Part shown: positions 1 through 64,000 of the stretch, one piece after another | How the letters are laid out: every line of letters begins with the position of its first letter | Numbering within the stretch: position 1 is the stretch's first letter | Source of the DNA: Nepenthes gracilis | Taxonomy: Eukaryota > Streptophyta > Magnoliopsida > Caryophyllales > Nepenthaceae | Length of the DNA stretch: 64,000 bases | Direction of reading: 5' to 3' | Assembly: GCA_033239525.1 (NCBI GenBank) | Contig: BSYO01000033.1 | Span: 10,717,501-10,781,500, forward strand | Program-made: the position numbers and the translations under genes | Notes under the pieces: generated by a model | Databases searched by the model: none | What the model was told of the DNA's origin: nothing | What the model saw: only the letters and a program-made list of their open reading frames with translations

Positions 1-716
1 AGGAGGCTCACAACCAGACAAGAACCGCCCGTTCATCACCGAGAATGCCAGCTGGCCTATTTCGCCGGGTTCCAAGAAAGCCTACAACTCCTGCCAGTCG
101 CCGTATCAGCAGGGCACGCCTAGTCAAATCAAGGCAGATATTCAGATCCTGTACACCTGACAGACTCAAAGGCTGCAGCGGCGCCGTCCGCATGCCACTC
201 TCCACACGTCAGCTGCATTAAAGGAAGCCAGTGGACCAGCTCTTCAACCGCCGGATGGACGCCACGTGTCTACTCCCCAACGGCTCAGCTTCCATTATAA
301 ATGCACAGCAAGACCCCTTTTTAAAGGGGAGGGGCTTTCCAGACTCAACAACTCTGAGCCCTAAAGCTCCAATCGGGCACTCTCCCTCTCCACGCTCAAC
401 TTCTCAAAGAAGTGTAAAAAGGCTCCCAATGAGCATAGCTTCCTTAGGAGAGAAACACAAAACGTGAGATACGGAAGGGATTAACCCTCACAACTGTACT
501 CTGTAAAATCTCCAACCCATATAGTGAAGCTCTTTACAGGCCCTGAGTCTCGTGGTTTTTCCTCCCCATTCAAGAGGAGGTTTTCCACGTAAAACATCCG
601 GTCTCAATCCTCATCTCGTGTCCAACACATCATTCAGTTGTGTTGCCTGACTCCACGGACCGACGCGCCTCTGCATCTCTCGGCCATAGCGGACCCATGG
701 AACCAGAACGCAACAA
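1..716 (+). mobile_element. 3' part of a Copia-type LTR
   Basis: GC-richer than its surroundings. It has a TATA box near 295 and, at about 551-596, an imperfect hairpin (CGTGGTTTTTCC ... GGTTTTCCACG) that is typical of the R/U5 region of plant Copia LTRs. It ends CAACA at 716. The solo LTR at 30389-31338 has the same hairpin type and the same end, which supports the call. The left end lies outside the window or is not recognisable. No primer site follows, so this is a solo or truncated LTR. Short open frames inside it look like chance. Confidence 0.55.
295..302 (+). promoter_or_regulatory. TATA box of the Copia-type LTR
   Basis: TTATAAAT precedes the U5-like hairpin by about 250 bases, as expected for the U3/R boundary of an LTR. 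Confidence 0.4.
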
Positions 717-875
717 ATCTGCATCGAATTTATCTAATTTTTAGCTATTTTGGCCTTTTGAGTTTTGCATGTTTTGATAAGATTTATAGATTTGCATGAT
801 TTTGAAATTCTGAGTTTTATGGACACATTATACAATTTAGACTTCTGATGATTTCATACGGTTTGCATGCTTTGA

Positions 876-919
<44 letters not shown>

Positions 920-2440
920 ACTGTGTATACAAAATCATGATTTGAAATGTGTTAATGGAAAGTTTGCCATATCAAATTTCGCATATGTTTATGATTTTTG
1001 GTCCTTCCCTTTGTTTTATTAATATATCTTTGTATATCATATATATGTACTTGCTAAACATTAAACTCATAATTTACAATATTTTCTAACCCTTAGTAGG
1101 CCATGGATACTTGCAAGACGTGAAAAACTAATTGTCGAAGATTTCTATTTACTAATATTTGTATTTGAATTGAGAAATGTCTGGCATTTTATGAATTGGA
1201 TTATTGTATATTTCGAGTTCTGCAGATTGTATATTTAGGGATGTTGTATCAAATTGATAATTTGTACAGTTTTATATTATGATAATTTGGATACTTAGAT
1301 ATTTTTCCTTGCAGATATTTTGGGTTTTAGCAAATTTTTATATTATTTAAAGGCCGGATGAGATTTGGTTCAACCAAGTCTTGCATCCGCTCTGAGTTTT
1401 ATGGTTTATATTGTTGTTTTGATGTAGGTATGATATGTTCGACCCAATATTTGGGTTATTTAGGTTTTAATCATTTATGGATAATTATTTATTAAATATA
1501 TTCATTATTATCATTAGTACATGCTTATACTAAGGTCGTGACAAAAGGGGAGAAGAATTAGCAAGGACAACAAGAAGGGATAGAGAAGTGCTAGACCAAA
1601 GGGGCAGGGAAAAAGAAGGGTGACAAGAGAGATGATTAGGCAATACCATACTCATAATATCATCCATCAAAACTATATAAACATAAAGCAGGGTCCTCAA
1701 GTAAGCGCACAATTCTAAAATTGAATCGGAAATAAATATAACTTCCGAAATGATAATAACCTAAAATGTGGAAATAACTAGGAAATAGATACAACTTTAT
1801 AAACAATGACAAACGAAATATCGAAATAACATAATGAAATTTGACATTTTATAAATATTTTGGAGATTCCTAAATTATAAAATTACAATAACTTTCCGCA
1901 TATAACAAAATTATGGAAACATATCTAATAAATAAACACATGTCCTCGTAAGGAGGAGGAAACCAGATAAAGAGATTATGATTTCTTGAAGCTGCTGAAG
2001 AAAGGATGAAGCTTAGAGATGAGTTCAAGAAAGCCTTAACCCACAGAAAAAGAAAGTAGAAAGGTGCCTCCTTTAGGTAGGTTAGACGGACATTGCCTGG
2101 AGGGAAAATAAAAATTCCTAAGAACTCTTTTTTTTTTCCTTCTTTCTTTTTTCTCTGGCTTACAGCTATTCAGAAACAGCACACTCAGGAGATTTCAGTA
2201 AATAAGAATTTTTTGCAAGCAGCCAATTTCATCTTTGTGTTAATGGGGTGGGAAAGATATTAATCACCTCAACTTTATAAGCCTAAACAAAAGGATGCAT
2301 GCAGAAAAATTCTTCATTACAGTGGTAGAAGATTTCAGATATTATTGTGAAGTCATGAAAAGGGGATTCAATTAGGCAAATTTTAATGGTCACTCATGCT
2401 ATAGCAGTTTTCCTTTCATTTCAAAGAGTGCAAGGATAGA
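717..2440. other. AT-rich intergenic DNA, no gene seen
   Basis: No coding pattern or RNA gene is recognised. It contains a pure AT dinucleotide run at about 881-916 and several A/T homopolymers. Small open frames on either strand show no conserved motif. Confidence 0.5.
881..916. repeat. (AT)n microsatellite
   Basis: About 18 uninterrupted AT units. Confidence 0.9.
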
Positions 2441-2456
2441 GTTTCAATGAAACAGA

Positions 2457-2462
2457 TTTATT
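2457..2462 (-). terminator. Polyadenylation signal AATAAA for the candidate minus-strand gene
   Basis: AATAAA on the minus strand, about 240 bases past the proposed stop codon at 2699-2701. The position fits a 3' UTR end, but the hexamer is common in AT-rich DNA. Confidence 0.3.
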
Positions 2463-2698
2463 AAAGTCTTCACTGCAAACAGCAAAAGATGTGAAGAACC
2501 TGATAGTTGATACATAAGTAAGTCTCTGCTTTTAACACCAGCAGTTGTTACATTGAATTCATCGACAGCAAAATATTTAGACATGCTAAAGCTGACTGAT
2601 AGCGCTAACAAAACACAATTGTGTGGAAGAAGGCCTATAGCAGGAAGCAAAGATGCGGCATAGGTCTTAGACTGATTTTTGGTGCAAGGAAGAAAATT

Positions 2699-5063
2699 TC
2701 ATTGGAAACAATTACAAAGCTCAGCTTGGGGGCTAGGGCCATTTTGACGGTTGCCAGATGCAATGCAAACATATGGTTTGTCAAAGGCGGTTAATCCATA
2801 ATTAGGATTATAAGCGAACAAAGGACATTTGATAAAGAAACTAACAAGTAAGAACAAAACAATCTAGGGCTGGTTCATATTTGAGCGGAGCTTGAACAGA
2901 ATCAAGCTCAGCTCATTAATGTTCATGAACAGCTTGTTTACAAACTTGTTTGTGCTTGTTAAATACTTAAAAGTTGTCAATGTTCGGTTATGAATTGTTT
3001 AATAGGGGCATATATTTAATTTTTATGCAAACCCTTCCCTTATTTTGCTTCACAAATCCATCTTCCATTTAGTTGTTCATTGTTGGCTTGTTTGTCTTTT
3101 AATTAAAGCTTGTAAAAGACTGCATTTATAGCTACTTCAAAAATTTTGAAAATATAAGAGGAGTAGCTCATTGCAATAGACTTTCCACATTACTGTCTCC
3201 ACGGAAAGGTTGTGTAGACAAACCCACATTACAAAGTAGCTATTTTCATAGTTTAAACACGTAACTTCCACATTACAATAGAACAACCTTATTGTTATGC
3301 CAAATGTCGCACTCTAATAAAAACTTGAAAATAACCCAACCAAACATACTAAGTGCTATGCAATGCTAGTCTAATAGTTAAGTTTTATATTCTTTCAATG
3401 AAACTAAGACTTAAGTTACAAATATATTATTGATCAACTACCATCATAACCTCATTAGAAAAAACAAATTTAATCTCTTATAAAAGCTCATGAAAAAACT
3501 CAAGCTTTCTCGATGATTAACTAAAAGAGGTTGAACAATGCTAGTAAGGCGAGAAGAAAAACTTTACTGTAGATTGACCTCGCCAAATTTTAAATAAACA
3601 AGGTTAAACATGTCAAATCGCTGTTCAGCTAGGCCATTTAAACAAGTTGACAAGTTAGCATCCTCTCATCACTTTAAAGGTGTCAGAAGTGAAACAACAG
3701 ATAATAAGCTTTCAATTACCTTTAGGATAATGCAACTGATTGTTGAGATTGAGAGCTAAGTATCCAGAGTAAGACAGTTACCAGCTTTCATTGAGAACTA
3801 AATTTGTGCATATTTGGACTAATGAATATTTTGGAAAAGTATTTACTTGACAACTTATTACAAGATTAGGAGTTCTGCCTACTTAAGTAAATTATTTGCT
3901 CCAAATATGTTGTTCATTTATCTCTGTATAAAGGAAGATATTAAGCAGAAGAAGAAACACAAATGAAGAGGCAATAGAAAACATCCGCCCAATTGAAAAT
4001 TGTGCCAAGGTTGTGCATGTTCAAGGTGATTCAAAATCAACTGAAGAACACATACCAGAACAATAATTGTGGTTACTTGTCAGGCTCAAATTTTAGGTCC
4101 CACCGATGCATTCCATTCATGGAATTATAAATTGAACATGAAGCTGAACACAGGTGAAGTTGAGAATATATGCGATAGAAACTTGCTAGGCACTTCAACA
4201 TACTAAGCAAACGGCCCAAAACTCACACAAAAATAATTTAGTTATTATTTTCAGTATTTATCTATGAATGTTCCTAACTAAGCTATATTTTAGAGAAACA
4301 GAAATGTCACATACTAACTTTCGTTCAGATTTAAAAGACAAAGGGAATTTGCTTTCTCTAGGGGACTTTCTTCCCTGTGGTTTCAATACTCCTTGGGCCT
4401 CACTGGTTTTACCTCTTCACAACAGGAGAGGAGATTCAAAGTAAAAAAATCACCCACTACTTTTGATCCAAATTTTTTTCTCTAATAAGACTAATCCAGC
4501 ATTCTGATTTGAAATGTTCAGGGGCATATTCAAGCTACTTACCCATATTAACCCTAGAGAAATTTGAGCTTTTACCCTTGCAACGTTGATTTTTATATCC
4601 AAATGCAGAAGAACGACAACGTAGAAAAAAGAATGCATAGTTGCCGATCACATCATTGATGAACCTGAAATCGATGAAGCAAGCAGCATATCTTGATAAA
4701 ACAATTAGAAAAAAGCCTAAGAGATGCCAGTTTAATTATATTACACAGATCTTGAGTTACTAGATGACCAACGACAAAAACTGAAAAATCTTTTTCCTCC
4801 AATATCAACTTAGTAAAATAAAATAAAACGAGGACATAAAAGAACAGAGAAGAGCACCTCCGAACAAATTTGGCAAAAGAATTCTGGGGTTTAAACCTAA
4901 TATCTTTGAGAGAACTTTTCGGGCAGTGCAAAAGCATGAAATTAGGGGGCGAAAAAGTTGCACATTCAGCCATCAGCATTATCAATCCCACCGCCCCTGT
5001 CAACACATTCTCTTCTAGCAAATAAACGGGGAGCACTTCGAACTCGTACTGGCTAACAAACAA
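2699..5063 (-). CDS. Candidate four-exon gene, product not recognised
   Basis: Read on the minus strand, four exon-like blocks can be joined in phase with GT/AG ends: 5063-4858, 4374-4319, 4143-4077 and 2840-2699 (stop TGA). The last two are the best: the 67-base exon contains NGMHRWDLKFEP and the terminal exon contains AFDKPYVCIASGNRQNG and ends PQAELCNCFQ. Both look like ordinary protein, not AT-driven noise. Leftover bases agree at each junction (2+1, 1+2, 2+1). A TATA box lies about 140 bases upstream of the first ATG and AATAAA follows the stop. The product would be about 156 residues, with Cys pairs near the C-terminus. I do not recognise the family. The first exon and the start are the weakest parts. 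It could be a real small gene, a spliced non-coding RNA or an old pseudogene. Confidence 0.3.
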
Positions 5064-5201
5064 GTCAGACGATTAGCTGTCCACGAAAGACAGAAATGGG
5101 CAATAGGATGGTAATGGAAGAATTTTAGTGGGCTAATGAATTGAATCTAAAGTTCAGGGATTCGGTTTAGAGATTAAGAAATTACGAACACAAGGTTGCA
5201 A

Positions 5202-5210
5202 AATATATAA
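5202..5210 (-). promoter_or_regulatory. Possible TATA box of the candidate minus-strand gene
   Basis: TTATATATT on the minus strand, about 140 bases upstream of the proposed ATG at 5063. Confidence 0.25.
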
Positions 5211-5611
5211 GGAAACTGAGGATTGGGCGCGTGCGTACTCGATTTGATGTGAATTGACCTCTTCTTCGGTAAGTTCAAGACTCGGCAGTAAAGCCAAGCA
5301 GTTGGCTGCGATTATAATGCATACCAAAGGAAAAGTTTACATGGGAAAAAAATTTATGGTAAGTTAAAACTTAAAATTATTTTTTAAAAATTTTTTTGAA
5401 GAAATAAAAATTTTAAAAATGTGTTTAAATTGTAATAATTGATATTGCCAGAAAATATATATTTATTTATTTTTGATTTGGTTTTAGGGTTAAGCTCTTG
5501 TGTTTTTTTAACAAATGCATAACATTAAGCTCTCTCATTGTAAGTATACTTGTCTGTCGCATAGGTTATTTACTATATAAAATTAAAAGTTAAACATTTT
5601 TATCCCAATTA
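5211..5611. other. Intergenic, no gene seen
   Basis: AT-rich spacer between the candidate gene's promoter and the 5' LTR of the Ty3/gypsy element. No motif recognised. Confidence 0.5.
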
Positions 5612-7813
5612 TGTAATATCCATGATATTTTTAATTTTGAATTAAAATTAAATTCGATCATACGTTACCTTTATTAGAGTTATATTGATTAGTTTAAAGT
5701 CAATTGATCAAGTAAAGTGAATGTTACATTCAAACCAGCACTCAAATATCAACTTGGATGTTAGTTAAGTAATTTTTAGGAATTGGTCCATTTTGAACTA
5801 ATTTTTTAATGGTGGTTAGTCAGCAGTTGTATTGTGGATAAGATTAACTTATAAAAATTAATAAATTGTATTTAAATTTAAAGTTAAGTTCAAATGAATA
5901 AAAAATATAAAATAATTTGAAATTAGAAAGAGTAATTATTATAAAAACCATCATAGATTAACCCCCACCATTATAGGAAAAAATGAAAAATAAGAAAAGA
6001 AATATTAGAAGGAAAAGAAGAAAAGGGTCGATAGAGAGAAAAGAGAGGAAAATCAAGGAAATCTATCATCCAAGTAAGTTCATATTTCTTTTTTAATGTA
6101 TGTCCTTAAATCCTTCTTGTAAGTCATTCCTTTTCCTTTGAGAAAACAAAATGAGTTATTTTTCTCTAAATCTCTCCCCCCTTTAATTCGATATTAGTGA
6201 TAAAGAAAGACTCTAAATTATAGAGAGCAAAGTAAATGTTAATTTAAAAAGTAGAATGTAAAAAAAAAAAAAAAATTACTGATTTTAAGGAAAGTTGTGA
6301 GTGAAAATTATAAAAGTTGAAATGGACAAGAAATCAGATTGTTTATTCTCAATTTTGCATATTATTTGGTTGAATTTACAATATTTACATAAATAATCAA
6401 TGTTTTTATCTTATATTTCAAGAACTTATTAGAATTATCTATATTTGAATTGTTTTATGTTTAGTTTTTGTCTGACATTTGAGAATACTATTCAAACGTT
6501 AATTGTCTATTTTCAATAGTTTGTACAGTTTTTAAGTTTCAATTATGAATTATTGATTCCAATAGTTATTGTCAGTTCCTCTTGAATACTAAATTTTGAA
6601 ATTGTTGCCTAACTCTAAGAATATGAGTCTAAGTTGTATCTATTTCATATTCATTTGAAATCAAAATAACCACTTAACCTATAGTATTTGAATACTGTTT
6701 GAATGCAAGACTTATGAATCATGGCGTTTGACCAAATATCTGCGTGTCAGTGTAGCAATAAATTGTTTCAATTTAGGAATTTTCTTGCATTATTGTATTC
6801 TACTAATTATTTTAACATTCTTGATATATGAGTTTTTAAAATTATTTTTTATCAATTGTTACTCATATCTTGTAGATAGTAAATGACATCATATAAAAAT
6901 ATTATAATTTTAGGAAATATAAAACTTAGGAAACCTTGATGTAATCTATATTTTTTCAATACTTACTCCATATCTACAGGATTAGAGTCTTTAATTTTAT
7001 AATGTGATATTTATAACATTGTAACTATTGTATTATGGTATTAGATCATAGCGACGAGAGACATTGGATCGGGATATGAGCATGCCATAGGAACTAAAAT
7101 TCTTCAAGCAACTATCAACTCTATAAGATAGGGAGAAGACTATTGAATGTCAAAGTGGTTGCATGTACAGATATGGATGTTGAGGAACCTCGTGTTACTC
7201 ATTTAGTTGATGGGGGTATAAATATGCCAGCATTTGGTTACATTTGTGAATAAGATTCGAGGGAACGTCTTTGATCTTCTCATTGATATAGACCTTAGTT
7301 GAGTTAGAATTTGATAGGTGTAGCTTACCTATTATTGGATTTCTTTCCATGTGGTCGTCTTTTGAATATATTATATGAATATATTGTTGAATCGAGCATG
7401 TTGTTTATATATTATCCTTCATATTATTGATTTTTATGACTTACTAGAGTTCGGGTCACTTCTTAATATTTTGCTCTATTCTGGCAAATTATTTGCAAGG
7501 GCTTTGGAGATTCAAATATAGAGAGGTATGGTCGACTTGAAATTTTAGTGGGATGTCTTTGAATTAGAATAATGCTTAGATTCTTATTTCCCTTATATTA
7601 TCATTAGTAGGTCTGAGTATTATGTTTATAACAGTAACTTCAAACATGTATTGAATTATGGATATTTTCTCGTAGACCTTTGGAAATTTTAGTTAATAGA
7701 TGATGATGGATGTTTATTATTATTCAAGGTTCTTATGTTGTATGTATGATTTTTTTACGTTGCAATCTAGACAATTTAGTGTTGCATTTTGCGAATAGGG
7801 CTAGATTATGATA
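5612..7813 (+). repeat. 5' LTR of the Ty3/gypsy element
   Basis: Begins TGTAATATCCATGATATTT. It aligns through its length with 11890-13017 and 17884-18893: shared blocks include TTGAACTAATTTTTTAATG near 5794 and ATATTGTTGAATCGAGCATG near 7381. The end corresponds to GTGACA in the 3' copy but is eroded here. The expected tRNA primer site after it cannot be recognised. Confidence 0.75.
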
Positions 7814-8850
7814 ATAATAGTACTAGAGAAATAAAATTCTATGAGAGTATCTCGAGGACTTAGGAGTCAGCAGTACTTGGAGAATGTTAGATGATTCACC
7901 AAGTACGGGAGATTATAATTCTATAGAGATCTTAAACCATCGCTATGTTTGGGGCATTGGTTTCACTCCATTGTTCTAAATCTTGCTACCTTGTAGGCAA
8001 TCACGTCATACCAAGATAGTGTTGATGGTGGAGGTTCTTTGCCAAGATATGGAGGTTTGGGAGATGATAATCTTGCGGGAGTTTATGACACATTGCATAA
8101 GATGACTGATTTGATGAATTTAGCCATTAAGACTTAGGTTGGAGGTACCATGCCTAAGAGACATTATTTGTTGCACAAGTTCGTAGAGTTGCTGTCTTCG
8201 GAGTTCTGGGGAGAGCCCAATCCTTTGAAGGCTGTGGCTTGGGTTGCTCAATTGGAGAACGTTTTTTATGCTATTGCTTATCTGTCGGGACATAGCATTT
8301 GACTTGCTCCATAAGATGGGAAGAGGGGCAGAGCAACGGTGGAAGGCTAAGAAGAGAGAGTTCGGAGCTGTGGCTGCGGAATTTTTATTTTGGAAGGATT
8401 TCTTGTGGCTATTCAACAACGAGTACTTCCCAACTAGTATTTGTATCAATATAGAGAAGGAATTCCTTTTTCTAACTGAAGGTGACTATTCTGTGGCCCA
8501 GTATGGTGTTTAGTTCACCAAGCTATCACGTTATTCCCACTATCTAGTAGCTTGAATGAAGATATTCAAAGGCTGTTGGTGCCTTTTAACCTAAAGGAAT
8601 GTGGTGTGATCCTGAAGTGTGCTCTCCTAATCAAGCAAAATCGCAGGGTTAAGCCCCATCTTTTGTGGCAGCGTGATCTAACAAGATATCAAAACAATTA
8701 TTATAGAACAATAGAAAGAGAAAGTTTGGTAGGGGATAAGGCCAAACTCATATAAGAAGTTAAATAGCTTTCTATATGTGTGCAAGCCGGCTCATGTATC
8801 AAGATATTACTGCGTTTAAGAGACAATGGCTATTGAAGGATAGCCTATGC
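7814..8850 (+). other. Leader and gag region of the Ty3/gypsy element, badly decayed
   Basis: Lies between the 5' LTR and the gag zinc knuckle and should hold gag. Readable stretches at about 8244-8513 and 8552-8755 are broken. No complete domain survives. Confidence 0.45.
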
Positions 8851-11381
8851 CTAAACTACAATATAATTGTGGCAAATCAGGACATTTTTCAAAGGATTGC
8901 TAAGCACCGAAGAAGGATGATGCACTCAAACTAACCGTTGAAGCCTCAAGTATCCAGAAAAGTCTATGCATTAATTAAGCAAGAGGTGTAAGCAAAGCCC
9001 ATGGTGGTGAAAGGTATTGTTCATATCTCTGATCGCTACATATTATTCGATCCAAAATCTACTCCTGTGGCTCCTTGTTTTTATATGTATTTGGAGCTTA
9101 ATCCTAAACATTTAGATAAGCATTGTCTACACCATTGGACGAGACAGTGCTATTAGATTTTGTTTTCCTAGTTGTGTAGTGAACATAAATAGTTATGAGT
9201 TGCCAGTAGACTTGATTTCATTGAAAATGCCAAAATTTGAGATCATTCTCGGAATGTATTAGCTAGCCAATCACCATGCTAATATTAATTGCTTTTAGCA
9301 AGGTGGTGAATTTTATCATTCCCAAGGTTACTCCATTCAAGTTCAAGGGAATGAGTTGTTGTAGAGTCATGTCCCTTATGGCTGCTATATAGCCAAGGAT
9401 CTTTCATAATATTGGTTGTCAAGGATTCTTACCTTCTGTGTCCATAATGCCAGAACCAAAAGATTGAAAATATTCTTGTAGTATGGAAGTTCATTAATGT
9501 CTTTCTAGAGAACTTGCCAAACATACGTCTAGCACTAGAGATTGACTTTGTATTTGAGTTAGCACTCGAAATTGTTCCAATGTCAAAAGCTCCATATCAT
9601 ATGGCACTTGCAAATCTAAAGGAATTGAAGGAGTAATTATAGGAGTTGCTAAATAAAGGTTCGTTCAACCCGATGTATTGCCCTAGGAAGCTCCTGTGTT
9701 ATTCATGAAGAAAAAAGACAATTCTATGCGTCTTTGAATTAATTATTGGGAGATGAGTAAGGTCAAAATTAAGAACAAATAATCTTTGTCTAGGATTGAT
9801 AATCTATCTGATCAAATTCTAGAGGCTAATTTTCTTAAAGATTGATTTGTGATCTAGACATCATCTGCTACGATTCAAGGATAGCGACATCCACAATTTG
9901 GCCTTCAGGATGAGGCATGGATGTCACGAATCTGGCGATTCCTTTCAGATAAAAAGATGCCCCTAATCTTTTATAAACATAATGAACCAAGTATTTAAGC
10001 TACACTTAGATCAGTTGATGGTGATATTTATATGTGACATCTTAAACTACTATCAAGAAGTGTGAATTTTTGCTAGAGAATGTTGCATTTCTGGGCCATA
10101 TGATATTTGGAGTGGATCTTTTAGTTGATCCTACTAAAATTGAAGCAGTTGCTAATTAGGATAAACCTACTAATTCGAAGAGGTGAGGAATTTTCTAGTA
10201 TTGTAGGGTATTATTGACAGTTCATAGAAGAATTTCCCCATAATGCTATCCCACAGCTAAGTTGACCCAAAAGGAAACAAAGTTTGCATGAACTAATCAG
10301 TGCAAGAAAAGTTTCCAAGATTTGAAGAGAAGACTAATATCCACACCTATCTTAAGTATCTTGGAGGAGATAGGAAGGTTAGTAGTCTACAGTGATGCTT
10401 TGCTTAAGGGATTGGGTTGTGGATAAATATATTATAGAAAAATAATCATTTATAAGTTCAGACAGTTGAAATGAACTTAAGTACTCAGCCCATGACCTAG
10501 AATTAGATGTGATCATTTCTACCTTAAAGATTTGGTGTTATTATTTCTACAGTAAGAAGTTCATCATTTATTTAAATATAGAAGTCTGAAATATTTATTT
10601 TTACATAATGAGATTAATATGTGGCAAAAAAACAGATGGGCTTTTAAAATGATTGAAATTATGAGATTAGATACCATTCGAAAAAACCTAATTTAGTTGC
10701 AAATGCACTAGTTGAAAGTTAGCAGGTATATTTGATCTCCTAATGATGCGAGAATAGAGAATATTCAAAGATGTTGAACACTGTCAATTGCAGTTGCACC
10801 CAAAGAATTGAGGAGATAGTATCTTACTTTCGTACTCAGCCTATATTTATAGGTTAGATTTAGGGAGTTTAGAAGAAGGATTAGTCATTAAAAGAAATAA
10901 TAGAAGATTTGTCAAATGAGTCTCAAGTGGATTGCCAATTTGGGACAAATGGCATATTTTCCTAATATATGGAAATTGGTATTAAAGTCTAGCATCTGTC
11001 GTATCTAACAAGGACATGAGATTTGTGTTGAGATTTTAGAAGAGCTTACATAGGAGATGCAGACAAAATTAAATTTTAGTTTAACTTTCTATTCATAAAC
11101 TGATGCACAGTTAGAAAGGAATATTTAGACGCTTGATGACATGCTTTGAATGCAAGTACTAAGAGTTAAGAGGTAATTGGAGCTCCTATTTGACTTTACT
11201 CGTATTTGCATATAATTGTAGTTTTCAATCTAGCACGTGTATGACTCCATTCAAGGTTTTATGTGGGCATAAAAGTAGGTCACTTGTTAGTTGGAAAAAA
11301 GTTGGAGATTGGAAGGTGATAGGACCGGAAATCATACCGGAAACCACGGAAAAATTCTGCCTATTTTGTGATCAAATGTAA
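8851..11381 (+). pseudogene. Ty3/gypsy gag-pol remnant (zinc knuckle, PR, RT, RNase H, IN)
   Basis: A gag knuckle at about 8859-8912 reads QYNCGKSGHFSKDC; the first Cys of CX2CX4HX4C has become Gln. A protease C-terminal part at about 9220-9270 reads MPKFEIILGM. RT starts near 9600 (ELKELKE, then FMKKKDNSMRLCI). The catalytic FIDD box at 10027-10038 reads FICD, so one metal-binding Asp is lost. GHMIFGVDLLVDPTKIEAV follows near 10095, then RNase H VVYSDA at about 10380. Integrase text at 11190-11381 includes FAYN, YGRK-like CGHKSRS and GPEIIPETTEK. Stops and frameshifts are frequent, so no protein can be made. The order and motifs are those of plant chromovirus-like Ty3/gypsy elements. Confidence 0.85.
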
Positions 11382-11876
11382 GTAGTTAGAGTTGCTAGAA
11401 GAGATATACAGACTAGAGATGCCGATTGCTACAATCTGATATCGAAAATTTAATATTTTTGAGGATTTCTCTTTTGAAATGTGTCGTGCAATTTCAGAGA
11501 AAATAAAAATTGTGTCCTAGATTCGCTAATTCTTTTGAGATATAGGAACGGATCAATGAAATAGCCAATAAATTGGCTCTACCACTTTCTTTATCCAGTG
11601 CTCATGATGTTTTTTGGCATCTCTATATTATGGAGGTATGCGCACGATCCTTCACATGTAATCTAATATGAACCATTGCAAATAGAAGATGATTTAACTT
11701 ATATCAATAAGCTGTAAGGATCAAGTCTTTTGGAACAAAGTTATATAGTTGGTGAAGGAGATTTGGAGTTATCAAGATGATAGAGAGGCTACTTGGTACA
11801 CTGAGGATAATATCAAAGAGAAGTATCCCTACCTATTCAAGACTTGCCGTAGGAATTTCAAGTCCAAAATCCATTT

Positions 11877-11888
11877 AAGGGGAGAGAA
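11877..11888 (+). promoter_or_regulatory. Polypurine tract
   Basis: AAGGGGAGAGAA stands immediately before the TG that opens the 3' LTR at 11890, the normal position of the plus-strand primer. It fixes the orientation of the element. Confidence 0.7.
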
Positions 11889-11889
11889 T

Positions 11890-13017
11890 TGAAATTTCCA
11901 TGATATTTCTAATATTGGAATCAAAGTAAAATCCAATCATGGATGACATTATTAGAGTTGTATTGAAAATTTTAAGGTCATTTGATCACAAAAAGTGGTT
12001 AAGTTTATTTCAGCAATTGAAGTGTAGTTAGAATATTAGAACATTGTCACGTTCAAACTAGCATTCAAATGTTAAATTCAATATTAGCTATGTAATTTTT
12101 ACGAAATGATCAATTTTGAACAAATTTTTAAATGTTAGTTAACTGGCTATTGTGTTGGGAATAAGAATAACTCAGGCAATTAATAAATTGTAAAAATTTA
12201 AAGTTTAATTCAAATGAATTTAAAATTTTAAAAGGGATTAAATTTAAAAGATTAATTATTGCAAAAACCATTATATAAATAGATTGATCCCTATCAATAG
12301 AGAAAAGATAGAAAAATTAGAGAAAAAAGATCATAATTCAACGAAGAAAAGGAGTGATGAAATGTCAGGAGCAAGGAAAATTAAGAAAAACTACAAGGAA
12401 ATTTAAGATCATAAGCTCATACTTCTATTTTGGTGTAAGTCAATAATTTCTTCTTGTAAGTTATTCCTTTTCCTTTAAGAAAATGAAATAAGTTCTTATT
12501 CTCCGCATCTTTCCTCTCTCAATTCGGATATTAGCAATAAAGAAATATTCTAAATTATAGAAATCAAAGTATATATTAATTCAAAGTAGAATTCAACAAT
12601 TTTTTTGATTTTAAGAAAAGATACGAGGGAAGAAAAGTATAGAAATAGAAATGGGCAGGTAGGGTATATATGTAATTTTGTATATAATTCAGTTATATTT
12701 ACTTCATTTGAGTACATAATCTATGTTATTATTTTATATTTAAGAATTTACATTAATTATCTATATTTATGCTGTTTTTTATCTGGCTTTTGCCTTGTAT
12801 TTGAGGACATAGTTCGAACACCAACTATTTGTTTTTATTAGTTTGTCTAGTTTTCAAATTCTAGTCATGAATTATTGTTTCTAATGATTATTATTGATTT
12901 TTTCTTGAATACTAGACTTTAAAATTATTGTTTGACTCTTACTTATAAGTCTAAGTGGTTATTTTTTGAATGTATTAGTCTTTTACTCATTGTAAACTAA
13001 AATAATCAGTTAATAAA
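11890..13017 (+). repeat. 3' LTR, first part
   Basis: Begins TGAAATTTCCATGATATTT and follows the 5' LTR from 5612 to about 6690, where the nested LTRs interrupt it. Confidence 0.75.
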
Positions 13018-15465
13018 TATAACGTTTGAGTTCTTGATTTATGGTAAATATAATTAATTAAACAAATATAATTAAAATTAAAGTCAAAGAATTTAAAAAA
13101 TTGGATCAAAAGTTAAAATTGGATCGAGTGATTCGACACTTGATGATGGCCCAACCAGTGCCTGAGCGCCAAAAATTATGGGGTAAGCATCTAAGACACA
13201 CCCAGGGAAAACTTGAACACATTCTGGCAAATTGTCCACACTCGAGGTGTGCCCGAGCAGCACTCAAGTACAATAGGACAGAATCGTGGTGCTTGACGCG
13301 CGCCTGAGTAGCACTTGAATGCTACTCTATGGTGCAGCCAACTCATTTTCTACCCTTTTTTTAGAGTTTTTGAGAGAGTAAGAAATAGATGAGGAGATTA
13401 GAGGAAGAGAAAAAAGACCAAAGAACTCCAAATTAAGTTAATCAAAGCTTAAATTTTGATAAATTGGAATTAAGGCAAATACATTTCGAACTTTTCTTCT
13501 CTTATGGTTGTTCTTTACTGAATTCTTTGAGTATTTCTTATTCCAAATATTGATGTATAATATGAATTAAATTTATGATATTTATGTTTAGTATGCATAT
13601 GAATTTTATTATTTTCTCTACAAAATATGCATAAATTTCATATTCAAGTATATGGATATTATTTGCATGAACTAAACTCTTCATTTTCTTACTTGCATTT
13701 CTAAAATTATAGACCTGATGACTCTTATATGTTTCAAATTCATACATAAGGTTCCGCATGCTTTAAATTATTAAGTATGAGCCCTAAATGTGTTAAAAAA
13801 GCTTATAAATTGCTCTATAGGTTTTGAAAATCAGCATGAATTTTTATATGTACTAATTTTTCTGCACAATATTAAGTTTCTACTACACTATTGTGTTAAT
13901 TTAACATTTCATACTTCAAAAGTCTACATAGCTAAATTTATACAGAAAACACAAGTCTTGCATGTGCTGAAATTTAACTTAAATGCCCTATATATTAAGA
14001 TTAAACTACTGTTTATTGAAGTTTGTTGAAATTCTGAAATATTAACTGAGTTTCGACATTTAGCTACAAATTAAGCATCCTGTACTTTTAAATTGAACAT
14101 GACTAAGTTTTTACAAAAGTCTAAGTATTAATTGAAAGAAAATATTACAATGATGCCAAGAATAATAATCATTTTCTTCAGAAGTGAGAAAATTAAGAAG
14201 AATGAAAAAAAGTGTAGAGTTTTTTTAAGAATATATATTTAACCATAATTATATTTCAACTCGTAGTATATTATGGCCTAATTTAGTACAGTATAGTGGT
14301 ATACTGATACTCACACCTATCATTCGTGGATGAGAAACGATATCCGGACCCATTTATAGGGTTATATATATGACGACTTACCTACAAGTCTTAAATAATA
14401 GCGTATAACCTTTGGTTATATGGGACGATACACAACCCGGGTTTTGATTGTCCGCTCCTTTCGTCGTTAAAGCCTATTATCCCTGATCTTTAAGAAAAAT
14501 TTATATTTGAGCATGATTTGATGATATGAATCGAAAACAATATGATAAGATAAATCTAGAAATTTTGCATAAACTAGTTTATATAATTGTTATAAAAGTT
14601 CATGACATATCATTAAACTCTGATATATTTATCTTTTCGATATGTTTTTTATACAAAGATATGTATGATCATTGTTATATTATATGCTTTACCAAATTTT
14701 TAACTCATTCCTTATTTATTTTACTAACCCTTTTAGATAAGATGCACGGATTCTTATCGGACGAACATTAATGAAAGATTTAGTTATTATGAAGAGTTTA
14801 GATTATAATTTTATAGGTATTGATGTTGTTTAACAATTTTGGGCAATAGTTAACATGTTAAATATTATATTCTAATTGATCAGTCAGCTTCAAATGATAA
14901 TATCTGATGTTAGGTTATTTAAACTGTAGTATTTTGATTTTTGGACAGCTTTAGTATGGTCTAAAATATTATATTGTGTTTTCGGATAGCTTAGATTGTT
15001 GTATGCTATAATGTGGTCTTTTAGATAACGGTTAATGTATTATGATGTATTGTTAGACAGTAATTAATATATGTATGATGATTGAACAATAGTTGATAAA
15101 ACATGTGTATGTCAGTCTACTTTAGTACTATGTTAATGTGATTTACATCATGATTGGGTTATAGAGTCATGGGTGTTAGTTAATGAACAGCTTGACAGTT
15201 ATGAATTTTATTCTACAATTTGTATACTTTGATTTTTTTATGATAGATATTACTTTTTACATAAGGTTTGACGTCATAGTTGAGTCATTGATGGAACCAC
15301 ATGAGGCGTGATATATATTTAGATCCTATATATGATTTAATTTATTTTATCATCTTCGATCAAGGTATCGACGTAAAATTTACGTCCAAATATTATTAAT
15401 TGATAAATTGGTCAACTAATATTTGGTTAAATATTAATTACGGGATCGAAATTCAAAATGTGACA
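13018..15465 (+). mobile_element. Nested LTR, copy 1 of a tandem pair
   Basis: About 2.45 kb, aligned end to end with 15470-17883. It should begin like copy 2 (TGTAAAGCCCGAG) but the start has decayed to TATAACGTTTGAG. It ends GTGACA. The U3-like part (13101-13310) is GC-richer, with GAGCGCC and GCCCGAGCAGCACT motifs. No coding function is seen; small frames here are chance. Confidence 0.7.
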
Positions 15466-15469
15466 GAAA

Positions 15470-17883
15470 TGTAAAGCCCGAGTTTTTAATTTATAGTAAA
15501 TATGATTAATTAAGTTAATACAATTAAAACTGATGTCAAAAAAATATAAAAACTTTAATCAAAAGTCAAAATTAGATTTGGTGATTTGGCGCTTAAAAGA
15601 GATCCAATTCGTACTTGAGCGCCAAAAGTCATGGGGTCAGCACTTGAGGCATACTTGAAAAAGGCTCGAGCACGTGCTAGCAGCTTACTCACACTTGAAG
15701 TGTGCATGAGCAGTGATCGAGCGCAACAGGCCAGAACCATGGTGCCTGAGTGATGCTCAAATGCCACTCTGTATAAATAGAACCCTTCAACTGATTCTGT
15801 TATTTTGATCAAAAAATTTAAGAGATGAGAGAAAAGCAGACAAGGAGAATAGAGAGAAGAAGATGGAAGATGCCATAAAAACTCAAATTAAGTTAATCCA
15901 AATTAGTTTTTGGTGAGAATTAAGTGAAAACAAGTGTTTTCCGACTTTTTATTCTCTTATTACTATTCTTTATTGAATTCTCTGAATATTTCTCATTTTA
16001 AATAATCGCGCATGACATGAATTCAAAGTTATAATATTTTATGTTCAGCATGCATATGAATTTTGTTATTTTGTTTACAAAATATGTATGAATTTCATGT
16101 TCAAATATATGTAAATTATTTGTATGAACTAAACTCTACATTTTCTTACTTACATGTCTGAAATTATGGATTTAATGACTCTTACATGTCTTAAATTCAT
16201 ACATGAGATTTTGTATACTTTAAATTGTTAATTATGAGCCCTAAATGTGTTAGAAATGCTTATAAATTGCTCTATAGGTTCCGAAAATCTGCATGAACTT
16301 TTGCATGCACTGCTTTTTTTGTACAATACTGAGTTTCTGCTGCACTATTATAATAATTTAACATCCTATGCTTTAAAAGTATACATAGTTAAATTTATAC
16401 AGAAAATACTAGTCTTGCATATACTAGAATTTCACCTAAAGGCATGGTATATTAAGATAAAATAGTTATTTGCTGAAATTTACTGAGGTTCTGTACAATT
16501 AACTAAATTTTCTACACCTAGCTACAAAGTTGGAATTCCATGCTTTTAAATTGGGCATGACTAGGTTTATATAGAAATTTAAGTATGAATTAAAAGAAAA
16601 CTTTTTAATTATATCAAGAATTATGAATCTTTTTCTCAAGAAGTGATAAAATTAAGAATTATAAAGAAAAATATAGAGTTTTTCTAAGAATTATATTGGA
16701 TGGTTATTATTCAACGGGTAATATATTATAGCATGCCTTAATATATTATAGTGGTATATCGATATCTGAACCTATCATCTATGGGTGAGAAGTGGCACTT
16801 AACTCCATCTATAAGGTTATATGTATGACGGTCCACTTACGGATCTTATATAGTAATGCATGATATTTAGTTGTGTATGAGCAGATACAACCCGGATTTT
16901 ATTTATTCACTCTTTTAGTCCGTAAGGCCAATTAGCCCTACTCCCTAAAAAAATCGAATTTGAGTATAATTTGATGACATGATTAAAGTAATAATATGAT
17001 AAGAAAAATTTAAAAATTTTACATAAGTTGATCATGTAGTTGATATAAAATTTCATGGCATGTCATTAAAATTTGATGCATTGATTATTTTGATATATTT
17101 TAGATATAAAGTGTAAATATTTATTGATATACTATATATCTTATTGAGTTTTTAACTCACTCATTATTATTTTTATTAACTTCTTTAGATAAGAGACTTG
17201 GATATTTGTCGGATGAATAGGAATAAAGAACGATCTTGTTTGAAGAAATTAGAATCTATACTTTAGTTAATCTGATATTGTTTGGTGACTCCAGACAATA
17301 ATTAACATATTAAATGTTGTATTTTAGTTGATCAGTCAATTTTGAAGAATAATATTTTATGTTTAGGTTATTCTAATGATAGTGTTTTAGTTTTTGGACA
17401 GCCTTGTATTGTTTTATGCTGTAATGTGATTTTTCGAACAGTTGTTAATGATGCGTTTTGGACAATAATTAATGTATGTATGAAAATAGGACAGTAGTTG
17501 GTAAGTCATGGGATATATGGGGGTCTATTTCGGTACCATGTGAATGTGAACTACATCATGATCAGGCTGGAGAGTCATGGATATCGGTTAATAAAAAGTT
17601 TAGTAGCGATCAAATTTTATTTCCACAAATTTTAATTATTTTGATTATTGATGACAGGCAAGCTCCTTATGTAATGACCGTCGTTGCGGTTGGATTGGTG
17701 TCAGAGTCATATGAAACATGGTATTAATTTGAATCTTGTATTTGATGTTGTATTTATTTATTTATGGTTGGTCAATGTACCGATATAAAATTTACATCTA
17801 AATGTTATTTACATGATTAAATAGATTAAATAATAATAATTTGGTTAAGTGCAAATAACAGAATCAGGAATTGGGACGTGATA
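15470..17883 (+). mobile_element. Nested LTR, copy 2 of a tandem pair
   Basis: About 2.41 kb, begins TGTAAAGCCCGAG and ends CGTGATA. It is the same family and orientation as copy 1 and is separated from it by only four bases (GAAA). No primer site, gag or pol lies between them. It keeps a TATA box at about 15772. Confidence 0.7.
15772..15778 (+). promoter_or_regulatory. TATA box of nested LTR copy 2
   Basis: TATAAAT follows the GC-richer U3-like segment. The matching place in copy 1 no longer has it. Confidence 0.45.
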
Positions 17884-18893
17884 GATAACTTATGGCATTT
17901 GAATACCATTGAATGCCAAACCTATAAACTAAGGCGTTTGATTTGACATTTAAATATCAGTCTAGCAGTAAGTTATTTTAGCATTAAAATGTTCTTAAAT
18001 TCCTGTGTTTTGCTCAGTGTTTTATCATTCTTAATATATGATTTTTTAGAATTGCTTACTAATAATTATTACTTGTGTCCTATGAATAAATAAATGAGAT
18101 TATATAAAAATACTATAATTTCAAAAAGTACGAAAACCTAAGAAATTTGAGTATAGTTTTTAATCTTCCAATATTAATTCCATATCAAATGGTTTGAGGT
18201 CTTTCATTATATGGTAGGGCACTTATAACCTTCTAACTATTATATCATGGTATCAAATAATGTTAACGATAGACGTTAGATTAGGACAAGGTTGTATGCC
18301 ACAAGGTTTGAGATTCTAAGCAACTACTGGCCTTTGTAGGGTAGGAAGAAATCTCTTGAAAGTTAAGGTGGTTATATGTATTATAATGGATATCAAGTAA
18401 CCTCATATCGCTCACCTAATCGATAAAGAAATAAATATATTGGCCTTCTGTTATATGATGAATATATTGTTAAATTGATTATATTTTTTATATATTTCCA
18501 TTTATATTATTGATTTTATATGGCTTATTGAATATTCGGATCCTCATTAGTATTTTGTCCTATTCTGCTAGATTAATTGCAGAGACTTTAACGACTTACA
18601 TGTTGAATGGCGTGGCCGACTCAAAATTTCAACAGGACGTATCCAGATTAGAATAATATTGAGGTTTTTATTTCTCCTGTATTATTATTAGTTGATTTTT
18701 GGTATTACATTTATAATAATTGTTTCATACATATATTAAATTATGGATATTTTTTGTTAGACGTTTGAAAATTTTAATTAATAACTTACGATGGACATTC
18801 TTTATTCGAGATTTTATGTTATATTTATGGTTTTTCACATTTCAAATCGAATAACTTAGTATTATATTTTGGAAACCAGGTTAGGTGGTGACA
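17884..18893 (+). repeat. 3' LTR, second part
   Basis: Resumes the match to the 5' LTR from about 6670 (TTTGAATACCATTGAATGC against TTTGAATACTGTTTGAATGC) and ends GTGACA at 18893. Confidence 0.75.
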
Positions 18894-19690
18894 AGCGGGG
18901 ATTATGTTTTAGCTTATCATGTGCAAGTGGGAAATGTTAGACTTCTTAGACTAATTGGATCCTGCCAAGATTAGGCAACCAATTCAAAGGGAAGTTGCAA
19001 AACACCATAAAAGCCTATCAAAACTAGTTGAACATATAACAATCTACCTTAAAGCCTATCAATTAATATAACAAAATACAATGGATTAAACGTATCAAGT
19101 AAAATTATATATTTTTATAAAAGTTTATTTTTTTTACTTAAAACTATTTTTCATTCATATTTACTTTAAAAAAAAAAAAAACTATTTTTATCCAAATACA
19201 CCGTGAATAAAGCCCAAGCTTCGAGAAATTAGCGAAAACATTTATTAAATTTTAATTATGCATTTGACCAAATCCGGTAGAGCATTACAAGTTCTAACCA
19301 CGTTCATGGGTTAAACTCTCAAATTAATTCTGGTTATCAATTTTTTTTTTTTTGGAAAATAAATATATTAAGTAACACGTTATCCAAAACTTACTTATCA
19401 CCTAAGTTAATTAATAAAACATATTTAAATTAAATTATGAATTGTTTTATGCTAAATTCAAAAAACTTTGGCCAATAATTAGAATGAGATCCTTTATAAT
19501 TTAGCTTATTTAATATCTTTAATTATATCTCGATGGATCAAGATGCGGTTAAGTTTCATTATTTATATTAGTCAGGCAAAAATAAAATAAATATGTCTTC
19601 CAAAAAAAAAAAAAATTGAAAATAATTTTTTCCAATTAATCATGCCCCTAATTTCTAGACAAAATTCAAAGGAATTTTTCTTCCCCCTTT
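18894..19690. other. Intergenic, no gene seen
   Basis: AT-rich spacer with several A- and T-homopolymers of 10-13 bases (near 19168, 19340 and 19602). No gene or repeat family is recognised. Confidence 0.5.
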
Positions 19691-21072
19691 CTTAGAAACC
19701 CTATTAGCAAATTGCCCATCCGCTTCTTCCGGTACTCTCTCATTCCTGCATAGAACTGCTTGCCGCCCACCCACCAGCTACCGTCTAGCTGGCCTCACGT
19801 CCCACCGGGTGCCTCCGCTCCTCTCTCCCTTCAAAATCAACGCCCCACCGAGCCACCCAGCGCCCAACACCCATTGCGTTACTGCCGGTTCCTCTTTGAG
19901 ACGTTACGCCGCCGATAGATTCAAAGGTGTCTTTAATCGTCACCGTCTTTCCTCCGCGATCTCTCCAGCAAAGGTTGAAGCACTAACAACCAAGTAATTA
20001 TGATTTCTGTTTTCTTCCGTGTTACCCAACTTATTCTGTGCAAATTTGAGGTTAATTGGCTGAACAGAATTCAAAATCAAGGTTAATTGATCTCCATATA
20101 TTGATAAAAAAAAACAGAGTCCTGAACTGCTTCTATTGATAAATCTCAATTAATATCCAAACCCTAGGCTCAAACTCTGACAGTTATTTCACCATTTTTT
20201 AAGCGAGCGATTTTTCTCATTGTCCTGAGTAGTGTTTCATTATAATTACTAGCTAAATTTATAGAAATGCAAATTTGAGTGTCAGAAGATGGAGTAGTTT
20301 GGGACCGAGAGGTTATAGAAAGTGGCTTCTGCGCTGTTCTTTTTCTCATGTGTAGCGTCTTATTTTCGGATGCTGCTGTTAAAATAACTTGGGGAGCCTC
20401 TATATCGGCATTGTCGATTCAGCATTTGAATTGAATTCTGTTGCCGAGACTGGGAATTTCTTTGCTGACTTTGGTTTATATGTGTATGAAATGACGTATT
20501 TCCGATGCTCAATGGACGCTGGGTACCTCTTTAAATGGCATTTTAACCTTGATCCGTTGGCCGCCTGTCCAACAGGATAAACTTGGCATCTGGTTTCAAT
20601 GTACTGTTTACAGTTTTGTTTTCAGAAAAAAATAAACAAAAAGAAAACAGCACTACCTTAGGTGAATAAAATTTGTTGCTTGATCGCAAAAGTAGGGATC
20701 TCAAAATCCCGGAGCTGAAATAAAGGTGTTCTTCTCCCCAAAGAGAAGCACTTTATCAACATCTGGATCTGCTCCCAAGATGTATTCAAATAAATCACGA
20801 TGGAGCATCTTTCGTTTTTTGAATAGCCAAAGAGAGAAATTGGAACTGTGCTGAAGTCTCTCGATGAATGTCGATGAATCACCATTCCATGTACACACTT
20901 CAGCTGTGTTCCCCTTTTACCACTGTCTTGGCGATACTGGATCTGTGCAATAATTAAATGATAGGACTGGATTAATCTTATTGTACTCATTTGTTTGACT
21001 TCCCATATTTGAGCCTATTTGTGACTCATAACTCTTGAATTGGCAGCTGCTACTTCCTAAAGTAGTTCATCC
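19691..21072 (+). other. Probable 5' UTR exon and leader intron of LSM5
   Basis: 19691-19993 is GC-richer than its surroundings and starts with AAACCCTATTAGC, as many plant 5' UTRs do. A GTAATT donor at 19994 and a TTGGCAG acceptor ending at 21046 would give a 1.05-kb leader intron and place 21047-21072 just before the LSM5 ATG. An open frame through 19700-19997, rich in Arg and Pro, has no ATG in frame and ends just past the donor. It could instead be the first exon of another transcript. The assignment is inference from position and splice-like signals. Confidence 0.4.
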
Positions 21073-22154
21073 ATGGCAAACAACCCCTCACAACTCCTCC
21101 CTTCAGGTCTGTTTCTTTCACTCATACTGGATGTTCTGAGGTATCTATTTGTTTTCTTTCTAAGACCTTTTTTTATTCATGATGTACTTCAGAGCTAATA
21201 GATAGGTGCATAGGGTCAAAAATATGGGTAATAATGAAAGGCGATAAGGAGCTGGTTGGTACTCTCAAGGGTTTCGATGTCTATGTGAACATGGTCCTCG
21301 AAGATGTCACTGAATAGTATGCTTCTCTCCCTATATTCTTTCTGTCTCTGTGGCAGGGTTTAGCCTTCTTAATTAACTGTTGATTATTTTTTCCTTTAGT
21401 TGGTGAGTTCAATTTCTCTTGTCATTGAACGAGGATGCACATGATTCATTGTTGTCCAGTCATTTTATCAAGAAAGTGGGCACTCTTTTAACAAGGGTTT
21501 TGGTGGATGTCAAAATGTTAGAAGTGACAGTGATGGGGACTGTAGTTTCGGTTCTGATGATGGACTACTAATTCAGAATCTTTAATCTGCATTTAAGTGA
21601 CAGAAAATCATTGGAGGTTTTGACTTCCATGTCGATGAGCCCTGCTTCTGGTTGCATGAGAATTATGTAATCTCGGGCGGTCAGGCTAAGTCAGTCTACT
21701 GAATAGGTGGGTCAAAAGAATTTCTTTTGAAGGTAAGTCCAAATACGTACTAGATTTCCAATGTGATATTGTAGTGTATGAATTGCAAAAAAAAAATTCT
21801 GTTTTTCTTTTTGGATCATCCTTCTGAAATACTTTTGGTACACAACATGAAGGGGTTTGGGGAATTTGATGACTAGATTGATAGGGGAGTATTTGTTATG
21901 GAAAGTTTATGTGCTGCTTTGGATGGAAAAAAGGCTGATAATTAAAGTTGACTGAGTATTTGAACTACTTATTTCCGAAAATGATGGACAGTAGAAAAAT
22001 TTTTGGCTTGACCTCTGTTGGCATTTTAAGGACATCGATGCTGGAAGGCTGAATATGGGAGTTAAGTTTTCAAGAAGTGGGACCTAAAAACTCAGAAAAG
22101 TAGAAGGATGGGGAATCAACTAAGCTTCAGTGGCTCACAAAGTAGGCTAGGTTT

Positions 22155-22191
<37 letters not shown>

Positions 22192-23699
22192 TATGTATTT
22201 ATTTTGTTTTGATTTTCCTTTCTATGGCTTTACTTTGGGAGAATTGGAAACTGAGGAAAGCTGGCTGTTCAATTTTTTCTTTGGGGGAGTTGTATTAGCT
22301 AGTGGCTAAGGCTTCATAATTTGTACTTGCTGACATTCTCTCAGTGATGATAGTAGACATATATTACTGAAGGATCAACAAGAAGTTGATTCCTCATTGT
22401 TGCAATCCATCAGTGTGGAGCAAGGGGCTTTTTACATTGCCCGGTGCTTGATGTGTTGATGAATTTATTATGTGTAGGTGTTCAACATTTTTGGGGGCTT
22501 CCCTGTGGGGGGTGGGTGGCGTTAAGCCTTCTCACTAGAATGGGTTAGTGGGATTCAGTATTTAATTTTTAGATACTGTGGATTTTTTAGATTTGATTTG
22601 TTAGTTTCATCAGGCTGATGTAGGAACCCCGTGGACATTGTCCTGTGTAGGTTTATTGAGTTACACAATCAAATGATTCTGTGTATCTGTCCCCCTGTCA
22701 TGTAATAGTTGTGTCAGTAAATCTGCTAGTGTACTTAGCCTTCTTGTAACTCAATTATCTTTTTTAATCTGCTTCTGTTCCAATGTTACAGTGAAATTAC
22801 TGCAGAAGGGCGAAGGATAACTAAGCTTGACCAGATTTTGCTTAATGGAAACAACATTGCCATTGTATGTAAGCTGACTGGCCTTTGTTTATGAGTAGGA
22901 GTTCGAGTGACTTGGAGAACGTGATGAAGAGCAGCTTAGGAACTTTTGTTTTGCATGTGTGGGATTGTCCTGTTCTTAGTAATGATACAGCAAAAACATG
23001 TCACCTCCTGCCTTATCTTTTTATGAATATTTTTTTGGTTTTATCTATTTTTCATATAATTTGAAAAAGTTAACAAAATAGTTTTCTGCCTTAACTTTTT
23101 ATGATAGGAAAGTGATTTGTTGCCAACGGTTGGTATGGAACAGCTAAAATGTTGCTGACCTTAGAGTGCAGAAAGAAAGCATGATGGTAGCTACCAATTG
23201 TTGGCATTGTATCATGGGGCTGGAAGGAAAAAAATGAAATTTTATTTTTTCTTTAACTTGAAAAGGGAAACAGGAAAATTTTGACTCGAGTGAAAAACTG
23301 TATTCAATCTGTAACCTGACATAGCAATTTCACAGGGCATCTCCTTGCTTTAGAGAATTTTATTTTGACTCGCATTGACCATTCCCTTCTCAGGGGATGG
23401 GGCCGGGCATCTCCTTGCTTTAATGATCTTTAAATTTGCCTCATAAAATACTAATTGTAAGTTATGAAATAGATGTTTGTGGGGTTTTCAAGTGTCAAAG
23501 ATGATGAGTTGATGTGTACAGGCGATTAATCATCTTCTCTTGGGCTAGGCATAGTCTGCTTCCGTGTGACAGAATTGAGCTGCTCATGTCAAGCTAACCA
23601 TATGATAGTAGGCAGAAGCAACGTGAATTCAATACATGGCTAACAGATTTCATTTTGATGATGCAGTTAGTTCCTGGTGGTTCACCTGAAACAGAATGA
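21073..23699 (+). CDS. LSM5: Sm-like protein LSM5 (SAD1 type)
   Basis: Four coding exons: 21073-21106, 21193-21316, 22792-22864 and 23667-23699, all with GT/AG introns, giving 87 residues and stop TGA. The protein begins [19 protein letters not shown]. The Sm1 motif lies in exon 2 ([15 protein letters not shown]) and Sm2 spans exons 3-4 ([15 protein letters not shown]). Length and sequence are nearly those of Arabidopsis LSM5/SAD1. LSM5 is a subunit of the LSM1-7 ring, which binds the 3' ends of deadenylated mRNAs in cytoplasmic decapping, and of LSM2-8, which binds the 3' end of U6 snRNA in nuclear splicing. In Arabidopsis, loss alters ABA and stress responses. Introns 2 and 3 are long (1475 and 802 bases). 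No break or missing residue is seen; this is the only clearly intact gene in the window. Confidence 0.95.
22161..22186. repeat. (AT)n microsatellite in LSM5 intron 2
   Basis: About 13 AT units. Confidence 0.85.
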
Positions 23700-25434
23700 G
23701 AACCTGCTGGACAATTGATGCATCCTAGTGCTCTGGCATTGCTCTTCATGAAGCTCAGATTTTCAAGGAATTTTGGCTTTCCAGAAATTCCTTTTTTCTT
23801 CAATTTGCTGTAGAATTTTCTAGGGATCTAGTAGTTGTAAAAACATGATGAGAACCTATCAAAACTGATGTGATGAACAGATTGTGTCTTCTTTTGCGAA
23901 GTTATGAAAGTGAGTAAAAATTATACAGGCTAATCTGTTGCCGCCACTATTGACATTTTCATCTTGTATCTGCTGCATTACTGATGGAGATATGATCCAA
24001 AGTTGGATTGATTTTAGCCTGTTATTTTGGAATTGCCATCTTGGAAGTAATCCTTTGCTTTATTAATTTCTAGAATCTATTGTAGGCTTGGAAGAGACCG
24101 ATGGGCATTGGTCGGTCCACGGAAAAGAACAATTCAACAGTTGATCAATCCCTGCAAAAATGTTCAATCAATCTTTTTCCGTCAGATTTGTGTCTATCCA
24201 GCGGCGGTATTTTCTATAATCATGAAGGTCTGTAGAAAACGATCAAGTATGCTCACATTTAATCTTCTAATCGTGTTGCCAATGTTGAATTTGACCTTGC
24301 TGGTCGTGACAACCCATGTTATTGGCATGTTGTCGTCCTTGCTAACGGACTAGGGCTGAGGCTGAAAGTCCACATCTGTGACAGAGTTCTGGGAATGCCG
24401 CCATTGTTATTCAATCTCTTGTCTGAACAGAGGTTTCTGCGGTGCTTCAGCTATTTAAGGGCTGTGTGGCACATTTTACTAAGCAGGTTCCTCCCCCCCC
24501 CCCCAAAAAAAAAAGAAAAAACTTCCTAAAAATTTGGAGATTTGAATTATGCTCTCTTTCTTTTCCTCATTTTTTCTCCTTGCTGGATGTTTGGTCCTCT
24601 CAAGCATGCTAGGCACAAAGGCTACTACCCTTCTATTTGATTCCTGAATTGAGGTCCTGCCTTAAGAATTCCATGCATGTAATTTCCATTGACGTGATAC
24701 AGATAATTTTTAAGAATTAGTATAAATCTGCATAAAATAGAGAAATTAAAAAGAGAGAAAACCCTTTAATTACATTAGAAATGCTCTTTGATGCAAAGGT
24801 TTGTCTAATCTTCATATTTGGCAAGATAGAGCAAATTTATGTTTTTCCACCGGAGCATATACAATCAAAGTGTAGTATCAAAAGGTCAAACGGGGTGACT
24901 TTGTGGCTAGGAATTCAGTCAGAAGAGTTACTCCTTCCCAAGATTTAAACTGCACGGTAGATGCTCTATTCCATTCTCACTTTATCATTTTTATTAAGAA
25001 CAACGTATTCTGCAAATGAAAACGGGTTATAAGTAATTCAAAAAATAAGAAACAACATTAATTTGTTGATGACCCAAATAATATTACAACTCAAATAATG
25101 AAAACATTAAAATCGATTGAATCATTTCTTAGGACTCGCTATAAGTTTGAGATATAATTACAGATAAAAAATATTTTCTTACAATCTAAATACACTAAAT
25201 TTTGAATAATTTGAAGAGAAAATAAATAAGCCCATGTTAAATTCTGACTCTCGCCCCGCAACGCGTAATATGCTTTTCTCTTGTTTCCCACCTTTTTGCC
25301 AACTTTTTTCCATGTCTTTCACTCTCTTAATCAATACTGCTGAGGCAGTTCTCATTCTCCACGAGTGAGTCATGGGAGAGACACTATGGTCTTCAAAAAA
25401 TGAACGTTTGTTTTTTAAGAAAGGCTATAGTCAA
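23700..25434. other. LSM5 3' flank and spacer, no further gene seen
   Basis: It holds the LSM5 3' UTR, whose end is not determined, and AT-rich spacer. A run of about 12 C followed by about 10 A lies near 24491-24514. Open frames here have no recognisable domain. Confidence 0.45.
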
Positions 25435-25964
25435 TGTTATGAGCCTTTAATTTTTTTATTTTCTCATTTTTTTCTTGTGTTTTTTATTTTTTCGTTTTGT
25501 TTTTATTCCCATTTTCTGTTTTTATTCATTTTTTGTTGTCCATACCCTTACTTGATTTTATTCCTTTTGGCTTGTGGGCCTCACACATATAGTATAAGTA
25601 TCCATTATTGTACAGCCTTAGAAGCTACGAAAATATTTTCCTTTTTTCAATAACTCTCTCTCTCCTTGTATCTATCACTTTGCGTCCCTTTATTTTTCCC
25701 TCCCTTCTACCTGCTTGGTCTCTTCCTCTGTTCCTTCTCTGCTTCTCTCTCTGCATCTCGGCTCTTTCCTTTTCCCTCTTTGCTTCTCCGTGCATCTTGT
25801 CATTGCTTTCTCCCTCGTTAAGGCCCATAGTCTTTCACCGTAAGGACCGCAGTTTCATCACTCTCGCTTTTTTCCCTATTTGCTCACTGCCAGAACTCTC
25901 CTCTCTGCTGAACTCTCCACATCTCGCCGTTGATTTACAGCTTGCGGTCATGGACCACATATCA
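25435..25964 (+). repeat. 5' LTR of the gene-capturing element
   Basis: 530 bases, pyrimidine-rich (CTCTCTCTCC, TTTTTCCCTCCC). A TATA-like TAGTATAAGTATC occurs near 25590. An open frame runs through its 3' half into the gag-like region. Confidence 0.8.
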
Positions 25965-25966
25965 AA

Positions 25967-25982
25967 TGGTGCTCTCATTAAG
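25967..25982 (+). promoter_or_regulatory. Primer-binding-site-like sequence
   Basis: TGGTGCTCTCATTAAG stands two bases after the LTR end. It resembles TGGTGCTTTCATTGAG, seen just after the LTR in many plant Ty3/gypsy elements. The tRNA is not assigned. Confidence 0.45.
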
Positions 25983-26556
25983 ACAAAAGTAGAGGGGATG
26001 ATGACCGAAGATCAAGCTCTCGATGCACTTGAAACCTCCATTGTGAGGCTTTCAAAGGAGATGAAGGCCGTCGCGGCAACTGTTCGGCAATATAGAGCAA
26101 GACTCGCCATCATTACTTCCATAACCAAGCATCTTCAACACTCTGTTACTGATATCCTTCCATTGCTCAACAACAGTGAACGAAACCCTAACTTACCAGC
26201 CAGATCAAAGGCGTTCAAGGAGTTAGAGGTGACCGATTCCTTGTCTCAAATCAAGACACAACCGCTACAATCCGTCAATCTACCGATGCTTCCAACCACC
26301 GCCATGTTCAGCACATCTTCGACAATGATGCCACCATTGCAGACTCAAATTTTACCCCTAATACCACATATATCAACAGATCCCAAATTAACTAAGCCAC
26401 CTTTCACCACAACTCTGCAAAATTTCCTTACTCTACACAACCTATCACCCAATTTACCCATGGAGAACTTGAATTCTGCAATAATGGCCTCATACAGAGC
26501 ACCCGGGTTGTGTTCTAATTGTGAAACGTTACACCGAACATTTTACGGCTTCGTCT
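25983..26556 (+). pseudogene. gag-like N-terminal region
   Basis: An open frame that begins within the LTR continues to a TAG at 26556-26558. The first part is charged and probably helical (near TEDQALDALETSIVRLSKEMK); the rest is rich in Pro, Ser and Thr. Position between the primer site and the protease remnant suggests gag. No zinc knuckle is present. Confidence 0.45.
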
Positions 26557-26679
26557 AGAATCTCGTTCCAGTTACAGACGCCGACCGTAGCGACAATGAA
26601 TTTCCAACAAATTTGTTTTCAAAAACTTTTCCTCAGCCTATCTCTGGCCATTTTGTTTCCAGAAACTTGTTAGAAGTTC

Positions 26680-26915
26680 CCTCAACCATGTCTCTTCATG
26701 CTTTGGAGAGCCATCTTATTTCGTCCCCTCGGCGGGTGCAGGAATTAATCACCGGCCATTCTATGGTTATCTAGGTGGATAGCGGCTCCACTCACAGATT
26801 TTGATCGACTCGCTTGGCCAAAATTTGGGGCTCACCGTCGAGCCTTCTCACCATCTACTTATCCTAATTTGCAGTGGAGATTCTCTACAAGGTGAAAGGG
26901 TGTGCCCTGAAGGTC
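26680..26915 (+). pseudogene. Ty3/gypsy aspartic protease remnant
   Basis: SLHALES then, after a stop, VDSGSTH at 26774-26794, the active-site core of gypsy-type proteases (DSGST). A frameshift follows and the text continues as LGLTVEPSHHLL and GDSLQGERVCPE. The stop one codon before the core and the frameshift inactivate it. It runs directly into aminoacylase sequence near 26930. Confidence 0.75.
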
Positions 26916-26934
26916 TTAGTACCTTGGGTCTGCC

Positions 26935-27571
26935 CACACTCCAGGATATGAAATTGATGGGTTTACAGTATCTAGAAGCCATTTGTAAACTGCAAAAGTT
27001 TGGGTTCGAGCCAACTCGAATTGTCCATTCATACTTTGAGCCCAATGGGAAGATTGGGGGGCATGATGGAGCTAGTATGTCTGTTGAGTCCGACGTGTTT
27101 GAGAAAATGAATGTTGGGATTGTGCTTGATGAATGATTGGCATAACCAGATGAGGATTCTTGGGCATTTTATGTGAAGAGGTCACCATGGTGGTTGATGA
27201 TTAAGGCTAGAGAAGCTTTTGGGTGCAGGGTGAAGTTGTATGAGAATACTACTATGGCGAATTGGTTAAAGAGTATTGAGAATATTAGGAGGTTTTGGGT
27301 CTCACAATTTGATATGGTGAAGACTGGCCTAAAGACTGATGGTGATGTTGTTTCAGTTAACATGGTGTTTCTAAAGGTGGCACACCTTCTTCCACCGGGT
27401 TTTGTTATGAATTTGCAATCCTCCAAAATTGAAACAAGTTATGACATTCGGGTCTCACCCACTTACAACCAAGAGTTTTGGGAAACGAATATTGCTGAAG
27501 AATGGGCCCCGGTAGCATGCAACATGTTTAAGCAAAAGGTTCCCGTATTTGATAATTGGGGAAAGCTTGTC
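26935..27571 (+). pseudogene. ACY1-like: Captured fragment of aminoacylase-1 (peptidase M20)
   Basis: Reads QDMKLMGLQYLEAI, GFEPTRIVHSYFEP, KIGGHDGAS, DVFEKMNVGIVLDE, then two stops in a short gap and a continuation in the 517-codon frame (residues 1-133) with [40 protein letters not shown] and [12 protein letters not shown]. These match the middle of plant aminoacylase-1, a cytosolic zinc enzyme that removes the acyl group from N-acyl amino acids. Known hallmarks are altered: EEIGGHDG has become GKIGGHDG, which changes the catalytic Glu pair, and the GHG stretch is replaced. It holds no introns, so it came through RNA. Not functional as an aminoacylase. Confidence 0.85.
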
Positions 27572-28726
27572 CTTACAACTGCTATGTCAATCAACCCTCA
27601 CCTTCATATTGAAACTCTTCAAAATCGTGCAAGCCCTGAGATAGGGAGTGCATTTGATGATACCTCTTGGGAGATTTTAGGTGTTGTGGTCAATGCTGTG
27701 GATAATGTAAATGCCTGGACCAAATCTTCCTTCCTAGTAAGGCTAAAGTGGAAGACTGCTACCTCTAGTTGGGAGAAAACCATGGCTGACCATGTTCCAC
27801 GACAAGGCTTAATGTCTGCCAATTCTAAGATACCAGCTATTCCACTAGATGTTAATGATATTGCACATGAGTTGAGACGGGAGAATGTTCTGAAATGGAC
27901 GGTTGATAATGGTAGCAGTTGCCACGAGAAAGATGGGCGATGTGGATATGACCAAGATATTTCTAGAGAATTCAAATGGGGTCTCATCCTAGGGATGGCC
28001 ATTCCGAGAGGGATAATCATATTCATTGCCCACATCATCTTGTGGCACCGGGACAAACCCACATTATGTTCATTGCTGCTGCTCTCAAGGATCCACACAC
28101 ATGGTCCTTCTAACTCAACTATTAACGAGCAGAAGACTTGTTGCTTGTTTGGTACTCTACTGGACAAATTTGCGGATTCATGGAATGGGTTGCAAGAGTT
28201 CACAAACACAGTTTGCCAAATGAGACGCTTTGATCCTAGAAAGATTGTATTTGTTGCAGAAATGGGCTTCGCCTTAATGCTTATTTTTCTCCTGATTTCC
28301 TTGCAGGCATCACACGAAAGCGTTAATCATTCTTCGGCTTGGAAAACTCTAACGATGATAATTGTCTTCAGATTTAGCATAGGGGTGACTCTTAGCAAGG
28401 GATTGAACAGTAGATTGGGAACATTATCAGCTGGAGGGTTTGTCTTGGGCATGACAACGGTGTCCACTTTGTCTGGAGATTGGAAAAATATTGTAATTAT
28501 TTGTCGCATGTTTTTCATTGGATTTTGTGCTACATATCTGAAGCTCCATCCTGCACTGTTGTATTACGAGTATGGGTTTCAAGTGTTTTTATTGAAGTTC
28601 TACTTCATCAAGGTATTATGGTATAGATTCAAGGAATTTATCTATACAGCTATCACTAGATTTCTGCTCATTGCATTGCTTGCTGGTGTTGGCGAGGAGA
28701 TAAACACATACACTATCCAAATCTGA
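27173..28726 (+). CDS. 517-codon chimeric frame (ACY1 / UBA1 / receptor / ALMT pieces)
   Basis: One uninterrupted frame crosses all the captured fragments: residues 1-133 aminoacylase-1, about 137-181 E1, about 225-262 a receptor extracellular Cys-containing segment, 269-292 a hydrophobic probable membrane segment, and about 328-517 an ALMT membrane domain with several hydrophobic helices. The E1 piece is joined to the aminoacylase piece and the ALMT piece to the receptor piece within a few residues. Its length, with no stop in 1554 bases of otherwise broken DNA, is unusual and may mean selection, youth or chance. No promoter other than the LTR is evident. Whether it is translated is unknown. 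Confidence 0.4.
27581..27715 (+). pseudogene. UBA1-like: Captured fragment of ubiquitin-activating enzyme E1
   Basis: Reads [35 protein letters not shown] and ends VNA (residues about 139-181 of the long frame). Plant UBA1/UBA2 have INP.L.IEALQNR, FDDTFWE and VINALDNVNAR at this place in the adenylation region. The fragment stops at DNVNA, at what may be an exon edge or template switch. It is far too short for activity. Confidence 0.8.
27836..28057 (+). pseudogene. Probable captured fragment of an LRK10L/WAK-associated receptor kinase
   Basis: [19 protein letters not shown] followed by [10 protein letters not shown] resembles the C-terminal Cys-rich (WAK_assoc) part of the ectodomain in LRK10-like kinases (usual form C..C..SGGRCGY...F.C.C). 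Next comes [20 protein letters not shown], a likely transmembrane span, then a basic WHRDK stop-transfer. Some Cys are missing and no kinase domain follows. The sequence from 27716 to 27835 is unassigned and may be another capture. Confidence 0.5.
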
Positions 28727-29010
28727 GCTGGTGAGGATTTGCACAATATAGAGGCCTAGAGCTTAACGGATGTTGCTATTTCCTTAGAGGTTTGTGTCTA
28801 GAGGCACAGGAGTTGGAGTAAATATGTAAAGATGCTCATCAGTTCAGCAAGCAAGTTCCAGAGGCATGTATCGTGGCCTGCACCTCTGTCATTTGATGCC
28901 AATGCTGAAGAATCAAACACTTACAAAAGCACTAATGCATTGTTTTGGGCAGCAATTGCATCCCTTCTGCTTTGCAATTCTATTTCAAGGTTAGCATATG
29001 ATACCAAGGG
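28154..29010 (+). pseudogene. ALMT-like: Captured aluminium-activated malate transporter (ALMT) fragments
   Basis: Residues about 328-517 of the long frame read [75 protein letters not shown] and [16 protein letters not shown]. This is the N-terminal membrane domain of ALMT anion channels. After a frameshift GEDLHN follows, then at 28832-29010 HVSWPAPLSFD and TYKSTNALFWAAIASLLL, corresponding to the C-terminal SWP and TYESASALSLA.F.SLL part. The cytosolic middle is deleted. No introns are present. ALMTs export malate and other anions across plasma or vacuolar membrane; this copy cannot be complete. Confidence 0.88.
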
Positions 29011-29019
29011 TTGGACTAA

Positions 29020-29110
29020 CGGAAAATTAAAAGCCACTTGGGAGGTCATTGCTAATTTTAGTCCAGATCCCCTCTCGTTCAATTTTGAAGACAAGGTTAT
29101 TTTGATGGAG
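29020..29110 (+). pseudogene. C-terminal tail of a Ty3/gypsy integrase
   Basis: Reads KATWEVIANF then FNFEDKVIL. The pair ATWE ... LEDKV closes the pol polyprotein of many plant Ty3/gypsy elements just before the 3' LTR, which starts eight bases later. It shows the element kept its own two ends around the captured genes. Confidence 0.7.
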
Positions 29111-29117
29111 CGGACAA

Positions 29118-29637
29118 TGTTACGAGCCTTTCATTTTTTCATTTTCTCCTTTTCCCCTCCCCTGTGTTTTTTATTGTTCCGTTCTGTTTTTATTTCCATT
29201 TTCTATTTTTATTTCTTTTCTGTTATCTCTACCCATACTTGATTTTATTCCTTTTGGCTTGTGGGCCTCACACACATAGTATAAGTATCAATTACTGTGT
29301 TGCCTGAAGATATAAAGATATTTTCCTTTTTCCACTAGCACTCTCTCTCCCGGTCTCTATCACTCTGTGTCCCTTTATTTTTCCCTCCCTTTTTCCTACT
29401 CAGTCTCTTCCTCTGTTCCCTCTCTGCATCTCGGCTCTTTTCTTTTCCCTCTATGCTTCTCCCTGCATCTCATCCTTGCTTTCTCCCTTGTTAAGGCCCG
29501 CAGTCTCTCACCATAAGAACTGTGGTTTCATCACTCTCATTTTTTTCCTTATTTGCCCTATGCTAGAACTCCCCTCTCCACAGAACTCTCCACACCTCGC
29601 CTTTGATTTACAGCTTGTGGTCATGGAGCACGTAATA
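29118..29637 (+). repeat. 3' LTR of the gene-capturing element
   Basis: 520 bases matching 25435-25964 throughout, including GCTTGTGGGCCTCACACA and TTGATTTACAGCTTG. Confidence 0.8.
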
Positions 29638-30383
29638 AATGAGAGAGAATATGGTTTCCTTGTTTCATATTGATTCCCCTTTGGCATAAGGACAGTAAAC
29701 ACAGGTCGCAACCTGGCTGCAATTTCAGAAAAAATGATGGTAAGCATCGGGATCTGATGACCAACATGTATCGTCGACCTGCATCATTCTTTATCACGCC
29801 GCTTGTATACAGACAACTGAACATTGTGTTTCGGACTGTAACCACAATTAGCCCAGTAGGCCTCCAATATAAGAAAAGAGCATCAACTTTTGCTAAACAA
29901 AATTTATTTTATGATCTTTGGCAGCTCGCACGTCATTAGAGAAATTACCAATGGAAGAAACCCACATCGTTTGCACACGACAATCACGACCTTGTGTCAA
30001 CATGCCCTCCAGTATGGTGTTCTCGCATTGAAATAAAGGATTGGATAAATCATCATTGTATATTGAAGAAAACGTTTCACCAGTGCTTTCCCGGAGGATG
30101 TAATTAATAATAATAGTCACACACGAATGCCCTTGAACTAAAACCAAGTCAACTGCCAATTGATAATCTCGTATTCTTGTTCATCCATCAATGATCTAAA
30201 TTTAAAGAATAATCTCATCTATTTTCTTAACAGATGAAGCCCCTCATTTCCGTTATCCCATCTTATAAAGAGTCTCCCAACCACTCCCCAAAAAAGCAAT
30301 AAAAAATTTAAACGAGAGAGAGAGAGAGGGAGAGAGAAGAAAATAGTTAAGGAAGTAGATAGGAAAAGCTTTTAAGCATTGGC
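29638..30383. other. Spacer, no gene recognised
   Basis: A minus-strand open frame of 88 codons (30159-29893) has ordinary amino-acid composition but no family I recognise. A (GA)n-rich run occurs at about 30314-30339. Confidence 0.4.
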
Positions 30384-30388
30384 AGAGT
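30384..30388. repeat. Target-site duplication AGAGT, left
   Basis: Identical to 31339-31343 and directly outside the solo LTR. Confidence 0.9.
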
Positions 30389-30842
30389 TGTTGGCGCAAA
30401 CGGGCGCTCGGACAGAATGCTCCCCAAAGTGCAATGACCGAGGGGACAAATCGCTCGGACACGGAGGGACAGTACTCGGACGGACGATCAACAAGGAAGA
30501 AGAAACACACCAGATTTAACGTGGAAACCCTTCTGGAACCAAAGGGAAAAACCACGGGAGTAGAGGCAACAGCAAATCCACTATGTGAAATAGGTTACAA
30601 TCAACCTCCAAGAGGGAGTATCCGCTACACACCCAAGAAGACAAAAGAGGAAAACACTCCTGAGCTAACCGAGAAAAACACACTTGTTTTTCTCTTCACT
30701 CTATTTTTCTCTTTCTCCCTACTCTCATTGGTGGTGCACTCTCTCTTCTCTTTCACAAAGCCCTTTTGCCTTTACATGCACTCACTTACTTATACAAGCT
30801 CTCAAGCTCTCTCCAGCTTGCTCACACTCTCACGCAACAGCC

Positions 30843-30853
30843 TATATATAATA
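30843..30853 (-). promoter_or_regulatory. TATA box of the solo LTR
   Basis: TATTATATATA on the minus strand, about 480 bases into the LTR from its upstream end. Confidence 0.5.
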
Positions 30854-31207
30854 CCAGGGGAGGGCCACGTGGCCAACCACCCAGCCACCCTACTGCCAGT
30901 AGGGTGGCAGGGCTATGTCCCCTTAGGCCTGCCATGGCCGTCATGCACGCCTCCGCGTGTCGGAATGGCAGCCTGCCACCTTGGAAGTTGAAGCGCCAAA
31001 TGTCCAATCGGAGTGGGTCAACTGTCCACTCGCAACACGCGCGCTGCAGCGGGCCCTACGAGAGAGAAAAGTCGCGCCTAGGCTCCGGCGTCCTCGTCCA
31101 TGTCCACCTCTCGGACATGATACCTTTGAGTAGTCCCCGTCCAATTCATCCAGCTGCCCCCGAGGACACACGTCCTCGTCCATGTCAACCTCTCGGACAT
31201 GAACCTC

Positions 31208-31311
31208 CCGGACATTCGTGTCCACCGGTCCCCGGACATTCGTGTCCACCGGTCCCCGGACATTCGTGTCCACCTGTCCTCGGACATTTGTGTCCACTGG
31301 TCTCCGGACAT
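31208..31311. repeat. 24-bp minisatellite inside the solo LTR
   Basis: Four units of CCGGACATTCGTGTCCACCG plus GTCC, starting at 31208, 31232, 31256 and 31280, then a part unit. The first two are identical; the later two have three to five changes. Each unit carries GGACA...TGTCC, a short inverted repeat. Confidence 0.9.
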
Positions 31312-31338
31312 AAACACCACAAGGGAGTGACCCCAACA

Positions 31339-31343
31339 AGAGT
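31339..31343. repeat. Target-site duplication AGAGT, right
   Basis: Pairs with 30384-30388. Confidence 0.9.
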
Positions 31344-32190
31344 CTGTGCTGATCCACGTCCAAGTCTTAAATCGTAATTACCCAACTTAAACCGGCGAAT
31401 TAGAACTATCTAATCTTGAATTCCAGATGCATTTCTTGTTCATGCCCCTTCACACTGCCTTTACTTACTCTTGGAATGAAATTCACAAACATTTCTTGGC
31501 TATATCAATATCTCACAACCCACGGTCCCTCTCATGGAAAATTGCACGGAGCTATTTTTGTTTTTTCCTTGTACATGTCCAATGGAATGATCTTCAACAC
31601 TGCCAGATCCATGACCATAGAAGAAGGATTTTATAACATCTCAGTACGACCCAATGGATTTCATGACAACTAAAACCAATGGAACCTATCCTCGGCCTCA
31701 TGATAAACCCTAGCTTTGCCTCGGGGCCTCCTCTGACGCTGGCATATGGCCGGACTTGCTCTGGCGGCTCTCTCTCCCTCCCATCCATCTTTTTCTTCTT
31801 TGCCGCTTCTCGTCCCTATGTTGTTGGTATTTCTAACCGGTTCGAGATTGCGTCCCTTTTGTCCCCCCTTCTTTCGCCTCTCCCTTCCCCGTAGAGTTTC
31901 TTGGCTCTGTCTTTTGTGTCTTGGGACCTGATTTGTTTATCTAATGCCTTCAAGAAGGGGGAGTTGGGGGATGCATGTGATAGGAGACCGATTTAATATC
32001 CCCTCACTCAAAATTTTATTTTGGCTATTGTTATTTATTATAATTATTGTTTAAATAATTTTGATAGCTAAATATATCTAAATTCGAATATATTTTACAT
32101 GTTTTGTATATTCATATATAACTTTATTCCATAACTTGAAAATAGATCGAAATGAGTTGAGATTAGGAACTCCATAATTTTTTTCACTAG
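31344..32190. other. Spacer, no gene recognised
   Basis: A pyrimidine-rich stretch (31760-31890) and a purine tract AAGAAGGGGGAG near 31952 resemble LTR-element edges, but no partner repeat is seen nearby. Two overlapping small frames (31416-31673) have no known motif. Confidence 0.35.
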
Positions 32191-34255
32191 CTTTGAACGG
32201 TAAGCCCAGAATCGTGATCCCTTCACCCAAACACTAAACCTTAATTCCTGAAATATGAACTATGAGCTCTGAGTCCAAAACCCTTAACCCTAACTCCTTA
32301 AACATAAGCCTTAAGCTTTGAGCCCTAAAATTTGAAGCCTTAGCCCAGAACCCTAACTCTTGTATCCTAAATTCTTAACCCCTAAATATTGAACCAAAAA
32401 ACCTTAACTTTTAACCCCGAATTCTTAACTTTAAACATTGGACCTCGATCATTGAACCCTAAACCCCGAAACAAGAACCTAATTCCTAAATTTTGAACCA
32501 TGAATCCATAACCTTTAACCCTAATTCCAAAACCCTAAATCTCAAATCCTAAGCTCTAAGTCCTTAGCAGTTAATTTTAAACGACTAATCCAAAACCCTA
32601 ACCATGAACACAAAACTTGAACCCTTAATTTTGAATGCTAAATCTGGAACCCTGAGCCTTGTACCTTACATCATGGACCACAAACCCTAAATACTAAACT
32701 TGGAACATTGAATTGAAAGCCTGATCCTAGAACTTCAAACTTTTAACTTTTAATCTTGAATACTAAAACCTGAATAATTAACTGTTAATCCTAAACCCTT
32801 ACCCTGAAAACTAAAACCAGAATAATGAACTATTAACCTTGAACCCTTAACCTATAACCCTTAAACTTGATTCTTGAACCATGAATTCTAAACCCTAAAC
32901 CTTGACACCTAAACCCTTAACAATAACCCCTAAGCCATAAGCCATTAGCCTTGAATCTAAAGCCATGAAACTTGAACCCTAAAGCCTAAGACCCTAAAAC
33001 TTTGAAACCTAAAATCTTATGCTTGAATCCTGAACCCTTAACTTTTAACCTGAGCCTTAAATACTAAACTTTGAATGCTTAATCTTAAACACTGAGCCTA
33101 GAATTCTTAATCCTGAACGCTGAACCTAAAATCCTTAATCCCTAAATACTAAACCTTATATCCCCAAACTTTTAACCCTTAAACCAAGAACCCTAAATCG
33201 TTAACACAGAACCTTGAACCCTAAACACCAATCCCTAGTCCCTATACTTAAACCCCTAATGCCAAGCCCCAATCCTTAAACCCCAAATCACAAACCCATA
33301 AACCTAAACATTGAACTCTAAATCCTAAATATTGAATCCAAAATTTTAAACTAAAGCCTTAAAGCCTGAATCTAAAGCCCTTAACACTTCAATCTAGCAG
33401 CCATGAAACCACACCCTAAAACCCTAAAGCAAAAATTGTGAACCCTAAATTCTAAATACTTAACCCCTGACCTTAAATCCTATACTTAAAACCCTAAACA
33501 TTAAACTTTAAAATAGAAAATCTAATCTTGAAACTCCAAACCTTAAAACCTAAATTTGAACACTTAATCTTGAACCCTAAAAAGTGAACCCATGACTCTT
33601 AACTCTCAACCATTATCTCTAAACCCTTAACCTAGACCCCTTAACAATTTACCTTATACTCTTAACCTTAAACATTGAACAGTAAACTCTAAATTCTTAA
33701 CCCAAAACCATTAACCATAAACACTTAACCATTAGCCATGCACTGATCTATGACCTCTAACCCAAAATCCTAATCATCAAACCCTAAATCCTTGACTCTA
33801 AACCATTAACCTTAATTCTTTACTCTAAATTATGAACTCCAAATCCTTAATCTTGAATCCTAAATCTTAAACTTTAAACCTTGACCCCTAAATCCTAAAG
33901 CTCTATACTCTGAATTCAAAGCCCAGAAACCTAAACTCAACTTTAACCCCAAAGCCTAACACTAACCCTATACTAAAAATCCCAAACACTGAACCCATAA
34001 CTTCAAATTATGAATCATAAACCCTACACCATAAATCTTGAACATATAATTCTGAACTTGGAAGCCCTAAACCTTCAATTCTTAGCCATGAATCTTTAAC
34101 ACTAAACCATAAATCTTTAACCCTAAAGAATGAATACTAAACTTTAAACCTTAAACATTAAATCTTTAATCCAAAACCCAAAACCCTAAATTATAAACTT
34201 AAAATAAAAAACCCCTAAACCCTTAAACCATGAAACCCTAATCCTAACCCTGAAT
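32191..34255. repeat. Degenerate telomere-like tract (CCCTAAA-type units), about 2 kb
   Basis: The plus strand is built of short units of the form AACCCTAA, AACCTTGAAC, AACCCTGAAT and the like, with many perfect CCCTAAA heptamers among mutated ones. G is scarce on the plus strand throughout, as in the C-strand of plant telomeres (TTTAGGG)n. Units vary in length (mostly 7-9 bases) and no higher-order period is obvious. There is no open frame. Edges are fairly sharp, near CACCCAAACACTAAACC and near AACCCTGAATCC. Confidence 0.85.
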
Positions 34256-34521
34256 CCTATTTATAGAATTTGTAGAAGAATAAGTATGTTAGAGGGTTAG
34301 ATTATATCCTTATTTTTTAAAATTTATTCCATTTTTATGAAAAAGTAAGGTATATTTATAGTCATATCGCCAAATGATTATTACAGTTTTCTGAAAATGA
34401 ATAATTGACCACAATTTATGTGGATGAATCAGCTAAAAACTAATTAGTTTAATCATCATTATATACTTTTTGATCATTTGGCTACTTGGATATGATTAAT
34501 GCTTAATGATTAAACTGATGA
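34256..34521. other. Short AT-rich spacer
   Basis: Lies between the telomere-like tract and the minus-strand Ty3/gypsy element. It contains a loose inverted repeat (TTTAATCATCA near 34458 and TGATTAAACTGATG near 34507). Confidence 0.4.
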
Positions 34522-36959
34522 TGTGACTGATCAAATTCTACTGAAAATTCGGTTAAGTTTCGTTTATAAAACGGACGTTCATTAAATACAAAACCTGTAC
34601 AAAATTCACAATGCATATACAACACATACACAGTATCCCATACTGTCACAGATATATAACGTGTGACACCAATGTCATAACTCCGATACGATACCAGTTC
34701 AACGAGATGCCACTAGGTACCAATTAAAACTATAAAATCTATGAAAGCTACTACATCCATCAATAAACAACGGAATAAAGCTACAATCCATCAATGTGAT
34801 ACAATTATATCAAAATACATAAGTATATCCAACATAATACAATAATCTCCATCACCTACAAAAATTATAAACTAAGTCCCAAAAGCTTTGCAATGCACGA
34901 TCCACGGGATCCACGGCCTATCCCGCTCTTATGTCCTACTCGGTCTCATCTGGCATAAGAGTGTGCTCATTTGAAAGGAAAGAAGAAGTAATGGTGAGTT
35001 AACAGCTCAACAAGTATACATAAATAATTCATAAGCAATAGATAAATAAATGAAACAGGAGATGGGAAGGAAACAATATATATGGATGCATGACAATATG
35101 GAACATGTTTTGATGCACTTTTACAATTACATTAATTTTTGTGGAATAAGGTCAGTAAGTCTCAGTAACTAAAGGTACTGAAGAAAGATGAAGGATTATA
35201 ACACCCCACATGATCTAAGATCGTGAGCTCTTATTATCGACCCAGAGGAGGGGCCATCCACATATCATGCCTGTAGGTGGGCCGATGCACCACTTGGCAT
35301 AGCGGTATACCGATCACCCGGTTATATAGGGCCAGTAAAATACAACCCTAACCTCCCGCGGTCTAGAAGCAGTCATCGTCCTTCCATAGTAATATCTTAA
35401 GGCTTGCCAAGAGTATTAACTATTACAATACATAGTCGGAGTAATCATTGAGTCTCTATTGTAATGCTAGTGGCAGACCAAGGGGTATTACCTCTATAAT
35501 ATAAATTTGTGGTCATAGTTTCATAATTTCTTATTTATTTGAGGAAAGGTCCACCATAATTCATTCACAATATCTTCAACACAAAGAATAATTCGATCAA
35601 ATCTCCCATTGTGGATTTTCCTCTGAATATAAATACAATTATTATCTTTCATTCGAACTTAAATCTTTTTACGAGTTAGTTTGGATGCATGGACATCATA
35701 ATGCATATGAAAGATTAGAATTCCTTACCGCCATTTGACAATTATCACTTTGGGGGCCATTGAGACGTATTTCCTTTACAAACGGAGCACAAACATATAA
35801 TGCCAGGGCTTACAGTTAGACATATACAATTAGATATAAATTTTATAACAATTAGATAGGTTGGAAACATTCAAATTCTCATTTGTCTCGTGTGAACAGT
35901 GATAGGGCCGTTTTAGAGCTTTCGGACATCATGAACGGGTTGATTCTTGAGAAATCGGATACCCTACTGATGTATGTGCATAATTAGGACATGGTAATTC
36001 ATAATTTGGAGACAATTAAGTATAAAATTCGAAGGGAAGGGGGGAGAACCTGAGCTGGGCACGAGTTAGGATTTGGCAAAACCAAACCGAGCGAATAGAG
36101 GAAAAATTGGACAATAAACCATAAATACTTTAGGTAATAATCATGGGTTATATATTTTTCATGATTTGGGTGGGTATCGGAACTATTATACCGGATGGAG
36201 AACGAATAAAAATTAAAAGAGAGGAAAAGGAGGATATGAGTATACTTATCTTAACCCGATCTATCACCTTTTTAACTGGCTCTCAGATGGATTCGAACTC
36301 ATGGGCTTTGATTTCCTCCATCTCTTTCTTGTTCTTCTCTCTCTCTCTTTCTCTCTCTAGAATGGCCGAAAAATGCCTTGGACGAAACCCTCGCGTGTTT
36401 AAATACCCCGACTGGGGCCTCGAGCGATCATTGGGCACCTTGGCCCCCAAAGGGCTGCCGCTCGAGCGCCCATTGGGCGCTCATCGAGAGACCCATTCTA
36501 CCAAATGCACCACGGGCGCTTCTCGGGCGACCGTGCCAATGCCATGCCTAGGTTGAGCCTTAAGTGAGCAATTCTGTTAAACCTGCCCCAGGCGCTCCTC
36601 AGGCGACACATTCTGTTTTTCATTTTCGGGTGGTGCCTCAGGCCCTCGTCGAGCCTACTGCATGTAAACTTCGTTTTCACACCATTTCGGACTTGTTTCG
36701 ACCTTTCTAACCGAATTCTTCATATCCTTGGACCCTAATTTTGATTATATAAACTTAATAAGTCATGATCATCCTAATTTAAAGGCTGAAATCTCATTTA
36801 CGGATACACATTTTATAGTTTATAACTTCGGTTCTCAATTTTGCCAATTTCAAATCTTTGGGCTTTTCAATCCGATTCCTCTCATATCCTTTGGTCTCGA
36901 TTCACTTATTTTGACTTAATTACTCATCTTTATTATATTTTAGAAATCGATACCTTACA
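34522..36959 (-). repeat. 3' LTR (2.44 kb) of the minus-strand element
   Basis: On the minus strand it begins TGTAAGGTATCG at 36959 and ends GTCACA at 34522, with a purine run (AGTATGAGAGAG) just upstream that can serve as the polypurine tract. A GTATTTAAACACG TATA box lies at about 36398-36410 (minus), after a GC-rich U3 with GAGCGCC motifs similar to those in the nested LTRs at 13-18 kb. The plus-strand open frame 36143-36556 is only a shadow of this GC-rich U3. Confidence 0.65.
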
Positions 36960-39900
36960 ACTCTCTCATACTTATAGAAATTTCATCATCAAAATTTAAC
37001 AAACTTTAAAATTTCATAATTAGAGGTAATCTTTCTAGACTCTTTCTAGTGTTCCCAAGTCATTTTCTCGATTAGATGATTTATCCTAGAAAAGCTTAAA
37101 CATTTGAATCATTCTGATCCTTATTACCCAATGCATTCTATCAAAATTTTAAATATACCAAATTTGAAGGTAAATCAAACTTATTAACTACTTTTTCGAC
37201 TTAACTCGAAATCTCAAATGACTAAAAATTCTTACTTCAGTCTTCTCCAAGCCTTGAAAGGGACTATTTCTTCTGAGCCTCAGATTGAACCTTAACATAT
37301 GTGGGTTCGCCACATTCCACTGTACTACTCTGATTAATTATCTAATTACAATCATCAAATTGTAATTCATCGGCATATCTAATTTAACTTGACACACATA
37401 ATTCTCAAATCAAGTTGACTAAGATTTCGACAAAAATCTTAAACCACAATCAAACCTTAGAGTCGGAATACTTTATATTCTTATTATTTTGTTAGTAAGT
37501 CAACAAACTGACATATCCCAAAATACATAATCCATATCGAACACCTAGAGTATCTGACAGCCATGATAAAAACAAATCTTAAATATCTATACCATAAAGA
37601 CAGAGCCCACAAATCCTCAAATTACAATCAAATTAGAAACCATAATTGTAACAATCACCCAATGATTGATATAGCTTTAGGTCATCACCCAAAATCTCAA
37701 AACCCAAATACTTAGCAACCTTAGGATCCCGTTAGCATACCGATAAGCTAACTGATTATTCCGAATGCGCCATCTATAATTACAGTAAGTGGGTCGTCGA
37801 AATCGTCTTGAGATAAAACCATAAAAATTTCTCATTCCATAATTTTATAGCTCCAATATTTAGAAAATGATTTTGTCTCCCAATTTAAGAATACGACATC
37901 CTATTACCCAAGTATTTGAACCTACTCGTGATTTACCTTTCACATCTCCAATGAAGCATCGAAGGTATATTAAGTATAAAGACTTCCAACATCAATTGCC
38001 AATACTAATGTCCTCTTTCCTCAAAAGGCATCGAGATTCATCTTCACAATCCTTAAACAGATCTATCCACTTGCAATATTATAAGATCATCTTTTCTTTA
38101 CAACACACAATTCTATCACTTAAAATTATCAGGTAATAGCTATCTCCAAAGGCAACACATATAAGTTCTGAGAGCGGAGACTCCAATCACGAACTCTAAC
38201 CTACGGGTGGAGTAATTCTAACTATGGACTTATCCCCCACTTAATCCAATGGCAACCATCTACATACGATGTAGGAAAATATAATCTTAAATCTTCCTCA
38301 AAAATATCTCATTCTACCGCAATTCACTTGATCCCTCATGGATCGATCCAAACGACATGGTTATCAATTTACTCTTCATTCCTCAAAAGCTATCATTACA
38401 TATCTCATTTCGACGAATACAAATTGTTTCCAATCTAATGCCCCACAGGCGCTGCATTCCTCGATGAATTCTTAATGGGTAACTTACCAGATTCAACTAG
38501 ACCCAAGAAAATCATACACCTTTGCGACATTAATCAGTCTTCCCAATTAGTCACCGCTTAAGGTCCTGCGGATCCAAAATCATGCTACCCATGATGCCAT
38601 ATGCTCAACGGGGCATTTCCTTAAACTAATCTCACGTTCCTTTCTTGATTGGGCGTTCGATTAACAACCATTCTCAATCTGTGTCGCAATCCTCAAACGG
38701 AGTGCATACACCCCATATTTTCTTGAACTTATCGATGAGATCATCATGAAATTGACTTAATTATGACCAGAAGATCTAATCCATAGAACTCATAAAACGC
38801 CAGCGGATCTTCAATACCTAAACGGCATTCCCGAACTTCGTAGCAGCTATATCCTTATCCCGAATGCTGCTAGGGTTACAACCTACATTAACCCATAATT
38901 AATAACACTATGGATATGGGTCGGTCGTAAGAATCACTTATCCATTCACTGTGCCCGCTTATCAAATCATTAAACCCCTTGACAACCTAATTTTTTAAAA
39001 ATTCACAAATAACCTTATCGATTTGTCTTACCTATCTCAAAGGCTCAAAGTATCCGTAACGACACCTAACCAATACTCTTTCAATTTCATACAAAATCCT
39101 CAAAGATCTACACAGCTAAATTCCTTAGTGACCATCAATGACTTCAGGGGTGGTCTCATTTATTCAATGATTTAAACACATATCCCCGTCACGGCTTGTG
39201 GGCACAACAATACTAATTTTCTTATACATCGACCAACCAGTCATTACTAATATCATGTCGAGGATTGGTGTCTCAAAATATGTCAACTCAGCCCAACCCA
39301 TCACATCTACGAACCCAAAATGCCATAAACATCGATATAATTAGTAGAAGTTTATGGTCCTTAAATAGGCGGGTAAGCTGAGAAACTATAATGAAGTTAC
39401 ACCACGGCATATCTTTATCGTCTCGGCTCATGACTCTTTCTCTCATCCACTACCCACAGTTGGCCTTGCCTTCTAACTGATGTGAGGCAGACATTACCTT
39501 ATCTCCCCCCATATATTGGGTCATTGCAACACTATTTTAATTCTCAAGATCCACACTTCAACTTCTGCAGGACCTAAACCACCCAAAAACTTAAGCACTT
39601 GATCATTATTACTAAATCAATCACAAAGCGACATTCCTAATTTCACTACACCAGAAATCGACTCCAAGTTTCATTGACCTCGAACCGTCTATTCTACCTT
39701 ATCCATCTCACTGGGCTTGCTATTCAAGCATCACCATTCCTTGTCCTCGGAGGATTAACTCGAGATAACCCTTATAGTATCCCCTTACAGATTCTCTATC
39801 ACGTGGTTGATCATCTCTATGTGTCGATCTTCGTCTAGGCGGTTAGATATAACTAATGGATCCTGATTTACTCCTATCCCAAGAGAAATACCATAATTTG

Positions 39901-40104
39901 ATTAAGAAACTAACTAGAACTCCACAACTAGACAATTATTTCTAGCTACTCGTCCTGATTTTGTTCTATCCTAAGTCATTAAAACTACGATGACTAGAAC
40001 TATTCAAGATACTTAATCATTGTGCTCTTTTATCTACTTAAACAATCTATCTTACTCTAACTTAAGTTTCCGCATAAGATTCAAATCAACCTAAGGCATC
40101 TCTT
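36960..40104 (-). pseudogene. Internal region with eroded gag-pol
   Basis: No long frame survives. Weak, broken traces of RT-like text can be made out on the minus strand around 38700-38900, and a possible gag start near 39700-39850. It is either a very old autonomous element or a large non-coding derivative. Confidence 0.35.
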
Positions 40105-40117
40105 TTTCAGATACCAT
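40105..40117 (-). promoter_or_regulatory. Mutated initiator-Met tRNA primer-binding site
   Basis: On the minus strand TGGTATCTGAAAA stands one base after the LTR end (GTCACA). The usual plant site is TGGTATCAGAGCC. Confidence 0.6.
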
Positions 40118-40118
40118 T

Positions 40119-41217
40119 TGTGACAGACCGAATTCTACCAAAAATTTAGTAGAGTTTCGTCTATAAAACGGACGTCTGCCAAATACAAAACCTGTATAAA
40201 CCCTGTATAAGATTCACAATGCATATACAACATATACACAGGATCCCATACTTCTATAAATATACAATTTGTGGAACCGACGTCATAACTCTTGTATGGT
40301 GCCGATTCAACGAAATGCCACTAGGTACCAATTAAAATCATAAAACCTACGGAAGCTACTACATCCATCAATATACAACGGAATAAAGCTACAATCCATC
40401 AATGTGACACAATTACATCAAAATACATAAGCATATCAAGCATAATACAATAATCTCCATCACCTACAAAAATTATAAACTAAGTTCCAAAAGCTTTGCA
40501 ATGCACGATCCGTGGCCTATCCTGCTCTTACGACCGACTCAGTCTCATCTGGCATAAGAGTGTGCTTATTTGGAAGGAAAGAAGAAGTAATGGTGAGTTA
40601 ACAACTCAGCAAGTGTACATAAATAATTCATAAATAGTAGATAAATAAATGAAACAGGAGATGAGAATGAAACAATATATATGGATGCATGACAATATGG
40701 AACATGTTTTGATACACTTTTATAATTACATTAATCTTTATGGATCAGGGTCAGTAAGCCTTACTAATTAAAGGTGTGGGAGAATGATGAAGGATCATGA
40801 TACCCCACATGATTTAAGGTCGTGAGCTTTTATTATCAACTCAGAGGAGGGGCCATCTACACATCATGCTTGTAGACAAGCCGATGCACCATGTGGTATA
40901 GCGTATACCTATCACCCGATTATACAGGGCTAATAAAATGCTACCATAACCTCCTGCGGTCTAGAAACAGTCATTGTTATTTCACAGCAATATCTTAAGA
41001 CTTACCAAGAGTATTACCTGCTACAATACACGGTTGGAGTAATCCTCAAGTCTATACTGTAATGCTAGTAGTAGGCTAAGGGGTATTACCTCTGTAATAT
41101 AAATATATGATCCTAATTTATAGTTTCTTATTCATTTGAGGAAATGTCCACCATAATTCATTCATAATATCTCCAACACGGAGAACAATTCGATTAAATC
41201 TCCAATTATGGATTTTC
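40119..41217 (-). repeat. 5' LTR of the minus-strand element, truncated
   Basis: Contains only the R/U5-side 1.1 kb. The U3 half is missing from 41217 on. Confidence 0.7.
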
Positions 41218-41254
41218 ATCAACATTTATTCTCAGTAATTTGGCAGCATATATG
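41217..41254 (+). repeat. Inverted 38-bp piece at the cluster's left edge
   Basis: CATCAACATTTATTCTCAG and the following AATTTGGCAGCATATATG match 58461-58498 on the same strand, with four mismatches. That sequence belongs to the end of the WF-ORF region in a plus-strand unit, yet it abuts minus-strand ORF3 here. Confidence 0.65.
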
Positions 41255-41530
41255 ATTAAGTTTTACTAATGTCAGGTTCTTAATAATATTATTATGATTT
41301 TGTTTAATTTCTAAACTTGTGTGTATTCTATCTTTAGTAGAAGAAAATGCATTAATGTTTGAACATATTTGTTTTGGTAATTCTTTTTGTAAAAAGATAA
41401 AATAATTATTTATAGCTGAAGTATATAATTTTATATGAGAAAAGATATTGTAAAATTTTATCTGAAAATTATTGTTATATAAATTTTTAATAATTATCTG
41501 ATTTTGGTCTCTACATAGGGAAAACGTCAA
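41255..41530 (-). pseudogene. Copy A: start of the Asn/Lys-rich ORF after the zinc-finger protein
   Basis: Matches 61750-62020 of the plus copy (for example RDQNQIIIKNL and FQIKFYNIF). No catalytic motif of a protease or polymerase is visible. Cut at 41255. Confidence 0.6.
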
Positions 41531-41612
41531 TTGATTAGGTTGATTAATAGGTCTAACGATTTCTTTGTTTAAAATATTTTGTTTAAGTTCTAATTCCGTA
41601 GATACATTAGAC

Positions 41613-42129
41613 TTATTTTCTATTTTTTTTTAATTTACATTGTTTAGACTTGTGTCCAAATTCTTTACATTTCCAGCATATGGCTTTTAGTAATTTATTT
41701 TCTTGAGAATTTTTGTTTATTTTAGATGAGTTAAGTGCTTTAATAAATGGATAGTGTATTAAAGAATTTTCTTTAATATTTATGGATTGTGCTTTTGAGA
41801 GTGAAGAAAGTGATTCGGTTAAGGTATTTTCTAAGAAAATTGAATTTTTAATATTATTAGAATTTAATTGAATAATTTCTTGTTTGATACTTTCGATAGG
41901 AGTTTCTTCTTGTGGATTTTGCATTTTATTAGTTTGACTTATTTTTGTTGGAGAATTAGATAAATTATTTATTTTTACAATTAATTTATCTAAAAATGCT
42001 TTTCTTTGTTGTGTAGAGGAGGTCAGTGTAACATGACCTAAAATTGGTTCAGAGAATGATTCCAATTGGTCTATAATTGATAAAGTTTTAGTAGGTCTTG
42101 ACTTAGGATGAATTAGAGTTTCTAAACTA

Positions 42130-42160
<31 letters not shown>

Positions 42161-42605
42161 CTTCTTCAGTATCTTCTTCGTCCTCAGTATCTTCTTCATC
42201 CATTGGATTAAGAAGATGTTCTAACCAAAGTTCTTCATCAATCTCTTCTTCATCATATTCTTCATTAATTTCGTCCTCTTTAGTTTTTGTTGCTATGGTA
42301 CAAATCATGTTTATGTTTGATTGATATAGATCTTGTTTAGTCAAATTATTGTTATTATCTTTTATAATAGTAGATATATTATTTTGAGAATTGTTCCAAA
42401 TATTTTTATTTCTATCTAGTTGATTAACATTTCTTATATACGGAATAAACCATTCGAAAAATGGTAAATTCTGTTTAAGTAAGTTCATTGTTTGTTTCCA
42501 CGTACTTCTATATTCTTCTGTTTGTTCTTTAGTAAACATAGTAAAGAACCAATTTCTAAGGCTATTACTATTTTCTAGCATAAATTTTTTTCTAAGTGCA
42601 TCCAT
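41613..42605 (-). pseudogene. Copy A: capsid/gag-like protein with C-terminal zinc finger
   Basis: The best-preserved copy: 330 codons without a stop from MDALRKKF. N-terminal two fifths basic/aromatic (NWFFTMFTKEQ), then a strongly acidic run of Glu and Asp (about residues 115-160) coded by GAA/GAG repeats, then a Ser/Asn/Lys-rich part, ending in CWKCKEFGHKSKQC, a complete CX2CX4HX4C finger, and a basic tail. An acidic region plus a terminal zinc finger is the layout of caulimovirid coat proteins and of retrotransposon gag. It was probably one part of a polyprotein: the linker frame upstream is separated from it by one stop. Fully open here, but the copy as a whole is broken. Confidence 0.7.
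42125..42175. repeat. (TTC)n microsatellite coding poly-Glu in copy A
   Basis: About 13 CTT/TTC repeats at 42137-42175; the same place has far fewer units in the copies at 44190-44220 and 61140-61165. Confidence 0.8.
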
Positions 42606-42647
42606 ATCTGGAATAAAATCTTTTTCAATATTTATTACATTAATTAC

Positions 42648-42971
42648 TTACATTTCTGATAGAGTTGGTGATTGTGGGGTTGGTTGTGTAATAATTTCAG
42701 GAATAGAATTTCTACTTTCTATATTTCTTCTTTCATTAGAATATGTAGATGGGTATCTAATATTTGTTGATGGTCTAGGAGTTTCATACTCATTTCTAGG
42801 ATTTTCATATTCAAAACTAATTGACGAAGGTCTTGTATTATTATAACTTAATGATCTAGGTAAATAATTTTGTGGTTGACTAAAGTTAAAAATGATATTA
42901 TCTTTAGGTGTTACAGTAATACTTATAAATTCTCTTCTTGTTATATGTCTAGATGGTTGGGAAAGATTCAC
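42648..42971 (-). pseudogene. Copy A: linker between movement and capsid-like proteins
   Basis: 107 codons, Pro/Ser/Tyr/Arg-rich and low in hydrophobics (PSRHITRREF at the start, then SRNSIPEIITQPTPQSPTLS), probably disordered. Continuous with the movement protein frame in other copies. Confidence 0.5.
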
Positions 42972-43702
42972 TTGTCTGTCTTGTGGTAAAGTAATCTCAT
43001 CCCATTTTAATAATTTTGGAGTAAAATAGCAGCATGTTCAACTTTTACTTGTAATACAATTGTCTCATCGGGTGGAGTCTGAATAAGATATTTTGGATTA
43101 AATTGATTAGTCAACAATTTAAAATAAATTCGATAAAGAATTAAAAATCCTCTTCTGTCTTCCTGTTGGGCTAAATCAGGAAGATGAACATTAAGAACTA
43201 AGGTGTTAAGGATCGTTGGATCATTTAGATCAACTGTAAAGTTGGGTGCACAATTAAAGTAGATTGATCCATTACATAAATTAGATTGAACAATTGCCAA
43301 TATAGAGTCTTTATATTTTAATAACGTTTGAACTCTTAAATATAATAAAACTGGTATATCAATTTCTAATTTGGTTAAAGGTTTAATTACTATTTGAATT
43401 AATCCATAGTGAATATAATTATAACCCTGTTATTTAAACCTTTTAATAGATAAGGATGATAATAATTTTATTTCTTCATATTCGTTTTTAATTGAAATAG
43501 TTTGTTCATTATCCTTAATAGCTAAATCAGTTTTAAAATCAAAAGTTCCTATCTGATAAATTTCTTCCATGTGTTGGATGGATATAGTCTGCCCGAAATA
43601 ATTATGACCATTATTAGGTATAATGAGGGATTCTCTAGAATTTGTTGTTGTACTATGATTCGAATTACTACCCCTGAACATTCATCTTAGTCTCGAAGCC
43701 AT
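42972..43702 (-). pseudogene. Copy A: 30K-superfamily movement protein, broken
   Basis: The first ATG is at 43702, but codon 7 is TGA where the plus copy has CGA. A second stop (TAA for CAA) follows at about 43431, and the frame is interrupted again near 43020. Motifs of the 30K family of caulimovirid and other plant virus movement proteins are plain: the GLIQIAIKPL strand, PVLLYLR, then a conserved Asp in FTVDLNDPTI. In viruses this protein widens plasmodesmata for cell-to-cell passage. The breaks prevent expression here. Confidence 0.75.
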
Positions 43703-43793
43703 TTTCAAGATTTTCTACAAATGATGTATAAAACTAAATTTCCTACAGATGACGCGGAACCATTACTTGCAAACTTAATGAAACAGGAACACC
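43703..43793 (-). other. Copy A: truncated leader
   Basis: Matches the leader before the movement protein in other copies (ATGAAACAGGAACACCCCCG on the plus strand) and stops abruptly at about 43793, where copy B's zinc-finger ORF begins. Promoter and primer site are missing. Confidence 0.65.
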
Positions 43794-43797
43794 CCCG

Positions 43798-44629
43798 ACA
43801 AACTTAATAGATGGACAGTGTATTAAAGAATTCTTTTTAATATTTATGGATTGTGCTTTTGAGAGTGAAGAAGGTGATTTGGTTAAGGTATTTTCTGAAA
43901 AAGTTGAATTTTTAATATTATTAGAATTTAATTGAATAATTTCTTGTTTGATACTTTTGATAGGAGTTTCTTCTTGCGAATTTTGAATTTTATTAGTTTG
44001 ACTTATTTTTGTTGGAGAATTAGGTAAATTATTTATTTTCATAGTTAGTTTATCTAAAAGTGTTTTTCTTTGTTGTGCAGAGCAGGTTAGTGTAACGTGA
44101 TTTAAAATTGGTTCAGAGACTGATTCAAATTGATCTATAATTGATAAAATTTTAGTCAGTCTTGATTTTGGATGTATTAGAGTTTCTAAACTAATTTCTT
44201 CTTCTTCTGCAGTTCCAGTATCTTCTTCATCTATTGGATTAAGAAGATGTTCTAACCAAAGTTCTTCTTCATCAATTTCTTCTTCATATTCGTTTTTAAT
44301 ATCATCATTTTTAGTTTCTATTGCTAGAGTAGAAATCATGTTAATGTTTGATTGATATATATTTGGTTTAATTAAATCATTATTATTTTTTGTAATAGTG
44401 GTTATATTATTTTGAGAATGGTTTCAACTATTTTTATTTCTATCTAGTTGATTAATATTTCTTATATACGAAATAAACCATTCAAAAAATGGTAAATTCT
44501 GTTTAAGTAAATTCATTGTTTGTTTTCATGTACTTCTATATTCTTCTGTTTGTTCTACAGTAAAAGTATGAAAGAACTAATTTCTAATGCTATTATTTTT
44601 TTCTAGCATAAATTCTTTTCTAAGTGCAT
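43798..44629 (-). pseudogene. Copy B: capsid/gag-like protein, 3' end missing
   Basis: Starts MDALRKEF-like at 44629 with stops in the first part; open from 44339. The acidic region is shorter than in copy A. It is cut before the zinc finger, where the leader of copy A is joined. Confidence 0.65.
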
Positions 44630-44969
44630 CCGTATCAGGAATAAAATCTTTTTCAATATTTATTATATTAATTGTTTACATTTTTGATAGAGTTGGTGAT
44701 TGTGGGGTTGGTTGTGTAATAATTTCAGGAATAGGATTTCTATTTTCTGCATTTCTTGTATCATGAGAATATGTAGGTTGATATCTAGTATTTGTTGATA
44801 GTCTAGAAGGTTCATAATCATTTCTAGGATTTTCATATTCAGAACTAATTGACGGAGGTCTTGTATTAATAAAACTTAATAATCTAGGTAAATAATTTTG
44901 TGGTTGACTAAAATTAAAAATAATATTCTCTTCTGGTGTTTCAGTAATATTAGTAAATTCTCTTCTTGT

Positions 44970-45731
44970 TATATGTCTAGGTGGTTGGGAAAGATTTACT
45001 TGCCAGTCTTGTAGTAAAGTGATCTCATCCTATTTTAATAATTTTGGAGTAAAAGTAGCAGCATGTTCAACTTCTACTTGTAATACAATTGTCTCACCAT
45101 GTGGAGTTTAAATAAGACATTTTGGATTAAATTGACTAGTGAGTAATTTAAAATAAATTTGATAAAGGATTAAAAATCCTCTTCGGTCTTCCTGTTGGGC
45201 TAAACCAGGAAGATGAACATTAAGAACTAAGGTGTTCAGGATAGTTGGATCATTTAGATCAACTGTAAATTTGGGTACACTATTAAAGTAAATTGGTCCA
45301 TTATATAAATTAGATTGAACAATTGCTAAGATAGAGTCTTTATATTTTAATAACATTTGATCTCTTAAACATAATAAAACTGGTGTATCAATTTCTAATT
45401 TGGTTAAGGGTTTAATTGCTATTTGAATTAATCCATAGTGAATATAATTATAACCTTATTGTTTAAATCTTTTAATGGATAAGGATGACAATAATTTTAT
45501 TTCTTCGTATTCGTTTTTAATTGAATTAGTTTGTTCATGATCCTTAATAGCTAAAGTAGTTTTAAAATCAAAAGTTCCTATCTGATAAATTTCTTCCATG
45601 TGTTGGGTGGGTAAAGTTCAGCCAGAATAATTATGACCATTATTTGGTATAATTAGTAATTCTCTAGTGTTTGTTGTTGTACTGTGATTCAAATTTCTAC
45701 CCCTGAACATTTGTCTTAGTCTCGAAGCTAT
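44970..45731 (-). pseudogene. Copy B: movement protein, broken
   Basis: The start codon is ATA instead of ATG (45731-45729). Stops occur near 45456 and 45110. 30K motifs are as in the other copies. Confidence 0.65.
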
Positions 45732-46012
45732 TTTTAAAATTTCTATAAATGATGCATAAAACTAAATCTCCTACAGATGATGCATAAAACTAAATCTCCT
45801 ACAGATGATACATAATCGTTACTTGCAAACTTAATGAAACAGGAACACCCCCGACAAACAACGCCCTTTTATCACCTCGACGGGCAAATACATCGGTTCA
45901 CAGGCTTAAACATTTCCTGTCGTTTCCAAAGCTATCATGCAAGTGATTATGCCTTACTCAAATGTAGAAAAAGTAGCGTATATGCCTTATACCATGCCGA
46001 AAAAATGAACGT

Positions 46013-46025
46013 GGCTCTGATACCA
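46013..46025 (-). promoter_or_regulatory. Copy B: tRNA-Met primer-binding site
   Basis: TGGTATCAGAGCC on the minus strand, a perfect complement to the 3' end of plant initiator-Met tRNA. It marks the start of minus-strand DNA synthesis in caulimovirids and many LTR elements. Confidence 0.85.
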
Positions 46026-46827
46026 AATCTGTATGTAGGATCGTATTTCAAAAATCGTAAGTACAAAACAACACGTAAACCAAAAAAGGAAAGAATTATA
46101 CCAGAATAAGGTTGAATTAAACTGCTGGACTTTGATTGATGAAGTTGATTACATACTTCAAAAGTGGGTACAAAGAAAGAAAATTTGTACAAAGAAAGGA
46201 AATGAAAATTTGTAAAGAAAATAAGGAAGGTTTCAGAAGGATTTTTTCTAGGCTTTGCCCTGGCTCTCTAAGCTCTCTTCCCAATTCTCATATTTCAAAC
46301 TCTGTCTTCAATTGAGACAAACAGGGCTTTAAATAAAAGTTCTTGAATTATCTGCACCATTGATTGTTGAAATAATTAAATAAAATCTGATCTGTTGAAA
46401 ATCAGCATCATAATTGCTAGGAATCAATTTTGTTTTGCGTCGTTGTCAGTATAATTGTTAGGAATCAATTCTGTTTTGCGTCATCGTCATCATAATTGTA
46501 AATTTGTTATTATTCATTGATGAAGACAATTTTGTTATTGGTCAATTTGATGAATAGTACTGTATAGTATCTGCATAGTGTCTGTATAGTGTCTTTTGTT
46601 GAAATTATATGTCAGAACTGCTACATATCGGCACTAATGGTTGAACATCTTTTTGACTTTGCTGCTTTATAATTGCAAGATATATATATTTATATATATA
46701 TTTTGCTACATAGTACCAAATAGTGCATAGTGCTGCATAGTACTATGTTTTGTCTAAAAATATTTTCATGATAATGGCATATTTTGGTAGAGTCCATTTG
46801 TCCTTCTGATGAGTCCTTCTTCTTGTT
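46026..46827 (-). promoter_or_regulatory. Copy B: promoter and leader region
   Basis: About 0.8 kb, no coding. On the minus strand it has a TATA box (TTTATTTAAAG, about 46327-46337), two 41-bp repeats with TTGCGTCGTTGTCAGT-type text (about 46416-46497), and multiple GCATAGTG / GTATAGTG repeats (46556-46740). It begins abruptly at 46827 against the truncated capsid-like ORF of copy C. Confidence 0.6.
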
Positions 46828-47531
46828 GATTTTGCAGTTTATTAGTTTGAATTATTTTTGTTGGGTAATTAGATAAATTATTTATTTTCATAGTTAATTT
46901 ATCTCTTATTTTTGTTGGAGAATTAGATAAATTATTTATTTTCATAGTTAATTTATCTAAAAGTACTTTTCTTTGTTGTGCAGAGGAGGTTAGTGTAACG
47001 TGATCTAAAATTGATTCAGAGAATGATTTAAATTGATCTATAATTGATAAAATTTTAGTTGGTCCTGATTTTGGATGAATTAGAGTTTCTAAACTAATTT
47101 TTTTTTTCTTTTTCGATTTCAGTATCTTCTTCGTCCATTAGATTAAGAAGATGTTCTAACCAAAGTTCTTCTTCATCAATTTCTTCTTCATATTCGTTTT
47201 TAATATCATCATTTTTAATTTCTGTTGCTAGAGTAGAAATCATGTTAATGTTTGATTGATATATATTTGGTTTAATTAAATCATTATTATTTTTTGTAAT
47301 AGTGGTTATATTATTTTGAAAATGGTTCCAACTATTTTTATTTCTATCTAGTTGATTAACATTTCTTATATACGGAATAAATCATTCAAAAAGTGGTAAA
47401 TTCTGTTTAAGTAATTTCATTATTTATTTCCACGTACTTCTATTCTTCTGTTTGTTCTACAGTAAAAGTATTAAAGAACCAATTTCTAATGCTATTATTT
47501 TTTTCTAGCATAAAATTTTTTCTAAGTGCAT
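46828..47531 (-). pseudogene. Copy C: capsid/gag-like protein, 3' end missing
   Basis: Start at 47531. Several stops and a frameshift in the acidic region (TTTTTTTTTCTTTTTCG at about 47100). A 65-base stretch is duplicated at about 46850-46960 (ATTTTTGTTGGAGAATTAGA twice). It ends before the zinc finger. Confidence 0.6.
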
Positions 47532-47879
47532 CCGTATCTGGAATAAAATCTTTTTTAATATTTATTACATTAATTGTTTATATTTCTGATAGAGTTGGTG
47601 ATTATGGGGTTGGTTGTGTAATAATTTCAGAAATATGATTTCTACTTTCTACATTTCTTGTATCATGAGAATATGTAGGTTGATATCTAATATTTGTTGA
47701 TAGTCTAGAAGGTTCATAATCATTTCTAGGATTTTCATATTCAGAACTAATTAACGGATGTCTTATATTAGTATAACTTAATGATCTAGGTAAATAATTT
47801 TGTGGTTGACTAAAATTAAAAATAATATTTCCTTCTGGTGTTTAAGTAATATTAGTAAATTCTCTTCTTGCTATATGTC

Positions 47880-48634
47880 TAGGTGGTTGGGAAAGATTTA
47901 CTTGCCAGTTTTGTGGTAAAGTGATCTCATCCCATTTTAATAATTTTGGAGTAAAAGTAGCAGCATGTTAGAACTTCTACTTGTAATACAATTGTCTCAC
48001 CATGTGGAGTTTAAATAAGATATTTTGGATTAAATTGACTAATGAGTAATTTAAAATAAATTCGATAAATGATTAAAAATCCTCTTCGGTCTTCCTGTTG
48101 GGCTAAACCAAGAAGATGAACATTAAAAACTAGGGTGTTCAGGATAGTTAGATCATTTAGATCAACTGTAAAGTTGGGTGCATAATTAAAGTAAATTGGT
48201 CCATTACATAAATTAGATTGAACAATTGCTAAGTTAGAGTCTTTATATTTTAATAACGTTTGATCTCTTAAATATAACAAAACTGGTGTATCAATTTCTA
48301 ATTCGGTTAAGGGTTTAATTGCTATTTGAATTAATCCATAGTAAATATAATTATAACCTTGTTGTTTAAATCTTTTAATGGATAAGGATGACAATAATTT
48401 TATTACTTCGTATTCGTTTTTAATTGAAATAGTTTGTTCATGATCCTTAATAGCTAAAGTAGTTTTAAAAATAAAAGTTCCTATCTGATAAATTTCTTCC
48501 ATGTGTTGGGTGGACAAAGTCCAACCAGAATAATTATGACCATTATTTGGTATAATTAGTGATTCTCTAGTGTTTATTATTGTACTGTGATTCGAATTTC
48601 TACCCCTAAACATTTGTCTTAGTTTCGAAGTCAT
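47880..48634 (-). pseudogene. Copy C: movement protein, the longest open copy
   Basis: ATG at 48634; open for 208 codons to a stop at about 48010, covering the whole 30K core (GLIQIAIKPL, PVLLYLR, FTVDLND, IIYRIYFKLL). The last quarter is behind the stop and a further frameshift near 47968. Upstream, its leader is split from its primer site by the 3.2-kb solo LTR. Confidence 0.75.
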
Positions 48635-48821
48635 TTTCAAAATTTCTACAAATGATGCATAAAACTAAATCTCTTACAGATGATACATAATTGTTACTTG
48701 CAAACTTAATGAAATAGGAACACCCCCGACAAACAACGCCCTTTTATCACCTCGACGGGTAAACACATCGGTTCATAGGCTTAAACATTTTCTATCGTTT
48801 CTAAAGCTATCATACAAGTGA

Positions 48822-48826
48822 TTATG
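48822..48826. repeat. Target-site duplication TTATG, left
   Basis: Identical to 52036-52040. The uninterrupted sequence GTGATTATGCCTTACTC is present in copy B near 45944. Confidence 0.95.
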
Positions 48827-49051
48827 TGTGACGACCCGAGTTCTTGAATATGATAATTGGGAGGTAATTAAGTTAAAATAGATAAATTGTATTCAAAAGG
48901 TACGGGAGGAATGGATTGGAAAGCTCAAAGAACCGAAACTAGTAAATCGGGAAAAATCATTCGGGGTCCGGGCTGCTGAAGCCCTGCCAGCAGGCTTGCG
49001 CCCGTGGCCTGGCCGCTCGCTGGCCGCTCGCCGGCCGCTCGAGCGGCCGGC

Positions 49052-49060
49052 GCAGTATAT
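49052..49060 (+). promoter_or_regulatory. TATA box of the 3.2-kb solo LTR
   Basis: GTATATATT directly downstream of the GGCCGCTCG repeats. Confidence 0.5.
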
Positions 49061-51069
49061 ATTCGCGCCGTGCGTTCGTTTTCCCTCATTTCGCGATCGG
49101 CCGAGGGTTTTAGAGAGAGAGAGAGGGGCGCGACCGGAGAGAGAAGAAGGGAGATCGAGCCCGGGAGTCCGATTTCGCCCGAGAGCCAGGTATAAAGGTG
49201 AAAGCACGCGTCGAGGCAAGTGTTCTCATACCCACTTCTCGTTCTCTTTCGATATTTTGTGTATTTTCGTTGGGTATTTTGTGTCGATACCCACGGGGAA
49301 TGTTAGGATATTGAAAACCCATGCCTTGAGGTCCATGAAAATGTGGTTAGTTGTCTGATTCGTGTCCGATTCGCCCGGGTGGGTTTTACCGAAACCCTAA
49401 CCTACGAGATTTTGGGGGTTTTCCATTTCCCGGCCTCGTATCATGAAATTGACCCCAAAATTGGAATCCCCACGTCCCAATGATGTATATAGGTTGGCCG
49501 TGGGTCCGATCTTGCACGTTTGGACCCGTTTGTGGCGTCTGAGCCCGTTAAAGGGGCGCTGTTACTGTTCACCCGAGACCGAAGGTGGATTTTGCGTGTT
49601 GTCACCTTCGTGAAATGATGAAATGATCCTAGAATATGAATCCCCGTATCCCAATTGTACGTATATATCGACCGGATGCCCGAATCTCGCAAGATTTGAC
49701 CCGTTCGTGGCATCCGGGAGTCTTGAAATAATTCCGTAATTGTTTATCCGAAATTGTGGAATTTAATGGAAAATTCGTTCGCGAAGCCCTTGACCCACGC
49801 CTGGACACCGTTTGAGCTTCTATTTGGAGTTAAATGTATAAATTGATTTGGGATTATAGTTACCCATGCCTCGGGTTCTATAGATTACCTGTTGGATGTC
49901 CAAAATTCCGAGAATCAACCGATTCGTGCACGTGTGCACTGTTCACGTGCACTGTACATGGGTACTACTCTTCCGAAAATATCGGACGATGTTTTGTATA
50001 ATACTTCATTGTTTAAATGCCGACTAAGTGATATATGTTTGTAGAGAGAGGAAGTTGAGGCACAACAGCAAGCACGACGAGAAAGAAAGGGGAGAGACCA
50101 CAGTTGTGATTCGATCCGGGTAAAATAATGGTAGAATGAGCTCGAGGCAAGTGTACTTCGGATCTTTTTTTTCACCATCATTGATTTCTCGTGCTTTAAA
50201 ACCGTTGAAAATGCTCTAAATGTTGATGATGCATGTTTAAAGTACATGAAGTATGTTTACTTCGATTACTCAGTTAGATTTGTGTTTATCCATGTTTATT
50301 GCAAAATTTGGCTTGGATTTCGTGAAGGAGCATGAAAATGCTGTTCAATTTCTCTTGAAAAGTATATGATGAAACCCTAGCTCGAAAATGTTATATAGTT
50401 TGAGTAAATTGTATGATTTAATGTATATGCATGGCATCTATGACATTAATTTCATGAAATATGTGCAAGTAAGAGACCGATTTGAGTTCGAAGGTTTTGG
50501 CGAAGCCCCATGTACGAAAATGAAGAGGTTTTGATGAGTTTTAACCGTAGCTTCTACTATATGAAAGTTAATTGACATCGAAATGAAGCTTCCTGTATAG
50601 TTTGTTTTCGAAAATATGTATGAACGTATACCGATAAAATTTCTATGTAAATTTAAAGAAGTGCTGAAATTGTGTTGTGAAAGTTTGATTTCGAAAATGG
50701 GATTTTCGATAAAGAAATGATTTCCGTACAGATATTTTGGGACCCGAGACTGACTACAGTCCAGGTAAGTTCTTGGGTGAGGCCTTAGAACTTACGGTGG
50801 TAATCGAGGATAGCTCTGTCCATGGAGCGATTCATGGTCCGCCCCGTCCTCAAGGCGTTAAGCCGGAGGAACATAGGCCGACCTTCGGGTGGCACACGGT
50901 ATAGATATCCCTCGGGATGGGATATACATGATATGATATGACATGATAGGCCTTGGATTGTGTGGGTGAACACAATCTATCTCGATCATTCGCCCCTTCA
51001 CTAGTAGGGTACACACGGCGGGTCACAAAGTGTTAAGATATGTCATGAAAAAAAGATGAAATGTATTGT

Positions 51070-51192
51070 ACAGTGAAAAGGTGATAGAGTATCATCGGAT
51101 GAAAAGATGATAATGAAACGTATACAGTGAAAAGATGATAGAGTATCATCGGATGAAAAGATGATAATGAAACGTATACAGTGAAAAGATGA
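51070..51192. repeat. 54-bp tandem repeat in the solo LTR
   Basis: Two near-identical units starting ACAGTGAAAAGATGATAGAG at 51070 and 51124, with a third partial unit from 51178. Each unit contains further AAAAGATGATA sub-repeats. Confidence 0.9.
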
Positions 51193-52035
51193 CAGTGAAC
51201 AGTATAAAGTACCATTTTCAGTTTTACCATGCATCAGTATAGTTTATAGTTATAGTTTTACAGCCTATAGTGATACGAATTATGAAGCATGAAATTTAAT
51301 ATCGTTATAGCATGTCTTTACAGTTCCTTTTCAGATGATGTTTGGTTAAACATTATGGTTTTACATGGTTATATGATCGTTTTGGCATAATCGTTTCTGA
51401 TTCATATGCATGTACCTTCTTTGGGCCTCGACTCACTTTTAGTGTTTTCCCCCTCCCGATGAGACAGGTAGAGCTTTTACCCGAAGAGAAAAAGAGTAAA
51501 CAGAAAGAGTTGCTTGAAGACTTTTGAGGACCGCCGCATATTGAAGCTATTTTGGAGGAGCTGTTGATGTAAAGGCTTAGCTAGAAACATGATTTTTATA
51601 TACCTTGCTCTTTTGGTCCTTTGATGTTATAGGACATGTGGAATTTTGTATAACAAGCATGTGAAATGTATGTATGATAGTAAAAGAGAATATGCTATGC
51701 TTCTTACACGGGTTGTAGTGTACTTCCGCTATACTGGATTTCTTATGCGTCCTAGATGGCATCTCGTTATTTATCTCTTAGAATAGTAATTGCTTTGATG
51801 GATTTGTGCCATGGATGGCACATAGGATCTGTGAATGATTGTTGTAGGAAGTGTGAATGATGGATAGTTGTGTGCTTGTTATGGATGAATATTACGAGGT
51901 TTGTATTTTGGGTTTTCATCCGATTACAAAGGAGACTACTGCCGAAATTTGCGAAGTCTTGCCTTAATTAGACCGTTAATTATGTTATCTGTTTGACGGA
52001 AGCTTTTGAGGAAAAAAAAAATCCGTTCCGTCACA

Positions 52036-52040
52036 TTATG
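52036..52040. repeat. Target-site duplication TTATG, right
   Basis: Pairs with 48822-48826. Confidence 0.95.
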
Positions 52041-52101
52041 CCTTACTCAAATACAGAAAAAGTAGTGTATATGCCTTATACCATGCAGAAAAAATGAACG
52101 T

Positions 52102-52114
52102 GGCTCTGATACGA
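52102..52114 (-). promoter_or_regulatory. Copy C: tRNA-Met primer-binding site, one base changed
   Basis: TCGTATCAGAGCC on the minus strand against TGGTATCAGAGCC in copies B and D. Confidence 0.75.
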
Positions 52115-52965
52115 AATCTGTATGTTGGATCGTATTTTAAAAATTGTAAGTACAAGACAACACGTAAACCAGAGAAGAACAGAATATACAAGAATAAGGC
52201 TGAATTAAACTGCTGGACTTTGATTGATAAAGTTGATTACATACTTCGAAAGTTGGTACAAAGAAAGGAAATTTGTACAAAGAAAGGAAAGGAAAATTTA
52301 CAAGGAAAGAAAATAAAAAAGGCTTTAGGAAGATTTTGCTTTTTCTCTAGAACTTCTCTTCCATGCACCCTAAGCTCTCTTTCCAGTTCTCAGCTCTATT
52401 TCAAACTCTACCTTCAACTAACTGGAGGGATCCTTTAAATAGACGTTCTTTAATGTTTTGCGCCGTTGATTTGTTGAAATAACTGAGTGGAATCTGAACC
52501 GTTGATAATCAGTATCATAATTGCAAGGAATCAATTCTATTTTGCATCGTTGTTAGCATAATTGCCTAGAATCAATTCTGTTTTACGTCGTTGTCAGCAT
52601 AAGTGCCAGGAATCAATTCTGTTTTGCGTGGTCATCATCATAATTGCAAATTTGTCCTTATTCGTTGATGAAGATAATTTTGTTATTGGTCAATTTGAAG
52701 AATAGTACTGTATAGTATTTGCATAGTATCTGCATAGTGTCTTTTGTTGAAATTATATGTCAGAACTGCTGCATATCAGCACTAATGGTTGAACATCTTT
52801 TTGACTTTGCTGCTTTATAATTGCAAGATATATATATTTATATATATATATTTTGCTACATAGTACCAAATAGTGCATAGTGCTGCATAGTACTATGTTT
52901 TGTCTAAAAATATTTTCATGATAATGGCATATTTTGGTAGAGTCTTTTGTCCTTCTGATGAGTCC
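52115..52965 (-). promoter_or_regulatory. Copy C: promoter and leader region
   Basis: Same layout as copy B: TATA box CTATTTAAAG at about 52433-52442 (minus), three 41-bp repeats at about 52516-52640 instead of two, and the AT-rich TATATATATTTATATATATA stretch at 52828-52850. Here it joins the WF-ORF tail without a break, showing the native order. Confidence 0.65.
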
Positions 52966-53179
52966 TTCTGTCCAGGGAGTAGTAGGAATCCCATAAAATA
53001 TTTATTATCAATTTAGCTTTAGCTGTTGATGTTAAAGTGGTGTAAATCTAACATGCCTTTTGCGAATCTTGGTTTGTTTTTCTTGACATAAAGACTGCCA
53101 AATTGCTGATGATAAATTTTGATGATATCCAGTACATGTAATTTAACACAAATGTTAGAATATTTTTTAATTTGTCCAT

Positions 53180-54548
53180 TCAAAGACTGAATGGATCTTA
53201 GACATATCCAGCTACATAAGGAGGCTGTGGACTAGCCGTACGTGAGGGTGGTTGAGTAGATGAATCTGATGCTGGATCGTCGTCTGATATATCAGCCCAT
53301 TGAGTCTTAAAATCTTGGACTTGCTTTGAGAGTTGTTGATGTATTTGGGCCATCTGGATCATCATTGTATCTAATTGGGTCTTCTGGGCTTCCATTTACT
53401 TTGTAATTTTAGTAGATCGTTTGGAGGAGACAGATAAAGTTGGAGATCCACTAACTTGGAAAATTCTTGGTTTTAGCCTAGAGGTACTTGGTGTAACGGG
53501 ATGTTTTGGAATATAATGTGTTGGTGTAGTTGGCAGGATTTTTAAGGCAATTTTTAATGTTTGGGCTAACGCTTGGTTCTTTTTGTAGTCAAAGATCAAT
53601 TTGAGTATAATTGATCATGACATAGTCAAACTTATCTCACCATTTGATTTTGAATTCTCGAACAATAGATAGAGGAATATCTTGAATAGCCAATGGTAGA
53701 TTTTCATAATGCTTATGACAAGTAAAGTGCCATGACATAATCCAGGGAACTTCATAATCAATATGAAAACCGATTATTCTATGTGGTAAGAATATTTCTT
53801 TGTGTAATTCTTCATAATGCATCATTGCAATTTTAATACCACCTGGATAGAGAATTGGTAATACTCCAAAGTAAATCCACCATTCTGTAAACCATATTGG
53901 TAATGGTTTTGGACAGATTTCGTCGAATCGGATAAACCAGGAATAAGTGTATGATCGGAGATAGAAAGCATTAAACCAAGCTTCTTTGTAATCTTGGCAA
54001 TTGTATCCTTTTGGTTGATAATGAACAGAAAAAGATTTAGTATCCTAAGTGTTAAGTCCAACATCTTAGAAAAGTTTGATGTATTTAATTTTGATAGTAG
54101 AAAATGTAATGGTATTATCTCGAGGATTGCGGTATTGTTTGATTTCAACAGAACCAGAATCAATTAAGATTAATTCATAGTACTGTTGGGTTTTAGAAAC
54201 ATTCGCAGTTGGGTATAGACAATTGGGATAAAATATTTTGTTTATCAAGGTAATGAGTTCATTTAGTAATTATTTTTGATAGTAAGAGGTAAGAGCAACA
54301 TAGAGTTTGAGTGGTTTAGTGCTATAATGGTTATCATTGGATGTCGGCATGGGTTGAGTTGAAGAAGAAGTGGGAGTGGCAGCTTCCTTGAAATTTAATG
54401 GCGGAAAGTTACGTAAGGTTATATATTTGTTGGAGGTTGGTATAATCTATGGTTTAGACATTGCATAATCATGGACGATTTATTTTGGTGGTTGTTTTAC
54501 TGCGGTATATGGAGATGGAATGTCCTTCTCTTTTCCTTTAGGAGGCAT
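53180..54548 (-). pseudogene. WF/WW-region ORF, minus arm
   Basis: Start ATG at 54548 (PPKGKEK), end near 53180, about 450 codons with several stops and one frameshift. N-terminal part Pro/Ser/Thr-rich (YITLRDFPPLSFKEA); the core has HSWFIRFD, PIWFTEWWIYFGVL, PWIMSWHF and IKWWDKFDYV; the C-terminal part is a likely short coiled coil (MEAQKTQLDTMMIQMAQI) and an acidic end. Proteins with this aromatic-rich core are found next to retroelement polyproteins in many plant genomes. Its function is unknown to me. It contains no RT or protease motif. Confidence 0.65.
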
Positions 54549-54705
54549 AGCTTCCCTGTAAAAATTTTTTATTAAAATATCTAAAATATGTGATGCAATG
54601 AATTGTTCAATGTCAAAATACGTTTGCCATCGTCATCAAGTAAAATCTTTTATATTTTTTCATAAAACAATATGAATATTTTGATAAATAAGATGATGAA
54701 TAAAA

Positions 54706-55570
54706 TCATTTTAGTTTTTGATATGCAAAAGTTCTTTTGTTAATATATGAAAAATAATTGGATAAATGCAATAGTAATTCATTATTTACATGAAATCTAG
54801 TATATGATTTCATGTGTTGTATTTCTCTATTAAAATCTATTTTATTTTTATATACTTTTGATTGTGTAATTGGTTCTACATGTGTAGGATCAAATGTTAT
54901 ATTAGAATATTTATTATTGTTAATCATTAATTTGTAATTTTTCATTATTAACTTTGTTGGATTAATTTTGAAGATAAAAAATTTTCTAAAATCTTTCTTA
55001 TTTATAAAATATTTTTGTAAGTAAAAATTACTTGATATTGGATTCAAATATTTAATAATGATTGATTTTTGAAGATATTTTAAAAATCTAATTAATTTTA
55101 AAAATATCTTAGGTTTAGAAATACTTCGTTTATCATTTATAATTATTTGGTTTATTACGTGTTTGGCTAAAGTCTGTCTTTTATAATATTATTTGTTATT
55201 TTGCCAATATCTTAATTTTTTATTATATTTTGAAAACATATTTATTTTTCCTATACAATTATTGTTATGAGCTATTTGAGTTTTATTTTGATCATACAGT
55301 TGTTGTATTGTCTTAGTATGATTTACTAAATTATTTTGTGATTGTTTTTCTTTTCGATTTCCATGTCACGAAATAATTGTATTAAATTTTATTAATTAAT
55401 TTATTGTAAATTTGTTTTGGCAATAATAAATTATTTTTATTATTAAAAATATTTTTATTTAGTTGTAATTTATTTAGGTTGTCTGATTGATGTAGTGTTA
55501 AAGTATTAATTTTATATCTCTGTGTTGCTAATTCTTTTAAAAATTAAAATAATATTGTAGGAATCTCAAC
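54706..55570 (-). pseudogene. Coiled-coil and Asn/Lys-rich ORFs, minus arm
   Basis: Two parts. 55047-54706 is open for 113 codons (starts MNPISSNFYLQKYFINKKDF). 55570-55060 carries Gln/Asn/Lys-rich helical text with stops. Both match 62200-63060 on the plus strand. Family not recognised. Confidence 0.5.
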
Positions 55571-55790
55571 TTGGCTCATTCTGTTACCAATATGGAATGA
55601 AAAAATTAAAAACACCACCATCTTTTTCAATATTTATTACATTAATTGTTTGTATTTACGATAAGATTTGTTAATATGATTTTGAACTAATTAATTCATC
55701 TTCAGGATTATCTAAATCTCCAGTTGTAACTTGATGAAATAGAGAAGGAGTAGGATATTTTTCAAATATTTTGGTTAAACTATTAATAAG
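55571..55790 (-). other. Spacer at the centre of the inverted repeat
   Basis: 55620-55665 matches the sequence just before the capsid-like ORF (compare 42618-42665, minus). Beyond it, 55666-55790 encodes on the minus strand a short segment (EKYPTPSLFHQV, DNPEDELIS) not found in the other copies. It may be a piece of a variant unit. Confidence 0.45.
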
Positions 55791-57000
55791 AACCTGACAT
55801 TAGTAAAACATAATCAACCTATTCTGATAAAGAATGAATATTCTCAATTAACTCCGACGTGGATAGTAGATTATCAAATATTTCTTAAGAAAAATATAGA
55901 AATAAATATTCAATATAATTATCAGAAATATCACAAAATAATATTTGATAACATATTATATGCTAATAAACTATATAATTCATTTATATAATATTATTTT
56001 ATTTTTTGAAAAGAATTCGCAATACAGAGATATAAAAATAATATTTTAACACTAAATCAATCAGAGATCCCAAATAAATTACAAATAAATAATAATAATA
56101 TTTTAAACCAATTCAATAATAAAGACAACCCATTATTGAAAAAATAAATTTATACTGAATTAATTAATAAAAATTTAATGCAATTATTTCATGACACATA
56201 AATTAAAAAAGAAAAACTATCACAACATATGTAGTACATCATGTTAAGAAAATACAACAATTGTATGATCAAAGTAAAAATCAAATATATCATAAGCTTA
56301 ACAAAAATAATTGTATAGAAAAAATATATATGTTTTCAAAATATAATATATAATTAAGATATTGGCAACATAATAAAAAATAATATTATAAAAAGCTGAC
56401 TTTAATCCAGCATTTAATCAATCAAATAAATAATTAATTAATTAAAAAATATCAACAAAACATCCCTAAACCCAAGTTATTTTTAAAAGTAATTAGATTT
56501 TTAAAATATCTTCAAAAATCAGTCATTACTAAATATTTGAATAAAATATCAAGTAATTTTTACTTACAAAAATATTTTATAAATAAGAAAGATTTTAGAA
56601 AATCTTTTATCTTCAAATTTAATCCAACAAAGTTAATAATGAAAAATCACAAATTAATGGTTGACAATAATAAATATTCTACTATAACATTTGCTTTACA
56701 CCTGTAGAACCAATTACACAATCAAGTATATAAAAATAAAACAATTCTAATGTAGAAATACAACATATGAAATCATATAAAGTTAATACTAGATTTCCTA
56801 TAAAAACAAAGAATTATCATTGCATTCATCTAAGTATTTCTTATATTTTAATAAAAGAACTTTTTGCATATCAAAAAACCAAAATGATTTTATTCATTAT
56901 CTTGTTTATCAAAAATTCATATTGTTTTACGAAAAGACATAAAAGATTTTATTTCGGTACGATGGCAAACGTATTTTGACATTGAATAATTTATTGCATC
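55791..57000 (+). pseudogene. Coiled-coil and Asn/Lys-rich ORFs, plus arm
   Basis: Starts inside the ORF (AAGAACCTGACATTAGTAAA as at 62008) and runs through the coiled-coil part and the NPISS-like part (about 56540-56980). Very many stops; the most decayed of the copies. Confidence 0.5.
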
Positions 57001-57043
57001 ACATATTTTAGATATTTTAATAAAAAAAAATTTACAGGAAGCT

Positions 57044-58404
57044 ATGGCTCCTAAAGGAAAAGAGAAGGACATTTCATCTCCATATACTCCAGTAAAGCAA
57101 CCACCAAAACAATCTATCCAAGATTATGTAATGTCTAAACCACAGATTATACCAACCTCCAATAAATATACAACCTTACGTGACTTTTCGCCATTAAATT
57201 TCAAGTAAGCTGTCACTCCCACTTCCTCTTCAACTCAACCCGTGCCTATATCCAATGATAACCATTATATCACCAAACCACTCAAACTCCATGTTGCTCT
57301 TACTATCAAAAACCATTACTAAATGAACTTATTATCTTGACAAATAAAATATTTTATCCCAATTGTCTATACCAAATTACGGATGTTTCTAAAACCCAAC
57401 AGTACTATGAATTAATCTTAATTGATTCTGATTTTGTTGAAATCAAACATCATCGCAATCCTCGAGACAATACCATTACCTTTTCTACTATCAAAATTAA
57501 ACATGTTAAACTTTTTCATAATGTTGGACTTAACTCTTGGGATACTAAACCTTTTTCTGTTCATTATCAACCAAAAGGATACAATTATCAAGATTACAAA
57601 GAAGCCTGATTTGATGCTTTTTATCTCCGGTCATATATTCATTCCTGGTTTGTCCGATTTGACAAAACCTGTCCAAAATCATTACCAATATGATTTACAG
57701 AATGGTGGATTTACTTCGGATCATTACCAGTTCTCTATCCAAGTAGTGTTAACAATGCAAGGATGTATTATGAAGAATTACACAAAGATATATTCTTACC
57801 ACACAGAATAATCGGTTTTCATATTGATCATGAAGTTTCCTGGATTATGTTATGGCACTTTACTTGTCATCAGCATTATGAAGATTTACCATTAACTATT
57901 CAAGATATTCCTCTCTCTACTGTTCGAGAATTTAGAATTAAATGGTGAGATAAGTTTGACTATATCATGATCACTTATACTCAGATTGATACTGACTACA
58001 AGAAAAATTAAGCTTTAGCCCAAACTATAAAAATTACCTCAAAAATCCTGCCAACTACACCAACACATTATATTCCAGAACATCCAGTTATACCAAGTAC
58101 CTCAAGGCCAAAACCAAGAAGTCCCCAAGTTGTTGGATCTCAAACTTTATCTGTCTCCTCTAAACGATCTACTAAAGTTACGAAGCAAATAGAAGCCCAG
58201 AAGGCCCAATTAGATACAATGATGGTCCAAATGGCCCAAATGCATCAACAACTCTCAAAATAAATCCAAGACTTTAAGACCCAATGGGCTGATATTTCAG
58301 ATGACGATCTAGCATCAGATTTATCTACTCAACCACCCTCACGTACGGCTAGTCCACAACCTCCTTCTGCAGCTGGATATGTCCAAGATCCATTCAGTCT
58401 TTGA
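57044..58404 (+). pseudogene. WF/WW-region ORF, plus arm
   Basis: ATG at 57044, TGA at 58402-58404. About 90% like the minus-arm copy by eye. Stops near 57208, 57607 and 58261 and a frameshift near 57770. The core motifs are present but altered: PIWFTEWW has lost a Trp (TGG to TGA-type change) at about 57690. Confidence 0.65.
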
Positions 58405-58609
58405 ATAGACAAATTAAAAAAAAATCCTAACATTTGTGTTAAATTACGGGTACTGGATATCATCAACATTTATCCTCAACAATTTGGCAGTATATATGTC
58501 AAGAAAAATAAACCAAGATTCGTAAAAGGCAACTTAGATTTACACCATTGTAACATCAATAACCAAAGCCAAATTGATAATAAATATTTTATGGGATTCC
58601 TACTACTCC

Positions 58610-59427
58610 CTGAACAGAAGGACTCATCAGAAGGACAGATGGACTCTACAAAAATATTCCATTGTCAGACACATTACAACATTGTCCGAAGGAACATAGT
58701 ACTATACAACACTATGCACTATTTGGTACTATGCAGATATATATATATATATCTTACAATTATAAAGCAGCAAAGTCAAAAAGATATTTAACCATTAGTG
58801 CCGTACGCAGCAATTCTGACATATAATTTTAACAAAAGACACTATGCGAGACACTATGAAGTCACAATGCAAATACTATGCAGATCGTGTTCTCAAATTG
58901 ACCAATAATCGAATTGTCTTCATCAACGAATAAGGACAAATTTACAATTATGCTGACAACGACGTAAAATAGAATTGATTCCTGGCAATTATACTGACAA
59001 CGACGCAAAACAGAATTGATTCCTAACAATTATAATACTGATTATCAACCGTTCAGATTCTACTCAATTATTTCAACAAATCAACGGCGCAAAACATTGA
59101 AGAACATCTATTTAAAAGATTCCTCCAATCAGTTGAAGGCAGAGTTTAAAATAGAACTGAAAATAGAACTGGGAAGATAGCTTAGAGAGCTTGGGTAAAG
59201 CCCAGAGAAAATCCTTCTGAAACCTTTCATATTTTCTTTGTAATTTACATTTCTTTTCTTTGTTCAAATTTTTCTTTCTTTGTACCAACTTTTGAAGTAT
59301 GTAATCAACTTCATCAATCAAAGTCTAGCAGTTTAATTCAGCCTTATTCTGGTATAATTCTGTTCTTCTCTGGTTTACATGTTGTTTTGTACTTACGATT
59401 TATGAAATATGATCCTGAATACAGATT
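58610..59427 (+). promoter_or_regulatory. Promoter and leader region, plus arm
   Basis: Joins the WF-ORF tail to the movement protein. TATA box CTATTTAAAA at 59108-59117, about 320 bases before the primer site. Upstream are two repeats with CTGACAACGACG (58950 and 59000), which contain GACG cores like those of as-1 elements in caulimovirid promoters; whether they act so is unknown. Confidence 0.6.
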
Positions 59428-59440
59428 TGGTATCAGAGCC
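59428..59440 (+). promoter_or_regulatory. Copy D: tRNA-Met primer-binding site
   Basis: TGGTATCAGAGCC, perfect. By convention, caulimovirid genome numbering starts here. Confidence 0.85.
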
Positions 59441-59695
59441 ACGTTCATTTTTTCTGCATGGTATAAGGCATATACGCTATTTTTTCTGCATTTGAGTAAG
59501 GCATAATCACTTGCATGATAGCTTTGGAAACGATAGGGGAATGTTTAAGCCTGTGAACCGATGTGTTTGCCCGTTGAGGTGATAAAATGGCGTTGTTTGT
59601 CGGGGATGTTCCTATTTTATTAAGTTTACAAGTAATGGTTGTGCATCATCTGTAGGAAATTTAGTTTTATGCATCATTTGTAAAAAATCTTGAAA

Positions 59696-60470
59696 ATGGC
59701 ATCGAGACTAAGACGAATGTTCAGGGGTAGTAATTCAAATCATAGTACAACAACAAATAGTAGAGAATCACTCATTATACCTAATAATGGTCATAATTAT
59801 TCTGGCAGGACTATATCCACCCAACACATGTAAAAAATTTATCAGATAAGAAATTTGATTTTAAAACTACTTTAGCTATTAAGGATCATGAACAAACTAT
59901 TTCGATTAAAAACGGATATGAAGAAATAAAATTATTATCATCCTTATCTATTGAAAGGTTTAAACAACAGGGATATAATTGTATTCACTATGGATTAATT
60001 CAAATAGCAATTAAATCCTTAACCAAATTAGGAATTGATACACCAGTTTTATTATGTTTAAGATATCAAACGTTATTAAAATATAAAGACTCTATCTTGG
60101 CAATTGTTCAATCTAATTTATGTAATAGACCAATTTACTTTAATTGTGCACCCAACTTTACAGTTGATCTGAATGATCCAACAATCCTTAACACCTTAGT
60201 TCTTAATGTTCATCTTTCTGGTTTAGCCTAACAGGAAGACCGAAGAGGATTTTTAATCCTTTATCGAATTTATTTTAAATTGTTGACTAGTTAATTTAAT
60301 CCAAAATGTCTTATTTAGACTCCACCCGGTGAGACAATTGTATTACAAGTAGAAGCTGAACATGCTGCTACTTTTACTCTGAAATTATTAAAATGGGATG
60401 AGATTACTTTACCACAAGACTGGCAAGTGAATCTTCCCCAACCATCTAGACATATAACAAAATTATTTAC
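59696..60470 (+). pseudogene. Copy D: movement protein, broken
   Basis: ATG at 59696 (MASRLRRMFRG). A stop and a deletion follow at about 59830, with further stops near 60229, 60293 and 60318. The 30K motifs (IQIAIK, PVLLCLR, FTVDLND) remain readable. Confidence 0.7.
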
Positions 60471-60724
60471 CTAGATCATTAAGTTATAATAATATAAGAC
60501 CTTCGTTAATTAGTTCTGAATATGAAAATCCTAGAAATTAGTATGAAACTCCTAGACCATTAACAAATATTAGACACTCATCTGCGTATTCTCATGATAC
60601 AAGAAATATAGAAAGTAAAAATTTTATTCCTGAAATTATTATACAACCAACCCTACAATCACCAACTCTATCAGAAATACAAATAATTAATATAATAAAT
60701 ATTAAAAAAGATTTTATTTCAGAT

Positions 60725-61671
60725 ATGGATGCACTTAGAAAAGAATTTATGCTAGAAAAAAATAATAGTCTTGGAAATTGGTTCTTTACTATATTTACTA
60801 AAGAACAAACAGAAGAATATAGAAGTACGTGGAAAGAAACAATGAACTTACTTAAACAGAATTTACCGTTTTTTGAATGATTTATTTCGTATATAAAAAA
60901 TGTTAATCAAATAGATAGAAATAAAAATATTTGGAACAATTCTCGAAATAATAATCTAATATTATAAAAGATAATAACAATAATTTGACTAAACAAGATC
61001 TATATCAATCAAACATAAACATGATTTGTACCAGAGCAACAGAAGTTAAAGAGGACGAAATTAATGAAGAATATGATGAAGAAGAGATTGATGAAGAACT
61101 TTTTTTAGAATATCTTCTTAGTCTAATGGACGAAGAAGATACTGAAGATGAAGAAGAAGAAATTAGTTTAGAAACTCTAAATCTTCCTAAGTCAAGACCT
61201 ACTAAAACTTTATCAATTATAGACCAATTGGAATTATTCTCTGAACCAATTTTAGGTCATATTACACTAACCTCCTCTGCACAACAAAGAAAAGCACTTT
61301 TAGATAAATTAACTATGAAAATAAATAATTTATCTAATTTTCCAACAAACATAAGTCAAAGTAATAAAATGCAAAATCCGTAAGAAGAAACTCCTATCGA
61401 AAGTATCAAACAAGAAATTATTCAATTAAATTCTAATAATATTAAAAATTCAACTTTCTCAGAAAATACCTTAACCGAATCACCTTCTTCATTCTCAAAA
61501 GCACAATCCATAAATATTAAAGAAAATTCTTTAATACACTGTCCATCTATTAAAGCACTTAACTCATCTAAAATAAATAAAAATTTTCAAGAAAATAAAT
61601 TATTAAAAATCATATGTTGAAAATGTAAAGAACCTGGACACAAGTCTAAACAATTTAAATTAAAATAAAAA
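60725..61671 (+). pseudogene. Copy D: capsid/gag-like protein, broken, zinc finger damaged
   Basis: MDALRKEF at 60725. A TGA replaces the Trp of FFEWF at about 60879; there is a frameshift near 60955 and a stop at 61381. In the zinc finger (about 61613-61655) a Trp codon has become TGA and the last Cys is Phe (SKQF), so a metal ligand is lost. The stretch 60985-61383 is open and holds the acidic region. Confidence 0.65.
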
Positions 61672-61721
61672 ATAGAAAAAAAGTCTAATGTTTTACGGAA
61701 TTAGAACTTAAATAAAATATT

Positions 61722-62690
61722 TTGAACAAAGAAACTGTTAGACCTATTAATCAACCTAATCAATTGACGTTTTCCCTAGGTAGAGACCAAAATCAGATAA
61801 TTATTAAAAATTTACATAACAATAATTTTCAGATAAAATTTTACAATATCTTTTCTGATATAAAATTATATATTTCAGCTATAACTAATTATTTTATCTT
61901 TTTTACAAAAAGAATTACCAAAACAAATGTGTTCAAACATTAATGCATTTTCTTCTACTAAAGATAGAATACACACAATTTTAGAAATTAAACAAAAATA
62001 ATATTATTAAGAACCTGACATTAGTAAAACATAATCAACCTATTCTGATAAGGAATGAATATTCTCAATTAACTCTGACATGGATAGTAGATTATCAAAT
62101 ATTTCTTAAGAATAACATAGAAATAAATATTTAACATAATTATCAGAAATATTACAAAATAATATTTGATAACATATTATCTGCTAATAAACTATATAAT
62201 TTATTTATACAATATTATTTTATTTTTCAAAAAGAATTAGCAATACAGAGATATAAAAATAATATTTTAACACTACATTAATAAGAGATCCCAAATAAAT
62301 TACAAATAAATAATAACAATAGTTTAAACCAATTCAATAATAAAGACAACCAATTATTGAAAAATTAAATTTACAATAAATTAATTAATAAAAATTTAAT
62401 ACAATTATTTCGTGACATGAAAATCGAAAAAGAAAAACAATCACAAAATAATTTAGAAAATCATACTAAGACAATACAACAACTGCATGATCAAAATAAA
62501 ACTCAAATAGCTCATAACAATAATTGTATAGCAAAAATAAATATGTTTTCAAAATATAATAAAAAATTAAGATATTGGCAAAATAACAAACAATATTATA
62601 AAAGAAAGACTTTAGCCAAACACATAATAAACCAAATAATTATAAATTTAAACGAAGTATTTCTAAACCAAAGATATTTTTAAAATTAAT
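61722..62690 (+). pseudogene. Copy D: Asn/Lys-rich and coiled-coil ORFs
   Basis: 61722-61943 (RDQNQIIIKNL) and 62417-62683, a helical stretch with KEKQSQNNLENHTKTIQ that is likely a coiled coil. Several stops lie between. Caulimovirids often carry coiled-coil virion-associated proteins; whether this is one is a guess. Confidence 0.5.
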
Positions 62691-62733
62691 TAGTTTTTAA
62701 AAATATCTTCAAAAATCAATCATTACTAAATAT

Positions 62734-63150
62734 TTGAATCCAATATCAAGTAATTTTTACTTACAAAAACATTTTATAAATAAGAAACATTTTAGAAAAT
62801 CTTTTATCTTCAAAATTAATCCAACAAAGTTAATAATGAAAAATCACAAATTAATGATTAACAATAATAAATATTCTAATATTAAATTTGCTGCTATACC
62901 TGTAGAACCAATTACACAATCGGAAGTATATAAAAATAAAACAGATTCTAATGTAGAAATACAAAGTTAATACTAGATTTCTGTGAACAAAAGAATTATG
63001 ATTGCATTCATCCAAGTATTTTTTATATTTTAACAAAAGAACTTCTTGCATATTAAAAAACCAAAATGATTTTATTCATCATATTGTCTATCAAAATATT
63101 CATATTGTTTTACGAAAAGACATAAAAGATTTTACTTCGGTACGATGACA
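62734..63150 (+). pseudogene. Copy D: NPISS-like ORF
   Basis: Open 62734-62970 (MNPISSNFYLQKHF, then PVEPITQSEVYKNK), then frameshifted. Matches 55047-54706 on the minus arm. Basic and aromatic; no known domain recognised. Confidence 0.5.
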
Positions 63151-63226
63151 AACGTATTTTGACTTTGAACATTTTATTGCATCATATATTTTAGATATTT
63201 TAATAAAAGAATTTTTACAGGAAGCT

Positions 63227-64000
63227 ATGCCTTCTAAAGGAAACTCCTAAAGATAAAGAGAAGGACATTTCATCTCCTTATACTCCAGTGAAACAACCAC
63301 CAAAATAATCCGTCCATAATTAGACAATGTCTAAACCACAGATTATACCAACATCCAACAAATATATAACCTTACGTGACTTTCCGCCATTAAGTTTCAA
63401 GGAAGCTGTCACTCCCACTTCCTCTTCAACTCAACCCATGCCGACATCCAATGATAACCATTATAGCACCAAACCGCTAAAACTCCATGTTACTCTTACC
63501 TCTTACTATCAAAAACCATTATTAAATGAACTCATTACCTTGACAAACAAAATGTTTTATTCCAATTGTCTATACGAAACTGTGGATGTTTCTAAAACCC
63601 AACAGTACTATGAATTAATCTTAATTGATTTCGATTCTGTTGAAATCAAACACCACCGCAATACTCGAGACAATACCATTACCTTTTCTACTATCAAAAT
63701 TAAACACATCAAACTTTTTCAAGATGTTGGACTTAACACTTGAGATACTAAACCTTTTTCTGTTCATTATCAACCAAAATGATACAATTACCAAGATTAC
63801 AAAAAAGCCTGATTTAATACTTTTTATCTCCGATCTTATACTCATTCCTTGTTTATCTGATTCAATAAAACCTGTCCAAAACCATTACCAATATGGTTTA
63901 CAGAATGGTGGATTTACTTTGGAGCATTACTAATTCTCCATCCAAGTGATATTAACAATGCAAGGATGCATTATGAAGAATTACACAAAGATATATTCTT
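63227..64000 (+). pseudogene. WF/WW-region ORF, third copy, cut by the window end
   Basis: ATG at 63227 but stopped after a few codons. Open 63327-63743 (YITLRDFPPLSFKEA), then frameshifts and stops. Continues to the window end within the aromatic core. Confidence 0.6.

What the first reader, a model, noticed from the sequence alone, without database searches (positions are those of the whole stretch)
41217..64000. Caulimovirid-like unit of about 6.2 kb with movement and capsid-like proteins but no reverse transcriptase
Combining overlapping copies gives a complete circle: promoter, primer site, movement protein, linker, zinc-finger protein, coiled-coil ORFs, WF/WW ORF, promoter. No PR, RT or RNase H motif was seen in any copy or frame I read. 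Such a unit would depend on a partner. Bipartite genomes have been proposed for some endogenous florendoviruses; this may be such a component or a new movement-protein-bearing retroelement.
Basis: partly seen in the sequence, partly recalled or inferred. Interest (0 to 1): 0.88.

Follow-up and report, generated by a model that had tools for sequence, protein, structure and literature searches.

The report
Movement half of split plant virus
The stretch holds decayed copies of what looks like one half of an ancient two-part plant virus: this half carries the movement protein but no reverse transcriptase, while a second kind of unit in the same plant genome, with coat protein and reverse transcriptase but only a stump of the movement protein, shares its control region.

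Summary
Window 41253-64000 carries five pieces of an approximately 6.2-kb caulimovirid unit: intergenic region (IR) with primer site, movement protein (MP), linker, DUF7588, zinc knuckle, middle region, WF/WW domain. No protease, RT or RNase H was found. Two loci elsewhere keep this order in open frames of 1759 and 1728 codons, again without RT in the parts read. Of 42 MP-WF pairs, 0 has a scored RT hit between. MP evolved under purifying selection (dN/dS 0.08-0.32 in 33 of 36 pairs). A partner exists: a second unit with the same IR, DUF7746, coat domain, protease, RT, RNase H and an ORF with an F-box motif. Its MP is a stump in 11 of 15 sampled loci (one weak); 0 of 15 has the MP core. IR identity between the two kinds (82.6%) matches that within each (83.6 and 83.7%). 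They are joined head to tail, and a 220-bp join in the window is stitched from both. Best reading: component B of a bipartite florendovirus-like virus, with a division of labour other than the published ones. Some RT-bearing loci also have MP or WF nearby and could not be read.

The parts
41253..43803 (-). component B piece 1: region after the zinc knuckle, DUF7588/zinc-knuckle ORF 41613-42647, linker ORF 42648-43037, MP match 43082-43714 (interrupted)
43804..46820 (-). component B piece 2: DUF7588 43782-44672, linker 44679-45062, MP 45111-45761, primer site 46014-46025, IR 45854-46820
46905..48826 (-). component B piece 3: DUF7588 46805-47574, linker 47581-47964, MP in ORF 48011-48664 (Pfam MP E 9.5e-16)
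48827..52035 (.). 3209-bp insertion splitting a B copy; TG...CA ends, 5-bp direct repeat TTATG, solo-LTR-like; not part of the virus
52035..55559 (-). component B piece 4, contiguous with piece 3 before the insertion: IR 52035-53085 with primer site 52103-52114 (1 mismatch), WF/WW domain 53640-54044, middle region 54709-55188
55560..55782 (.). join made of short fragments: component A coat 55562-55620, component B linker 55620-55663, component A DUF7746/coat start 55662-55716, component A coat C-terminal part 55713-55782
55781..64000 (+). component B piece 5, longer than one unit: middle region 56384-56883, WF 57541-57945, IR 58500-59600, MP 59684-60315, linker 60373-60676, DUF7588/zinc knuckle 60704-61665, middle region 62650-62964, WF 63744-63998 and beyond the window
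59428..59445 (+). tRNA-Met-type primer binding site at the end of the IR (motif recalled)
58944..59034 (+). 41-bp tandem repeats in the IR (also at 46409-46499 and 52516-52649)

Best explanation
The unit is component B of a bipartite endogenous florendovirus-like caulimovirid. Shown: component B carries IR and primer site, MP, linker, DUF7588, zinc knuckle, a middle region and a WF/WW domain, in two loci in one long frame, with no AP, RT or RNase H found. A second unit in the same genome (component A) carries the same IR and primer site, the first part of MP (to about residue 56-68) next to DUF7588, then DUF7746, coat domain, zinc knuckle, AP, RT, RNase H and a separate ORF with an F-box motif. 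Inferred: both were transcribed from the shared IR, primed by tRNA-Met and reverse-transcribed and packaged by A's enzymes and coat. A's protease cut B's polyprotein in trans. B supplied cell-to-cell movement to both. A and B arose by complementary internal deletions of a one-part ancestor. Co-present A and B DNA was joined and captured together in the chromosome, giving the mixed arrays; the window is one of these, decayed since.
For: RT-less unit is constant: 29 of 42 MP-WF pairs lie 3.5-4.5 kb apart on one strand, on 17 contigs; scored RT, DUF7746 and F-box hits fall inside 0 of 42. Two frames of 1759 and 1728 codons span MP to WF; the parts read give MP, DUF7588 and sub-threshold zinc knuckles as the only relevant Pfam matches and no tblastn match to the partner's AP, RT or RNase H. 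Partner: RVT_1 6.7e-36, RT_RNaseH_2 1.7e-24, RVP 3.7e-9, coat domain 2.7e-8 in L074. MP stump: 11 of 15 sampled A loci (one weak), 0 of 15 with MP core. Shared IR: A-B 82.6% (65 pairs), A-A 83.6% (10), B-B 83.7% (78), best A-B 92.1%; tree intermixed. Mixed joins through the IR: F-box|IR|MP in 4 loci, WF|IR|MP stump in 3. RT within 15 kb of MP or WF in 77 of 149 hits against mean 1.7, maximum 11 in 1000 shifts. Window join built from both kinds. Selection: MP dN/dS 0.08-0.32 in 33 of 36 pairs; B frame 0.20 and 0.33, A RT 0.11, one pair each.
Against: Three of 60 A bodies have an MP hit 1.5-1.7 kb upstream of DUF7746, and eight RT hits (seven copies) have MP 3.1-4.3 kb upstream, so a one-part helper may have existed. 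Five loci place RT 1.3-1.9 kb upstream of a WF homologue. Hit lists are capped (scored: 150 of 332 MP, 150 of 624 WF, 150 of 298 DUF7746, 144 of 17734 RT candidates), so counts are not a census, and hits on one copy are not independent. The 15 A loci were picked, not drawn at random. Clustering of A and B may partly reflect shared insertion preference. Only 2 of 65 A-B IR pairs exceed 90% identity, and the MP stumps of A are mostly 43-69% identical in amino acids to the window's MP (the weak one was matched only with another MP query), so close conspecific pairs, as published for Vitis, were not shown.
Confidence: 0.83

Rival explanations
1. Component B is a defective or satellite form that parasitised a complete one-part florendovirus (MP, coat, RT together), and the A units with an MP stump are likewise defective; neither half was needed.
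For: Three of 60 RT bodies have an MP hit upstream of DUF7746, and RT-WF neighbours exist at five loci, so complete forms may have circulated.
Against: MP in B, and RT in A in the one pair tested, were kept under purifying selection over synonymous distances of 0.1-0.6, which dispensable genes of a parasite would not show. The missing parts are complementary: 0 of 15 sampled A loci has the MP core and 0 of 42 MP-WF pairs has a scored RT hit between.
Confidence: 0.12
2. All RT-less copies are rearranged or deleted after insertion from a complete provirus; the constant look is due to a few amplified loci.
For: The window is a local cluster, and some copies to its right are 96-99% identical to it, so segmental duplication does occur.
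Against: The 29 MP-WF pairs of like spacing lie on 17 contigs, two loci have open frames through the place where RT would be, and MP copies differ at synonymous sites by up to 0.58 with dN/dS at most 0.32 outside the C33 cluster.
Confidence: 0.03
3. A new retroelement class in which a host or transposon acquired a viral movement protein and is mobilised by an unrelated retrotransposon's RT.
For: The WF domain has no match in Pfam (one ORF), PHROGs or the PDB at E below 0.1, and none among 5.8 billion proteins by a word-based search.
Against: The IR, primer site, MP N-terminus and DUF7588 are shared with a caulimovirid element that carries its own RT, and the two are joined head to tail through that IR.
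Confidence: 0.02

Closest known systems
Component B of bipartite florendoviruses (VvinBV, VvinDV, OsatBV, SbicV; Geering et al. 2014, PMC4241990, passages seen)
   Same: Size range 5.5-6.9 kb, a polyprotein from MP to a C-terminal extension, no RT, intergenic region shared with an RT-bearing component A, compound insertions of A and B.
   Different: Published B carries MP, CP and AP and lacks RT and the N-terminal part of RNase H1, and its C-terminal extension is homologous to A's ORF2. Here B has no AP, coat domain or RNase H by Pfam in the parts read, and its WF extension shows no BLASTP similarity to A's ORF2. Published Vitis A loses CP partly or wholly and sometimes MP and AP; here A keeps coat and AP and lacks the MP core. 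VvinDV component B, where only MP and zinc finger were detected (PMC9719215, passage seen), is the nearest.
One-part florendoviruses such as Lotus japonicus A virus (PMC4241990, passages seen)
   Same: Gene order MP, coat with zinc finger, AP, RT, RNase H and a second ORF of 45-58 kDa; genome start set at the tRNA-Met site.
   Different: The genes are split over two units here; [quoted passage not shown]
Bipartite begomoviruses, DNA-A and DNA-B (recalled, no call)
   Same: Would work alike: one part replicates and encapsidates, the other moves, and both share a common control region.
   Different: Single-stranded DNA viruses with rolling-circle replication; no relation by descent.

Membership tests
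Caulimoviridae | 30K-type movement protein (PF01107) | tested here: met
   E 9.5e-16 in the window; 150 scored matches in the genome
Caulimoviridae | pol with AP, RT and RNase H in the virus genome | tested here: inconclusive
   Not found in the unit of the window or in the B frames read; present in the partner unit L074, so met only if the two units are one virus
Caulimoviridae | tRNA-Met primer site in the intergenic region | tested here: met
   (motif recalled)
Caulimoviridae | no integrase | tested here: met
   No integrase family among matches of the B pieces or of the three A ORFs of L074
Florendovirus (proposed genus) | RT falls in the florendovirus clade | not tested
   No named reference RT set was at hand; two scans of IMG/VR found no relatives
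Florendovirus (proposed genus) | second ORF of about 45-58 kDa after the polyprotein | tested here: met
   404-codon ORF after RNase H in L074; an F-box hit lies 1.0-2.0 kb after RT in 46 of the 53 RT hits that have one within 6 kb
Bipartite florendovirus, component B | MP present, RT absent, C-terminal extension in the same polyprotein | tested here: met
   about the last 175 and 190 codons of the two long frames were not read
Bipartite florendovirus, component B | intergenic region over 90% identical to component A | tested here: inconclusive
   Best pair 92.1%, 2 of 65 pairs over 90%, mean 82.6%, equal to within-type identity of decayed copies
Bipartite florendovirus, component B | MP over 87% identical (nucleotides) to component A | tested here: inconclusive
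   A has only a stump; its amino-acid identity to the window's MP is mostly 43-69%; nucleotide identity not computed
Bipartite florendovirus, component B | C-terminal extension homologous to component A ORF2 | tested here: not met
   BLASTP of WF region against F-box ORF2: best E 1.6; five RT loci have a WF homologue downstream but could not be read
Bipartite florendovirus, component B | CP and AP domains in component B | tested here: not met
   Only DUF7588 and sub-threshold zinc knuckles; VvinDV component B is reported with MP and zinc finger only (PMC9719215 passage)
Bipartite florendovirus, component B | compound insertions of A and B | tested here: met

The most novel reading that the evidence does not exclude
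A pararetrovirus lineage split its genome into a replication/coat part with an F-box protein and a movement part, each useless alone, in the way that begomovirus DNA-A and DNA-B do; the ORF2 of its RT-bearing part is a viral F-box protein, which would give florendovirus ORF2 a first testable function (redirecting host ubiquitin ligase), and the movement part carries a conserved WF/WW domain of unknown fold.
Probability: 0.52. Interest if true: 0.75.

Novelty: new variant of a known kind. Interest (0 to 1): 0.63.

Why it matters
Bipartite genomes are described as unique among viral retroelements and are reported for florendoviruses of a handful of hosts (PMC4241990, PMC5766536 and PMC10377300, passages). 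This genome gives an independent case with several of the tests that were wanted: complementary losses, a shared control region, selection on both halves, and A and B fragments stitched together at one chromosomal join, which points to both DNAs in one nucleus. The F-box motif in ORF2, if it holds, offers a first function for a protein of unknown function.

Tried and rejected
PF02160 (caulimovirus protease) as a handle on the partner gave 5 weak matches; one lies near an MP fragment, with RT only 33% identical to the partner's (L053), and none led to the partner. RT motifs by regular expression in the first loci found nothing useful. Stretches downstream of four unpaired MP loci showed no RT motif. 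Relatives of the F-box ORF and of the WF part among 5.8 billion proteins: none at E<=0.001. MP and RT relatives in IMG/VR: none. Rfam on the window: none. A WF profile against the PDB gave one chance-level match, E 0.18. TATA and TGACG motif counts in the IRs were uneven and are not used. The host species was not identified; the nearest named MP proteins are from Catharanthus roseus at 39-51% identity. Two stretches of the long frames not scanned before were scanned. Confidence was lowered slightly (0.85 to 0.83, novel reading 0.55 to 0.52), because the low identity of the MP stumps had been left out.
Full report
WHAT IS IN THE WINDOW. The window is G000:C33:10717501-10781500 of a 752.5-Mb genome, taken to be a plant's from its content. 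Mapping the window onto its own stretch 57000-64000 gives five viral pieces, four on the minus strand and one on the plus strand. Pieces 3 and 4 were one copy, split at 48827-52035 by a 3209-bp insertion with TG...CA ends and a 5-bp direct repeat. In the last piece repeats recur at 6183-6221 bp, so it is longer than one unit; the unit is approximately 6.2 kb. The order is IR with 41-bp repeats and primer site, MP, linker, DUF7588 with zinc knuckle, middle region, WF/WW domain, IR.

NO RT IN THE UNIT. Pfam on nine single ORFs of the window gives MP, DUF7588 and sub-threshold zinc knuckles; the other matches, E 0.018 or weaker, I take as chance. Two loci elsewhere have one open frame from MP to WF, 1759 and 1728 codons. 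The parts read, all but about the last 175 and 190 codons, give MP, DUF7588 and sub-threshold zinc knuckles and no tblastn match at E<=1e-3 to the partner's AP, RT or RNase H. The same queries match nowhere in the window at E<=1e-4; as control, RT in L073 is found at E 2e-130 although that copy has six stops. Of 150 scored MP hits, 42 have a scored WF hit downstream on the same strand within 9 kb, 29 of them at 3.5-4.5 kb; those 29 lie on 17 contigs. Scored RT, DUF7746 or F-box hits lie inside 0 of 42.

THE PARTNER. DUF7746 (PF24925), present in two of 17 homologous proteins, gave 150 scored hits of 298 candidates in this genome. Five IR loci already held (L018, L020, L023, L027, L030) run IR, MP residues up to 56-67, DUF7588, then DUF7746. 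Between one DUF7746 and the next IR on contig C4 lie the coat ORF (PF22909, 2.7e-8), a 680-codon ORF with RVP (3.7e-9), RVT_1 (6.7e-36) and RNase H (1.7e-24), and a 404-codon ORF. Ten further loci, picked by me, were read upstream of DUF7746: an MP stump in six (L081 weak; in L080 a second, 34% alignment runs on past the stump), no MP match in four, the MP core in none. So 11 of 15 have a stump and 0 of 15 the core. Two more DUF7746 loci (L071, L072) show no MP match in the flank held and are not counted. Genome-wide, 60 DUF7746-RT bodies were paired from scored hits; 3 have an MP hit 0.8-2.5 kb upstream.

ONE VIRUS OR TWO. The IR core was compared over 20 copies typed by what follows the IR (5 A, 13 B, 2 untyped; five of the 25 first extracted were the same places held twice and were dropped): A-A 83.6% (10 pairs), B-B 83.7% (78), A-B 82.6% (65), best A-B 92.1%, 2 of 65 over 90%. 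The tree, made with one duplicate still in, does not separate the two kinds. Joins through the IR occur in mixed order: F-box, IR, MP in L004, L031, L032, L034; WF, IR, MP stump in L018, L023, L030. By coordinates, RT to MP at 3.2-3.5 kb occurs 8 times and WF to DUF7746 at 2.7-3.1 kb 7 times. RT lies within 15 kb of MP or WF in 77 of 149 hits; 1000 circular shifts gave mean 1.7 and maximum 11. Shared insertion preference could explain part of that, but not the fixed spacing. Inside the window, 55560-55782 is a run of fragments of 44-70 bp: A coat, B linker, A DUF7746/coat start, A coat C-terminal part, then B; four of the five joins overlap by 1-4 bp, one has 2 unmatched bases. The best matches to the A pieces are 91-94% (E about 5e-17 or lower against the loci held). 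The simplest reading is that fragments of both DNAs were end-joined in one nucleus. Against close kinship: the MP stumps of A are mostly only 43-69% identical in amino acids to the window's MP.

SELECTION. MP from nine B copies gives 36 pairs (a tenth copy, of other length, was left out): 33 have dN/dS 0.08-0.32. Two pairs within the C33 cluster give 1.19 and 1.28, as expected after insertion; the last has no synonymous change. Between the two long frames dN/dS is 0.20 (510 codons, first part) and 0.33 (692 codons, later part), with 0.04 over 75 codons of WF. For A, one pair gives RT 0.11 and AP 0.15; the F-box ORF gives 0.24 in two pairs, at synonymous distances above 1. So both halves seem to have been maintained while replicating, which argues against deletion after insertion and against a dispensable satellite.

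THE F-BOX ORF. The 404-codon ORF of A has PF00646 as best family in 5 of 5 loci tested (L074, L044, L029, L033, L073; the last three from one cluster on C40); one, L029, is over the curated cut-off (22.7 vs 20.5 bits), the others are below. The genome has 105 matches from 103 scored candidates of 349, down to 37% identity; of 53 RT hits with an F-box hit within 6 kb downstream, 46 have it at 1.0-2.0 kb. No relative at E<=0.001 among 5.8 billion proteins, within that tool's word-based reach. Its length fits florendovirus ORF2 (45-58 kDa, PMC4241990 passage). In the library searched, 'florendovirus' with 'F-box' gives one paper, on rice RTBV-like elements (listing only), and 'caulimovir' with 'F-box' 18 (15 listed, listing only); none of the listed titles or abstract openings describes a florendovirus F-box. 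WF and the F-box ORF are not similar by BLASTP.

AGAINST AND OPEN. RT-bearing forms with MP (3 of 60 bodies; eight RT hits, seven copies, with MP 3.1-4.3 kb upstream) and with WF downstream (five loci, WF 57-63% identical, and a sixth in a rearranged cluster) point to possible one-part relatives. I could not read them. All hit lists are capped. The RT was not placed in a tree with named florendoviruses, so genus membership is likely but untested. Flanks of insertions were not compared.

KNOWN OR NEW. Geering et al. 2014 (PMC4241990; passages), a review (PMC10377300; passages) and CAULIFINDER (PMC9719215; passages) describe bipartite florendoviruses with component B lacking RT. The review says that beet also has evidence of them; I did not read that study. 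This case is therefore a new variant: no AP or coat domain found on B, coat on A, an MP stump on A, a WF extension not similar to A's ORF2, and an F-box motif in ORF2. The comparison with begomovirus DNA-A and DNA-B is from recall and is one of function, not descent. MP-DUF7588 proteins occur in Catharanthus roseus (P0002, P0007, P0013), so this pairing is not confined to this host, but it may also belong to one-part forms.

Noticed in passing
48827-52035: 3209-bp insertion with TG...CA ends and a 5-bp direct repeat, GC-rich in part: looks like a solo LTR inserted in a B copy.
   Followed up: partly
C33:10788580-10804337 (right of the window): The array continues past the window; some copies there are 96-99% identical to window copies, so part of the cluster was duplicated recently.
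   Followed up: partly
C40:23292-25328 (L073, L046): IR and MP residues 1-73 are followed about 0.5 kb on by WF and then IR again: a very short unit or a rearrangement inside a cluster.
   Followed up: no
L006 and L065: In these two loci the viral match starts at or about 10 bp before the primer site, as if linear DNA opened at that gap had been inserted.
   Followed up: no
C10:510762-515388 (L026, L035): Several IRs in a row, two of them followed by MP residues 1-122/123 only, without the rest of the unit.
   Followed up: no
32478-34127: Degenerate AAACCCT-like short tandem repeats, resembling an old interstitial telomeric stretch.
   Followed up: no
27146-28726: 526-codon open frame whose C-terminal part matches the aluminium-activated malate transporter family (PF11744, 1.4e-45), presumably a host gene or gene fragment.
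   Followed up: partly
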